Part shown: in pieces, positions 1 to 64,000 of the stretch | How the letters are laid out: every line of letters starts with the position of its first letter | Numbering within the stretch: the first letter of the stretch is position 1 | From: Fragilaria crotonensis | Taxonomy: Eukaryota > Bacillariophyta > Fragilariophyceae > Fragilariales > Fragilariaceae | Direction of reading: 5' to 3' | Assembly: GCA_022925895.1 (NCBI GenBank) | Contig: JAKSYS010000212.1 | Location: forward strand, 23,763-87,762 | DNA: 64,000 bases | Program-made: the position numbers and the translations under genes | The notes under the pieces: generated by a model | The model's input: the letters and a program-made list of their open reading frames with translations, nothing else | Database searches by the model: none | What the model was told of the DNA's origin: nothing

Positions 1-211
1 GGGCGGGAGGAGGGGCTCTCTAGTTCCGTTGCTTTTCCGCTTGTATACCTCTGGCCACGTCCCGAAAGTTTGGAGCGTTCTGGTGTGACGATTGCTACGT
101 TGCTTGTTCTGTAGTATGGTGAAACGTACTCGATAGTCGCGTTGATTGGATGTCGCTACAACATCTGGGCCGTGGCGTGTCACTTGAACGAATCTCCAAT
201 TGTAGTCCGGT

Positions 212-863
212 GTGCTGTTCGGACGGCATGATTCAGCCATTCTCTTGATTGACAGGTGCAAATGTGGATTCGGTTGGCGTCCTTCTCTTGACCTTGTCGA
301 TGCTTCGTGGGGATCGGACTTGAAAAGCGACAGTGGGAGTCAATTTCAGATTGTTCGAGCGTTCCGAATTTTCACAGCATTCCGACTGATCACAAGGATT
401 AAAGTTCTGAGAGATGAGGTGACTGATACCGAGAATGACAGCTATTGCTATCCTGCTTTTCCCGGAGCAATTCAAGGACTTGGTCTTGTCACAGTCTTAC
501 TTTACTTCACTCGACGTATCTCTAATGGGCGAGTATAGTCAGAGAAGTCATGTCGCAGCGAAGTTGGGCATGGATGCCGTTTCTGGCATTCGTTACGATT
601 ACTGGCTTTATCGTGTTCAATGTGATTATTGCTGTAATATGCGACGCGGTCTCGATTGTTGATCAAGTGGTTCGTGCACAAGAGACAAGAGCAAGAGGAA
701 TCATTTTGGAAACTCCCGAGCAACAACTGGAATATGGTCAGCTGAGAATGGATGTTTTGTCGGAGTGAGTGGATCGCATATTCAATTTGTTGGCTAGCGA
801 GATTCACGGCATTGACAATACGGCGCTTCCCCGAGCTATCAGCCGCGATACAGAAGGGAAATC
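212..863 (+). pseudogene. decayed single-domain voltage-gated cation channel, 3' part
   Basis: The remains of a voltage-gated Na+/Ca2+-type channel are spread over all three forward frames. From 212 the first frame gives an S3-like stretch and an S4 sensor with regularly spaced arginines (QIVRAFRIFTAFRLITRIKV). From about 435 another frame gives the start of the pore half (MTAIAILLF, then YFTSLDVSLM). From 550 a third frame gives S6 and the post-S6 segment (MPFLAFVTITGFIVFNVIIA, then ICDAV). This last frame meets an in-frame TGA at 766-768 but goes on in channel-like style (VDRIFNLLASEIHGID) to a second stop near 863. Two frame changes, one nonsense codon and a missing selectivity filter say pseudogene. 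Introns could explain one frame change but not the TGA. Bases 1-211 may hold earlier decayed sequence that I cannot read. Family assignment rests on the S4 and S6 motifs. Confidence 0.7.
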
Positions 864-1214
864 ATGATAATAATTACGATCTCGTGCGTGCCGATGCATG
901 TAGCGCAGCACAAAAGTGTCCTATGACTCTTCGTTCCTTTGGGAAGAGTGCGAAGAAAAATAACCATGGCAAGTGTTAACTGTCCACTACAGATACGTGC
1001 ATGAGAAGACAACGAAGTAAAACGTCCATAAATGTTTCGCAGTAGCGAGTGCGACATCATCAACACCATCGGTGAACTCCAAAATGTTTCGTCAAAAACA
1101 ACGACGAGAACATAAACAACAACGATGTGTCTATAAAGTGTGTATCGACTTTGGGGGCTCTGAAACATCGTGAATGGCGGCTACGATAGTGTTGTCACAA
1201 GGCTGTTTCGATTC
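864..1214. other. intergenic, nothing recognised
   Basis: This lies between the channel pseudogene and the 3' end of the sulfotransferase gene. The short open frames here have no recognisable motif. Confidence 0.5.
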
Positions 1215-2330
1215 TCAGACATTCCAGTGCAACAGCAAACCCAGCACACGGGCTTCGTCGAACAGCCGGCCAGTCAAGTCACCTATGAACAGGACACGAT
1301 CAATGGGTTCCAAGTCCTTGGTTTGATTCCAGTCAACTGTGCATGGTGCCATTTCATCCTCGTCGTTGGTTTTGAGAAATGTTCCAATCGAGGAGTTCTC
1401 GTGGTGCTTTATGGTATCGTCAGGCTCAAACATAATGATGGGAACGGCCTTTCTGGATCTCTCAACGGAAAATGGGATCTTTATGAGTTCCAAGCCAAAC
1501 TCATGGATTTTATAGTCCACGGCGTAGTACAGTTCCAAAGTTGACTCGATGCGGGGAGTGAAGAGCTTCGACATGAGATGCCACGAGTCTGATGCATGGC
1601 TGGCCGTCAAGTCACTTAACTTGTCTTTTGTCGCAAAGATGGACTCATCGCCATGCTTTCCCCATCCGGTCACTCCAAAGGGCTCCCATGCTCCGACTTT
1701 CTCGAGCAATGATCGTGCGTCGGCTTCAGCATTTTCGAGATGGCCAACAAAGTTGAGTTTCGGGATGAACTCTGGGTCGATCCAGCTGCTCATGGGCATC
1801 CAATGCTTGTCATTACAGGTCTGGATGAGTGTTGCAAATTCAGCCGTGGTGTGGTATTTATGGAGACAGCTCTCGCCTTCGAGACAGCATGATTGCATTA
1901 TCGAGGCATCATTACTCAACACGTTGTCCAGGTAGGTGGACAGGAAGCGATCCTTTGGGTCGCGAAGGAAGATAGCCCTGGTGAACTCAGGAGAGTTCAT
2001 CATGTGGGTTGCCTTGTCGATGGAGAAATCCGAGAGGCGGACCAGACCATCGGAGGAATCCACATCGAGCGATTTCCATGTTTGCAATCCCATCATGCGT
2101 CGAAGAAGCATCAAGAAAAGGGTATCTGCGACCTTTGGAACTGGAAAGAATCTGAGCCTGTATTTCTCAATTACTATTGGTGAAGAGTTGCTCACGTTAT
2201 TGTAGATGTAGGCATCGTGTTCAACAGGGATGTAAGCAGATGAGCAAATAGGAATGGCATTTGTGAACGCAACGCAGCTGCATAGTAGGATTGCAATGGT
2301 CGCAGCGGCCGATTTCAGACTTTTAATCAT
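1215..2330 (-). CDS. secretory-pathway sulfotransferase (carbohydrate sulfotransferase type)
   Basis: The protein has 371 residues from the ATG at 2330. The frame is open for 15 further codons upstream without an ATG, and the 2330 start places a signal peptide or signal anchor at the very N-terminus (basic MIKSLK, then a hydrophobic run to about residue 25). Two PAPS-binding signatures of the Golgi sulfotransferase superfamily are visible. The 5'-phosphosulfate loop is FFPVPKVADTLFLMLLRR (about residues 61-78), and the 3'-phosphate motif is IFLRDPKDRFLSTYL (about 120-134, the RDPxxRFxSxY pattern). Family members transfer sulfate from PAPS to glycans in the Golgi lumen, and here the acceptor is unknown. 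The loop has Ala-Asp-Thr where Gly/Ala-x-Thr/Ser is more usual. It is a single exon. Diatoms have sulfated extracellular polysaccharides, so a cell-surface glycan is a reasonable guess for the substrate. Confidence 0.75.
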   Translation of the reverse strand: MIKSLKSAAATIAILLCSCVAFTNAIPICSSAYIPVEHDAYIYNNVSNSSPIVIEKYRLRFFPVPKVADTLFLMLLRRMMGLQTWKSLDVDSSDGLVRLSDFSIDKATHMMNSPEFTRAIFLRDPKDRFLSTYLDNVLSNDASIMQSCCLEGESCLHKYHTTAEFATLIQTCNDKHWMPMSSWIDPEFIPKLNFVGHLENAEADARSLLEKVGAWEPFGVTGWGKHGDESIFATKDKLSDLTASHASDSWHLMSKLFTPRIESTLELYYAVDYKIHEFGLELIKIPFSVERSRKAVPIIMFEPDDTIKHHENSSIGTFLKTNDEDEMAPCTVDWNQTKDLEPIDRVLFIGDLTGRLFDEARVLGLLLHWNV

Positions 2331-2789
2331 TTTGCTGAGGCTATTGGGTGAGGGGTAGAATTCGTTTGTCAGCAAATCTCATGATCGTTTGCATCGCTAT
2401 GAGACGCATCAGACTGGTTTTTGCACCAACCTAACAGCAGTGTTTGCAAATTGTGAGATAATTTTTTTTTTATTGGTACGGTTTGCTAACATGTAATAGG
2501 ATAATTATAACATGGACGTCAGAATAATTGTGGGCTTGACATTGGCAGAACTCGCGTATGATGTGACACAAAGGGACACCAACGCACCATAGCAAGAATA
2601 TGAGTACCGTTACAGGCGTTTAAATCGGGCGTGCGCCACTGTTTCTCCCTTCGTCGTTCATACGCGTTTTGAGAAATTGGAAATGTCCCATGAGTCGTGT
2701 GTCGTGTCATTGCGTCATGTTGTATGCGTGTCACGGAGTGAAATCGAGGACCTGCATCGAAGTCGGAAAAATTCTTGGACTGAAGGGCA
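2331..2789. other. intergenic, nothing recognised
   Basis: This is AT-biased sequence upstream of the sulfotransferase start with a short T-run near 2461-2471. No motif-bearing open frame was found. Confidence 0.4.
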
Positions 2790-3292
2790 CTATAAGGGAT
2801 CCTCAGTTGGACGAGGTTGCAAACTCACGGGGCCTTCGTCTGGCAAATCTAGATCCATCGTTCCGCCGTCCTGAAAGGGAATCAGCCCCGTTTGCTTTCT
2901 CCTCGTTTCATGCGAGGGCTCGCATTGTTTCCAAATCCGACGTCGATCGCACATCCGAGATACATAGCCGTTCTCGCTCGTGATCACTAGCATTTCCAAC
3001 CCAATGCTCTGTAGAATCGCATTTCGAGCTGACTGGCGAATTGGGGAGTGACCGTCACTGCCTGGAATGCAAATTGCAAGGGAGCACGAAATGCTGGTCA
3101 CAACAAGGTTCCATGCTGTTCTTGGGTTATTTCCTGCGCAAGTCGCTCAGCAGAGTACCCCAACACGTACAGGACTTTTTTGTCACCGCACTGCCAACGA
3201 TGCGAGAGGTTGTCGAAATGTCCAACGGGACAGATACATTGTAAAGTGCTTGGTATTGATTGAGAATAACTCGGCAACATCAATAACAACAT
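2790..3292 (-). pseudogene. possible frameshifted gene relic, unknown family
   Basis: Two minus-strand frames abut at about 3100 and read as one coding-like passage. The first (3292-3098) includes CPVGHFDNLSHRWQCGDKK and ends QEQHGTLL. The second (3101-2790) starts VTSISCSLAICIPGSDGHS and runs to a TAG at 2790. A one-base shift at 3098-3101 would join them. Residue composition and the absence of low-complexity runs look like protein, unlike neighbouring random frames. I recognise no family. It may be a pseudogene, a gene with a sequence error, or chance. Confidence 0.3.
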
Positions 3293-3549
3293 ACTGGAGA
3301 GTCACAAATCAAAACAAATAAGGAGCAAAAATGAAAAATGACGATGCGGTGCATGACGGCAGTGTTCCTGGAACAAGGCCCAAAATGGAGGGGAAAAATC
3401 AGTTCATTTCTTGCGTAAAGCACACCTTTCTTGTGTACAAGAGGCGAGGCTGATACCATCTCAACGTCATTTCCTGGAACTCCGAAAAATGATCTGTAAT
3501 AACAGTAACAGCAACAGGAATGTGTGTTCACTACATGAAAAGTCAGTCT

Positions 3550-4815
3550 CTAGTCTACCTTGAGCTTGGTACGTTTTGGCGTCAGCCAATTCACCACCGC
3601 AGGACTTGCAAGGATAATCATGGGCTCTGCACGCAAACACGGACGAAAGAATGAGTACAAAACATGTTGCATCGCAAAACAAAATTTTGAAAGCAAAATC
3701 ACACACAAACAAATCTCACCAATGGTCCACATCAAATCACCAGCAAAGTTCCCAGTCCAATCCGCATCCGCATTTCCCATTCCCAATTTGAGTGTACGGA
3801 CGTACAGTGGTTCATCAACATCTTCGTTCTTATAATACACGAGAATGCCCAGCATGTAGCCATAAAATGCCACACAGTTGAGTAGAAAGTAAATGAATTC
3901 TCTGTAGGCCTCATATCGGGTGGAAATGGCACGAGATTCAATCCGATCCGCAGTCGATTGGATCAATGCATTGATGGTATTGTTGTTATTGTCCTTGTCA
4001 CAGGTCCAGGATTCCAATTCCGATACAACATTCGCGAGTTCCTTGGATATGCTCTTGGCTTCTTCGTCTTTTTCGGACGCAGCTGAGGAACCAGCATTGA
4101 TGGGAGTGAATGGCGTCCACCCACCGTCGAGGAGAAGTGCAAACGTTTCATCCGTCAGAATTGCCAATGGCACACCCTTACTATTGTTACTATTCTTGTC
4201 CGTCACGATACATTTGCGTAGAATGTTGGCAACATACGCCATGACGGCTGATTTGGACAAGAGTGTGACAGTATCGGCCACCATGTAATAGAGGAGTGGT
4301 ATCATGGCAATTTCCATAATGGTGAGAGCATGGATGAGGGCAGGCACACCACCAATCCAATTTGTTTCCGTCACATGGAAACTGTTGGCAAAGAGCCAAA
4401 AGAAGGCAACACCAATGCAAAAGACATTGATGCCAACCCAGAGATTACGCTGTGCGGCCACTCGGTCATTTTGCAATTTTTGGAGGAGTAGGTCTGTGGC
4501 CGTCGTCGTGACAGTACTGTTGTTGTTGTTGCTGGCATTCCCATTCTTGTCTTTTTGTTGTTGAAGCTTGAGAAGTAGGGTTTCCACAGAACGAAGTTTG
4601 GCGCGACTGGTGAGGATGAGATCCAATCCAGACCTGGAAACGGAGGCAAAGGCATAAAATTGTGTGATTGCAATAACGATCTCCAACCGAGTGGTCTTGT
4701 TCAACGGATGTGGCAGCGGCAGTTGAGCAGGGTCATGAATGCCGGCGTCTTTAAAAAGCTGCAAATCTTTGATGCAGCAAAGTGCATTCCGCACTAGTTG
4801 GACAATGGCATCCAT
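3550..4815 (-). CDS. multi-pass membrane protein, unknown function
   Basis: The frame is open for 421 codons from the ATG at 4815 (context ACCATGG). The N-terminal third is soluble-looking and ends in an Asn/Thr low-complexity insert around residues 90-110. Hydrophobic segments follow at about 127-150, 157-186 and 310-332. Near the 3' end the minus strand reads GTGAGATTTG at 3719 and TTTGCGTGCAG ending at 3627, a 93-nt GT-AG sequence that is T-rich and divisible by three. If it is spliced, the protein is about 390 residues and joins DLMWTI to EPMIILASPAVVNWL, and the Cys-rich hydrophobic stretch encoded by the intron disappears. I prefer the spliced form because the retained stretch has intron-like base composition. 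I recognise no domain or signal peptide. Confidence 0.65.
   Translation of the reverse strand: MDAIVQLVRNALCCIKDLQLFKDAGIHDPAQLPLPHPLNKTTRLEIVIAITQFYAFASVSRSGLDLILTSRAKLRSVETLLLKLQQQKDKNGNASNNNNSTVTTTATDLLLQKLQNDRVAAQRNLWVGINVFCIGVAFFWLFANSFHVTETNWIGGVPALIHALTIMEIAMIPLLYYMVADTVTLLSKSAVMAYVANILRKCIVTDKNSNNSKGVPLAILTDETFALLLDGGWTPFTPINAGSSAASEKDEEAKSISKELANVVSELESWTCDKDNNNNTINALIQSTADRIESRAISTRYEAYREFIYFLLNCVAFYGYMLGILVYYKNEDVDEPLYVRTLKLGMGNADADWTGNFAGDLMWTIGEICLCVILLSKFCFAMQHVLYSFFRPCLRAEPMIILASPAVVNWLTPKRTKLKVD
3627..3719 (-). other. probable 93-nt in-frame intron
   Basis: The donor is GTGAGA at 3719 and the acceptor GTGCAG ends at 3627. The interval is T-rich on the coding strand and a multiple of three, so the frame stays open whether or not it is removed. 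Confidence 0.6.
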
Positions 4816-5587
4816 GGTGTTTCAGTTATGTGTATTATGCCGTGTCCACGCACAACTGGGTGTTTTGCTTTTTGTCTGAGATCGTACGCCAGTATTTTAT
4901 TGCGGGAAGGATCCATTTATCACCCCATATCGGAGGTCGGAGGTCGGAGGTGAAGTTCAGGCATGCTTACTGGTACTTTGAGTGCTGAAGTGCACGGAGT
5001 ACGGAGCATACAATATATAATTGATTGAGTTCCGGACAAAGATGAGTGATTGAAGAAGAAGCAAACGGCTGGCCGTCATCCGCATCGTCCCGGACATTAA
5101 TGTACAGTACCGGTATCGACTTCTGGTACTGGTACTCCAAGTCATACCAGTATTTCTTCGACTACGCCACTGGTACAGGCTCTAGGTACTCCGAGTACAA
5201 GTCTACTGGTCATGTCAGGGCCGAGGTTAGTTTTACTGGAGTACAAACTACTGGTAGTGTATAACGCCTGTCCGTCTGTCTAACGAAAAGTCGCCAACCA
5301 CCAACCATCATCGTGATCACATTATGAACATACCCACACACATAATTGACCTGCCCGCACCGCATGACCAAAAAAGCTGAATTGGTAATTCACTTTCGTC
5401 GGTTGCACAACACTCATCGTATTGACGGAGTATTGCAATTGCTCGAATTGCATTGTATACTGATAGTCTAATCCATTGATCCATTGGATAACATTACCGA
5501 CTCAAGCTCAGTGACCAGTTCCAGTTATCTGATTGGAAAACGAACATCTTTTTCAGCATTTTAACTTTACGTGTCCGGAACAACAAC
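4816..5587. other. intergenic, divergent promoters, GTAC-rich
   Basis: This is the shared upstream region of two divergent genes. It holds a short GGAGGTC direct repeat near 4930-4950 and a dense cluster of GTACT/AGTAC words from about 5100 to 5260, including TACTCCGAGTA at 5187-5197. No coding sequence was found. Confidence 0.5.
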
Positions 5588-8500
5588 ATGCTGTTGCAGC
5601 TTTCCGAGTGGCAAGTCACAACGACCTCGCTGAGTATTGCGCATGCTTCAGCGGCAGCGGTGACAAAACGGAGACGCTCGAAAAGCACCACACCCTCGAA
5701 AAAGGACAATCGTGCCCTTGGCACAACAGCAGCTACAAGTCTTCCGGCGGCACTTTCATTTGTTCCTCCGGGCAAGAGATTACGTCCATCCAAACGAAAA
5801 AAAGGAAATCATCATCCCATTGATGATCAAGACTTGATTCCCACTCTCGCTGTCACCACAGCGCACGGGATTACTGTCTTGGGAACATCTCAATCTCCAT
5901 CGAATTCAAATTCGAACTCGAATACGAACAATGGCGACTCGGAGGAATCGCTGCTGCTATTTCGAGAAAGCAACAAACTGCAATACACGAGTCGACCAGG
6001 AAACCAAACGTCATTTATTGCTCCCGATCTGTCTGGCACGATGACAAATGACCAGTTGCTGTTGCCTAGCATACCCGCGTTTGTCGACGCGAAAAATGAT
6101 CGTGTGTATGCCTTGCAGGGGGGAAATTCGATTGTGGTCTCATGGAGGACCGATGCCGACGATACAACAACAAGTAGTGCTACGAAGTTTACCTTGCCAA
6201 AGCCAGCCATGAGTATGAGCGTGGTTTCAGTTGCTTCTGCTGCTGCAGCTGCACCCACAACAACCATGCCAAGGAATCACAACCATCAAGTACTTGTGTA
6301 TGGAACTCTTTGCGATCATCGGTTTTACGTTGGAACATGGTCTGCGGACGGTACAATGTTGCATCACTACATTTTCAATGGCCCAACCGTGGACAACTGT
6401 GATGGACTCCGACATGTGTGTACCGTTATCGCCCCAACGACGACGAATACTGCTACTACTTCATCTGCTAGCACTAGTGGAAGCAAACGAAAATCGTCGG
6501 AACCGGATGGCAAATGTGTCCTCACACAAGTCTTTGTCACCCACCATGGGCTAATGCTCCTGAATCATCAACTCTTGGTGACGGACGATTCCGTGACATG
6601 TGTGAATGAAGAAACCCGTGTGTCACGACTGTCCCTAGTGTCGCAAACGCAAACTACACCACTGGCTAAGAACAACGACGTGTCGATTGATATTCATCAG
6701 GTTCTTCATGCTCGTGCCGAAGATTCACTGGTTGTGGCATATCAGCAAGTCGCGACGAAAGAAATTGTGAATGGGAAGAAGCAGCATACGGAAGTAAGAG
6801 AGCATAAAGCGTGTCGCATTTCCTTGGTAAATGGTGTCCTTCTCGGAGAACCATTTGAGATTTCAGGATCGATTCGTCATGTTGGTTTTGTCAGCGACAA
6901 CTTGCTGGCGGCTGGAACCATTGATGCGATTCTTCTCTACGAGGTGGATCGAGGCATTCTGATTCGATCCATTAGTGTGTCGGACGTTGTGGCAGACACC
7001 AAGGACTGGATCATGATCACTGACAATCGCAAAAGTCGAATTGCGCTCCTTACCGCCGAACCCAAACACCCAATCCGCGTCGCCATGACAACCGTCATGG
7101 CGGGCAATGGTGACACATCTCAAGGTCCATTGCGTACCTTTCAGTTGGCAGATGGATTGCGATCCTCCATGGTTTCAAATTCACACCTCGTGATGGTTCG
7201 AGGTGACGTGCCACCCACCAAGAACTTGCTCACCTTTTGGCCCCATCGACCAAACAAGTTGTTGACGGCGAAACCAACCACATCCATGACAATGATGCAG
7301 CACCTGCTGCGACTGCGGTGGGACCTCATGCTGTTCAGGATGCCCTTGCTTCACTTCACGCCTGCATCGAATCGATACTTGATCCGAAGGACGAGGTTAT
7401 CAAGTCGACTGTATTGTTGGATGCCTACGAACGTGCATTAGCTCAAGTTCTTCCACCAAAACCCAAATCGTTGTCATCCAACAATGACGACACGACGACC
7501 AACGGAAATACTACTACCAATCCAACAGTTGTTCGAAAATCCTTTGATAATGAAACCTTGTCGAATCGTGGAGAAACTCCATCGTCAACACCCCAAGAAT
7601 TCATCGATGGAGCGATGCGTCTGGTACTCGTGGCCCTGCAACTACCCCGAACGGAAAGTAAAGTTGTTGGCATCAAGATTATGATTGCGAGATTGGATGC
7701 TCGTCTCATCTTGTATCGACTGATTCGGAGTGGGAAAGTGTCGGCACGATGTCACTTTCAACAATTTCAAGATGCAATGGTGTCGTCGTCGATTGGTGAT
7801 GGTAATGTTGATGAGGAACAACATCATCATCACGATGACATTTTACTCTCCATCTTGCGTGCCACAAAATTATCCAACAAACGCGGGAGGAGAGTGGTCT
7901 CTCCAGTCGATTTGATGCATGAGATGCTTTCGAATTGTACAGATCTTACCGAGAGACATCTCGTTACCATGTTGCATTACATGATGTGCAAGGCCCTGCC
8001 CCATGACATTGCTGAGAATTGTTTGGGATGGAAATGTTTTGATTCTGGACACCCGTACAAGATGACAAGTCGTGCTTACTTTCAGGCCAAGACTGCTGAA
8101 CGAAATTTGCAGAATGAATGCTTCAAGAACAAGGATATTCCATTCGACGATCGACGAAAGGAAATTGAGGATACAATTGAAACCATTTCTACCAAGATCC
8201 TTCGCATTGGATTACTGTTTTTGGTGGAACGGGTCGTTTCATATTCCAAACTCAACACGTCCTTGTTGCGGACAGCTCTCAGTCAAGGATTGGTTCATCG
8301 GAGTGAGGCACCCACCTTGGCACGGATCCTCCTTCATATTATGACTTGTTCAGGCAACAGCAATCAAGTCGGACGAATGCAGCACGCTCGGACCAAAGCG
8401 ACAGCACAATGGATTGCTGTACTTTGTGAAGCATGTCGGGATACACTGTCGTCAGTCGTCGTTATCCCATCATCAGCGGAGGACGACGAGTCTTCCCAGA

Positions 8501-8733
8501 CTCAGTTGGAATACATTCTGGAACGTTTGGAAGCAACGCTGGAGGACAGTACTGCCATCATGTCATTGGGACCAAGTATTGAATCCGTGCGAGGGTCATT
8601 GCGATATGATGCTGATGCGGTTGTGGTGGGTGGTGGAAGTCACAAGACAGAACATCACCACCAACGCTCCAAGAAAGAAGTAGTGATTCCTACAAAATTG
8701 GCTGGATACTGTATTGAGCAGTTAATACTATAA
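5588..8733 (+). CDS. large nuclear/nucleolar protein, NOL11-like (tentative)
   Basis: Two overlapping long frames form one gene. The first runs from the ATG at 5588 and the second reaches the stop at 8733. A 56-nt GT-AG interval (7203-7258, donor GAG|GTGACG, acceptor ACAAG) joins them in frame to give about 1,029 residues. The N-terminus carries basic nuclear-signal stretches (KRRRSKSTTPSKK, then GKRLRPSKRKKG). It is followed by beta-rich propeller-like sequence, for example LPSIPAFVDAKNDRVYALQG, to about residue 530. After a linker, the C-terminal part (from about residue 560) is alpha-helical. This layout, a propeller-like half plus a helical half in a basic nuclear protein, resembles NOL11, a component of the t-UTP part of the small-subunit processome in ribosome biogenesis. 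That name is an inference from layout and short motifs only. A true frameshift instead of the intron cannot be excluded. Confidence 0.5.
7203..7258 (+). other. candidate 56-nt intron
   Basis: Removing this interval moves the reading frame from the upstream to the downstream open frame exactly, joining ...LVMVR to VVDGETNH. The donor context AG|GTGA is good, and the acceptor AACAAG lacks a strong pyrimidine tract. Confidence 0.5.
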
Positions 8734-8780
8734 AAATCTAATGATCGGCTAGTATTATGATTATGATTATGATGATTACA

Positions 8781-9839
8781 TTATGACGACTTGGAAGTAG
8801 TAACAATAATGTACAAGAAATGGTCCGGATGGCATAGGGCATACCACAGGTCTGCGAGAGTTGTGGACAAGGGTATGTTTTGTATGCCTTGAATTGTCCA
8901 TTGAGCCAATGTCGTTGTTGTGGCAGTGCTGGCCTTGTCACTTTCACTGTCATTGGTAAACAACAACGGTGCCCATGTGACCAACAAATCACCCAGAGTG
9001 ACAATGTTCGTGTCAGCAACGTTGATTGGTTTTTGAATGGGTGGATTCGAATCAATCAATACTCGAATGGGTAATAATTTGGCATTCGAATGCAATGTTT
9101 GGAGATCATCATTGACACGTTGATACAATTTGTAATTGACGGCCAGTACCGAATCCCAAATTTGTTCGTGCGATTGTTTGCTAAGATTCATGGCAATCTT
9201 GGCAGAACCGTGTTGTAAAAAGAGTGCCTGTTTGAGAGAATTCTTAAAGGCTCTCTTGACGGCAGTGTGTGGATCGGTTTCCAAGGGAAGAATGTGTGTG
9301 GCAGCGGGGTATTGTGTGAAATGGAGTCGAATGTTCCAGGGCAAGGTCTTTTTGGGGACGGGTTTCAAATCCCAGAGTACGCCAGCGAATAATTGCCATC
9401 GGAGTGGAGTTTGTGTTTCCATGTCTTCGAACCAACATGTAGGATAGGTGGATGCCTCCTGTGCCATCTGATTGGGAGTGGGATAGGTATGGGAGGGAGT
9501 TTCTGGTTCCAGGGAAGGTTCCGTTTCTTCACCTTCCTTTGGTTCATTCCGAACCAAGGAATGATTCGTCGATAATGAAAGAGACAGTACTGCTGGAGCA
9601 AATTTGTGTAGACGTTTGACAGCGTCTTTCAAGCCAACGTGAAGGTGTGATTGCCGAGGTACCATGACGTGAATAGGATTAGGCATTGTTGGCGACGACA
9701 ACGATGAGGGAGCAAGGCTCAGTACTATTGGTATCGATCCAGACCAATTGACCTGACGAACCGCGTCAACATCCACTGTTGATGTTGCTGCTGCTGTTGC
9801 TGCTGTCAATCCATCCGATTCTTTCGATATCGAGGCCAT
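8781..9839 (-). CDS. ATG5: autophagy protein ATG5
   Basis: The protein has 352 residues from the ATG at 9839; the open frame extends 12 codons upstream without an ATG. ATG5 is conjugated to ATG12 through a lysine and, with ATG16, forms the E3-like complex that lipidates ATG8 on the phagophore. Family features in order: an N-terminal W-x-G-x-IP segment (VNWSGSIPIVLSL); the motif YPTCWFED followed by TPLRWQLFAGVLWDL and LPWNIRLHF; the helix AFKNSLKQALFLQHGS, whose second Lys (about Lys203) sits where the ATG12-acceptor lysine is in other ATG5 proteins; SHEQIWDSVLAVNYKLYQ; and a C-terminal ubiquitin-fold end ADLWYALCHPDHFLYIIV. A Pro/Glu/Ser-rich insert lies between the first ubiquitin fold and the YPTCW motif. 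Length is close to the usual 275-350. The gene is convergent with the upstream neighbour, with 47 bases between stops. Confidence 0.92.
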   Translation of the reverse strand: MASISKESDGLTAATAAATSTVDVDAVRQVNWSGSIPIVLSLAPSSLSSPTMPNPIHVMVPRQSHLHVGLKDAVKRLHKFAPAVLSLSLSTNHSLVRNEPKEGEETEPSLEPETPSHTYPTPNQMAQEASTYPTCWFEDMETQTPLRWQLFAGVLWDLKPVPKKTLPWNIRLHFTQYPAATHILPLETDPHTAVKRAFKNSLKQALFLQHGSAKIAMNLSKQSHEQIWDSVLAVNYKLYQRVNDDLQTLHSNAKLLPIRVLIDSNPPIQKPINVADTNIVTLGDLLVTWAPLLFTNDSESDKASTATTTTLAQWTIQGIQNIPLSTTLADLWYALCHPDHFLYIIVTTSKSS

Positions 9840-10565
9840 TCGTCTCAGTCGTTGATGCAGTGAGTCACTCCCCAACTCAGCAAAAAAGAATGAATGGCAG
9901 TGCTGCTGTCACCAGGTACGTTGTAATGGAGTGACAATAGCGAATTGTGAATTGTGAATTGTGAATTGTCACTGGTGGATTGTTATGATCAACAATAGAG
10001 ACAAGACTGTCGAAGAAAATGGTAGTACCTGGGACTGATCAGCCGACTCCAACTGCCAACCAAACGACTACCCACAATCCTTCCCACAACCGTAACACTT
10101 CTCGTCTTTGATCACAATCAGTTGAGAATGGTGTACTACCGGTAGTACCAGGTACAATAGTTCAGTTTTATCAAGACGGAATGACAAAGCTCTTGCTGTT
10201 GCTGTTGCCTTGTTGTGGTGGTTATCGTCGCATTGATATAATCGAGTGGGAACTTCGGACTTTGGAGAGACGTGTACTGCTACTGTATGAGTGTGTACTG
10301 TACATGTACCAACAGTTCGCTTCACTCCGGTACTTGGATCGCACATACTACAGTGCTGCTGGCTGAAAGGTATCGAAGTTGTCTGAAAACAACTGATGTA
10401 CGAGGTCGTACAAGTACTCGTAAACGTCTTCAGACGCAGCCTCTCGCGATTCGCTACTACTGTCATCGAAGTGTCAATAGGCAGGGCGGTGTGTGCGTGT
10501 TTGATAAAGCTGGCTCATCTGCTGGTCAGATACAGTTTCCGAGTCCATATATAGTAAAAAGAAAC
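9840..10565. other. intergenic, divergent promoters
   Basis: This is the shared upstream region of ATG5 and the MED4-like gene. It contains a 7-bp tandem repeat (9942-9969), many GTAC words (10130-10420), and TATATA about 20 bases before the ATG at 10566. The frame of the downstream gene is open back to 10272 but lacks an ATG there. Confidence 0.5.
9942..9969 (+). repeat. 7-bp tandem repeat (GAATTGT)x4
   Basis: Four uninterrupted copies of GAATTGT lie about 100 bases upstream of the ATG5 start. Confidence 0.8.
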
Positions 10566-11234
10566 ATGTCTCAACTCCAGGATGGAGATCTATTGTTGTT
10601 GAATCAAGTCCAAACACTGGTGGAACTCGAACGATCTCTCACAGAGGCAATGGACCTGGCGGCACCGTGGTTGCCGGGAGGTAAAGCACGACCACTCCCC
10701 TCGTCGTCGTCGACATCGACTAATACAAACACAAAATCAGATGCCATGAGTGATGATAATGATCATGATCATGACAATAACAATACTACTGATGTTTACA
10801 AAATTCTCAGTGTCGCACGCAATTTATCCTCTCGGACATCGGCACCGGTGGGATGGAATCCACAAGCACCCGTGATTGGATTTACGACACCGAATCCCAT
10901 GCCACATCAATTGCGGGGTGGTGCATTGGGGGCATTGCAATTGGAATTGGCCCGAACCCAACAGAAGGAAGCCAAGCGTGAACAATTGGAACGGAAACGA
11001 GAACGGGAAGAAGCAAAACGAAAAGAAGATGAGACATTGGCGGCGGCAGCAGCGAAACGACCATCATTATTGTCTCAACCACCACAACAATTGTTACGAC
11101 AAGGATCTGTGACGACGGCGGCGGCTGTAGCTGCACGACAAGCACAAGCACAACGACCAAGACAACCTGCTATTGTGGCGGATATGAATTTGAGTGATGA
11201 TGATTCGAGTAGTAGTGGTACTGATGAGGATTAG
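10566..11234 (+). CDS. MED4: probable Mediator complex subunit 4
   Basis: The protein has 222 residues from the first in-frame ATG at 10566. Residues 1-45 are helical and predicted to coil (LLNQVQTLVELERSLTEAMD). After an Asp/Asn low-complexity linker comes the segment DVYKILSVARNLSSRTSAPV followed by GWNPQAPVIGFTTPNPM. It matches the MED4 signature of a helix with YAHRIS-like ending, then APxxW, then a proline-rich stretch and an LRxGxLG-type motif (here QLRGGALGAL). A charged Lys/Glu/Arg helix and an acidic Ser-Asp tail (MNLSDDDSSSSGTDED) end the protein. MED4 sits in the middle module of Mediator and links activators to RNA polymerase II in the nucleus. Algal MED4 proteins are divergent, so the call rests on one short motif and overall layout. 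Confidence 0.6.
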   Translation: MSQLQDGDLLLLNQVQTLVELERSLTEAMDLAAPWLPGGKARPLPSSSSTSTNTNTKSDAMSDDNDHDHDNNNTTDVYKILSVARNLSSRTSAPVGWNPQAPVIGFTTPNPMPHQLRGGALGALQLELARTQQKEAKREQLERKREREEAKRKEDETLAAAAAKRPSLLSQPPQQLLRQGSVTTAAAVAARQAQAQRPRQPAIVADMNLSDDDSSSSGTDED

Positions 11235-11288
11235 TCCGATATTTTTGTTAATCATCAGTATATAACTAATACACGAGGGCATCTGCAT

Positions 11289-11915
11289 TTAACTTTTATA
11301 CATGGAACTTGCATAGCTCGAAATATGCTTGGTAGCTGTACTGCCACTCGGTGATTGGAAGTATGCTTCAATGGAGGTTTTGAGATCGTAATGGTTATTT
11401 TGCAAAATGGAAACGCAAACTTGATCATTGGCATTCGTTACGGATTTCATTTCGGCCAATGTAGCATCTTCCTCTTCGGAAGAAGTACTGGCGCCGCCGC
11501 CATTGTTGTGCTTTTGAAGGATCGATTTTTCTACAAATTGAGGTAGGCAAAACATCGAGTGAGAATTGGTTTCCGATGTAACAGCAACAACACAAGATCA
11601 TCTCATGGGTAGTGGTAATCCTTGGGACTCCAAGTCACTGGAATACGACTGGGAGCATGGAGGACAATAATGTAGTACATTTCCCGGATTCTGTTTCGAT
11701 GCGGACACACAGTTGCACACTGCTACTGTAGTGATAGCAGTACAAGAACACGTACCAAGGGCAAAGTCATAGACCGGTGGCAAGGACAGGTTGGCGGCGT
11801 TGTAACATTCTTGTGGAAGTCTCACTGATGATTGTGGTGCAGAACCTGATGAACTTGCGATTTCAATACGACAGTTCATTAGGTTGCGATAATCCAACCC
11901 CTGTTGATCGTCCAT
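11289..11915 (-). CDS. small UBA-like domain protein, two exons (model inferred)
   Basis: Two open frames lie in the same minus-strand frame: 11915-11598 (105 codons from an ATG) and 11555-11289 (88 codons). They are separated by a TGA. The first contains a strong donor CTTG|GTACGTGT at 11755, and the second contains a pyrimidine-rich acceptor ending TTTGTAG at 11531. Removing this 225-nt interval keeps the frame, drops the stop and gives about 133 residues: an Asn/Ser-rich N-terminus, PPVYDFAL joined to EKSILQKHNN, an acidic linker, then a UBA-like three-helix fold (MKSVTNANDQVCVSILQNN followed by YDLKTSIEAYF). UBA-like domains of this type occur in ubiquitin-pathway proteins such as UBX- and DCN1-type proteins, but no second domain is present here. 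The unspliced reading would instead end in a Cys-rich tail (CPPC). Function unknown. Confidence 0.55.
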
Positions 11916-12572
11916 TGTCGCCGTGTTCTTGTTTTTTTTCGTTTTGTGCTGTGCAGCAGATGTAGTATGTATAGGCGTGATGCGTGCGCTGTGCAAGTTT
12001 TGAGTCGTTGATAAATGTTGGGGAAAGTACTGGCGTACTACAGCATGCTAAACGTACAGAATACTACGTTCCGAGTAGAAGGTACTGGTGCAATTAGATA
12101 CTACAGTACTCGAGTACTAAATGTACGAGAAGTACGCACTTTTGTACATACCCGTTTTGATGCGAAGGTTAACGGCTTGATGTCGTACTCGCCGTAATCG
12201 TAGTATCATAGAGTACTGTCATGTATGATGTATGATACGTAGTATATGTAATACAGAGCAGTATACCTGGTACTACTCGGAGTACAGTACTAGTGTACTG
12301 CGAACTACCGACATGGTGCATCGTATCTCAATTTGTTGATTTGCTGTCGACGTTGTGGAAGCCATCGTTTCTGCACATCTCTCATCTCTGTAGTGTGTGT
12401 GGGTGTTAGCATTATCTACTCCAAGAAGTATTACTTATTAGAATCAAGTGAAAGTCACGGTTCGAGGGTATCACTTGAGTGACAACCACCGCGTGAACGT
12501 CTTGCAAAGGCTTCAAGCTGGAATCCGAATTCAACTGTGACAACAACGACAACTGAAAGTCCAATCTGCACA
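11916..12572. other. intergenic, GTAC-rich
   Basis: This is upstream of two divergent genes. It is dominated by GTAC, TACT and AGTAC words between 12030 and 12310, including TACTCGGAGTA at 12274-12284. The downstream frame is open from 12537 but lacks an ATG until 12573. Confidence 0.5.
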
Positions 12573-14780
12573 ATGTCTCCAGGAGGACCAACACCAACAC
12601 CTCACTGTGGACTGCAGCCACGTGTCTACATTCCATACGAACGCGAGAATTTGAATCCCTTGGCGAAGCTTGCGGCAGTTGCTTGTGCTGCTCCGCGTCA
12701 TCCAACTTCCATCAACGACAATGGAATATGCAACGGTACAAGTACTGGTACTGACTCCCAGATGCACATGCACATGAAATCGACACTGCATCCGACCTTG
12801 GTCTCAACACAAATACACTCGCAGATACGTTTGATTCCTGTTCGATTCATTCTACAAAAGCCACACCATGCATTAGCTTGGGGTATATCATTTTCGATGA
12901 TACAAGCGAACTCAAACTTTCTGATTGTCGGATACGTGGATCGCACGCTTATGCATCATTACACAGTCCAAGCGTCGATTGATACGAAGGATTCCAATCC
13001 CTTTAACATTCACCAAGGACAACACTGTCCCGTGGCAAGTCTACGACCGGGAGACATTATTCTATCCATCAATGGTCGGGCAATCGCTTCCTTCTCTTCC
13101 TTTCTCAAAATCACAGAACACTTGAAGAATTCCTCCTACCTTTGGATAACTGCGATGCGTGCTTCACACTTACCACAACACATCCTTGCAAACAATCAAC
13201 CACAGCTATCTCACCGGGCAGCAGAGGAAACGCATCGCTTGCTCCGACCACTATTGTCGCAATTGGTGAGGCACGTGCCAATCAATCCATTTCCCATGAG
13301 AGAAGACGCATCCTTTCAAATTAGGAAAGCCACAACTAGCAGCCAACCGCCGCCAAAACCACCTCCAAAACAAACTGTATTGATGCATGTCATTTTCTCA
13401 AACCCTCTTTTTCGAGATGATTGTGGCAAGCCTTTACCGTACGATGATGACCTTGAGTTTGATCCTGATGATGGATCTCGTGCCAAAGACTTTCTCGTAC
13501 AAATTGACGCCTTCCCCTCTTGGTTGGCAGCCCGTAAGACCGTTTGGCGTCAACGATGGACAGTCCGAGCATTGGATGAAGTGGTGATCGATGTCGAAGA
13601 CGATTCACCCACAGATGTATCACATGATTTTTGGTCCCATCAAGGATTCTCATCCTTTGAACAGTGGCAGTCGTCGCGAATTGCACAATGGAAAGGACAA
13701 TATTCCTGGAATCAACGAAAACGAAAACGAATTGAAGAGGATGCGGAAGAAATCGTACATTTCCCATGTGTTGATGATACTGATAATGAAATGCAGTTGT
13801 TGGACTGGTTACGAGTTCGCAAGAATCAGTGGAAAATTCTTCGACGAAAGCATCAACGGAGATTGGAGCAGACGACGCTTGATAATTCTACTACCTTGGT
13901 CGCCAAACGTGCACCGTCCGAAGGAAATGGTGGCAAATCTCAGGAAAGCAATGCAAGGACGACAATATTATCTCCAAACCCTGTAGTTCGACGACAGACC
14001 ACGGGAGACATGTTGCTCATTGACTCGTTGCTTGAAGAGCAGGAAAGCAAACGGCAGGCCAACTTGAAGACCTTTGATTTGGCCTTTGTTTTTGACGCCA
14101 AACTTGGTGCACCGGATGATGTGGTTGCTCATTGTTTACGATACCTCCCTCCCTCGGAGCATGGAAAACTTCTCTGCATCAATTTAACGACAAGCAGCGC
14201 CATTAAGGAACGCGACGATCTGTGGCGACAGTTGTGCCCCACTCACTGGATTCTTCCTCGAAGACCTCGAAAACGATGGCACGATCTTTACCTTTCCAAG
14301 ATACGACAAGAAGCGGACGTGTCGCGAAAGCGGTCCGAAGATCTCCTTTCTACCGTTGCCAACGTCCTTTTCAAGGGCGACCACTTCCAAAAAGTCGAAA
14401 AGCTAGTTACAGACGGAGAACAGAAATTTGCCTTTGATGTGAATTACGTGTCGGGGGTTGTTTGCGAACGAAATTCCATTCTGAATCTAGCCGTGATTCA
14501 CGGCCGCTACAAAGTGGTTCGTTGGTTGGTTGAAACTAAGGGATCGGATGTAGAATCCTCTGATCGAGGCGGATTCACGCCCTTATTGAACGCCGCCTGG
14601 GCGGGGAACACTAAATTGGTTCGCTTCCTCATGAGCCACGGGTGCGACCGAACGAAAATTGGAAGAGGGCATTACACAAAGCCATTGGCAGCACCAGATT
14701 TCAAGGGATATACAGCAGAAGGTTGGGCCAGGGAACGGGAATTTCCAGAAGTTGCGGAACTACTCAGATTGGGGTTGTAG
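12573..14780 (+). CDS. PDZ-like, F-box-like and ankyrin-repeat protein
   Basis: The protein has 735 residues from the ATG at 12573. At about 154-187, ASLRPGDIILSINGRAI is the carboxylate-loop/GDxIxxINGxxV pattern of a PDZ domain. A central charged region contains PLPYDDDLEFDPDD and a basic KRKRKR stretch. At about 513-558, DDVVAHCLRYLPPSEHGKLL and KERDDLWRQLCPTHW look like an F-box (leucine/proline-rich start, final WRxLC). At about 626-690, HLAVIHGRYKVVRWLVE-type and FTPLLNAAWAGNTKLVRFLM motifs are two ankyrin repeats (the first reads NLAVIHG here). An F-box/ankyrin protein would be expected to act as a substrate receptor of an SCF ubiquitin ligase, with the PDZ-like part as a second binding module; this is inference. 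The 3' half is repeated as a pseudogene at 18540-19685. It converges on the receptor-like gene 720 bases downstream. Confidence 0.65.
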   Translation: MSPGGPTPTPHCGLQPRVYIPYERENLNPLAKLAAVACAAPRHPTSINDNGICNGTSTGTDSQMHMHMKSTLHPTLVSTQIHSQIRLIPVRFILQKPHHALAWGISFSMIQANSNFLIVGYVDRTLMHHYTVQASIDTKDSNPFNIHQGQHCPVASLRPGDIILSINGRAIASFSSFLKITEHLKNSSYLWITAMRASHLPQHILANNQPQLSHRAAEETHRLLRPLLSQLVRHVPINPFPMREDASFQIRKATTSSQPPPKPPPKQTVLMHVIFSNPLFRDDCGKPLPYDDDLEFDPDDGSRAKDFLVQIDAFPSWLAARKTVWRQRWTVRALDEVVIDVEDDSPTDVSHDFWSHQGFSSFEQWQSSRIAQWKGQYSWNQRKRKRIEEDAEEIVHFPCVDDTDNEMQLLDWLRVRKNQWKILRRKHQRRLEQTTLDNSTTLVAKRAPSEGNGGKSQESNARTTILSPNPVVRRQTTGDMLLIDSLLEEQESKRQANLKTFDLAFVFDAKLGAPDDVVAHCLRYLPPSEHGKLLCINLTTSSAIKERDDLWRQLCPTHWILPRRPRKRWHDLYLSKIRQEADVSRKRSEDLLSTVANVLFKGDHFQKVEKLVTDGEQKFAFDVNYVSGVVCERNSILNLAVIHGRYKVVRWLVETKGSDVESSDRGGFTPLLNAAWAGNTKLVRFLMSHGCDRTKIGRGHYTKPLAAPDFKGYTAEGWAREREFPEVAELLRLGL

Positions 14781-15501
14781 TAGTTTGCACTTGCTGCTTT
14801 TGCTGTTGCTGCTGCTACAGTATATACTTGGTAGTTTGTTGCAGCAAAATAAATGTAAACGTACAATCAATCATGCTTGCTTTCTAAAGGGCGAAAAAAC
14901 TAAATTCGTTTCATATGCTGCCTCAATTTGGGAATCAAAGAAGACCATCTGAATCATGGTCACCTGGCTTGCCTATGGCACAATGCGTGACATTTACAGG
15001 CAGGCAACGCTTCCATGATTGATTGATTGTCGCGCACGATTGTGTGCGTGATCCAATCGACAATTCGTCCTGTATACAGGATGGTCATAGTCAAAAACAA
15101 ACCACCAACCTGTTACACTCGTGTATTTGATGCTCAATATATCATAAGACAGCGCACCCGATCATTGGAAGACACGGTTTGGTGGTGGTTGGAGAGTTTG
15201 TCCGGTACTTGTGATTCGAGGTGTGTTGGGATGTCAGCGTGCCAAAAACCAAAGTCGCATGTTCTCAAGGTCATGACAAGTTGCTGGGCGTGATTATAGA
15301 TTTGGTGTCGCAATTGTCGTTCTCTCTCTTGCACACGTAAAGCATGACAAGTTGCTGGGCGTGATTATAGATTTGGTGTCGCAATTGTCGTTCTCTCTTG
15401 CACACGTACTTGGCACCGATTTTGCGGGTTCGAGGTTGCGGACAGCACGAAACGAATTCATATCCAGGAACGCGCCCACGACGTTTACATTCCTCGTAAA
15501 G
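14781..15501. other. convergent intergenic region with a 71-bp tandem duplication
   Basis: This is the 3' flanks of the ankyrin and receptor-like genes. A CTG/TTG-rich stretch follows the ankyrin stop, and AATAAATG near 14850 may serve as polyadenylation signal. The tandem duplication at 15272-15411 is listed separately. Confidence 0.5.
15272..15411 (+). repeat. tandem duplication, about 71 bp x2
   Basis: The segment starting CATGACAAGTTGCTGGGCG at 15272 is repeated at 15343. The copies differ mainly by a TC dinucleotide in the CTCTCTCT run. The corresponding place in the second segmental copy (about 20130-20210) carries one unit only. Confidence 0.85.
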
Positions 15502-16689
15502 TCAAGAAGTGCCCGGTGTGATTTCCGCACCATCCTCCACGTCGGGACAATCATTCTCTACATCCTGCGTCGGTGGGAGATGATCTTCGCCATCGCCGGT
15601 GGAGTTGCTTTCGCGTCTGACATCAAAATTGTCACTGCCTGATGGAATGGCAAGCTCTGGAGTATAACCATCAGCATGGTGGTCGTCATCTGATTCGACA
15701 GGACGAGATTTCTTTCCGACAACGATTTCCGACAGTAATGAAACGAAGGAGACGCTGTCTCCTCTCTTGCGTCGCAATGTAATGAACCGGGGCCGGATGT
15801 AGATTATAACGTTGAACAGTCCATGGAGTGGTAATATCAGCTTAACCAAGAACGCAATAACAAATCTGACAGTCACTTGATATGTTGGGAAGAAGAAGTT
15901 TAACGAATGGTTCACGAGGAGAAGAGCATTCGGCAAAAGACTGGCAGCGATGTAGAGCAGCGATTGGACAACAGTTTGTCTTGCTGTTTCACGCAGTCGA
16001 CGAAGTGTTCTGTATCTCACGACAGCCGCAATTCGACCGCGAACGTGACATGTGATCACAATCATGATGATTGCGATTCCCAAAAATGAAGGAAGCATCA
16101 CTCCGAAGAGCAATGCGGCCGAGGTAGTACGATTTGTAAAACCTCTTGTGCACTCGCCCGCTTCAGCGTCGCATAAAGGTGGATACCTTGTAATTGAGCA
16201 CCATCCACCTAAAAAAGGCATGGGGTTCAACACACTCGCAAAGAGTGCCCAGAATGCGACTCCCATCGGTATACTGATTGAAAGAATGTGTATGTAGGGT
16301 TCAACGTAGCGTGCGATGTACTCCTGTGTCTTCCCATAGCGAATAATCAGCAGATAGTAAATTGCCAGACCAAAAGTATAGGGAAGTAGAGACGCGCCAA
16401 ATATGGTCAAGAAACCACTTGCGTCGCATGAAGCAGTGTTTCCCTGAGCGCCCCAGAAGTAGCCCGTCGGAACAAGAAGGAAGCCAAAGGCAAAGTTCAA
16501 TGATGCGACGCAGTCAATAAGGGACAGGCCAAACAAAACACGATGATAAACACATCTGAGTTTCTTGTCGCGATCTCTCCAAATAATGTAGATGATGGTG
16601 AGCGACCCGAGCAACGACGCCAATCCTGAAAGCAGCGAGGTGACTACCAACGTGATTTGTTGAGGTATGGTGTAAAAGTCGAGCGCCAT
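15502..16689 (-). CDS. seven-helix receptor-like membrane protein (GPCR type), copy A
   Basis: The protein has 395 residues from the ATG at 16689. Seven hydrophobic segments lie at about 11-37, 49-73, 88-116, 131-153, 188-214, 238-262 and 271-298. A Cys at the start of helix 3 (C88) and one in the second extracellular loop (GGWC, C164) could form the disulfide typical of G-protein-coupled receptors. Helix 7 is followed by YIRPRFITLRR, like an amphipathic helix 8, then a Ser/Asp/Glu-rich cytosolic tail of about 90 residues. The pattern is closest to cAMP-receptor-like or secretin-like receptors of protists. No classical DRY or NPxxY motif is clear. It presumably sits in the plasma membrane and senses an unknown ligand. 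An intact paralogue lies at 20299-21486. Confidence 0.72.
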   Translation of the reverse strand: MALDFYTIPQQITLVVTSLLSGLASLLGSLTIIYIIWRDRDKKLRCVYHRVLFGLSLIDCVASLNFAFGFLLVPTGYFWGAQGNTASCDASGFLTIFGASLLPYTFGLAIYYLLIIRYGKTQEYIARYVEPYIHILSISIPMGVAFWALFASVLNPMPFLGGWCSITRYPPLCDAEAGECTRGFTNRTTSAALLFGVMLPSFLGIAIIMIVITCHVRGRIAAVVRYRTLRRLRETARQTVVQSLLYIAASLLPNALLLVNHSLNFFFPTYQVTVRFVIAFLVKLILPLHGLFNVIIYIRPRFITLRRKRGDSVSFVSLLSEIVVGKKSRPVESDDDHHADGYTPELAIPSGSDNFDVRRESNSTGDGEDHLPPTQDVENDCPDVEDGAEITPGTS

Positions 16690-18539
16690 GATGAGTTAAT
16701 AGTTGTATTCAATTACGATTGTGCGAGGTGGTCAGTGTTGGTTGTTAGCTTTTGTGCGAAGTTAGCGTCAGTGACCATTGAGGTCAGAAGCTCTTACGAT
16801 GATATATCCTTCGGTCATTACTGGTGTACTCCGAGTAGCATGTTTGTATTTTGATGCCTTTGGTCTCATGAGGTTATTGTCCACTACGTACTGTATTTGT
16901 TAGAGAATGCCGAACCCTTCCTATTTCAATGATGCGGAAAAAGCCAATGTTGATTGTTCGGGAGAAGCACTCGAAGACTTTACCAACCAATACTTTATAC
17001 GGTATTGATATTCTAAAATCACAAATGAATAGTAGTAGGACAAGTATCATAGTCCATATGAGCGCTTACGACGTTTGGTGTATTCTTAGGACTTTCTCCG
17101 GTGGCTGCATGGGAGTGCTGGGTGCTGGGTCGTTCAGAAACTTCCTTCAGCTTAACGGTATTCGGCGTTGTGACTTCAGTAGTCCGTAGTAGAACTGACA
17201 ATTCTTTCGAAAACGTCGGTTTTATCGAAGACATTCCCGCTCTGAAATGTTGTTGCAATCTCGTTATTTTAAGGAGAACCAAGGTTAGGATCATTAAATG
17301 TTATAAATTGTCCAGTCTTCAGACAGTCATCGAATCTTGTTTCCGGGCTTTAGGGATGAGGCAAAAGGCATAATGCATGACCCCATTTCAGGTCATATTG
17401 CCCAATAGGCAAAGGCTGGCTGGTGGCTGCTTGTATGCATGCTAGTGACGGACCACGCAAAGCCGGTATTAGTACTGAGTACTACAAACTACCAATGGCT
17501 GGTGGCGGGAAATTACTGTTGATGGATGGTGATCCGACTGCTCACTTTCTCATGAGTTATCGCATCGATGGCAATGGTGATGTAACATGTAACATCTGCT
17601 AAGCCATTTTTTGCTACCCACCTGCCATCCCAGGCCTGTGCTAGTGAAGCCATCCAGGAGCCGTTTGACTCCTAGGATTACACTAAGATCATAGCCACTG
17701 TGTCTTTAGCCCACTACGAAACTTGTAGCGATACCTCTAGTAGCACCACTCTAGCGTCCACACACAAACTCAGTGTACAAAAATATCTACGCAGTGTAGT
17801 AACGACACTAACTACCACACTACTACCGGTAGCCGTATCGCCAGATGCTGTAGATCAGCCGAGGCGACAACTGGGAATCCTATGGATTCATGAAACCAAG
17901 TCCACGGCTACCAGACCAGTAACAAGAACATCCCTTCAACAACACTAAACAAGGAGGAAGTAGGGGGTGACGTGGCTTGAGTTGATGCTGCTGTCATGGT
18001 GTTTTTATATGAGTTTTCGATGCGATCTCGTTTGGATTTACTCGACAGTAGGTGGTACTACGTATTACTTGTACTACAATTGTACTTGTTGGAGAGAGGA
18101 AGCATGTATGCGGTACCAGATACTCCAGTACTTGCGTACGACTGTACCGGAAATATAAGCCTTACAGTACTGTGGTATCCGGTACTCGTACAGATTTGCT
18201 TTTTCGATCAGAACGAACCACAGATCACATTCCATGTTCTACTGAAAGTACCAGGTAGTATACATACCAGGTACAGAACGGAATACGTTGCTGTGCCCGG
18301 TACCAGTACCGTCCCCTGCTGCCGTTGTCGCCTTCGTCGATGAGGCGAACGTTGCTGTTGGATAATGCTTGTCCCTGATCGTTGCTTGCTGATTGCTGGT
18401 CGCTGGTTGTGGATCGAGGCACTAAATCATGGACCTTACCCCCTTGGCGATTGAAAGTTCATCACGACCTCAATCGCAGAACCAATTCCAAAACCAAACC
18501 CAGTCTCCTCAGGACTCTACTCTTTCAGCAACCCCACGA
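16690..18539. other. intergenic; part of the segmental duplication to about 17390
   Basis: This contains the upstream region of receptor copy A, including TACTCCGAGTA at 16827-16837, parts of which recur upstream of copy B. From 17400 to 18540 there is single-copy sequence with dense GTAC words (18040-18310). No supported gene. Confidence 0.5.
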
Positions 18540-19685
18540 CTTTTTGTCGCATCAAGGATTCTCATCCTTTGAACAGTGGCAGTCCTCTTGAATTGCACAA
18601 TGGAAAGGACAATATTCCTGGAATCAACGAAAACGAAAGCGATTGAAGAGGATGCGGAAGAAATTGTACATTTCCCATTTGCTGATGATAGTGATAATGA
18701 AATGCAGTTGTTGGACTGGTTACGAGTTCGCAAGAATCAGTGGAAAATTCTTCGACGAAAGCATCAACGCAGATTGGAGCAGACGACGCATGACACTGGC
18801 GACCAAGGACGTGCACCGTCCGCAGGAAACGTTGGTCAATCTCAGGAAAGCGACGCTAGGACGACAGTATTATCTCCGAACCCTGTAGTTCGAAGGCAGA
18901 CCACGGGAGACATGTTGCTGGTTGACTCGTTGCTTGAAGAGTAGGAAAGCAAAAGGCAGGCAAACTTGAAGACCTTTGATTTGGCCTTTGTTTTTGACGC
19001 CAAACTTGGTGCACCGGATGATGTGGTTGCTCATTGTTTACGATACTTCCCTCCCTCGAAGCATGGAAAACGTCTCTGTATCAATTCAACGACAAGCAGC
19101 GCCATTAAGGAACGCGACGATCTGTGGCGGCAATTGTGCCCCACTCACTGGATTCTTCCTCGAAGACCTCGAAAGCGATGGCACGACCTTTACCTTTCCA
19201 AGATACGACAAGAAGCGGACGTGTCGCGAAAGCGGTCTGAAGATCTTCTTTCTACCGTTGCCAACGTCCTTTTCAAGGGCGATCACATTCAAAAAGTCGA
19301 AAAGCTTGTCACAGACGGGGAACAGAAATTTGCCTTTGATGTGAATTACGTGTCGGGAGTTGTTTGTGAACGAAATTCCATTCTACATCTAGCCGTGATA
19401 CATGGCCGCTACAAAGTGGTGCGTTGATTAGTCGAAACCAAGGGATCGGATGTAGAATCCTCTGATCGAGGCAGATTCACGCCCTTATTGAACGCTGCGT
19501 GGGCGGGGAACATTAAATTGGTTCGTTTTCTCATGAGCCACGGGTGTAACAGAACCAAAATTGGAAGAGGACATCACACAAAGCCCCTAGCAGCACCAGA
19601 TTTCAAGAGATACACCGCAGAAGGTTGGGCCAGGGAACGGGAATTTCCAGAAGTTGCGGACCTACTGAGATTGGGGTTGCAGTAG
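18540..19685 (+). pseudogene. truncated duplicate of the ankyrin gene
   Basis: This is homologous to about 13625-14780 but lacks the first 350 codons, including the PDZ-like part. Lesions seen by comparison with copy A: CGA to TGA at 18589-18591; loss of one base in the KRKR-coding A-rich stretch near 18640; loss of codons near 18795; CAG to TAG at 18942-18944; and TGG to TGA at 19425-19427. The F-box-like and ankyrin regions are otherwise still readable (KTFDLAFVFDAKLGAPDD, SILHLAVIHGRYKVVR). The original stop has become CAG, so the frame ends one codon later. The mean similarity to copy A is high, so the duplication is not ancient. Confidence 0.88.
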
Positions 19686-20298
19686 ATCGCACTTGCTGCT
19701 GTTGCTGCTGCTACAATATATACGAGATAGTTCGTTGTAGCAAAATAAATGTAGATTACACTTTCTGAACGAACCTTAAATCGATCAACTTCCCGCTTTT
19801 CGGCAATCAAGTTGGACCGACTGAATCATGGTCACCTGGCTTACCACTGGCACAGTTTGTGACGTTACCTGCAGGGATCGAAACAGTCACTCGCCGATCC
19901 GTCCAGTACGGGATGATCACAGCGAAAACCAAACCGGCAAACTGTGACTCTCATGTACGTTATACACCAATCTTCATCATCATTAGACAACATGCCCGAT
20001 CCTCGGCGAACATGATTTGGTGTTCGCCATGGGAGCCATCGAGATTGTTCGAGATTTTGTTGGTAATCGTGGTCCGAGGTGTTGACATAAAAGGAATGCC
20101 AACGTGCCAAAAACGAAGTCGCATGTTCTCAAGGTGAAAACATGATGTAGCGCATGATTTTAGATTCGTTGCCATATAATTGTAGTTCTCTCATGCATAC
20201 ATGCTTGGCACCGATTTTGCTGTTCAGAGGGTGAGGACACGACAAGAACAAATTTACATCCAATAATGACGCCCAAGATGCTTATATTCCTCTCAAAG

Positions 20299-21486
20299 TC
20301 AAGAAATATCAGGCTTGATCTCCACACCATCCTCCACGTCGGGACAATCGTTCTCCACATTCTGCGTCGATGGTAGATGATCTTCGTCATCGCCGGTGGA
20401 GTTGCTTTCGCGTCTGAATTCAAAATTGTCAATGCCTGATGGAATGGCAAGCTCGGGAGTATAACCATCAGCTTGGTGGTCGTCGTCTGATTCGAGAGGC
20501 CGAGATTTCTTTCCGACAACAATGTCCGATAGTAATGAAACGAAGGAAACGCTGTCTCCTCTTTTGCGTCGCAACAGAATCATTCGGGGCCGGATGTAGA
20601 TTATAAGGTTGAACAGCCCTTGGAGTGGTAATATCAGCTTAACCAAAAACGCTATCACAAATCTGACAGTCACTTGATATGTGGGGGAAAAGAAATTTAA
20701 CGAATGGTTCACGAGTAGGATAGCGTTCGGTAAAAGACTTGCCGCGATGTAGAGCAGAGATTGGACAACAGTTTGTCTTGCTGTTTGATTCAGTCGAGAC
20801 CGTGTTCTGTATTGCACGACAGCGGCAATTCGACCGCGAACGTGACATATGATCATGAACATAATGGCTGCGATTCCAAGAAACGAAGGAAGCATCACCC
20901 CGAAGAGCAATGCGACCGAGATAACCCTATTCGTAAAACCTCGTGAGCACTCGCCCGCTTCAGCGTCACATAAGGGTGGATACTTCGCAATTGAGCACCA
21001 ACCACCCATAAAAGGCAAGGGGTTCAGTGCACTTGTGAAGAGTGCCCAGAATGCAACTCCCATTGGCATACTGAGTGAAAGAATGTGTATGTAGGGTTCA
21101 ACGTTGCGTGCAACGAACTGCTGTGTCTTCCCATATCGAATAATCAGCAGATAGTATAGTGCCAGACCAAAATTGTAGGGAAGGAGCGACGCGCTAAAGA
21201 TCGTCAAGAAACCACTCGCCTCGCATGAAGCAGTGTTTCCCTGAGCGCCCCAAAAGTTGCCTTCCGGGACAAACAGGAAGCCAAAGGCAAAGTTCAACGA
21301 TGCGACGCAGTCAATAACGGACAAGGCGAGCAAAACACGATGATAAACACATTTGAGTTTCTTGACGCGATCTCTCCAAATGATGTACATGATGGTGAGC
21401 GACCCGAGCAGCGACGCCAATCCTGAAAGCAGCGAGGTGAAAACCAACGTGATTTGTTGAGGTGTGGTGTAAAAGTCGAGGACCAT
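20299..21486 (-). CDS. seven-helix receptor-like membrane protein (GPCR type), copy B
   Basis: The protein has 395 residues from the ATG at 21486 (context ACCATGG). The frame is open eight codons further up but without an ATG, and the 2-residue match MxLDFYT with copy A fixes this start. It has the same seven hydrophobic segments, the same paired Cys (TASCEASGF and GGWC) and the same Arg-rich end of helix 7 (YIRPRMILLRR). Differences from copy A are scattered, mostly conservative, and most numerous in helices 3-5 and the tail. Both copies lack stops, so both have probably been under selection since duplication. The ligand and G-protein partner are unknown. Confidence 0.72.
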   Translation of the reverse strand: MVLDFYTTPQQITLVFTSLLSGLASLLGSLTIMYIIWRDRVKKLKCVYHRVLLALSVIDCVASLNFAFGFLFVPEGNFWGAQGNTASCEASGFLTIFSASLLPYNFGLALYYLLIIRYGKTQQFVARNVEPYIHILSLSMPMGVAFWALFTSALNPLPFMGGWCSIAKYPPLCDAEAGECSRGFTNRVISVALLFGVMLPSFLGIAAIMFMIICHVRGRIAAVVQYRTRSRLNQTARQTVVQSLLYIAASLLPNAILLVNHSLNFFSPTYQVTVRFVIAFLVKLILPLQGLFNLIIYIRPRMILLRRKRGDSVSFVSLLSDIVVGKKSRPLESDDDHQADGYTPELAIPSGIDNFEFRRESNSTGDDEDHLPSTQNVENDCPDVEDGVEIKPDIS

Positions 21487-22527
21487 GGTGAGTTTGTAAC
21501 CAATAACCACTGTATCAGAGACTTCAGTTTTGGGTCAGTTCTTCTACAAGTATCTGTGTTCTTAGGGCGTGCAATAAACAATTTATATTAGTGTCCGTGA
21601 CCGTGAATGTTCATACTATCATATCCTTCGGTCTTTTGTGTTCTTCAAATTCGACTGATATTACTACGACAGTAAGTATGATTTTGTTTTTTGTCGCTTG
21701 ATGGTACTTTGTACTCTGCATTTGAACGAGACTTGGCGAACTCTTCCTATTTCAGTGATACAGAAAAAAAGGAATAGATTTTTCTCCGGTAGAAGCATTC
21801 GCTGACTTTACCGGTACTCGATACGGTATTCAAATTCGAAAATCACACATGTAATGTAAAGTTCTAAATATCATAGTCAAAACCACCAGTGTAGAATGTT
21901 ACGTTGTTTCGTGTATTCTCAGATTTTGTCTGATGACTGTCATATTAAACTTCCTGCTGGTAGTCAGTAGTCAGTAGATGGCGCATTCGGATTTTTTCCA
22001 CACAATTCCAGAAGTGGCAGTGCTGACCTCCACAGATATTGCCGTTCCGAAATGCTATTTCAATCGTTTTGTCGTATGGGACATTTTCTTACTTAATGTT
22101 TTGAGATTTTTCAGTCATTAGGAAGTCATCTCACATTTTTCCAGTCGTTGGCAGGACCAATGCATTTCAGGTCATTCTTAATTTGTCTTATACTGTACGC
22201 TATACGCTATACCCTTTTATACACAGCGTCGTTTTACCGGTACCATGTGGAATGTATAGTACAGTACTTGTACCTGCACCGCGATGAACACAGAGCGTGG
22301 CATGTTACGCGTTGCATGTTGCATTCCCAGAAAACCATTCGAGCTATTTGCTGCTTCATAATCTTTGTACATGTATGTAGAATCACTACTCCGAGTATAC
22401 GGCTGGTTTCTTGGTCAACCATCCTCGCGTACGTTGTGTACAATTTGTACTACATACAATAAATCCTAGACTTAAAATCAAGGAAAAGATACAGATGCCC
22501 CCGACACTCCATAAAAGCTTCGTCACA
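21487..22527. other. intergenic; duplicated to about 22170, then GTAC-rich
   Basis: The first part matches the upstream region of receptor copy A, with the words ATATCCTTCGGTC and AATCACA in both. From 22190 to 22460 there are many GTAC/TACT words, including TACTCCGAGTA at 22387-22397. No gene seen. Confidence 0.5.
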
Positions 22528-24497
22528 TCACGAAGCATCAACATCATTATCCTTCCAAGGCTTTGCCTCTTTCAGTGAACCATAGATGAAGCCAGTATCA
22601 AAGTCCAAGACACATTTGTGTGTCTTGAATCGCTTCGAAACTTGTTGGATGTCTGAGTACGACAGAAGCGCGGGATCGTCACATGACGTTGAAAATGCAG
22701 GGATGCTTGCGTTTGCATGATCCTGTTGCCTTCTCTGTTGAGACTGCTGATATATATGGTGGTAAGTACAAATATAAGCGCGTGCTCGTGCTGCAAACTT
22801 TTCCATTCTTCCTTGAGTCAACTCATTGATGGGACAAGTTGAATCTCTCACACATTGTTTAAAATTCTCTCGTCCCCGCTTTTTAGAAAGAGGAATACGC
22901 CGGTAGAATGCCTTCGCGTGTCCCCAACTAAATTCAACGCCTTCCCCAGCCAATTCGGCGTGAAACTTTGGAGTCAGAAGAACCTGCACTCCAAGCTGTG
23001 ATCCCAGATGCTGCAGGGCAGTCTCTTCATTCTTGAAATCCGAACATTCAGACGACATTATTCTGCGAAGCGATAACTGTAAGTCAAACTTTCCCGAAAT
23101 GACATCTTTCTTCCCTTCCAATGTGTACTTGTCTGAAATTGATGGATCGCTCTAACAGACCTCTTTCGTGCAGAACTTGTAGTAGACCTTGAGCTTTTCC
23201 TTGCCACCCAGGTAGGAGTTCTTTGTCAACCTGGTTGGCGGTCTCAATTCCGTTTTCTCTTGCCAATCCCTGGAGCTCTGCTTTCGGGTATCCCCGTTTC
23301 TGTTGGAGCGTCACACCCCTATCATTGAGTTCTTGGAGAAGTATCTTCTTCGTCTTCTCAACCATCTTACTTTTCTCTGTGGTTCTATCATGCCGTTGTA
23401 ATTCTCTTTGCTCTGGTGATAAGTACCAAGGGCCGTCATCGTCATTTTTGAAGACCATTGATTGGACATCGCCAACAGACAGTGACGGTGAGTGTGAACC
23501 GAGATAACCCTCTTGTGATGCTATGCACGTGTCTCTCATTTGTTGCTGTGATCCTACTCCTCCAAAGTTCTTTGACATGCTGAGGGCATTGAGTGCGCCG
23601 TCGCGTCTGCGAGCATGGCCTTGAGAATGATCGAATAGGAACACGAAATCGAAGGTGGCGTACAAAACTCGTACGCAATCGATGATATCCTCAAACTGTA
23701 AGCTCATATGATATGAGTTCCAATATCCTTCATTGTTGATACCAATGAACAAGGATTTTACAAACGGTGATTCCTTTAAAGTGGGTTTCCTCGTTGTTCC
23801 CAATATTTCCATTGCAGCAATTGTGTCTCGGTAAGTCCCGCTACCAAGTGCTGTCGTTTGCCTTCTCATATTGACTTCTGCTAACTCGTCTTCTGTCATC
23901 TGTCTTCCAAATCCAATCTCACGGGATACAAATGCAGAAAGGCATGTACCCGTCACCCTCAGACTTCGGCAAGAGTGCCACCTGTCCCCTCGGTCCCATC
24001 CATTGTTTCGACGACATGAGGTATTGCGAAAAGACTGATTCGTCTTGACCAATTATCATGAGTGGCCTTATTGACGTTGGTTTTTGAATGCTGGTTGTTG
24101 CTTCAATTTCCCGATGTGGCAGTGTCTCTTCTGAAGACTTGAGTCTTGCAAGGCAGCTTCTCCAGTAGTCAACATGAAACTCAACGCGTGATTCATTAGA
24201 TATAATATCAAAATAGTGGTGTCCAATATCCGCGTCCAATGTTTTCATCGTTGCAGCTTCACTCAGGGGAACCTGTATCCAGCGCCGACAATAGGGCTCA
24301 AGCATGGTAAGGTAATTCTTGCAGAACGAGTGTCGATGTGCCACAACATCCTCGCATTCGTGTCCGTCAACATAATAGCTTTTTCTTCGATTGTTGTAGT
24401 CGAAGCCTAGCAGTCGCATCCATCGCCACGATGTTGCGAAGCTAAAGTTCTTAAGTCTATGTGCACGAAGAAATAACGAAACCACATCATTGTCTTC
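22528..24497 (-). pseudogene. DDE-superfamily transposase, 3' part of a split and decayed element
   Basis: Three overlapping minus-strand frames (24485-23919, 24052-23084, 23121-22528) read in succession as one transposase. First frame: SYYVDGHECEDVVAHRHSFC and the first acidic catalytic motif LMIIGQDESVFSQY, then GPRGQVALLPKSEGDGYM. A one-base shift near 23945 continues as LSAFVSREIGFG. The second frame holds the second catalytic Asp in FVFLFDHSQGHARR, followed by ALNALSMSKNFGG, and later MRDTCIA and VQSMVF. After another shift near 23090 the third frame holds LLTPKFHAELAGEGVEFSWG with the third catalytic Glu. These motifs match a DDE transposase family found in fungi and algae. The 5' part of the same gene lies at 40540-41758, on the far side of the inserted LINE. 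Frameshifts make it inactive. Confidence 0.75.
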
Positions 24498-24498
24498 A
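24482..24498. repeat. target-site duplication of the LINE, right copy in transposase sense
   Basis: CCACATCATTGTCTTC (16 bases, 17 with the following A) recurs at 40524-40540. On the coding strand it encodes EDNDV at the break in the transposase, and the reading on either side joins as NEDNDV then VSLFLRAHRL. Confidence 0.9.
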
Positions 24499-24640
24499 AT
24501 AAAATAAAATATGAACTAATTATTAATGGGTTTTCACCATGTACCGGCCGGTAGGCCGCTACTGTGTACCCAGTTCCAGCGGGAATCCGCGAGAAGAATA
24601 AAATCAAAATAAATTCAAATTATTGGGACTGAACCGTGAC

Positions 24641-25336
24641 TCAACCACTCGATCTGCGAAAAAAATTTGTAAGCAAGGTCTGCCGTGTACCATCTTTAGT
24701 GAGGTCCGCCGAGGATTGTTTGACCTTTCGTAACCATCGACGCCTCGTGGCTGGTGTGCCCGACAGGATGGATGATAGAGGTCGGTCGCAGTAGTGTTTG
24801 TCCCCAGTACGAAGTAGGTGAGGCCGGCTATGATAGTACTCTATTTCCACCGACTCCGCGGATCGAATGCTTGCAAGAATAGCGTCGTTTGGAGAGTGTA
24901 GTACTCCGTTCCGAGAAATCCACAGGCGTCGAAAATGCGCACTCAATGCGCTAATAATCTCCTTCATGCGTGTTTCTCCCTTTCGGATGTCTCGAGCGTT
25001 GCCATGCATATCATACTGGGCCATCCGACCCCATTCCTTGGCAAAATAACCCTTCAGCGAGTTGTCCCACCCGATCTGACGTTGATTGGTCAGTGCGTCA
25101 GAGATGAGGTCTTGGAAGTGGAGTGGGAATTGGGTGAATGTGGGAGAATAATGTGTTTCCGATTGGATCGTGTGGCAAAAACCATCAGCCAGGAGATATC
25201 GAACTGGATGGATGTCGCTCGTGACAATGTCAGACCGTAACGTAGCAAGACTGGACTGCAGTACTGGGTTGGAAGTGCACCGAATAAAATGGAAGGAAGT
25301 CTCGTCTGAGGCTTGGCAGCAAGGGCAGAGTTTCAA
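24641..25336 (-). CDS. LINE ORF2, C-terminal fragment downstream of the copia insertion
   Basis: This is the continuation of ORF2 after the copia element. Across the insertion the frame joins exactly (ATIKDDS to LKLCPCCQ) when the copia and one copy of its CGAAT duplication are removed. It starts with a putative zinc motif CPCCQASDETSFHFIRC, followed by about 200 helical, Arg-rich residues. The same CPCC..HF.RC motif occurs in the LINE relic at 63.6 kb. The initiator given by an open-frame reading is not biological, because this segment is an orphan 3' piece. Confidence 0.85.
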   Translation of the reverse strand: MKLCPCCQASDETSFHFIRCTSNPVLQSSLATLRSDIVTSDIHPVRYLLADGFCHTIQSETHYSPTFTQFPLHFQDLISDALTNQRQIGWDNSLKGYFAKEWGRMAQYDMHGNARDIRKGETRMKEIISALSAHFRRLWISRNGVLHSPNDAILASIRSAESVEIEYYHSRPHLLRTGDKHYCDRPLSSILSGTPATRRRWLRKVKQSSADLTKDGTRQTLLTNFFRRSSG

Positions 25337-25341
25337 CGAAT
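25337..25341. repeat. copia target-site duplication, CGAAT
   Basis: The 5-bp direct repeat CGAAT immediately outside the LTR is matched at 32592-32596. Confidence 0.93.
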
Positions 25342-25753
25342 TGTGAGACCCTCTCTAGTACGGCAGCTTCACATACGTTGGCTCGCTTGGGAGTCGAGTT
25401 AGTGCGAGACCGTCAGAAACAGAAGAGGGAGAACACGACAGCACAATGAACGGAAGAGCGGCGATATCCGACGAGGTACGCAGTGGCGAGGGTGTCGGTG
25501 ATAGTGATGTCGTGAGTTATAGATGGGGACGAAGCAACAACTGTACCTCTTCACCCTTACGATCGTAGACCGGCAAGAATGCAGTGGAGGTAATAGTTTT
25601 AGGCTAAGTTAAAGTTGTGAGCCGATGGAGTACATCGGCCTTAAGCTAAACTAGTCGGAGTTGCACATGCGTCATGCATGTCAACGACTGTAGATAGTAG
25701 ACTGTGCGCGATTAGACGATTGCACAGTAGCAAGAATGAAATATGCACTGACA
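25342..25753 (-). repeat. copia 3' LTR (412 bp)
   Basis: It starts TGTGAGACC and ends CTGACA on the plus strand, so it is TG...CA on both strands. It is identical by eye to the other LTR. Confidence 0.95.
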
Positions 25754-25755
25754 CA

Positions 25756-25762
25756 CTCCCCC
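25756..25762 (-). other. polypurine tract of the copia element
   Basis: The minus strand reads AATGGGGGAGTG directly before the 3' LTR. This is the usual place for the plus-strand primer. Confidence 0.75.
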
Positions 25763-25907
25763 ATTGTAAGCCATAGCATGCAATGAGCAACAGAAGTGTA
25801 TCTTGAAGGATAAGAACTTCAGGGGGCCGGGGGTATCCACGGGGCACCATAGTGACCCATGAGGCGGCGAACATGACGATGATGAAGCGTGGGCCCAAGC
25901 GATTTCG

Positions 25908-26420
25908 TCAGGAATCCGCGGAGTTGACGACACCAGGAATGTGAGAAAGAACAATCTCATTCGCTGCCTTCCATTCTTGGAGGGCAAAATGCTGGATGTC
26001 GATATGACGAGCGCGCGGCGTGGGACGACTCGCATTAACCATCAAGATGGCGGCAGCGTTGTCTTCGAACAACGTAGTTGGGCCGAGTTGTGCGTACCCA
26101 AGTTCTGAAAGGATCGATCGGAGGTACTTGGCAATCTTGGCGGCATGGACAGCTGCAAGGAACTCTGCTTCGGTGGAGCTTGTGGAAACGGTCGATTGAA
26201 TCTTTGACTTGTAAGCCAGAGGGCCACCGCAGAACATGAAGACGAGCCCGGTAATAGAACGACGCGTGACAAGGTCCGTTGCATGGGCTGCGTCGACGTA
26301 ACCAGCAAGTTCGGTCGAGGATTGAACTTGCGGGAAATCAGGGAGGGACGAGTCCGGAATGAGAATCTTGAAGTCGCCAGGCGGAAGTGATGAGAGAAGC
26401 ACGTTTCTCCAATAGAACAA
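25908..26420 (-). CDS. copia RNase H domain
   Basis: This is the copia-type RNase H with its acidic residues: GYVDAAHATDLVTRRSITG, STSSTEAEFLAAV (Glu), LFEDNAAAILM (Asp) and ARHIDIQHFALQEW. It follows the reverse transcriptase with a frame change near 26430. Another frame change near 25910 leads into a tail (GPRFIIVMFAASW in a second frame) before the polypurine tract. Not separately initiated; part of the broken polyprotein. Confidence 0.9.
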   Translation of the reverse strand: MFYWRNVLLSSLPPGDFKILIPDSSLPDFPQVQSSTELAGYVDAAHATDLVTRRSITGLVFMFCGGPLAYKSKIQSTVSTSSTEAEFLAAVHAAKIAKYLRSILSELGYAQLGPTTLFEDNAAAILMVNASRPTPRARHIDIQHFALQEWKAANEIVLSHIPGVVNSADS

Positions 26421-26439
26421 ACCCCAATTTTTGTCATTC

Positions 26440-27330
26440 GTAGGTACCGTGCGACACGACGTAATGCGTCGTAGTGCACCTTTGCCGGGTGATCGGAGAA
26501 ACGGGCAAGTGTCGTGACCGCGTATCCGATGTCCGGTCGAGCAACCACATAGGCGTAAATCAACGCTCCCAAGACACTTCGATACGAAAACCCAGCAGCC
26601 GTTTCAAGATCATAATATTCTGCGGTTCCGTCACGAGGTGCATTAGCGTAGTCGTCAAACATTTGTTGTGTTGTCGATGCGGCAAGTGGCTCGATGGGTT
26701 TCTCGTCCGTCTCTCGTGATCCGGATGACGACCAACCATAGTGCGCCAGCAATTTATCAATGTATGTTTCACACGTGATCTTGATGTATCGGTCGCGTTG
26801 GTCGACGTCGACACCATTGAACGAATTCAGGATACCTTCGTCGCGGAGATCGATGCCGTCTTCGGCGCAAATGACACGAACAAGGTCTTTGATGGCGTCA
26901 ACGTTCACACATCCGATGGCCATATCGTCAACTTGGCGACATATAAGCATTCGGTGTCCCTTGTAAGTTCCTTGATAGAGACTGCGCTCGTGGGTGGTCG
27001 AAGTGAAACCGTGACGAGCGATGACAGAGTTCACGAACTTTTCCCAAAGCGCTCCGGATTCTGGATGGCCTTGGAGAGCATGTTGAACAGGGAGCACCAT
27101 TTCTCGAGAGACGACCGTACCGTGACGAGCGAGATACCAGTCGGCGTATTGATCATCGATGACCACGAACGTGGGCTGATTTGGTGGCGGCGAGTTCGCA
27201 TACGCGTTCGTCGCGTCCACTTTCAGACTGACATAACCCTCATGAGCACACAGAGCAAAGAAAAGGCGCATACAAGGTTGTTCGATGCAGCTAGAATAGG
27301 TGTTAGCCAACTTGAGCTGTGGAGCTGCGC
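26440..27330 (-). CDS. copia reverse transcriptase
   Basis: This is the palm and finger motifs of a Ty1/copia reverse transcriptase: VSLKVDATNAYANS (first catalytic Asp), LPVQHALQGHPESGALWEKF, and the active-site motif ICRQVDDMAIG, where Arg-Gln replaces the usual Tyr before the Asp-Asp pair. It ends with the conserved FSYRSVLGALIYAYVVARPD and FSDHPAKVHYDALRRVARYL. The open frame itself extends from 27568 to 26042, but outside these limits it is out of register. Frame changes occur near 27310 and 26430. Confidence 0.9.
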
Positions 27331-28166
27331 GAGGATCCATCGCAGCAGTTTCTTGCTTTCCGAGAACCGTCGCCTTTGATGGCGTAGTTCCAATGTTGCC
27401 GGAGCACAATAGCATCTCTGGGAGCAGGAACAGGGGCGCCATACATTTCTTGTTTGGCCATCGAATCAAGCTGCTTGAATTCGGCGTCTTGCCATTCTTT
27501 CCAGTTTGGGAGGCGTCGGAGCTTACGTCGAGTGAAGCTCCCGAGGCTTTGTTCTTCCGGAGTCCCATGCGTCGTTGTATTCAGGGAGCGAAGGAGCAAC
27601 TGAACATGGTCATCATCGATGGTGCTGTCTTCGTTGCATGCGATACCGCCGTCAGGCAGGTTCGGTTGCGGGGAGGAGGACCGGATGGCAGAGACTGTAC
27701 GCAATTGTTCCACAGATAGATGAATCGGCTGGTCAAGATGCCGATCGACAACTGGGATATATCGGTCCGGTGCGAAAACAATCTTGAACGTTTGCTCGTC
27801 CGATGCGGCCACAACACGAAGTGCGTCCAAGATAGATGCCGCAGTGAACACGGCGACGTCATTAATGGATACAACGAAGGCGCCGATGTATTTACGGCGA
27901 ACATTTCGGATCCGCGAGGCCGTGGTATTTGCAACAACACCGGAAACATACCCTCGTCTCCGAATGTGACACTCCATGATTTCGAAACCGAGGCAGGGAT
28001 GCTCACAGGTGATGGACGGGGACAGTTCGTCAAGGCGTTCGAATGGGTCATCAGAGACTTCCAGGTTGAAGGCTGGGAGATCCAGACGGTCCGGACCGAC
28101 GACGCCGTCATCGGCAAGGTTCCGGAGGAGCTTCACATTAGGAGGCGGTTCATCTAGATCGTTCAT
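27303..28166 (-). CDS. copia integrase-RT connector and start of reverse transcriptase
   Basis: This begins with a Pro-rich linker. Near its end it holds SFTRRKLRRLPNWKEWQDAE and LRQHWNYAIKGDGSRKARNC, the fingers region typical of diatom copia polymerases, which ends CCDGSSR before the frame changes near 27310. The middle part contains a PDZ-like-sounding YIGAFVVSINDVAVF stretch of unknown role. Confidence 0.8.
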   Translation of the reverse strand: MNDLDEPPPNVKLLRNLADDGVVGPDRLDLPAFNLEVSDDPFERLDELSPSITCEHPCLGFEIMECHIRRRGYVSGVVANTTASRIRNVRRKYIGAFVVSINDVAVFTAASILDALRVVAASDEQTFKIVFAPDRYIPVVDRHLDQPIHLSVEQLRTVSAIRSSSPQPNLPDGGIACNEDSTIDDDHVQLLLRSLNTTTHGTPEEQSLGSFTRRKLRRLPNWKEWQDAEFKQLDSMAKQEMYGAPVPAPRDAIVLRQHWNYAIKGDGSRKARNCCDGSSRSSTAQVG

Positions 28167-28380
28167 GCCCTCGTCGAAACGCGCATGGGTGGCGGTTTTG
28201 ACGGTCGAGCTGCCAAGGTCGAAAGTAATACATGACCTTCAGGGAGCGCGAGTACCCGAGAAAAATACCGAGGCGGGAGTTCGGAACGACGCGACCGTAT
28301 CGAGCAGTCGTTGGACGAACGTGGATCCGACATCCAAAGGTCCGTAGCTTTGCCAGATTTGGGAGAGGGGCACCACACAT
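28150..28380 (-). CDS. copia integrase C-terminal segment
   Basis: NLAKLRTFGCRIHVRP and LGIFLGYSRSLKVMYYF form the conserved segment after the integrase core of copia elements. It lies in a different frame from both the core (ending near 28385) and the connector (starting near 28166), so it marks two frame changes. Confidence 0.85.
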   Translation of the reverse strand: MCGAPLPNLAKLRTFGCRIHVRPTTARYGRVVPNSRLGIFLGYSRSLKVMYYFRPWQLDRQNRHPCAFRRGHERSR

Positions 28381-28384
28381 CTCG

Positions 28385-29345
28385 TATGGGCTTGTAGGTC
28401 GATCGCCGTGGGGGGGACGAAGTTATACAAGCGAATGTAGTGGTAGAATGCATACGGCCAGAAGTTGGGCTGGAGATTCGCACCGGAAAGCATGGTGCGA
28501 AGAGCATCGCCGATCGTCTGATGTGGACGCTCTCCAGGTCCATTCTGATGCGACGAATCCGGACCGGTCAGTTCCACGGCATATCCAAAGTTTGCGAAGG
28601 TGCGATGGATGTCGCGGCACTTTCCGAGCTCACCACCTCCATCCATGCGAACATACTTGTCGGGACATTGCGGGGAGTTGCTTGCAAGCCAGCTGTTGAT
28701 CCAATCGATGGGAGGTGCTTTCGTTGCGAAGGCGCGACCGAAGATTCGACCACTGAAGTGATCAGTAAGAAGGACATAACAAGTCTCTCCGTTGAGGCCG
28801 ACGAGGGTGTTGTGTCGAACTGAGTCCCGGCTCTTCTGGACCATGAAGCCAAAATCGATCGACAATCCTTGGTTACACGTTGTCGCTCTCATTGTGGTTT
28901 CGATTCCTTTTGGTGCTTTGCGGAGTTTGGCAGCAAGACAGATGGGACATCCTTCAAGTTCGGTTGGAATCTGGAATTGCGGCATCCCTTTTACAAAACG
29001 ATGCATCTCCGACAGACGACGAAAATTGATGTGCCCAAGCCGTTGGTGCCACAACATTCGCAGAGCCGTACGACTCAGGGAGCGCACGGCATATGCATCC
29101 GTGCATAAAGGCGAAGAGAGTTCCGGGAAATGAACGTCACCGTCCAGGATCGTTGGACGTTGAGCGAGGAGATCTTCTGAGCGATGGCCTTCGTGGCTTA
29201 AGCGGTCTGTGTCGATATTGACGGGGACAATGAAATCGAGACCCGCCGGAGCCATTCCTTGTCCAAAAAACGTAAGGTCTTGCGTTGCCGTCGGGTGAAG
29301 CGGGCAGCACATTAGAATTCGGGGCAGGTGGAGAATGACAGGCAT
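28385..29345 (-). CDS. copia integrase core with zinc-binding N-terminus
   Basis: The GAG-pre-integrase zinc motif is LWHQRLGHINFRRL followed by GCPICLAAKL (H-H-C-C). The catalytic core then shows SIDFGFM (first Asp), VRMDGGGELG (second Asp) and HQNGPGERPHQTIGDALR (Glu), the D-D-E triad that joins cDNA to the chromosome. After about 28385 the frame is out of register although open to 28239. The upstream frame change from the gag-protease frame lies between about 29345 and 29270. Confidence 0.92.
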
Positions 29346-31221
29346 CGCAGGTCATACCATCGATGGGATCAAGAATTGTTGCTGCGGTGACTGGTGCATG
29401 TTCGGTGCACAGTTTCCGAACGACTTGGTCCGATGGTAGCGGCGCTAAATGGGCCTCAGCTGTCGGGGCAATCAAGGCCTCAGTGAACGTCAAGCCGCCG
29501 CGGCTTGCCGTCGGTTGCAAGATGATGTGTATATCTTGCGAGCGACGAAGGCGGTGCGGAAAGTGAATGTGTCCGATGTTTTCAGAGAAGCTTGACATGT
29601 GGTAGCCATCGGTACCGAGCTGCTTTGAAATAGCTGCATGGGAAATGATGATGCCTGGAATTGTGGGAGTGTAATATGTCCGAATGAATACGGACGATGG
29701 GCCTCCGGCATTTCCACGATTATCAACCGGCACGCACAGGAAGCCGACACCGATAGGTTGATGCGCATGGTGACCGGCGTCAAAGAGGCGGACGTTGGTG
29801 CGACTGAGAGGGCGGTAGGCAAAGAGAAGCTTGCGATCGTTGGCAGTGCATGCCATCGATCCGTTGTCGGCATGCGCGAACGAGAGTTGACGTTCGCGAT
29901 CATACGTTTCAGCCAGTCGACGAAGTAGGATAGGTTCGGGAAGAACGTCGTCGATGTGAATTGTCTCTGACGCTGGAAGTGCAGGATTTGCATCAGCGAC
30001 AGGGATGGTGATGGAGTTGGTGCTGGGGACGTCGAAACATGCCTCAAAGTCGACTTCTTCAGCAGCGGTGACGCGGAGGGAATTTTGTTGGAAGCCAACT
30101 AATTCGTCTTCATCCTCGTCGTCGTCCTTGTCTTCGGTGGCAGGGACCTCAACGCCGGCCGGCTCATGTTCCAAGATGCGACGCATGGTCCGGTTGGTGG
30201 GAGGCGGTGGGCGACCACGGGTATTGGCCGAGTTCAGGCGGCTGCGAAACTGCTTGTGCGAGTTCGCGATCTGCGCCTTGAGCTGAGGATTGCGTTGTGC
30301 CAACCCTTCGGCGACAATGTAGTCAACGAAGCGATTGCAGTCCTCCAATTTATGACCTGGCAAATGGCAACCAAGACAAACAGAAGATGCATCTTGGTTC
30401 TGGGAAATGGCGCGAACCATCAGGTTGATCTCCTCGTCGTCGAGGGTCGCTTCGGACATGGACGACGAGAAGTCAGGCGACGCGGTTTCAATGCGTCGGA
30501 TGATGGACGTCGGCGTCCTTCCCGTTGACGACTGCTGCGAGGACGGTGGGTCGCGGCCGATTTCGGATGCATACTCGACGAACGTCGTTGCGAGTTGCGC
30601 CAACGAGAGTTTGAACGGAAGCGCACCATCGTGTCCAGTGCGCTTATCGCGTTCGACTAAACGTCGGATCTCGGGACGCCATTCGGACGTCAGATTGCGG
30701 ACCGAAAGGTCGAGAGCCTCTGATTCGGTGTACGTGCGAGTGGCTTGACGCTCGCGCACCATGAAGTCTTGAAGCCGACGGATGTACAAACTGAATGGTT
30801 CGGTACGACGCTGGCGAGGGATTTCGCTAGCAGTTGAGAACACTGAATGGAGAAGGGGATGATGTAGGCGGAACAATGAATACACCACGTGATATCCTGC
30901 TTGGGGAGGGCAGCCTTCAACGGCGCTCTGTTCTCGTGAACCATTCGGGAAGGTTGATTCTTGAGTGAGGGCGGTGTAGATTAACCCCGACATGAATGAG
31001 TCCTTCTCGCGGACGGACGCAGGAAGCCAAAGCCACCATTTTCCATGAATCGAATCCTCTTGTGCCGATTCATATGGTGGGCACCACACTCCCCATTGAA
31101 GGCAAGTGGAGCAAAATAATTTGTACCAATGAACGAATGAATCGTTTTGGACGAATCGAATTTTGGAATGCTCGCTTTTCGGAAGTCTTTGAACTTTACC
31201 TCGCCACACATGAATTGGCAC
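29137..31221 (-). CDS. copia gag with zinc knuckle, and protease
   Basis: Gag sequence here includes PFSLYIRRLQDFMVRERQ and a CCHC zinc knuckle CLGCHLPGHKLEDC (CX2CX4HX4C), which binds retroelement RNA. An acidic DEDEDE stretch follows. The retropepsin-like active site reads FAHADNGSMACTANDRKLL, with DNGS where DSGA/T is usual. The first about 30 codons (31221-31100) are probably out of register with the gag frame at 30981-31658, and the last about 60 codons (after 29320) are out of register with integrase. Confidence 0.85.
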   Translation of the reverse strand: MPIHVWRGKVQRLPKSEHSKIRFVQNDSFVHWYKLFCSTCLQWGVWCPPYESAQEDSIHGKWWLWLPASVREKDSFMSGLIYTALTQESTFPNGSREQSAVEGCPPQAGYHVVYSLFRLHHPLLHSVFSTASEIPRQRRTEPFSLYIRRLQDFMVRERQATRTYTESEALDLSVRNLTSEWRPEIRRLVERDKRTGHDGALPFKLSLAQLATTFVEYASEIGRDPPSSQQSSTGRTPTSIIRRIETASPDFSSSMSEATLDDEEINLMVRAISQNQDASSVCLGCHLPGHKLEDCNRFVDYIVAEGLAQRNPQLKAQIANSHKQFRSRLNSANTRGRPPPPTNRTMRRILEHEPAGVEVPATEDKDDDEDEDELVGFQQNSLRVTAAEEVDFEACFDVPSTNSITIPVADANPALPASETIHIDDVLPEPILLRRLAETYDRERQLSFAHADNGSMACTANDRKLLFAYRPLSRTNVRLFDAGHHAHQPIGVGFLCVPVDNRGNAGGPSSVFIRTYYTPTIPGIIISHAAISKQLGTDGYHMSSFSENIGHIHFPHRLRRSQDIHIILQPTASRGGLTFTEALIAPTAEAHLAPLPSDQVVRKLCTEHAPVTAATILDPIDGMTCDACHSPPAPNSNVLPASPDGNARPYVFWTRNGSGGSRFHCPRQYRHRPLKPRRPSLRRSPRSTSNDPGR

Positions 31222-31658
31222 ATGTAATCTTCAAAAGATTCGGCACCGAAGGTCACTTCGGCTGAAAAAGGGTGCATGCGAGTAGGCGTACGGGTCAACG
31301 TTCCCGTACGATTTGTCGCTGCGGAATTGAATAACGGGCGAGGCGGGACCGCGTCGGGTGGACTCTGAAAGCGATCAGCGGCCATTGGTGGCCCGTGGCC
31401 ACCGGTGGGTCGGGTATCGACCGGTTGTCCTCGAAAGGTCGGGACGGTGATGACAGGATCGTCGCTAGTATCGACGTTGACACTTGGCGGGGGATGATCT
31501 TCTTCCGTGGTAGCGGGAACAGGTGGCGTGTCGACATGTACGGATGTGTCGATTACCGATGGCGGCCCTCCTCGTCGGGAGTGCCGGGAACGGCTCTCGT
31601 GTACGCTATCGGAAGCAACCGAGGATCCTGGTGGTTTCGGAATGTCGATCGCAGACAT
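30981..31658 (-). CDS. copia gag, proline-rich and capsid-like part
   Basis: The N-terminal 125 codons are Pro/Thr/Ser-rich. Capsid-like sequence follows (FEDYMCQFMCGEVKFKDFRK, then KTIHSFIGTNYFAPLAFNGE). The frame change to the next gag segment lies near 31090. Upstream, another frame (31670-32020) may supply the true N-terminus. Confidence 0.7.
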   Translation of the reverse strand: MSAIDIPKPPGSSVASDSVHESRSRHSRRGGPPSVIDTSVHVDTPPVPATTEEDHPPPSVNVDTSDDPVITVPTFRGQPVDTRPTGGHGPPMAADRFQSPPDAVPPRPLFNSAATNRTGTLTRTPTRMHPFSAEVTFGAESFEDYMCQFMCGEVKFKDFRKASIPKFDSSKTIHSFIGTNYFAPLAFNGECGAHHMNRHKRIRFMENGGFGFLRPSARRTHSCRG

Positions 31659-31669
31659 AAGAAAACGGA

Positions 31670-32020
31670 TCAGGACAGGGACATGGACGAGGTCCGAAGG
31701 ACGAGCGATCTTTGAGGCGCTGGTTGATCAAGCGCTGCAATGCAGGCTTTCAACGAGATGATGTGATTGCGATCACGGGCGTGATACATGCCGAAACCAG
31801 AGTCCGTCAGCAAAGGTATCAAATCCTCCGAGAGCCAGGTGGTATCTTGGAGTTGTTGGAGGACCGAATCGCGGATCACGTCGTGGTAGTTGTCAAGAAG
31901 TGTCTTCGTAAGGACGTTGAAGACTTCTGTGAGTGGGATTTCCGCCATTGGGCAGTCCACAATGTCGATGGTGACAACGAGACAGTCATCATCGTGCCGG
32001 AGCTCCCCTGCGTCTGACAT
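31670..32020 (-). CDS. probable copia gag N-terminus
   Basis: This is 116 codons in the element leader, starting at an ATG about 140 bases inside the 5' LTR. It has good protein composition (LTEVFNVLTKTLLDNYHDVI, TTWLSEDLIPLLTDSG) but no recognised domain. It ends just before the Pro-rich gag frame and could be its N-terminus after one frame change, or an independent small protein. Confidence 0.5.
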   Translation of the reverse strand: MSDAGELRHDDDCLVVTIDIVDCPMAEIPLTEVFNVLTKTLLDNYHDVIRDSVLQQLQDTTWLSEDLIPLLTDSGFGMYHARDRNHIISLKACIAALDQPAPQRSLVLRTSSMSLS

Positions 32021-32162
32021 GTTAATATCAGGTCTTCAGAAATATGCGGTCCTGGATGGATGATTCCGAATCGGAGTGGTAACGTGGTTCTTGGTATCGT
32101 ACGACACAAAGAACACGAGAGAACGCAGACTTATTCGGAGTGGCGCAGAATTCAATCGTATA

Positions 32163-32179
32163 CGTTTGGGCTCATAACC
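32163..32179 (-). other. primer-binding site, complementary to Met-tRNA anticodon arm
   Basis: The plus strand reads CGTTTGGGCTCATAACC directly next to the 5' LTR. GGGCTCATAACC is the anticodon stem-loop of initiator Met tRNA (anticodon CAT), as used by Drosophila copia and yeast Ty5, which prime from a half-tRNA rather than from the tRNA 3' end. Confidence 0.8.
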
Positions 32180-32591
32180 TGTGAGACCCTCTCTAGTACG
32201 GCAGCTTCACATACGTTGGCTCGCTTGGGAGTCGAGTTAGTGCGAGACCGTCAGAAACAGAAGAGGGAGAACACGACAGCACAATGAACGGAAGAGCGGC
32301 GATATCCGACGAGGTACGCAGTGGCGAGGGTGTCGGTGATAGTGATGTCGTGAGTTATAGATGGGGACGAAGCAACAACTGTACCTCTTCACCCTTACGA
32401 TCGTAGACCGGCAAGAATGCAGTGGAGGTAATAGTTTTAGGCTAAGTTAAAGTTGTGAGCCGATGGAGTACATCGGCCTTAAGCTAAACTAGTCGGAGTT
32501 GCACATGCGTCATGCATGTCAACGACTGTAGATAGTAGACTGTGCGCGATTAGACGATTGCACAGTAGCAAGAATGAAATATGCACTGACA
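32180..32591 (-). repeat. copia 5' LTR (412 bp)
   Basis: This is the same length and, by reading, the same sequence as 25342-25753. It should carry the promoter for the minus-strand element. Confidence 0.95.
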
Positions 32592-32596
32592 CGAAT
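32592..32596. repeat. copia target-site duplication, CGAAT
   Basis: This is the partner of 25337-25341. Confidence 0.93.
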
Positions 32597-34099
32597 CATC
32601 CTTTATGGTGGCCTCGCGGTGACGGCGCTCCCCTAAGGGGAGTAGATCATGAACAAACTTGAAATGCTGAACCCGATGATGTGGTCGAAGACGTTTGAAG
32701 TGCTTACCAAAGGTGTGGAAGTCAATTGAATCCCAGGTCTTATTGTCCCAGTCGTGGCGATGTTGAACATATTGGCGCTGATGATATCCATTGACATGAA
32801 AGCGGATGCAGTCATTGTATTGACTCGTGACTGGGATACCGTTTATGTAGATCGAAACTTGTTGATTCGAGCTGTGGTCGATTGTTTCGATCGCGCGAAG
32901 GCGGCCATGTTGTCGATATCGAGTTGCGAGAAAGTCTGCATCAATATTTAAACGAGCGGACAAAGGCAACCTATCGTACGCCATAGAGTTATCTTGGTGT
33001 GCCTTGACCCATCGAGGTTTAAATGGACGCTTGAGGTCTCTTAGGCGCGATGAAATAATGGACAAGAGATCGGAATCGGGGGGCATGCGAGTGGGACGAT
33101 GTCCTCGGCCGCAGAATTTGTGAAAACGGCTGATCGCGGAAGTGCTATCAGTGTACCAACGGAACGAACAACGGTGACGAATACCCCAGAAACCGGAGAG
33201 AGATGAGAGGAATAATAGTGACGACGCGCATCCACCGAGCTCACTTCTTGTCGATGAGTTTGTATCGATGGGACCGTCGACCGGTCCCGAGCATTGATAA
33301 AGCACCTCTTTACCCGAGCTCAGTACCCAACCGTGGGTAGCTGACATTTCACCAAGTCCGCCGTCGGATGCCAGATGTAACCGAGCTTTCGAACGGAAGG
33401 CCCTCCAGATTTTTATGTCGGAGCTCATTTGCTCCAAGCCATCGAGTAATCGTCGTTCAGTTCGTGAAAGTACAGTAGAGAGATATTCGTCGAAAGACTC
33501 CATGTCATTGACAGGTGTGCTGGGCTCGTGGGACATCGCAGTTTGTGAAGGTTTTGAAACCGGGGTTTTCTTCCAGTATGGAATGTAGCGGAGAAAGGAC
33601 GACGAGATGAAGCGTTTCCACAAGCGGACCTGAGCTTTGGATGGTTGGAGTTGGCGGGGCCATGTGTCTGACATTTGAAACCCATCCGGACGTTTGGCAT
33701 CAAGATAGGACAAAAGAATTCGGTTCGGACGCTCTGGATCAGACATCTCGGCGAGCGTCGTAACTTGGAGCCAAGTTCGAACTAGATTTAGATCGAGTTG
33801 TTGAGCAGGACTGTAGCGCTGGAGATGGGAGGCATTCATTATATATTCATCCGTCGGTCCCTGGAGCTGGTCATTGTGGATATCTGACACTTTAATTGAC
33901 ATATTGTGGTTGGCAAGAAATTGGCGAATGGATAAAATCCACGATGGGGTCAAGTATGATATGTGTTTCCGCGGTTCCTCGAGCAAGTAGAATCCAACTC
34001 CGGCCTCTCGTTGAGAGTATTGTAGATTTAGACGTATAAGATTTCCCGCTTCTGAGTCGCTGTACAAGGAGTTTCGGAGAAATTTAATAGCTTCTATCC
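32597..34099 (-). CDS. LINE ORF2, RNase H part, cut by the copia insertion
   Basis: This is continuous with ORF2 upstream except for a single missing base near 34097: RTEAG in one frame continues as IEAIKFLRNSLYSDSEAGN in the next. RNase H motifs: LHLASDGGLGEMSATHGW (first Asp), SSTRSELGGCASSL (Glu), FRWYTDSTSAISRF (Asp) and WVKAHQDNSMAYDRLP. A basic C-terminal region leads up to the copia target site at 32592. The open frame runs a further 15 codons into the LTR before a stop, which is an artefact of the insertion. Confidence 0.85.
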
Positions 34100-37000
34100 C
34101 GCTTCGGTGCGTAGGTCATAAAGACCCAACCCTCCAAGTTCTGTGGGACCATGGCGGAGTGACGTCGGAATCGTGCTGCTCAGATGGAATTTTTGAAGCA
34201 TAGACTTGATGACATTGGTCTGTACAGACGCCAGAGATTCTTCGTCAACCGCTATAGCAGCCAAGCTATAACGCATAGATGGGATGTATATGGATCGGTG
34301 GAAGATGGCGACGTCTGTTTCCGTTAGTCGCGGGGAAAGAATACTGCGGGAGAAGTCGTCCGCCTTTTTCTTCAACATGTGTAGGTGATCCGAAAAGTCG
34401 CCCATCGGGTTGAGGTATACGCCCAACATGCGGGATGATTGCTGCAGACCGTTCCTCTTGATAGTAGTTGTTGTCGTAGACTCACCCTGGGTGAGAGCGA
34501 TTGTGGGATCGTCTTGTTGTATTTTTCTGATGACTGGTCGTCCGTTTTTCCATTCCCAGCGGAGGACATACCATGAGCACTTAGTGAGATTTAACTTGCC
34601 ACCGGAAAGCGATAAAAGCTTCTCCCAGGTTTGGGCTGTCTCTTCGAGACGAGCGATGAGATCAGTGAAACTTGTGTCGTCGCTTGAGGTGAAGCCGACA
34701 GAGGTGTCATCAACAAAAGCATCAGAGGATCGTGAATGCCTCCTCGCGCCAGAAACGGGTACAAAATTCATTCTGTGAGGTATCAGACGATCGAAGGTAT
34801 GAAGAAGAAGAACCACAAGGGTAAGCCAGACAGCTGGAGAAGCGCCGCTTCCTTGTCCGGTACCAAACAGAGGAGCAAATGGTGTCCCTTGGTAGTTGGC
34901 TTCAGAAATCCCATGAATGGTTTTAACTGTATACTGCATAAATTGGAGTGCCTCAGCGTGAAGTCGGATGGCGTTACGTGGCATACCGCACCTTCTAGCC
35001 GCGAGCATTCCGAGGGCAACGATGATTCGATCGTAGCACGCAGACGCATCATTGTCGAAACGAGCGAGGTCGTGTTTGAGAATCCTACACAAGTCTGAGG
35101 TAAGGTGAGTGAGCATTATAGGATCCATCGCAGTACGCCGGGGTATCGAGCCGTGTTGAGAGTCGTGTAGTAGATCCAACGAGACGGCATGACGTACTAG
35201 CCTGTGGCCCCACTGTAGCTTGAGGAAGAAGTTGTAATCTGCTTCGAAGAGATGGATGATGCGTAGTCGATGTATCTTGGGCGAGCCCACATCTTTTTCA
35301 ATCATGACATTTGTAGCCTGGCACCAGCGGGGAATAGCGATGCCACGGGATACAGCGATATTCATAAACTGCACGAAACATTTCAGTAGTACAGGGTGTT
35401 GAATAATAGCCTTGTAGTGTCCAAGATGGCGCCCCGACGGAGAGGTTGACGTACGCTCCTTCCATGCTTTGAATCCTCGAAGCACATCATCTTCCGATAT
35501 ATCCGTTGGGATTTCGCCATGATTGATAACCGTCGACGGGATGACAAAGGAAGCGAGGAATTCCCGGAGATAATTGTCGTGAGAAACCCAGTGAGGCGGT
35601 ACATTTCCAGCGAGTAATTCTTCAGAAGCCGGAGAGAGGCTAGTAAACGTAAGTGCATCATGAATGACCCCATGGCCGCACGGGGAAGAAGATGCTGCTC
35701 TGAATGAGTCGCGGTTGTATTCGAGCAGGTGACGATCTATCTCTTCCCGAGTAACGATTGTTTCCCACAGGATATCTTCGCTGGGAGTGTCTTGAGTTAT
35801 TTGATACGCCGAATAGGTGTCTATATCCAGGGCCGAAGTGGTTGAGGGAACGATGACTTTCGAGAGCCCAGACTGCTCTGATGGGCGGACAATCTTTCGA
35901 ATATTCCCAAACACGTGTCGGATACTTTCACCAGTTATAGTCGTCTGGACAATCTTTGCTTTGCGTCTTGACTCCTCTTTGGTAGCGGGATTTGTATCCT
36001 CTTGGTAGGTCTCCAATAGCTCTTGATAGGTGTGTAGCCGGAGTGGAACAGATTGTTTTTGAATACGACGAAATTCCCTGTTGGCTCGGTTCAAAGACAA
36101 ACGGATCTGATCAATCGATAAGCTCTGTCCCAATGATGGGAGTCGGAAGGCCGGATCATTCGTTTGAATTTCCATTTGCCATCGACAGAAGGTCGTTGCA
36201 TAATTTTCGTCTCGTAGTTTCTCTCGTAGGCGAAGAAGCCAGTACCTGCGTAGTATAGCTGAGTTCCGCAATGTCGGCGACCAGGCACACTTCTGAGGAG
36301 GGCGTCGTAAAGTCCTTTCGCCGAGTTCCATGGCCCGTCCTTGGTCGTTGTCCCATTTGATGAGTGCCGAACGAATTTCGTCGCGATCCATGGAGTCCCG
36401 TACATCATAAAGATGTTGAATTCGTTCTATCATCCGATGTTGAGCATAATAAGATAGCATAGCATTATGGTACGTCGTAACCTTTTCTGGATTACCTGTG
36501 TAAAGATCCCGTGATTGCAGGGAATTTATGGACTGCCAAGGAGGAGTTGTCATGAATTCCGGAGAAAGATCTACATACAAGCTTCGGTGGTCGGATTGAG
36601 GTCCCTCTGTGTACGCCAGAGATCCACTGCGAATAACATGCCGTCGAGCATCTGCACAGCCAAATATGAAATCAATACGGCGATGAGCCGAACCAATGAA
36701 GGTTGAGGGAGGCGGATCATGGGAATGTAAATCCTGGAGACCGCATCTCGCAAGTACATCCGTGAGCTGTTTGTCGTCCAGAGTTGAATTTGCATCAAGC
36801 ATGAGAATAGTACTGTAACCCGATTCCTGGAGGTCCAAGATGACTTTCTGAAGGTCGACAAAGAAAAGTCTTCTTGGATTTGGTGATGGGTGGTTGTGTT
36901 CTCTGAAAAATTCGTATTCCCGAAGAAACGAACTTCCAATGGGAGAGGTTTGTGGAGAGCCTGAGCAAACTCTGTACGCAGTGATGATGGATAATTTTTT

Positions 37001-37520
37001 GTTATCGGGACCTGCCAGTTTGACGCCGCTCCATCGACCCAATCCAGTAGCATCCAAAATATCCGAACCATCAACTCGAGATGCGAGAGAACCAAGAATA
37101 CTCGTGAGATTGCCTCCAGATTGGAATGATTCTGACTGTAGACATTTATCAATGTCCGTAGAGACCATTCCAAACACAGTTTTGCTTTGACGAACATATC
37201 GACGTAAGGTTGAGCGGAAATCAGACGACAAGTGATGATGGGACCAACATGTATTTGTTTCAGATAATCCCATAATGTCCACATCGAGGCCCTGCAAACA
37301 CTTTAGGTAATAGTTGTAGTCTTCTTTGGTGGAAGTGTAGGTAAGACCCTTCACGTTTTGAAAAAAGAGCCTGATCGATCCGGTGGGCTTTTGTATCACT
37401 GGATCGCCATAGGAGACCGAGGGTGCCGGGTCAATGCTTGTATGACGTGGTTGGCGTCCGGGTCGGGTGGAGGGGATAGAAAGCAAACGGGAAACTGGGA
37501 CGAGGGAATAGAAGGATCAA
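34094..37520 (-). CDS. LINE ORF2, endonuclease and reverse transcriptase
   Basis: This is an open frame of over 1,130 codons. An apurinic-type endonuclease comes first: IRLFFQNVKGL, DIMGLSETN, ILMLDANSTLDD, STFIGSAHRRIDFIFG and GPQSDHRSLYVDL. Reverse transcriptase follows: LARFDNDASACYDRI (first catalytic Asp), LFGTGQGSGASPAVW and the active site SSDAFVDDTSVGF. Together they nick the target and copy the RNA in place. No ATG precedes the endonuclease motifs in this frame; it opens after a TGA near 37521, 37 bases past the ORF1 stop. A non-AUG start, reinitiation or frameshifting must therefore be used. The frame breaks by one base near 34097. Confidence 0.92.
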
Positions 37521-37556
37521 TGGGCTGTCGGCGGGAAACTCGTGGCGTTCGGACTG

Positions 37557-40430
37557 CTATGGTTGCGATGCCCGACGATGAGAGGGGGTTGCATTTGTGT
37601 CCTTATCTTCTTGATTTGGTGGACTTGCTGTGTATTGACTCTCAGGGTCAGGGTTATCGTTTTCAGCAACAGATGATGCTGTGTTGCTCTTATTGGCTTG
37701 AGCGATGTGTTCCAGTTGTAGCATTGCTTCATCGAGAGAGTCGAGGGACCCTTGCGAGGAGTTGGTTGGTGGCGAGGAGACAGGCTGATTTGCTTCTTCC
37801 ATGGCCCGGGCGAGCTGGCGACGGACAGGGTCATTGGATGGCTTCTGACCTGACTTAAGGCGTTTGTGTTCAGGCGACTGAATGGCGCTTAGGGATTCGG
37901 AAGACATCGAGGAGCGAGAGGAGCTGGAGTTGGAATGAGATGCACAATTCACTTGTTCCTCGTCGAGATGATGGGTATGAGGGCGAGCGACAATACCAGT
38001 GTCCAACGAGGGATCGATCGGGTCAGAGACACTCATCGGATCCAGTGTAGAGTTGTTGCTGGGATTTCCACTGTGTGTCAACAGGCGATTGACAACAAGC
38101 ATCAGTTTCTCAAGGCTTGTATTCATGTTTTCCATGTTGTGATGTGAGGACTCGATGTGACCCTTTACCGTTTCAACCATGCGAGACTCGAAAATAGTTA
38201 GCCTTTGCCCAAAATCCGTTTGTACTTCATCCAGTTTGGTATCGATATCGTCGATCCGATGGAGTTTCCGTTCGATATGGGAAAGCCGCTCAGAATTTTT
38301 GGCATCCTGCTTTTCATTGGTTTTCTTTTGCCGTTGGATGGCAACATCAAGTTCTCTTAGCTTAGCAGAACTGGTGGACATGCGGCCATCGCTCAACTTT
38401 GAAGGAGAAGTAACCGTTGATCCTGCAGTGGAAGAATCATCAGACTGCTGGTCGCCAGAAGAATCCGATTTGTGACGTCGTTGACTGTATTGTTGGCGGA
38501 GTGATTCAGCGGAAGTAAGAGGACGCGTGATCTGACTAACGGACGATGAATCTGTAATACCAGATTCCGGGGTGGTGACCGAACATTGTTCCACTTCCGA
38601 ATCTTTGGATGTAGGAGAGGGTGAGGACGAATGTTTGGTTGCCGATAAACGTTTGATGAAATCCAAGTTTGCAATAACACTTTTGCTGAATTGGATGTAG
38701 GGAGGAGGACCGACGTTTTCGCGGAATTGAGCTTCGCGCTGCGTGAACGGATAAAGACGTCTGCGGTAGTCTTCTAGGGCCAAGGTTGCAGCTTCGGTGT
38801 ATGGTGGTGTAAACAAGAGGTATGGCAATTGGTCCAGACCACCATTAACAACGTCACACTGAGCAGATGATTTCCCGTCAAGATCTTTGATGCTCCTAGC
38901 CCATTCTCGGGTGGTGCGTTCAATGAAACTTCCATCTGGTTGGTACTCTTTGCGAGGTCGGTCCAAATTCGAGAGAAGAGGGGAGAGGGGTAGCCAACGA
39001 AGGGATTTAACATACTCGTCGTGGGTTTGGAACAAAGCGTGCGCTTCTGAGTCCGTCATCTGGGAGAAGGCAAACCGAGGGATGTAGAGAGCCGAGCTTT
39101 CACCAGTTAAAATAGAAGCTAATGCTTCGCTGAGAGCATGAACATTCTTGTTGCCACACTGTACCGCCAGGTGTGGAATTTGTTGGTCCAGGGGAGTACG
39201 TTTATGGAGGAGAATGTCAAAAGGGGACGTAGATTGTGGTAGCATCAGTCGAAGACTCTGCAGATACCTAAGACGGTGCGTTGTCATAGGAGCTTTGAGT
39301 AGAATATAGCCGGCAACAACCAATTTTCCGCTGATACTTGTGCAATTGGAGAACGAGACAGTAACATCATGTTTGTCGAGTTTTTCCTTTGTGGTCTCAA
39401 GATTCCTCCATTTACTGGGGTTTGTGCTGGAGAATCCGAAACGAATAGGGATAACAATCATCGATTTGGAAGGTATGATTCCAATAGAGGGACAGATATA
39501 CTGACGAACTTCGTCTGGAGACATTTTGGAGATGGAGTTATTCACATCAGTTCCAGAGTGTTGCCATTTGTATAGAAAGCCATCATCGTCATCGAAAAGG
39601 TCATCCAGGAGCTTATAAATCTCCTCCTTCAGTTGCTGAGTATTGCGCGAGAGTTGATTAACGTCAAGAGGTACCTTCCAGCGCAGAGTAACTCGATGGG
39701 TGCCATCACATACAGGGACGTTGAGAGTAGGAATCAACGCGGACTGTTTGCCATCTGAAGCAGCTGATTGTTCGTCGCGATCCGAAGGGCGTTTTTGTCC
39801 TCTGGACACCGTGGAAGTGCTAGCTTTGGATGTCTCCTCAACAATAGTGCCTGGTTTGGAACGGTTTGAGAGGAGAGATGATGCCGTGACAAAAGTCTTT
39901 GTAGGATTGGCTTTTTTGAGCTTGTTCGACTTAGATGGAACTTCAGACCACGGATTGGAAAGAGATTGGGTTCGAGAGAACTCTTTCCAGGTAGTGATGT
40001 TGGTGTCAAGTTTGAAGGCGGAATCAGCATGCTTTGCCAAGTAAGGTTGTGATCTCGTCGCTCCCCAGGCTTGGAGCTTGGGAGGTATGTCTATCTTTTG
40101 ATCAAGATGATAGGCATACTGATACCAGACGAGACAATGCATCTTGAGAGGATCGATAACACCGTCTTCCATGATTGAGTCGAACGTGAAACCATCTACG
40201 ACATAACGGCCAAGAGTAATGTAACGGTGCCACAAGGTAGGAGTGGTGGAGTCACGATATTCTTTTTCGGTCATTTCGCGAATGTTGGATTCTGGCGTTG
40301 TTTCAGGGAGCGTTGTCACGTAAACTGGAGGATCAATCCAGGTAGAGGTGTCAAAGTCGAAAATGGGATCATGTGGAGGAGTTGGGGAGTCGAAGGGGAG
40401 AGCGACGGCTGGTGCCGACTTGTCGATCAT
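37557..40430 (-). CDS. LINE ORF1 (RNA-binding or gag-like), 957 residues
   Basis: The start is the ATG at 40430 in the strong context CTCACCATG; the open frame reaches 40454 without another ATG. The N-terminal half includes LWHRYITLGRYVVDGFTFDS and IPPKLQAWGATRSQPYL, which recur in decayed form at 58.3-60.2 kb, so this is a family signature. Around residue 580 it has YPFTQREAQFRENVGPPPY. A Lys/Glu/Gln-rich coiled coil lies at about 690-790 (HIERKLHRIDDIDTKL), and the C-terminus is Ser/Asn-rich. No CCHC knuckle is seen. In LINEs, ORF1 proteins trimerise through such coiled coils and bind the element RNA. At over 950 residues it is large for an ORF1. It is uninterrupted. Confidence 0.85.
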   Translation of the reverse strand: MIDKSAPAVALPFDSPTPPHDPIFDFDTSTWIDPPVYVTTLPETTPESNIREMTEKEYRDSTTPTLWHRYITLGRYVVDGFTFDSIMEDGVIDPLKMHCLVWYQYAYHLDQKIDIPPKLQAWGATRSQPYLAKHADSAFKLDTNITTWKEFSRTQSLSNPWSEVPSKSNKLKKANPTKTFVTASSLLSNRSKPGTIVEETSKASTSTVSRGQKRPSDRDEQSAASDGKQSALIPTLNVPVCDGTHRVTLRWKVPLDVNQLSRNTQQLKEEIYKLLDDLFDDDDGFLYKWQHSGTDVNNSISKMSPDEVRQYICPSIGIIPSKSMIVIPIRFGFSSTNPSKWRNLETTKEKLDKHDVTVSFSNCTSISGKLVVAGYILLKAPMTTHRLRYLQSLRLMLPQSTSPFDILLHKRTPLDQQIPHLAVQCGNKNVHALSEALASILTGESSALYIPRFAFSQMTDSEAHALFQTHDEYVKSLRWLPLSPLLSNLDRPRKEYQPDGSFIERTTREWARSIKDLDGKSSAQCDVVNGGLDQLPYLLFTPPYTEAATLALEDYRRRLYPFTQREAQFRENVGPPPYIQFSKSVIANLDFIKRLSATKHSSSPSPTSKDSEVEQCSVTTPESGITDSSSVSQITRPLTSAESLRQQYSQRRHKSDSSGDQQSDDSSTAGSTVTSPSKLSDGRMSTSSAKLRELDVAIQRQKKTNEKQDAKNSERLSHIERKLHRIDDIDTKLDEVQTDFGQRLTIFESRMVETVKGHIESSHHNMENMNTSLEKLMLVVNRLLTHSGNPSNNSTLDPMSVSDPIDPSLDTGIVARPHTHHLDEEQVNCASHSNSSSSRSSMSSESLSAIQSPEHKRLKSGQKPSNDPVRRQLARAMEEANQPVSSPPTNSSQGSLDSLDEAMLQLEHIAQANKSNTASSVAENDNPDPESQYTASPPNQEDKDTNATPSHRRASQP

Positions 40431-40523
40431 GGTGAGTTTCAACGAAAACACCACGTTGGAAGAATACTAAGGGACGGACGACGGACAGAACGTAGTTTCG
40501 AAAACTTAGACTGTGAAAAGTGT

Positions 40524-40540
40524 CCACATCATTGTCTTCA
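40524..40540. repeat. target-site duplication of the LINE, left copy in transposase sense
   Basis: This is the same 16-17 bases as at 24482-24498. On the minus strand the transposase reads TTGANEDNDV up to this point. Confidence 0.9.
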
Positions 40541-41758
40541 TTTGCACCGGTGGTAGAGTTGTTGCTACTAGATGGTGTACTCATAGTAGTAGCAGCATTG
40601 TCAAGTGATTCCTTTATCCACAAAGCTGCAAGTCTCGGGACAACTGTCGAAAGAATGAACTGATACACTGCTTTGATTGATAGATGCGCTAGGTTCTTCA
40701 AACCGAATGAAACAATCTGCTCCTTTGTACAGGGATACACTTCGAGAAGTCGAGGGAGTGGTTGCTTTTCACACTGAACCGACAGATTTGGGTGCGGGAA
40801 GCTTTCGTACTTCCTGAATGCAATGCTCCAATTCGATACTGTTTTATAGAAGATTGCTTGCTTCATCCCGAAGGAATTCAAAAGCTGACAAGCTCTTGAA
40901 CAACAGTCTTGCCATGTCCACTCATTCATTTTTCAAGCGCCAACTGGTAGGCATAGCAAAGAAGTGTTGCTCGTTGCCGAATTTCCCAGATCTCGGCCTT
41001 GGTGCATACATCGTTGTCATCGCGACCAACTACAACGTTTCTCAATTATCTTCCCTCTCGTGAACACTTTGAAGCAACAGGATTCGCCTCTGGACCGCTT
41101 CCATTGGAGTTTCAGAATCAAGATCATCAATGCAGTCAATTTTGCAGTTGTTGTTAAGCCGAGTACAAGTTTTCTTCGGTTTGAACAGTTGGTATGCTTC
41201 AGGACTGCAGGGCCAGTACAAGCCTGATAGTAGACCAACAGAAGTAGAATCAACAAGCAGCTCATCATCTTGATCCCCTACCCTCGGCCGTTTGTTTGGA
41301 GATTCTGTCTCAACAGCATCTTGTCCTTCAGTGTTTTGTCCGATGTCGATAGCAGCCGTAGTCGTCACATCGGGAGCAGCTCAGCACGATCTAGTACTTG
41401 GAATGACTAGCACATTTGATGGTGCTGCTTCCATTACCTTGTCCCTCCATGCACTGTTGAGGGGAAATGGGTACCGAACCTGCCTTGATTCTTCAGTGAA
41501 ATAGTAAAAGAAGGTCTTTTGAAACGTAATTCTGAATACACCCATCATATTGGATCCATCAAATTGATGGATTGCTACTCCAAACAACAAGGGGGACTTG
41601 GACATGGCACTGTTGAACTTTCTCACATCAATGGTGAGGGAAACATCAATGAGGTTCAATTTGGTTAATGCTTCAACGAGCGAATGTTGATGCTGGGAGC
41701 CAGCAATTTGATAATCTTGGTCCGTACGTGATGTCCAATCGCATGAGCATGATAGCAC
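40540..41758 (-). pseudogene. DDE-superfamily transposase, 5' part of the split element
   Basis: The minus strand upstream of the LINE reads EIWEIRQRATLLCYAYQLAL, then after a one-base shift near 40928 MNEWTWQDCCSRACQLLN, WSIAFRKYESFPHPNLSVQC, and LKNLAHLSIKAVYQFILSTV. This is the N-terminal region that precedes SWRWMRLLGF in the same transposase family, whose remainder is at 22528-24497. Further upstream, two frames in register (41758-41381 and 41368-41042) are separated by a TGA at 41379-41381. They contain SPNKRPRVGDQDDEL (nuclear-signal-like) and may be the true N-terminus or another gene. At least two frame breaks and one stop make it a relic older than the LINE. Confidence 0.7.
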
Positions 41759-44725
41759 CGGTCAAGATAGAGTATCTACCTTTGTCAGACATCCTATCTA
41801 TCGACTCAACCCCGGCAACACAGTTCTTGAGAGAGTTTGAGGGCAACTGCAGGGGTAAGTTGATAGATAGGAATGAATATGTTTCAAACGGCGGTGCTCA
41901 ATCTCATTGTGGAACGCTGGCTTCCAACACGAGATAATATTCCGACGTAATGTCTCAGCCTCATTTCCTATTGGATATACGTACATTCTGTACTGGGTGC
42001 TGCGCCATGATTTCACTACACAAAACCAGCTATACAATAAAACGTACTCCAGTACGTTCGGAGTACAAAAACTTGTACCTTGGTACCTTGGTACTCTGGA
42101 GTCTGGAGTACTCGTACTTGGTATTGCTGTGAATTCTGTTCCTACCTGGCACGTTCACTTTAAGAGTACTTGGCCCTGTAGCAGAGCACTGCACTCCTCT
42201 CACTCTCCAAAAGGCGTTCCACCCGGTGTCTTTGAGACATTTCGGAGTGGGCAGATATTTTCTGAACTAAAACTTAAAGGGGGGCTGATATGCTCGGACG
42301 GAGGGGTTACTGGGACCCTTGCCTCCCACCCACACCATGTCAATAGCTACTCTCGTCAGAGGTCATGAAGTATTCTGGGCATTGGCATCAGTGTCACTGT
42401 CAGTCATTGCAAGCAAGTTGTGTGAAAGTTCAAGCAGGGAAGACCTCGCTGAGATCGATGATGTAACAACCAAAGGAGCCAAGATGCCGCTGACTAACGC
42501 TTCTTTTTGTCGTATTGCCAGCGACAATGCAATGTACTCTAGTCAACCATCCCATATGAATATTTGTGCAAATGCTGTACTGCCATTATAACATGAAGGG
42601 ACTTATACTTAAAGAAAAGCTGCTCACTATCTCCCATATTTGCAAAGGATCCTCATTTCAATGATGCATTTGATGTGCTGGAAGTCTTTGCATTGCTACT
42701 TTCTTGTCCGATATTGAATGGTGACAAAAGCTTGCTTTATGTTTGATTATCCTGCAAATGATCCTGCCTTTTATTGGATGTACTAGATCGTTGCAAATTG
42801 GTGACATCAATACGGGTCGATGTTACCCCAAACCTTTTGAACCACTTGTGAAGAAAATGAATGTTGACATGATTTGCCAACAGTTATGGCACTCAACAAG
42901 ACCCAGGTTGATACATATGGTTGACTTCAGATGAAGCGTATGACCATCTCTCATGGACTTACAAAGCACAGTCTTCGTTCACACCATACAGTCGTCCAAA
43001 TTCTTGGGCATATTTCTCATGGCCCCACTCACAAGCCGCGTTTCAAGGGTGGCAAAGTAATTGTTAGCAACCCACAGCCATTCTTTGGACCCACCAAGTG
43101 GCACTGTCATTGAAGCCAAGCCAAAATGTAAGCTGGTCCACCTTTCTCCTTAACAAGATGCTCATGTAGACTTAGTTTATCCTCCTGGAAGAATCTGGAT
43201 TCCTCCACCTGCAGCGCAATGGATGTTGCGCTACAATCAAGAGGTCTATCCAATTGTGTGTTGTCTTAAGTGAGTCCCATTCATTATTGGTGATACCAAG
43301 GGTCGTGCCTGTCTTGTCTGTGGGCACTAAACCGCTCAATTCTCTTCAATAATTCAACTTTGCCGCTTACTGTGTGAATGTCACAGAAAGCCCAGCATCA
43401 TCAACATGTTAGCGTATAGTACTGGTAACCTGGGACAGCTCAAAGACTTGTCACAGAACTATCTGCAAAAGAATGGTTTCCAAAGGATGCCCAGCATGCC
43501 ACTCAATGCAGGGTAACCAAAAACTATTCACATTGTTGAACTAGAGTTCTTGTAGTGGTGCAGTTGCGGCATTTGGCAAGATGATCTCTACCCGTGTCGG
43601 CATGGTTGTGCTTCTTTTAGAAATGGAGGGAAATGGATTCCAGCTTTGTCCTCCAGAACTTGGTGCATTTGTACCACAAACTGAGATAAGGTTTCTACTT
43701 CTAGGCAGCTACATTTCATGTTACTGAGCGACCTCATCGGCTGGCGGGTGTTGTAATGGCTGGGAGAATTGACTTTTGAGTACTTACAACAGATTTACAA
43801 AAGCAACATCTTTCCAGCGTGCATTGCTTGATTTCGTCAAATGTGATGATGCTACAAGCGATGCCTCCAAATGTAGTATACCGACATGCATCTAGTAGGC
43901 CACCCAACAAGAAACATATGACTGCGTCGATGAAGAGTGAGTTTCTAGATCCATAGATGCAGAGGAATCACCGCTTTAATGATGTTCAGATTGTGGCCAA
44001 TGAGGAGACAATAGGAGACCATGCAAGAACCAAATAAGGACTTTCTAGTAAGTGAACATGAGAATTAGGAGTTCTGTTGTGCATATCTGTCAGTAAGGAT
44101 AACCATCCATTGCAACTCAGAAGGAAAAGGTGTGGTGTTGATTTGGAAAAGCCAGAATCTGTCATAATGTTTGGTACTGTTTACTACAGGGAATTGTGTA
44201 AAGCGCTGGAGTCAATGGTGCCAACAATTCAACACGTGAACAGAAGGAGGAGATGGAATTGCACATAAAAAGGACAAAATCATCCTACTATTACAATGCT
44301 GCTGAGTCATGACCATCGTTAAGGAGCTTTGTTGATCAGCATGCAAGATAAGTGCACATGCTTGCCTTAGTAGCCTGAATTTGTTGAAGATGAAGCGAAC
44401 ACGATAATGGCCATGGCAACCGGGATGAAATCTTGCTGATGGGTCCAAAACGGCGTAGCACCCATGTGTCTATGACTGGTAGCATGGCTGGTGATGGTAA
44501 CGTTGTAGGTGTTACAATATATATATATAGTAAAACGTGACAAACTTAAACAGTGTTTTTTGCAATATGAAAAATATCTTGCTTTAAATAAACAATATAC
44601 CAAAAGGCTTTTCGATGTATAGGGGGTCGCGGGTCATTATTTGTCTTAAAAAAATGAAAAAACTTAAACGGTGTTTTTGTAATTTCCCCTAATTTCTATT
44701 ATCGTTCCGTTGCATCCGCTTCCCT
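41759..44725. other. gene-poor region, probable old transposon debris
   Basis: GTAC-rich at 42040-42130, then about 2.3 kb of sequence with short broken frames on both strands, such as 42931-43113 (+) and its complement. It reads like a decayed element, but no motif can be assigned. An (AT)n run sits at 44517-44529. Imperfect direct repeats of AAACTTAAACRGTGTTTTT lie near 44545 and 44660. Confidence 0.35.
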
Positions 44726-45231
44726 TTACACGCTGTTACATTCATTGAGCGCTCCGAATTGAGTAGACACCATCAAACCTTCAGAGCCTATGTTGAAGGG
44801 AACGGAATCAATTTTTACTTCATTCCAATCTTTGAACCGTGTGATGAGAGAACAGTTGCATTGCGTTGTTAATGCGTACATTACCTTGGTGGCACGCATC
44901 AACGAACGCGTGACTCCAGATAAGGGGAAACTCGTATCAGTATCAAAAGCTGTAACCATCTTCAATGTTTTTGGAAAAGTCACCAACTGACGAAGGCGAC
45001 GATTGCTCACCACCCTGAATGATTTTTATTACGCCCTCTGCGTTTTCTGAGTGCATGGCCATCGGCGAATGCTGGTGGCGATGATGAGGTTGGTGTAGAC
45101 AGAAAAAGCGGGGCATCGGTTGGCGCAGGGGAATTGTCATGGAAGAATTCCCATGGAATGTTTGGAGAATACGTTGCTGCTGCAGACTGCTGGCCCACAG
45201 CGTTCTTGAGACCAGTACTGACGGACGACAC
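44726..45231 (-). other. coding-like frames after the stop of the 45274-47732 gene
   Basis: Frame 45231-45007 (AAATYSPNIPWEFFHDNSPA) is in register with the gene upstream and follows its TGA after 14 open codons. Frame 45013-44726 (TLKMVTAFDTDTSFPLSGVT, WNEVKIDSVPFNIGSEG) follows an acceptor-like TCATTCAG near 45013. Both have natural protein composition. They may be 3' exons of the same gene, with 45274 either a premature stop or inside an intron I cannot define. Confidence 0.35.
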
Positions 45232-45273
45232 TTTACCATGGGAACGAAGCGCTCGAGAACGCTGTTTCTTACT

Positions 45274-47732
45274 TCAGCCAGAGACATGCTTTTGATTTAC
45301 CAACGGATCGTGCTGGCTAGGTCGAAGGTCGACAGTTGTGTTTTCTTTCGGATGTTTTCCGTCGCGGCGAGCATCTGAGTTATCAACCTGATCACTACCG
45401 AGATGAGGCGCTTTCGTCGTACTCCGAGTACGTTGTTGCGGTTTAAAGAATCGATGAGAACGCCAAGGTTCCGAGCCAATTTGCGACGAGGTGATCTTTG
45501 AGGTACTTGCAGAATTTTTTTCTTCCGGTGTTGAACGGGACGAGGTCAAGCCATGAAGGTGCTTTCCTGAATGAATTGAAGTCTTCACCTGCCGATTGCT
45601 GGTATGTGTGTTTTTGCCTACACCAGATCGTGCAATCGACTGTCGTTGAGAAGGAAACGGATTGAAATCGTTCACGCGCTCATGGGGTTGTGTTCGCAAG
45701 GGTGCATTCAAAAATTCATCGAACGGTGAGTTCGAGAACGATGTCCAATACTCCTGAGCACCTGCCTCTTCCTCAACAGGATCAGCGAGCAAGGGACCAA
45801 AATCAGAACCATCCGAGCTTTCCTGTGGGGTCGTCGCTTGATGGAGTCCATATCTGGTATTTTTAACTTTGGGAGTCGATCCATTGCGTGATGACTTTTT
45901 GTCTTGAATATCATCTGCAGGTGAACCCTCAGGTCCACGACAACTCTGCTTTGCGTTACTATTTGAACAGGCAAGCCCAGCGTTGCATTCGTCGAAAGGT
46001 TGCTGCTCTTCTACGTCTCCGCTTTGGTATGGCACGACTCTCACGGAATGACGCCCTTGGCGAATAATTTCATCGTCTTGTGCGGGTGCGTTCATTTGAT
46101 TCCTCAAGGCTCCGGTTCTAAGCCCCACAGTCTGCGGGACAGTCGATGGCCCGGTAGGTTCCTTCACTGCCGTCCCATTTCGGTGGGTACTTGGATCCAG
46201 AACCAACGAATCAGGATTGCCTCCTCGTTCATTTTGTTCGTCACATGATTTGTAGCTGTCCAGGTTGCACAAAAGGTTGGGAAATTGATCCGTCATACCA
46301 GTCAATGAACAGGATGGGATGTTCGGAGTCCTGCTTTCACTTCCATGGCAGCCTTCTACGAAATTCCATCTCCTTGCCGCCTCATCAGCGAAGTCACGCG
46401 GTATCCTACGTACGTCAGGAATTGGGATATTCTCGGTAAGCTGAGCGTCCCATGTTTCACACTGGAGGTCATCGCAATTCAAGCCATAGTTGCTGGGTTG
46501 CCTCGCGTCACACGCACCCGTTGCTTCTCCCGAAGAAAACATGGAAGTCACAGGGTTGTCGTGGCCAAACAAGGGTCCAAGGAGCGAAGTTTCCGCTGCA
46601 GCAACTGCGGCAAGGGATGCCTCCTTTAGTTTGTTGGCATCCGAAAAGAGACTTGAAAGCATTTCAGCGTAGGCTCCAACGTCGTTGTCCTGTGCCGTGT
46701 CTTCAATGGTGTCTCCGTCCTTGGTGTCGAACGTAGTTTCTGCATCGATCAATGTCGACGTGTCTGCAAAGGATTCATATTGTTGCTCATCATCAGGTAG
46801 GGACTCGATGAGGTCGGATGTGTCGAGGCCGAGGCCTGGGGGAAGGAGTTCGAGAAATTTTTCAAAGATCATATCAATGGAAAGATAGTTATCTTCGAAG
46901 GATACGTCGGGTGAGGAGGGAGGGGTGGAATCCGTTGATCCGTCATCGACATGCTTGTGAGCCGCAATCGCCTTAGAGAGGACGATATTAAGTTCCTCCA
47001 TAGTGTATTCCACACCGTGAACAGGGTCGACATTCTCCTTGTCGCAAAGGGGATCATCTGCAGCATGTTCGTCTGAAGGGGTCAAAGAGCAATCGAGTGA
47101 ACTTGCAGAGGCTTGCGCACAAGTGTCCTTAGCAACTGTGTTCTCGGATGTATGGGACCACGGAAAGCACATGTCGACTGGCGATACGTGGTGCTTCGGG
47201 TTCCCGTTTGGCCGAGTCCAGTGTTGAAACTCCAGTCTCATCATTGCCTCCGGCGACGCGATTTTTCGCTGCAAGAGGAGGGTCGTCATGAGAACCACAA
47301 GCTTCCGGAAGGAGTTGGCGTTTGCAAGCGACAACTGCAGATCCGTGGTACATCCCCGATCTTGCACCATTCTGTTTTCCGGCGAGATACCAGGACATCA
47401 TCTACAATCCAAATGACCTCCTCCTCGTCCAGAGGCTTTCCCGCCAATCCTTCCGTAGCACGCACTCGAGTATTGGCAACGTCGAGGAGCTCCTCCAGGT
47501 CATCGCTACCAAGGAGGGCATCAACTTGCGGCAATTCCCGCCCGCCACTGGAGGCATTCTTCGTTGCGTTCTTTTGGCTCGCGGCGGATTTGTTGCCCTT
47601 CAATGACGACTCATCCTGACTTACTGGCCGTACACCTGGTGAGCTTCTGCTGTCGTGTATCTCTGGGTTTCTCATGACATGCGAGTCGAGATTGTGAACA
47701 AGTTGTTCCGTCTCTGCAAGAATACGAGTCAT
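45274..47732 (-). CDS. large low-complexity protein, unknown function, two exons
   Basis: Exon 1 runs from the ATG at 47732 to 47391 (114 codons, phase 0). A 56-nt GT-AG interval (47390-47335, donor CTG|GTATCT, acceptor GATCTGCAG) joins it in frame to exon 2 (47334-45274), giving 800 residues. The join reads VIWIVDDVL then LSLANANSFRKLV. The N-terminus (AETEQLVHNLDSH) is helical. The middle is acidic, with IFEKFLELLPPGLGLDTSDL and AEMLSSLFSDANKLKEASLA as the only ordered-looking parts. The rest is Ser/Asn/Gln-rich and probably disordered, with a basic tail. No known domain, signal peptide or membrane segment is seen. TACTCCGAGTA lies within its coding sequence at 45420-45430. A TGA ends the frame, yet the next codons still look coding. 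Confidence 0.55.
47335..47390 (-). other. candidate 56-nt intron
   Basis: Donor GTATCT at 47390 and acceptor CTGCAG ending at 47335. Removal joins two long frames exactly. Confidence 0.6.
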
Positions 47733-48458
47733 GGAGCATCCAATTATTATGCATTGAGATTGTGGGCACTTCCGCTAAGATTACAGATACAAAGTTGTTG
47801 GCATCGCGCTTCTGATTTCGGAGGGAAAGGTGGGCGTCGATGTTTCAATTTCAAACCCTCACTCACCCATCAGAATGCGGACGGACCTCGCTCGTTTTAT
47901 GGAAAAGAGACACAGTGAGCAAAAGATTCAAATCGAAATGCATATATTTGCGGTTGTAGGTTTCTATTGTACTTTCGAAATTGGATATACAGCTATTTAC
48001 ATCAATACATTTTTCTTCCAAGACCAGAATTGTTGTACATATGTATCATAGTGTTTTTTCGCACTTCACGCACTGCTCTGAGTATACCAACTTGCAAGGT
48101 ACAAGTATGCATACTTGATATTAGTACATACCAAGTGGAGTACTTGGAGTACGACTCTGAGTACATTAATTGTGCTTCTCAATTTGGATGCACGAGTTTT
48201 AACGACTACATACCAAAATGAATACTATCATACATTTGTACATAAGAACAGGAGGATGCTGCAGAACATTCCAGGTTTCATGAATCGTTTGGAGTTCTAC
48301 TGGAGTACTACTTGGTAGTAGTACACGCTAAATCACCATGATCGCACAGCAACCTCGTATTTTTGTATGTGTATGATAGCTGGTGCCCGAACTCGGTGCT
48401 CGAAGCGCACACCAATGCGAGTATCGTCATGCTTACTGGAGTATAAGGTTTTTTGTCG
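47733..48458. other. intergenic, GTAC-rich
   Basis: Upstream of the 800-residue gene. Many GTAC, AGTAC and TACT words between 48080 and 48330. No supported gene. Confidence 0.5.
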
Positions 48459-49434
48459 AGTACAGTCTACAAGTACTCTCGATATTATGGGTACCCTGGT
48501 AACTGGCGAAAAGTGCCCATAATATCGAAACACCCATAATACATTAACACGTGATTTGTACGTGCTTTTTCAGTCCTGGCACAGTACAGTAGTGTTCTAC
48601 TGGAATGAGTGTCTTGTACTAGTACGTAGTAAATAAGTACAGTACTGGAGTGTAGGTAATATAGCTCCCTCAAAACCTATGCACAATCAATAACTCATCA
48701 ACAACAGCAACAACTAATGATACTTCTACAAATGCCTATAGTAATATGTGGTCATTATGGCAGCAGTAACAGCTTGACTGGAACCAGGACATTAATGATA
48801 GATGAGATGCTATTGAGCCTACAATTGAGGTAGTAGCAATTGAGGATGCTATGAATCCACTGACAGAAATAGCAAGGGTGTTGATCCCAATGATCCTCCA
48901 CCTCATTAATTGCTCTCACACCCTGGCTGCCCTTGAGACCCTGAGGATGTTTCAAAGCAATCTTGGCTAGCTAGTACCTTGAATCAGAGCCTTACCAACA
49001 AAGATGCCAAAATGATGCAAATAGCAAGAGGGACACAGACATTTCAATCTAATCGAGAAGGCCGCAGTCAAGCATTTGCAGAAACAAGGTATCTCGGGAA
49101 CAAGTAAAGCTGCCAGCCAACTGTGCTTCATTTTTCTACTATGAATAAGCCACCCACAGATGAGGGCATTGATGCACATCATGATGACTCTTCCTACTCC
49201 TCAGCAGCAAGTGCCACTGCAATACATGATGTCATAAGAGAGTAGCAATGAGTTCAACAAGCATAGGAACTGGCCATTGTTAGGCAGTCAGTGAAATGAT
49301 CAACTACAGTACCATATACACAGTACACAGTATGGACGTGGTCTGTCCGTCATCGGACGTAAATCCAGAATAATGCCCATATTACCGAGAGTGCCCATAC
49401 TATTTTGCCCATAATATCGCGAGTAGACTGTACT
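48459..49434. mobile_element. candidate non-autonomous element with terminal inverted repeats
   Basis: AGTACAGTCTAC at 48459-48470 and its reverse complement GTAGACTGTACT at 49423-49434 bound a region of 976 bases. Just inside, CGATATTATGGG (48480-48491) is mirrored by CCCATAATATCG (49408-49419). Further copies of the GCCCATAATA-type word lie inside both ends (48515, 48532, 49374, 49392). Such terminal plus subterminal repeats are typical of small DNA transposons. No target duplication is evident, and the interior has only short broken frames. Confidence 0.45.
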
Positions 49435-50245
49435 TGTATGCATAGCTTGCATAGTTCATAATCTGATGATTGATGATGATGTGAAATGTGAAGGACAAAA
49501 ATGGTACTACCGGTTACCGGTAGTAACAGGGTACAAGCACACAAGGACTGGTAGTTGTATCGGCATACTGGGACATCTAAGAGACCATAGAATGTGTTCA
49601 TCTTCCATCATTGATCTCTAACTATTCGTCAACTCGACAAAAGTAGTTGTATGCACAAGTTATTCGATACTGAGTACGCAACTACGAGCTAGCTAGTCTA
49701 CCCGGAGGAGGGAGAATAGGGTACGGAGAACACCATACTTGTAGTCGAGTACTCGGAGTAGATCCGAAGCGTCACCCGTGGTAGTATTTGACTTGCCGCC
49801 GCGCCGCCGCCCAGGCAACGAGACTGAAACCATGACAGTACGACTTGTAGTTGGCAACCAAACTATTTTCTTGAAGATTCCATTATGAGTACGGAGTACG
49901 GTATCAGCTATCACCATTTCGAGTCGCCTTCACGAAACCGCTGGAACTGATCCTCTCGTGTCTTCGCTTGCTGTCTATTTGAATCATCAGAGATCGGTCA
50001 CAACACAGTGCATCACTTCATCAAAGAGCGCAATAATCATAGTAGTCATGCATCGTCCGAGAGAGAATCTGTGAGAGCTTCGACGTGCCATGCCAGTATG
50101 CCAAGTGCTTCCAGACAATTAGATCCTGTGTGATCCATGCAACACCAACCTCGCGACATGTCTGCAGTAGCATGGAGTCTCTCGTGTCTTTAACACGAAT
50201 TGTCTTGGCAAGAATTTCATGTATCTTCTACCGGTAGTCGACCGG
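49435..50245. other. intergenic, GTAC-rich
   Basis: This contains ACCGGTTACCGGTAGT-type palindromic words near 49508 and TACTCGGAGTA at 49750-49760. A 74-codon minus frame at 49693-49917 has no motif and is not supported. Confidence 0.45.
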
Positions 50246-50629
50246 TCAGCCAGGCGAAATCATGGACGAATTTGATTCATCAATCATCATCATGTCGAGA
50301 CCTCGCGATGACACGTTTGTTGCTGACCATGTTCGCTCTGCTGCATTGTACAGTTGATTTGGATCGCTTCTTGGTGCTTCTGTCGTCAATCCTGATAATG
50401 AGGATGACGACGACAATGACGATACAACAGTGTCGTGACGAGGAGCAATCGCGTCCATGGAATGATGATGATGGTGCCGATCCTTTAGGTTATGCGTCTT
50501 GGCATGTGTCTGCTCAAATAACAAAGCTAAAGGTATTAGACAAAGGCTAATCCAAACACACAAGACCAGCATAAGTGATCTGCATTGTGATGGCGGAGCC
50601 TTATGGGGTCTCTTGAATGATATCGCCAT
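50246..50629 (-). CDS. possible small type II membrane protein or N-terminal exon
   Basis: This has 127 codons from the ATG at 50629. A basic N-terminus (ISFKRPHKAPP) is followed by one hydrophobic segment (LMLVLCVWISLCLIPLALLF, about residues 20-39) and then a His/Ser-rich, probably lumenal part. That is the layout of a Golgi type II signal anchor. The frame stops after a short Ser/Asp/Met-rich stretch with no catalytic domain, so it may be the first exon of a lost or unrecognised gene, or chance. Confidence 0.3.
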   Translation of the reverse strand: MAISFKRPHKAPPSQCRSLMLVLCVWISLCLIPLALLFEQTHAKTHNLKDRHHHHHSMDAIAPRHDTVVSSLSSSSSLSGLTTEAPRSDPNQLYNAAERTWSATNVSSRGLDMMMIDESNSSMISPG

Positions 50630-51240
50630 CGTCCTATAAAGATACAGCAATTCGTTCGTTTGGCATCAAGTTGTCAATGTTGAAGCCTTGTTGCTGTTTG
50701 CACTTTCGCGCCAGATTTTCAAGTTAGAAGCACGTTTGAGTGGTAGCCGTAGCTACCGGTAGTCGAGTATTTCCAGTACAGTAGACTGAGCTGTGCACCA
50801 ATGTAGGACTATGTATTATGTATTATGTATGCATATTGTACATATAGTTGTCGTTACATGTTTGATACCGGTATCCTGTACTGTACATATTTTGAGGGAA
50901 GGACGAAGGACCACACACGGTGGATGATGTAGGGTACATGTTCCTTCTCTATAGCTATATATAAAATGATATCATCCATCAGTTGATGTTGGCGTCAGTG
51001 GTGCCAGTGGATGGTTTGAAGAGGCAACTGATGTGATCGTTGCACCCCACGAACGCCAGATGTTGGAGCTGTCACTTCTAGCGGGGATTTGCGTATCACT
51101 GGTCACGTCACGCCTTCTAATCTTGGGCTTCTGAAACTGGTATCCGCATAGATATTGGAGCAAAAGAAGACGAGATAGACACTGAACATGTATCAAAAAG
51201 AACCTATGTAGCTGTGCATAATATGCAGAGATCTCAATAC
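50630..51240. other. intergenic
   Basis: GTAC words and repeats of TATGTATTATG near 50810-50830 are present. A TATATATAAA sequence lies at 50957. No supported gene. Confidence 0.4.
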
Positions 51241-54200
51241 TCAACATGCATTGCCGTTGGCACACACGCATTGCGTCGTCGAGCAGCATTTGTCGTATGC
51301 AACCTGTTGGAAACCCGTCGCGCAAGGATTCGGGTTCAACGCTGGAGCAGTCTGGTTGCAGTATGTTCCGCCTGTACCGCCAATACAATTTGCTGTGATT
51401 CTGATGTACGTTCCCTGAGACGACCACGGCAGCAACACTCCTCCTCGTTCGAATCGTTCAAAAAGGTACAGCGTTGGCACCTTGCCTGGACTTGTGGCAT
51501 TGTAGCTTGGAAAGATCCACCCTGTAGGGCCGCCGATGTAGTCATTGGAAAACTGCACCACTCGAAGCGTCAGCAAACCAGTGGAGCTCATGAAATACGT
51601 GTTACCGGCGGATGTCCGCACCGCGTCTGCAGAAGCAGCTTGCGTGAATGTCGCCTTGCAGCCTAATGACGCACCGTTCCAACAATATGGAGACCAGGCA
51701 AAGATACTGAAACCAGTACCTGGTGGGTAGGCAATGTTCAACATTAATGGGTTGCCCGGTGGAGCTTCGATTTGTTCCAACCTGATGGTCTTCGGAGCAC
51801 CTTTAGTAAACTTGAGTAACCACCCGAACCCACCAATTGGACCAGCGACATCCGCCTGGGCTGTTACCGGCAGACCAGCATCTGCCGCGAACATTGGTCC
51901 CATATGCTTGATATAGCCGAGAGCCGGGCACGGCTCCCCTCCGCCATTTGTGCACACCGTTGATCCAACTTTGGCGTGTTCAGCACTATCGAATATGAGA
52001 GATACGTGACCGAGACCACGTTCCGGTCCAGTGGAGAGTCTGAAAAAGTTTAATGGACCCTCGGCGACCGAAACTGTTTCGTTGTCCGGTTTCCACCACA
52101 TTCCAGTTCCTAGCGCACTTGCAATTACGGAGCGCTGCCCGAACCCTGTGACGGAGCCGTCTTCATCTAACCAATTCTGAAGCCTTGCAGACACTGAAAC
52201 AGCAGCCCCGGAACCTCGGAAATCATTAAAGATGAAACGTCGACCGCATTTCTCAAAGGTAATATTCTTCGTTCCCTGCGGAAGGAAAGGTAAGGTGAGG
52301 AACCCAAGAACGAACCAGTTGGACGATAATCTTCTGACACTTACCTGCATGATCTCAGGGTTATATTGGGAGCTGTGAGTCAGAAAACCAAAAACACTAG
52401 AGCCAGAGCGACACCCGGTTGTTACATTGTTGGCATCGCAGCCATTGCCACCAACAATACTACCACAATTTCGAAATGTTGATTTTGTAATGATATGTTC
52501 TTGACCGGTATCATACCAACCAAAGCCATTGCCACCAAAGCTATTGGCAAGTCCACCTGGAGGTAGATTCATGGGCTCGCCGGTCCTACAAGTGACAAGC
52601 ATGTTGTCGATCCAAAACCCAGATTCCAGTGCCTCGATCGAAAGAGCACAGTCGTGACACTCAAACCCACGCACCTCCATTCTACCCGACCAAGAGCCAA
52701 TGCCAACACTGGGAGTAAGGAAAGCTTTGTTGTTGGTGAAACGCATGAACGCCTTGTATTGAGTTGGACACCACCTGCAATCTCCTTGAGCACACAGATC
52801 CATCAAGCATGTGTCGCGTTGCTGGTCAGCGAAGTCAAATGATCTGCCAGGATTGTACTCTAACACATTCGCTGAATTATAATAAAGAGCTCCACCGAAG
52901 TAAAAAGCACCAGCATGATACCACCACCATCCACTTGAATGGGCCGTGTTGCCGTCGAGCTTGTTCCCATCGAGGGGGACAACCGACGAAGGTCGCATCC
53001 TAAGGGTTTTGTGTGGGCCCAAAGGTTTAGGAAGGTTGGGAAAGGCGAAACCTGCCCAACCTCCACTCGCTGCATTGCCAATCACTTCGTTTCGGACATT
53101 TGTGATGTAGAAGCCAGCTGCCGCCACATCTGCAGGCAATGTTAAATCTTTCGATTGCTTGAAGATTTGAGTGGTTTGAGCGTCGCCATAAGGAATGTCA
53201 GGTCCAATCATGTGAATGTGGGCGGCCAAGTTGAAGTGTATCTTGTTGTATTGCTCGACGCCGTCTTCTAGGTAGTAGCAGAAGCCAGTAACGTCAAAAG
53301 CGACATTCTCGGACACCGTCACATTATTCGTCCCATGAATCGAAATGCACCTATAGTACGATCTCTGAACAGAAGAGTCACGGAAGTAGCATTCTGGACA
53401 ATCATTCAACAGATGAAAGTGCATCGGATATCGACCAAGGACGTTGGTTTGTCCCATGCGGAGCAATTGAACCCCTTCAACATATCCTCGCCCCCCGTCG
53501 AGGATTATAATGTGACCTCCGAAGCCTGTCAGGCTCTTGTTCGGGCATGGTTTGTCTGTGTTGCCGTAAATCCAACGGCCCGTACACTTGACAGGATTAG
53601 CGTCTGTCGGCTCTGAATCCGTAGCCGATCCTTGCACCACAATGACTCGAGTCAACAAACCAACCTCAGCTTGATAGGCTTTGATTGCTACATGCTCATT
53701 GACGACGGCAGATTGCAGGTAAACGATCGAGCCGATCGCTGGACTGTTGTCGACCGATTGAACGCGGAGAACCTCATTCTGATGCCACTCCTTCGAATCT
53801 TTCACCGCTGTTGACACTAGAACTATTTCCTGGCCAAGCTCCCAATTGACGTCTTCCTGGAGCCTCAACGACGTATCGCCTGGCCGTGCGGTAGTGGCAA
53901 GTCGAGTCCACGTGTGGAAGAAGCGCTTGCCATGAAGAGACAGGGTTCCATTAACAGATATACCTTTGTATGTGGGGTCAGAGGCGCTCGTGGTCGCAAG
54001 TAGGGGGCGGCTTCCGTATAATGTAATCGTCACCTTGGTTTGTATGCGGCACGTCTCTGAGCCAATCGTCAATTTACCCCTGACCGCGATTCCTGTGACA
54101 TCTAGAGTGATGCCACTTGCGTTTTCTCCAATAATTAATTCCGATGACGGTGGAATGTCAATTACTCCCAACCTGGTGGGAACAGATTGTCGAATTACAA

Positions 54201-56894
54201 CTCGTGTGTTCGGCGGGAGGTTGACTGATTGTCCGGAGAGAGGCGAGAACAATGAAATCCAATCAACCAAACCACTATCATTGTGAGGACAGCTCGTCTG
54301 CTGAGAGAAATCCAGAGGCGTGGGAGGACGAGGCAATGTGATCCGTTCAGAATTGGTATCTGGTCCGATTACTCCATTGAGATTTTGTATTGTAGGTATC
54401 GATGTGGATGCTGTTGTTGGAGCGCCGGTGAGTGCCTGTGGCATCGCGGTTGGAGCGCTGGTTGGAACGCGAGTTGGAACGCGAGTTGGAACGCGAGTTG
54501 GAACGCGAGTTGGAACGCGAGTTGGAACGCCAGTTGGAACGCCAGTTGGAACGCCAGTTGGAACGCCAGTTGGAACGCCAGTTGGAGGATTAGTTGGAGG
54601 ACGAGTTGGAGCTCGAGTTGGAGCGCCAGTGGGAGAGCCGGTTGGAGCGCTGGTTGGAGTGCGAGTGGGAACGGAGGTTGGCGCCCCAGTTGGAGTGCCG
54701 CTTGGAACCCCGGTTGGAGAACTGGTTGGAGTGCGAGTGGGAACGGAGGTTGGCGCCCCAGTTGGAGTGCCGCTTGGAACCCCGGTTGGAGAACTGGTTG
54801 GAATACGAGTGGGACCGGAGGTCGGAGCCACAGTCGGAGTGCCACTTGGAGCCCCGGTGGGAGAACTGGTTGGAGTGCGAGTTGGAGCGCTGGTCGGAGT
54901 CCCAGTGGGAGCCCCAGTTGGGGCCCCAGTCGGAGCGCCAGTGGGAGTGTCGGTTGGATTGTCGGTTGGTGTGCGAGTTGGAGCGCTGGTCGGAGTCCCA
55001 GTGGGAGCCCCAGTTGGGGCCCCAGTCGGAGCGCCAGTGGGAGTGTCGGTTGGATTGTCGGTTGGTGTGCGAGTTGGAGCGCTGGTCGGAGTCCCAGTGG
55101 GAGCCCCAGTTGGGCCCCAGTCGGAGCGCCAGTGGGAGTGTCGGTTGGAGTGTCGGTTGGAGTGCCGGTTGGAGTGCCGGTTGGATTGCCGGTTGGAGCC
55201 CCAGTTGGAATGCGAGTTGGAGCGGAGGTCGGAGTCCCAGTCGGAGTGCCGGTTGGAGCTTCGGTTGGAATGCGAGTTGGAGCGGAGGTCGGAGCCGCAG
55301 TTGGAGTGCCGCTTGGAGAGCTGGTCGGAGCGCCAGTGGGAAAGCCGGTTGGAGCCCCGGTAGGAGTCCCACTCGGAGCCCCAGTTGGAGCGCTGGTTGG
55401 AGCCCCGGTCGGAGCGGCAGTGGGAATGCGAGTTGGAGAGCTGGTTGGAGCGGAGGTCGGAGCCCCAGTCGGAGTGCCACTTGGAGAGACGGTCGGAGCC
55501 CCTGTGGGAGCGCTGGTTGGAGTCCCAGTCGGAGCGCCAGTCGGAGTGCGAGTTGGAGAGCTGGTTGGTGCGCGAGTTGGAGCCGAGGTCGGAGCACCGG
55601 TTGGAGAGCTGGTCGGAGCGCTGGTCGGAGTCCCAGACGGGGCTCCAGTAGGAGTGCCAGTTGGAGCGCCAGTTGGAGCGCCAGTAGGAGAGTCGGTTGG
55701 TGAGCCGGTTGGTGAGTCGGTTGGTGAGTCGGTTGGTGAGTCGGTTGGAGCACTAGTTGGAGCACTAGTTGGAGCACTAGTTGGAGCACTAGTTGGAGCA
55801 CTAGTTGGAGCGCTAGTTGGAGCGCTAGTTGGAGCGCTGGTTGGAGCGCTGGTTGGAGAGCGAGTGGGAGCGCGAGTGGGAGCGCGAGTGGGAGCGCGAG
55901 TGGGAGCGCGAGTGGGAGCACGAGTCGGAGCACGAGTCGGAGCACGAGTCGGAGCTCTGGTTGGAGCACGAGTTGGTGCGCCAGTCGGAATCACCAAGTT
56001 TTCAGGCAAATTACAGTGCATCCAACCATCAGTTTGCGGGAGACATTGTGCCTCGCCACAACATTCCGCGGTTGATGAGCAACTCGTCCACATGGCCAGA
56101 CACGAGCCTAGCGTTTCTGGAAAGATGAAGAAGCCGTAGCACTGAGCACAATTTGATGCAGAATAGTTGCACCAAGCAGCGTCTCCGCCTGTAAAGATGA
56201 TGAGTGATAGAAACAATCAGCATCTTAACGACTGCGAGGACTTACAGTTGCGATAGTCCCAGCTGCAACATCCAGCAAGAGCGGGGGTCGGAACAGGAGT
56301 CGGAGCGCTTGTTGATACCGGTGATAAATCGTTCGGAGCTCGAGTTGGAGCGCCAGTCGGTGCACGTGTTGGCGTCACCAAGTTTTCAGGCAAGTTACAA
56401 TGCATCCAACCATCCGCTTGCGGCAGACATTGCGCCTCGCCACAACACTCCGTGGTTAATGAGCAACTCGTCCACATGCCCAGACACGAGCCTAGTGTAT
56501 CAGGAAAGATGAAGAAGCCGTAGCACTGCGCACAATTTGCAGCAGACGTGTTACACCAAGCATCGCTGCCGCCTGAAGACAGGGATTAGCATAGATACCA
56601 TCAGCACCTTCACGACCGCGAGGACTTACAGTTGCGATAGTCCGAGCTGCAACATCCAATAGGTGCGCGAGTTGGAGCACCAGTTGGAGCGCCAGTTGGA
56701 GCGCCAGTTGGAGCGCCAGTTGGAGCGCCAGTTGGAGCGCCAGTTGGAGACGAGGTTGAAGCGGGAACAGATGGAGACGTTGACCCCTGAAGCGCTCTGT
56801 TGTTCTTACGAATGCGATCGCCATGAATTGGTGTCTCGCCACGGCAAACTGACAGAAGGACCAATACTAGACACTTGGCAAGTTGGTGCTTCAT
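51241..56894 (-). CDS. secreted protein: Cys-rich modules, Pro-Thr stalk, G8 domain, CEMIP/TMEM2-like beta-helix
   Basis: The gene model has four exons: 56894-56630, 56572-56246, 56188-52345 and 52275-51241, with introns of 57, 57 and 69 nt. The start at 56894 gives a signal peptide (MKHQLAKCLVLVLLSVCRG). Two Cys-rich modules follow, each GCCSxDYRNC across an exon border, then WCNxSAxNCAQCYGFFIF and ECCGEAQCLPQxDGWMHC. Next is a stalk of about 500 residues of [A/T/S]PT[G/S/R] repeats, probably O-glycosylated. The G8 domain lies at about 54230-53960 (LPPNTRVVIRQSVPTRLGVI). A right-handed beta-helix region contains GRYPMHFHLLNDCPECYFRD, the signature shared with CEMIP/TMEM2 and fibrocystin-L. 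Cysteines close the C-terminus. One base is missing at 55111-55116; with it restored the exons sum to 1,824 codons. The likely site is cell surface or extracellular matrix. Glycan binding or hydrolysis is inferred from the CEMIP relation only. Confidence 0.8.
52276..52344 (-). other. 69-nt in-frame intron
   Basis: Donor CAG|GTAAGTGTC at 52344 and acceptor CTTCCGCAG|GG ending at 52276. It is divisible by three, so the frame also stays open if it is retained. Removal joins PEIMQ to GTKNITFEK. Confidence 0.85.
54450..55990. repeat. 12-bp-based Pro-Thr coding tandem repeat
   Basis: About 1.5 kb of degenerate 12-bp units (plus strand GTTGGAGCGCCA and variants) encodes four-residue [A/T/S]PT[G/S/R] repeats on the minus strand. 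Higher-order units of 72 bp (around 54659 and 54731) and 96 bp are superimposed. Runs of near-identical 12-mers at both ends (GTTGGAACGCGA near 54470, GTGGGAGCGCGA near 55880) indicate recent slippage. Confidence 0.9.
54887..55173. repeat. 96-bp higher-order repeat, three copies
   Basis: Units begin at 54887, 54983 and 55079 with GCGCTGGTCGGAGTCCCAGT. The first two carry TTGGGGCCCC. The third has TTGGGCCCC, one G short, which breaks the reading frame. The end of the third unit diverges. Confidence 0.85.
56189..56245 (-). other. 57-nt intron 2 of the G8 gene
   Basis: Donor AACT|GTAAGTCC at 56245 and acceptor TTTACAG|GCGG ending at 56189, phase 1 on both sides. Confidence 0.85.
56573..56629 (-). 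other. 57-nt intron 1 of the G8 gene
   Basis: Donor AACT|GTAAGTCC at 56629 and acceptor TCTTCAG|GCGG ending at 56573. Same phase and length as intron 2. Confidence 0.85.
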
Positions 56895-58308
56895 GATGGT
56901 TTGTAGCTTCAGGCGAAACAAAGCTCGAGTAGTTATTTGGTTAGTAATATGGTCTGGCGTCAGGTCAAGTTATGTCACAACGGATAGCGCCTGTTTTGCA
57001 GGAGTCAGATCAATTATAGCACACTTGTATTGTGGGTTGGTTCTACATCCAAAGAAGTACCAGAAGAAGGTGCGTTTCCGGATGACCATTCAAAGCATCG
57101 ATGTCCCAAACGCATTCATTTCGATGCTTCATACCTAGAAAAAAGAGTGTTCGGATGTGATGGACGTAGGGCATTAAAAAAATTTAGTCGTGCTTGTCGT
57201 TCCTTGAAATGTCATTTTCATTCCGAGTTAGAAGGGAAAGAAGTCACATTGGACAAATACGTCTCATAGTACTGTAGTTGTCATTCGGAGACTAAAATAT
57301 GTCCCGTTCTCGGCGAAACGAAGCAAGGATTCTCCGCATATTCCAAGAATAGAAGTAGATACACTTAGCATTCTTACGACAACCTGAAATGGTCATTGAA
57401 GTACACTTTCATACAGTATTGCATGTAAATCCCCAGTAGATGAGTTTGTCATCGGTCATCTGTCGTCAATTGAAAGCTCGAAAAGCTTTTGATGCATTCG
57501 CACCGTTGGCTCTGTTTGTCATACTGGTGTAGTCAAATCGTGCCAGGTACATGGGACTCTCCTTTGCGCTCTTCGATCTTCGATATATCTGGCAGGGCCT
57601 TTTCGAAACAATTCGGTACTATGACGACATTTCACGATTCACAACTGCATAATTGCGTTTCTTCCCCTGTTGGGTCTTTCTATTTTTGGACATTTTGGTT
57701 GTGTTCATTAGCTTAAGGCGGTAAGGGGTTTCGCCGCCAGACATCGACCCCCGATATTAGGAACAACTAGGGAGCCGTTTGAAATGCAAATGAGCAAGTG
57801 CCACCATTCCCAGCATCAATTCCTGTTATTTGTGAAGTATATAACTGTGTGCATTTGATAATGAAATACAATATTCTGCTCTTTCATCATTTTGATATTA
57901 TTCAATGCTGATATTGTCACTCAGTGCATTAATTGTATCATGGGGACAATGCCGACAACAATGACAATGACACTGCTGCTGGCCACCTGGATCAGCAAAT
58001 TTAACATATATTTTTAGCATGAGATTTTGTTTAATACCTCAATGACAAACGACATTGACAAATTGCCTATTTCAACCATGCAACGCGTCATGGTTCCAAA
58101 GGAGAAAGACCAGCCAAGTCTGGAGTTTAACAGATTTTGGTTAGGTACTAAGGGAAGCAGAAATACAGGGTTTATCAATCCTGTTGGACCACTAGACACA
58201 AGCACTCTTCCAAGAAAGTTGTAAACTTTTTATAAGGTCATCACCTCGTCCAGTCTGTTACTGGGCCCGGAATGCGTATCCCACCCCGACATGATTACCC
58301 CGCAAGAG
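56895..58308. other. intergenic, nothing firm
   Basis: Upstream of the G8 gene. Short forward frames near 57030-57270 include SIDVPNAFISMLHT, which faintly recalls a polymerase motif, but no frame is long enough to support it. The rest is AT-rich without motifs. Confidence 0.35.
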
Positions 58309-60187
58309 TTAAACTAAAACATGAGAGAAAAGTTCCTGTGCCTTGGTGCAAAATCCTTTGCCCTGACTGACACAAAAGTAGTTGGAATTAAGAGATTGCC
58401 TGCCCGGCCGTCTGTTAGGGTTAACCCTAACAATTTTGAGTTCACATGCATGGTTGACTGACGGTGGTCCTGTACTTTCTAGGAAACGTGTCTCGCGTTG
58501 AGTGAAAGGGAACACCTGTCGCCAACATAAACTAAAGAGCATGAGTGGTGGCTGCCTTCTTATGTTGTAAGAGCGTGGATGGTGGCTGCCTTATTATGCT
58601 GCGGCACAGCAAGCATGTATGCCTTTTTGATCAAGACAACCACCATGAGCTTTGTCACACTGAAAGTATGTTAGTCCATCCGGGGATATGGTTGTCTTCG
58701 ACCGTTTCTGCAGAAAATGCTAAACCATCATCTTTATCTTATGTGCAAATTGTGTCCAGATTTGCTAAATTGGAAAAATTGGATTACCTTTGAGAGCCTT
58801 GACATACTTGCTTGTTGTGACTTTCAACCTGATCCTTGTCATATCAGCACAAGCAAAGCAAGTGATGTAGTTTTGGTGACCTATCACCAGTGAGATTGGC
58901 AAGAAGTGCTGCTTGACTGGTTGGATGGGTATGCCTTTCTCCACATTGAATGGCATTGAGGTGGTTAGTAACTGCTTGATCCAGGGGAGTACAACGATGT
59001 AAGGTGTATCAAACAAAGGAGGAGTTAAGTCTAGGAGAGTACTTTGAAGGTGCTGTAGGTACTATGGAAGATCATGGTGAGTAGTCATAGAAGCTTTGAG
59101 AAGAATGTAACCGCCTGCAATTGTCGATTTCCCACTTGTACTTTTGGAATTCGAAAAAGACACCGCCGCCTCGCGGATGGTGTCTTGCTTGTTAAGAACC
59201 CAAAACAAAGTGGCACAATCATCATTGATTGCGAGGGCATCAAACTTCCTGAGGTGTGATCCTATTTGAAATTGAATTCTTCTTTTCCAAACCTTCTATT
59301 CCCCAATGATACCTGAGGCTATCGTTGCTTGTCAGAGAAAAAATCATTGAGAAGAGAATAGCTTGACTTTGACTAGGACGACGCTGCCTGACAAGAGGTG
59401 CTTTGGCATATTGATTTGTGTTCAGCAGGGAAATGTAACAGAATATGTGCCATCAGTGACAGGAACATTCCTTTAGGCAAAATGTCCAGCAATACCTTCC
59501 CAGCATCGGATGAGTCTGTTGACAAACCATCTGGCTCTGTCCTAATTGTTGTGACTGAATCTGGTACTTGCGTATTGGCAATTGGTGGATCATTTGCTTC
59601 AGGAGGAATAGTCTCATTCTCTTCTTGGATTGTTTCTGGAGGAGAAATGAAAGAGAAGGTTTTCAGGATGCCGGTGTAAAACCTAAACGTTGCAAATCCA
59701 GTGGTTTACTTGTCTTGGGAGTAGTGTTTGAGTTCCCTTCGACGGCCAACTGTCTTCCATGTGGTCGTCAAAAAGGACTTCCCAGTTGTAATTAAAGTAT
59801 CAACGGTCAAGATGCTGGAGGGACCGTGGGCGGCAAAAAGGGTTGAGAAATCTTTGTAGCAGCCAAAGCCTTGAGTTTGTCGGGAATAACCTTCTGACTC
59901 TGCAGGGTCCATTGAGAACCACACGGAAATGAAGATATTGCTAGCACTTTTGCCCAACAATGCTTACTTGAGATGGGTGACGGCATCGTACCGAGACATC
60001 CGCTTAGGAGATAAACAAAGTCTACTGCACCAAGGCGCATTATGGACACGCTTGGAGAGTGACTGACTAAAACGCCCCATGTTGGCCTTGCTGGGCACCT
60101 AATTTTGAGCCAATAATGAACCAGCTTGGACCGACGAGTCAAAGCTTTGACATGATTTTGGTCACGATGTCGCTCTGCAACTGGCAT
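58309..60187 (-). pseudogene. decayed LINE ORF1, related to 37557-40430
   Basis: Broken minus-strand frames line up in order with the intact LINE ORF1. Near 59870, IPDKLKALAATKISQPFL corresponds to IPPKLQAWGATRSQPYL. Near 58980-58780 there is a diverged segment ending SKYVKALKGNPIFPI (intact: EYVKSLRWLPLSP). Near 58500, VFPFTQRETRFLESTGPPSV corresponds to LYPFTQREAQFRENVGPPPY. Many shifts and stops separate these islands. The element is therefore an old member of the same family or a sister family. Confidence 0.65.
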
Positions 60188-62924
60188 TTAAACCACCCGT
60201 CAATAGGTCCAGCATTTAGGACAAGCTGCTCCCGCCCTGGAGATTAGATTATCCACGAGAAGACTCCCAAACAATTGATTCTTCATAGGTGCCAATTTGG
60301 ATGGTGCATTCAATTTGGAGGTACTGGAGAAGGAGCTGTTTGGCATCAAAAATTGCAAAGGACGAGGCTGTCTATATCAATCGTTTTTCAGCTCCTGGTA
60401 ATTGTTGGATCCACACTTGAATTGACTTTGCCGGCGCATTTGGAATCAAAACGAAACAGTTGAACTGGATGCTTAGAAAATTTGATGACCAGTGATATCA
60501 GTGGGTGCAGCCAGACGAGGCACAGTAGCCAAGAACCAGTCCGGTTTGCACGTCGAAAATGCCACAGCCCGCTGTAGTGTCGTCTGCTGTCCTCATGAAT
60601 TGTTGCAGGAAGTGGACTGCAACATCTATCTCCTGTGCGCGTGAGTGGGTCTCTTTGATGTAGATTTGAGTTCCTTTATATGCCACTATAGCTCATGTTC
60701 GATTCCGCATACCAGCTCCCGAGCGGGAGGAGAAGTCAAAGGATGTCAATACTAGCTAGATATTGGATTATGAAGGAGGCTGCACATCAGCTTTTGCCAT
60801 AATCCTTGGCCACTGGAGATACATGATTGGCATGAAGTGGAAGGAATCAGAGAACAACATCCCAGCATCTAGTTGGTGGTGGCGCAGAGATCTCAGCATA
60901 ACGCCGCCCACCTTATGTCCGGTACTGATGGCATTGAGAAGGGACTGAAGTTTTGCAACACCTTCTTGTTCAATCCTTAGCTAGGTCGTCACTCAACAAT
61001 CCACAACCAAAGACCTTTTGTGGAGTGAAGGCTACCGCATGCACGCGGGTAGTAGTATGTTTGCTATATCCCAATGCATTAAGAGTGCTTGCAGTCACTT
61101 TTGACTGTGCGTTTTGCAGATCAGCATCGCTCAATGATATCACCGCGAGGGAGTATTGACTGCCGGGCGATAGCAAGAAGAGTTGTAGAAAGCACGACAA
61201 CGAGAGAGACCAGGGGACAAATGGGATTGCCGGAGTCTGCGGGCAAGTCCATCAAATTTCTGGCGCATCGTGGAAGCAGCATAAACAAACCGGAAAGTGC
61301 CCATAAAGCAAGTTCATACTATGAACTCCCAATCCTTCCAGTGCAATGATGTTGGTATGTTGTCTTATGATGTGGTGCTGGTCCGCTGAGTTTTCACCAC
61401 TTGTCATAATCAACAGGGGATGCATTATGTGAAAATAGTGGTTGAAGTGATGGGCAAGAATCATTCTTCCATATCCAATAGTGTAAGGTCCACAAGCACT
61501 AGCTAGCATTTTGCCAACAAGTTCAGGCTACCAACAGAGATGTGTAGAAATTATTCCCACATTTGGCCATCTTGACAGACTGGGTTGACTAGATCTTCAG
61601 GGGACAGACTAACACAGACTACCAGTCAGCGTGATCAACAACAATACCATGATTCGTGCAATGGACGAATGCGCCAACCCACGAAGCCTCCTGTATTTCT
61701 TGACACAGATCCGAGAAGGCTAACAATGGGATGTTGTCTTGTTTGGACATCCAGTAAAGGGAGTTGAGGAATGCAACCACCAGCCAGACTGAGTTAGATA
61801 GCGGGCGATGCTCCACTGCCTTGACCCATGCCAAAAAGGGGTTCCGCGAGAGAACAACTTGTCTATTGATTGGTGGAGATACCGTAGCTACACATGCATG
61901 ACTGCAACAGCCAGTGTCGCAGCTTGACAACGGATGACGTTGGATGGCATTCCAAGTTGTTGGCGACAGGCAATCATTCCGTGCTCTATTGTTAGTGCGC
62001 ATGGTGCTGCCTTGACTGAGTTATCGATTGTACTGGGTACTGTGTACATTGTTCCTCATACTCGAAACGTTCCGAATTTCGTGCATGACTTGGCTACCAC
62101 TGAAATACGACGTCGCAACTATCGATGCGTTTGTATAATTGGTGCTGTTTAAAAGCAACGCGCAGTTTTAAACAGCTGTTTAAAACACTTTTTTCACGCA
62201 ATTGAACAAAACGTATAATTGACCAATGGCTGGTTAGGGTGAAGTAAGGGGATCAACATGATGCTACAGTTTGCACTTTTGAACTTCACTTGTCATCGTT
62301 GATGAAGGCTGTTTTAAGCTCGCATTTGTGGTTCTCTTTTGTTGAGTTGTGTGAAGGATACAATGGTACTGTAGTACGCAAAGATTATATGAAGAGTTTT
62401 AAGGATGGTGAGACCAAAGGATATCATCTGGGAACGCTCTGACGAACCGTGAACGCCTACTCCTTTTGATGATTGTGAGCAGTCAACAAAGTCAAGTATG
62501 ACAGGTGCTTGACATGTGATGAGGGCAGAGTAATAAGCATTATGCAATAACAGTTCTTAAACAGGGTAAAGTAGTTAAAGCTTAATTATTCTCACCTCCA
62601 ACCACTGGGTAAGTGTGAGCCTAATATCTTTCTTAGGACAAAGTCTACGTAGCAGCCTAAGTCGTTTCTTTATACAAAGTAGTTGTTTTACACGTTTTAT
62701 TCAGTTTCGTTCAGAAGTGGCCGTAGTCACTTGATCTTACCTTGGTGATCTAAATCAGCGTACAATAAACGATAAACGTCGAACGAATCAAAATAGATAA
62801 AAACAATAAACTTCTACTCGGTAAAGAGGGCGATTGTCTCAAGTAGCCACGTGGCGCTGTGTGATACTGCGCCATACCGTACAGATTCAAACGGTCTCCG
62901 TAAATCAGGAACACCGCGACTGAT
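60188..62924. other. gene-poor region, probable transposon debris
   Basis: Short broken frames only. A 22-bp perfect palindrome lies at 62165-62186. From about 62580 to 63030 the sequence may be the terminal part of the copia relic that follows. Confidence 0.35.
62165..62186. repeat. 22-bp perfect palindrome
   Basis: The half-site GTTTTAAACAG is followed without spacer by its reverse complement. Related GCTGTTTAAAAGC lies about 20 bases to the left. Confidence 0.85.
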
Positions 62925-63034
62925 TTATTTCCTTACTCGGCCATAGACCTGGTAGACTGACCCACAGCCCTCTGGACTGTCCAGGATGTAACCGGGACTG
63001 CACCGTTGCGTACCACCGATGAACCTAGGGTTTA

Positions 63035-63170
63035 AGTCATGATGTGACAACACAACGCTCGTAGTCGATCTGCGGGTAGAACGTCGGTAAAGAGATCTGC
63101 CAAGTTCGTCATTCCATCCTCTTCCCCGACACGACACATCAACCCCTTGCACTCGTATGGACAAAAGGTC
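63035..63170 (-). pseudogene. copia pol C-terminal tail (relic)
   Basis: The minus strand reads MTNLADLFTDVLPADRLRAL and ends ALCCHIMT before a TAA. NxADxFTKxLPxxR is the conserved end of copia RNase H. The remainder of pol is absent: to the right the sequence changes at about 63181 into a LINE fragment of opposite orientation. Confidence 0.6.
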
Positions 63171-63181
63171 ACCAGGACAGC

Positions 63182-64000
63182 TTGAAGGCCTATGATACTC
63201 TCTCACGGCAAGCTCGCCTGAATGTCTCCGCAGACTTCGTGGCAAGCCGATATAGGTTGCGTGGAAAGCTCAAATCCTCCAGATCATCCAACCATCAACC
63301 AACCCAGAAAGTTTCCATATCCATCAATGGGAATCGCTTGACAGGACAATATGACGAATGCCTTAGGCACCATGTGAACGGGTACCATCTTCGAATGTAC
63401 ATTCAACGCAAGCGAAAATGGTCTGATACGGTATGGGATGACGTCGATTTTGACCTCTTTAGTAAACACTATCGAGGCCTCAGGCACTCGCACCAGATTC
63501 AACACATGAAATTTGTTCATGATCAGCTTCCTCTTGGATGGCGGCTCCAAAAGTATTCTGAGTCAGCTGCTGCGCAACTTGCACTATGTCCATGTTGCCT
63601 CAAGCAAAACTGCAGAATCAGCAAATGAACATTTCCTGCGCTGTCAAAAGAACGATGCTCGAATATCAGGCCTTAAACATCTCCTTTCAGACAAAACAGA
63701 AACGTCACCACACCTACTATGTCGTCGCTTGGTGGTTGAAGGCATCAAGTTCTGGCACACCACGGGAACTAACGACTTCCACCCAAATCTCGCGTCTTTT
63801 CCACATCACATGCGAGAGGCCATTACCAAGGTTGCCAGACACCAATCCTCAATAGGATGGGACAATGTTCAGAAGGGCTAAAGTCTGTGGACATGTCGGA
63901 ATGAGAAACTTCATTCGCGCCAGTCTTCTGAAGCAGAGACTGTCTGGTCAACCTCACAGGCAGAGATCAGGCATTTCTACTTTAAACGTGATCTTGTCAG
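63182..64000 (+). pseudogene. LINE ORF2 C-terminal fragment, second element
   Basis: KAYDTLSRQARLNVSADFVA corresponds to MAYDRLPLSARLNIDADFLA of the ORF2 RNase H region at 32.97 kb. It continues with VSISINGNRLTGQYDECLRH, HVNGYHLRMYIQRKRKW and QIQHMKFVHDQLPLG, then CPCCLKQ. A one-base shift near 63605 continues with ANEHFLRCQK, the partner half of the CPCC..HF.RC motif, and HQSSIGWDNVQKG. It stops at 63879-63881, and similarity then runs on to the window edge. It is clearly related to but distinct from the intact LINE. Confidence 0.75.

Follow-up and report, generated by a model that had tools for sequence, protein, structure and literature searches.

A three-level nest of a DNA transposon, a LINE and a Ty1/copia-type element in Fragilaria crotonensis

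Results

Elements at the locus

The window, a stretch of 64,000 nucleotides from a Fragilaria crotonensis contig, contains a DNA transposon, a LINE and a Ty1/copia-type LTR retrotransposon, all three of which are coded on the minus strand (Table 1). The initial annotation had described a nest between 22528 and 41758; the nest was found, and the transposon reaches further at both ends, from 22400 to 42032. Silicon transporters mark the host as a diatom.

Table 1. Features of the nested elements (positions in the window).
Feature	Position	Strand	Remarks
DNA transposon (level 1)	22400..42032	-	C477/C220 homology stops at both ends
TA, left flank of transposon	22398..22399	.	
TA, right flank of transposon	42033..42034	.	
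Transposase gene, 5' part	40541..41792	-	from first ATG
Transposase gene, 3' part	22528..24481	-	
LINE (level 2), full length	24499..40523	-	ends common to other copies
LINE target duplication, copy 1	40524..40540	.	17 bases
LINE target duplication, copy 2	24482..24498	.	17 bases
LINE ORF1 open frame	37557..40466	-	969 aa; no Pfam match
LINE ORF2, endonuclease-like and reverse transcriptase part	34094..37516	-	RVT_1, Exo_endo_phos
LINE ORF2, continued	32597..34115	-	past one-base shift near 34100
LINE ORF2, C-terminal part beyond copia	24641..25341	-	finger-like motif LKLCPCC... by eye
LINE 3' tail	24499..24573	-	conserved hairpin, then ATAATTAGTTCA, short TTTTA repeat
Ty1/copia-type LTR retrotransposon (level 3)	25342..32591	-	7,250 bases
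Copia 5' LTR	32180..32591	-	412 bases, TG...CA
Copia 3' LTR	25342..25753	-	same as 5' LTR
Copia target duplication CGAAT, copy 1	32592..32596	.	
Copia target duplication CGAAT, copy 2	25337..25341	.	
Copia gag-pre-integrase stretch	28239..29351	-	gag_pre-integrs 2.1e-9, over cut-off
Copia reverse transcriptase stretch	26042..27580	-	RVT_2 3.6e-14, over cut-off

The DNA transposon

Minus the LINE and one copy of the 17-base duplication, the DNA transposon is about 3.59 kb long. On the coding strand its terminal inverted repeats read TAGCTGGTTTTG... and ...AAGAAACCAGCCG; they are imperfect, as are those of the two nearest transposase paralogs, C477 and C220. The ends are CAGCTGGTTTT in all four relatives read from the 73% group (C42, C493, C108 and C23). 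A relative on C188 is inserted in a silicon transporter gene, and when one TA is kept this gene rejoins to match an intact copy over 398 bases without gaps, 395 of them identical. A longer target duplication of 7-8 bases, hinted at by C220 alone, was rejected because the silicon transporter join requires exactly TA; no longer shared flank was seen in the other transposon copies inspected.

In C477 and C220 the transposase gene is uninterrupted, and the 17-base sequence is present once. Compared with C477, the transposase stretch in the window contains seven internal indels whose lengths are not multiples of three. Two of these are upstream of the first ATG (near 41855 and 41839), and five are in the gene: three in the 5' part (near 41683, 41043 and 40933) and two insertions in the 3' part. 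Introns were ruled out as the source of the shifts, because the intact C477 transposase runs as a single open frame through 1,095 codons.

The intact C477 frame had no significant match in Pfam, NCBIfam, PHROG or PDB (best E-value 0.099). In a search of the genome with the DDE_3 profile, none of the six matches was above the cut-off, and none fell at the listed positions of the family. An AlphaFold model of the transposase core (572 residues, three sequences) was unusable at a pLDDT of 36. Among viral contigs, two stretches fit a pattern for transposase relatives, and neither was confirmed. The TA target duplication and the short terminal inverted repeats of this transposon family resemble those of IS630-Tc1-mariner elements. 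DDE enzymes share a characteristic pattern of acidic residues; acidic positions are invariant across the three copies here, and their spacing resembles this pattern. In contrast to IS630-Tc1-mariner elements, the transposase is more than 1,000 aa long and has no significant profile match. The earlier label of a DDE transposase is plausible from the TA duplication and the acidic motifs, and the profile searches did not confirm it. The family is abundant in this genome and is recognised by none of the profile libraries tried.

The LINE

Minus the copia element and one CGAAT, the LINE is 8,770 bases long. The RVT_1 match in ORF2 (E-value 3.8e-5) is below the curated cut-off, as is the match to Exo_endo_phos (E-value 0.02); the endonuclease motifs were recognised by eye only, and so were the RNase H-like motifs in the continuation of ORF2, which has no Pfam match. 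A search of ORF2 against PDB sequences returned nothing up to an E-value of 1. The LINE reverse transcriptase is not accompanied by LTRs: the sole repeat of at least 30 bases between 21000 and 43000 is the copia LTR pair.

The target duplication reads TGAAGACAATGATGTGG on the coding strand. A search of both strands of the window located the 16-mer of the initial annotation at these two positions and nowhere else. Two other near-identical copies, C775 and C299, begin at the same 5' base as the LINE in the window (40523), and together with C628 they have an identical 3' tail. C775 is flanked by its own target duplication of 15 bases and C299 by one of 14-15 bases, compared to 17 for the copy in the window. 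The divergence from the nearest copies is 0.10-0.18%.

The closest comparison is with non-LTR retrotransposons of the stringent type, such as zebrafish ZfL2 (PMC4176376), in which two ORFs are combined with a 3' hairpin. The LINE shares with these elements its two open frames, its short repeat tail, a covarying and conserved hairpin at the 3' end, and target duplications that measure 14-17 bases in the three full copies; unlike them, its ORF1 matches no Pfam family.

The Ty1/copia-type element

The two LTRs of the copia element are identical at 412 of 412 bases. The RVT_2 match scored 53.4 bits against a cut-off of 31.6, and the gag-pre-integrase domain precedes it, which is the domain order of copia elements. 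The integrase core (rve) had no match in the copia stretches scanned. The element contains at least four frame changes and one stop, more than the LINE. The insertion site is covered by three other near-identical LINE copies (C775, C299 and C628); all of them are without the copia element and contain CGAAT once. The element resembles the diatom Ty1/copia elements of the CoDi groups (PMC2806351) in the TG...CA ends of the LTRs, the order of gag-pre-integrase before RVT_2, and the duplication of 5 bases.

Joins, empty sites and a second contig

The initial annotation had proposed that both insertions be deleted in silico, the joins translated, and empty sites sought at each level. After removal of the copia element the LINE reads ...EATIKDDSLKLCPCCQASDE..., and after removal of the LINE the transposase reads ...GANEDNDVVSLFLRAHRL...; both joins read through, each in a single frame. 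Paralogous empty sites were found for both inner levels. No allelic empty site was present on any contig when both flanks were searched; therefore, the empty sites are paralogous, at other loci. The locus is also represented by another contig, C4, which contains the right flank and the 5' part of the LINE, joined as in the window, and ends inside the LINE at about 36499 of the window, short of the copia site. The search for a second contig covering the left flank returned only diverged paralogs of the neighbouring gene.

Discussion

Nest and order of insertion

We are close to certain that the nest is real, with the DNA transposon split by the LINE and the LINE split by the Ty1/copia element. 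Uninterrupted copies at paralogous loci of this genome back both insertions, and coincidence can be set aside as an explanation. The order of insertion, transposon, then LINE, then copia element, is supported by containment, since each inner element lies inside the outer one. The initial annotation was borne out on the nest, both target duplications, the common strand and this order, through the located duplications, the in-frame joins and the paralogous empty sites.

In our reading, a cut-and-paste transposon of about 3.6 kb with Tc1/mariner-like ends first entered at a TA and duplicated it; the duplication is shown for a relative, and at this locus TA is found at both ends. A full-length LINE then entered the transposase gene and produced the 17-base duplication. 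Such a duplication is expected for target-primed reverse transcription, the mechanism known from this kind of family. Finally, a Ty1/copia-type element integrated into ORF2 of the LINE, presumably by an integrase mechanism, with a 5-base duplication. Because each insertion disrupts a gene of its host element, neither of the outer two is able to serve itself.

Containment by itself is also compatible with the copia element having entered a source LINE, after which the compound unit of 16 kb was retrotransposed into the transposase gene, and the LINE target duplication does enclose the whole. We consider this highly improbable: none of the three other LINE copies covering the site carries the copia element. 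With its ORF2 broken, such a LINE RNA would also depend on help from another copy, and there would be two LTRs for it to read through. The assembly is fragmented (881 contigs), and near-identical copies in it show many indels of 1-2 bases, which would fit a chimera of unrelated loci. Yet both joins have exact target duplications and continuous reading frames, and in C4 the right flank is joined to the LINE 5' end just as it is in the window; a chimera is extremely improbable.

Structures of this kind are ordinary. In Phaeodactylum tricornutum, Maumus et al. 2009 (PMC2806351) describe a CoDi5.3 element in which an LTR element is nested, with ACAAG duplicated. That case, too, is an element within an element in a diatom, ordered by containment and with a 5-base duplication. 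The present locus differs from that nest: it comprises three levels and three classes (DNA transposon, LINE and LTR element), both of its inner steps have paralogous empty sites, and it shows no sign of the recombination described there. It is a clean case, where uninterrupted copies within the same genome prove two insertions in succession, and it yields exact ends and target duplications for diatom element families.

Decay and age

The initial annotation had also treated the state of decay of the three elements as a relative clock that follows the order of insertion. The raw substitution distances do fall in this order: the transposase differs from C477 by 2.6% (92/3,557), the LINE from its nearest copies by the 0.10-0.18% given above, and the LTRs from one another at 0 of 412 bases. 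However, distances between paralogs date the last shared source of the copies and not the insertion of this copy. The LTRs are identical as claimed, but the probability of finding no difference in 412 bases is 0.66 at the LINE's divergence of 0.1%; because this outcome is expected two times in three, it cannot show that the copia element is younger than the LINE.

The frame breaks run against the order of insertion, as the copia element, innermost and hence youngest, is more broken than the LINE. The one shift noted in the LINE was seen near 34100, where one base is missing; this base is present in all three other copies. For the transposase, described as badly shifted, C4 is readable at three of the five indels in the gene: two are absent from C4, and one, an insertion, is common to both contigs of the locus. 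C4 lacks all four single-base deletions of the transposon's right half, of which two fall in the gene. Two further frame-changing insertions lie in the left half of the transposase, in the region without a second contig. The transposase is really broken, though less than appears.

Most differences between near-identical copies are small indels, a pattern suggestive of assembly error. Because many of the checkable shifts occur in only one assembled copy, the steps are not dated by counting frameshifts, and we consider it very doubtful that the extent of decay at each level can serve as a relative clock. Where an assembly is rich in small indels, such counts may say more about the assembly than about age.

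A 3' hairpin common to LINE relatives

Along with the unrecognised transposase family, the analysis yielded as a by-product a covarying hairpin of about 73 bases at the 3' end of the LINE, which is found in LINE relatives across this genome. An Rfam scan of 22000-42500 gave nothing at gathering scores. Three pieces consist of the hairpin only, start within about 8 bases of its foot, and have their own target duplications of 18, 14 and about 10 bases (L059, L064 and L084, respectively); the piece in L059 is 73 bases long and was read as a 5' truncated copy. These pieces are probably extreme 5' truncations. It is rather unlikely that they represent a minimal SINE-like element with little but the putative recognition hairpin of the LINE; if they did, the 3' hairpin could also move on its own.

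The nested elements and their uninterrupted copies

The nest reported in the initial annotation is correct and well readable: the CGAAT and 17-base target duplications are both present, and uninterrupted copies were found for both inner sites.

Coordinates of the LINE, the copia element, and pieces consisting of the LINE 3' hairpin only (C, contig of the same genome; L, extracted locus)
Feature	Position	Coding strand	Remark
LINE	24499-40523	minus	
Copia LTRs	25342-25753 and 32180-32591	minus	412/412 bases identical; TG...CA ends
Copia target duplication	25337-25341 and 32592-32596		CGAAT
Hairpin only, L059	on C518		
Hairpin only, L064	on C177		
Hairpin only, L084	C775:98260-98570		

The outermost element is a DNA transposon, whose homology to the nearest transposase paralogs (contigs C477 and C220) begins and ends at approximately 42032 and 22400. 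Both paralogs lack the LINE and contain the 17-base target sequence once. The transposase of C477 is one uninterrupted reading frame (1,095 codons), and that of C220 has just one stop; thus, the gene is without introns. The LINE site is also free of the 16 kb insert in five more assembled relatives (C42, C493, C108, C23, and C802).

The transposase family is large, with 1,134 first-look protein candidates in the genome, 42 of which were scored. One relative (~3.57 kb) interrupts a silicon transporter gene (L043 and L078, C188:47244-52600). When its flanks are joined with one TA kept, they match the intact gene copy on the same contig at 395 of 398 bases and without gaps; the family therefore duplicates TA, a habit of Tc1/mariner elements. 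Three open frames were compared: C477, C363, and the C-terminal 881 codons of C802. Their invariant acidic positions include the D of GQDES, the D of FDHSQGH, and the Es of AELAGEG, and would be the catalytic DDE residues. Searches of the transposase against profile and sequence libraries returned nothing significant (best E-values 0.099 in PHROGs, 0.21 in Pfam for C802 only, and 0.24 in the PDB; none in NCBIfam), a DDE_3 profile search of the genome gave no match above the cut-off, and the predicted transposase structure was too poor to use. The family includes near-identical copies (L013-L028 and L034-L048), 99.8-99.9% identical among the four compared (C42, C493, C108, and C23). This group has in common a transposase frame broken near the same place, and so may be mobilized by another copy.

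Besides the window's LINE, the copia site is contained in three near-identical copies, on C775, C299, and C628; a fourth contig, C4, has the 5' part only. The comparison at this site covered near-identical copies (diverged relatives have 75% and less): all three are uninterrupted, with CGAAT present once. The LINE starts at the base corresponding to 40523 in both copies whose 5' end is on the contig (C775 and C299); the C628 copy is cut off by the contig end. Target duplications vary in length: that of the window has 17 bases, that of C775 has 15, and that of C299 has 14-15. Leaving out substitutions beside gaps (1, 0, and 6, respectively), the window LINE differs from C775 at 9 of 8,758 positions, from C299 at 11 of 8,760, and from C628 at 14 of 7,687. 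A Pfam search with ORF1 (969 aa) gave no match; ORF2 matched RVT_1 with an E-value of 3.8e-5, under the curated cut-off, and Exo_endo_phos weakly (E = 0.02).

In the innermost element, a gag-pre-integrase domain (2.1e-9) precedes RVT_2 (3.6e-14), which is the order of Ty1/copia; the integrase core had no match in the stretches scanned. The LTR had 159 candidates in the genome, and among the 40 scored, at least 15 equal the score of a full-length identical match, the window's two included. Pairs of LTRs ~13.4 kb apart from start to start, about twice the element's 6.8 kb spacing, were seen at C117:56716-70482 and C58:7697-21465, and are possibly tandem or nested copies.

Nesting in diatoms is already known from Phaeodactylum tricornutum, where Maumus et al. 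(2009, PMC2806351) describe a copia-type element within another with a readable duplication. The nest is an ordinary kind of structure. Literature on diatom nests, diatom LINEs, Tc1 elements, and the dating of nested insertions, in a coverage that mostly omits subscription papers, contained nothing on this locus.

Gene decay and the order of insertion

Contig C4 aligns at 99.4% with window 39031-43366, which includes the right flank and the 5' part of the LINE; the differences are mostly indels. It is colinear with the window at 56500-57500, a repeat-rich stretch with 92% identity, and ends within the LINE near 36499, short of the copia site. C4 is probably the other haplotype of the nest locus.

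The initial annotation had also proposed that frame shifts increase with depth in the nest and thereby provide a relative clock. The LINE shift near 34100 is a base absent from the window and present in three of three other copies; the same holds for a second base near 37506, where the ORF2 open stretch begins: the window lacks it and four of four others have it. The copia element, the youngest level, exceeds the LINE in frame changes: its gag-pol part in the window contains at least four and one in-frame stop. Relatives on C156 and C364 (59% and 73% identity) keep the region around the reverse transcriptase in one frame, of 2,031 and 2,022 codons, respectively. Where the frame shifts varies among near-identical copies; for example, query residues 1-384 are in one frame in C98 and C142, and C397 and C117 shift near residue 82. 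At 0.1% pairwise divergence, that of the LINE versus C775, two LTRs of 412 bases would be identical with a probability of 0.66.

The joined transposon differs from C477 by 12 internal indels, 7 of which are not multiples of three (14 and 9 with the two end gaps included). Five of these are inside the gene; the first ATG is at 41792, and the other two (near 41855 and 41839) precede it on the coding strand. Of all seven, five are in the right half and readable in C4; two left-half insertions fall outside this comparison. None of the four single-base deletions, two of them in the gene and two before the ATG, occurs in C4, which has single-base deletions of its own within the gene (40601 and 40582). 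A 4-base insertion in the gene is common to the window and C4, so the gene has at least one real break. By this comparison, the window's transposase copy is decayed, but less than it appears. Among near-identical LINE copies, indels outnumber substitutions (9 substitutions versus ~21 gap runs for window and C775; 3 versus ~24 for C775 and C299). Because ordinary mutation yields more substitutions than indels, we read this excess as residual assembly error. The order of insertion thus rests on containment and the empty sites and not on decay, and the dating claim should be dropped.

A hairpin at the LINE 3' end

Folding of the LINE's final 102 bases, the 75-base tail included, was better than that of all 200 shuffled versions (z = -3.7). 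Covariation was assessed in 15 tails of this genome, using the window's fold plus one pair. Pairing was possible in 92.1% of 240 cells, versus 30-48% in slid controls. Cells changed on both sides numbered 15 versus 6.5 in shuffles (0/500 reached it), further pair types 14 versus 10.8 (2/500), and the covariation score was 0.217 versus 0.127 (0/500); pairs with change on both sides were not unusual (5 versus 3.8; 103/500). The counts are not independent of one another, the rows being related; the 15 tails support one common structure. A 26-place hairpin pattern had 26 genome matches versus none for the reversed control, and an Rfam search of window 22000-42500 found no family at gathering score. 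Comparable 3' hairpins guide stringent-type LINEs (PMC4176376); by analogy, the hairpin may have a guiding role here.

Nineteen places were inspected: 13 in 11 of 14 loci (three had no pattern match) and six in six of six loci. At three, the hairpin alone (~73 bases) lies between target duplications of 18 (L059), 14 (L064), and ~10 bases (L084). Such pieces may be short truncated copies, or they may be a minimal SINE. The L059 piece seemingly lies inside the ORF2 of another LINE, close to the same CPCC motif at which copia inserted in the window.

Genome setting

The genome comprises 62.1 Mb in 881 contigs; the window lies on contig C128. A profile search for the silicon transporter (PF03842) gave 19 matches, 18 over the cut-off (best, 646 bits), identifying a diatom host. 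Silicon transporter domains are apparently fused in single open frames, three on C97:29749-33762 (1,456 codons) and two on C771:21664-24330 (1,008 codons). Adjoining the nest, at window 20299-21534, is a gene resembling seven-transmembrane receptors (7tm_1, E = 0.0027, under the cut-off). A copy with 88% identity lies 4.8 kb off on this contig, and several relatives are present in other parts of the genome. Window 54000-58000 includes a G-rich and strongly skewed stretch (GC 0.61 and skew 0.33 at 54001-56000) and a dense array of diverged ~80-100-base repeats with relatives on C4, C108, C508, and C862.
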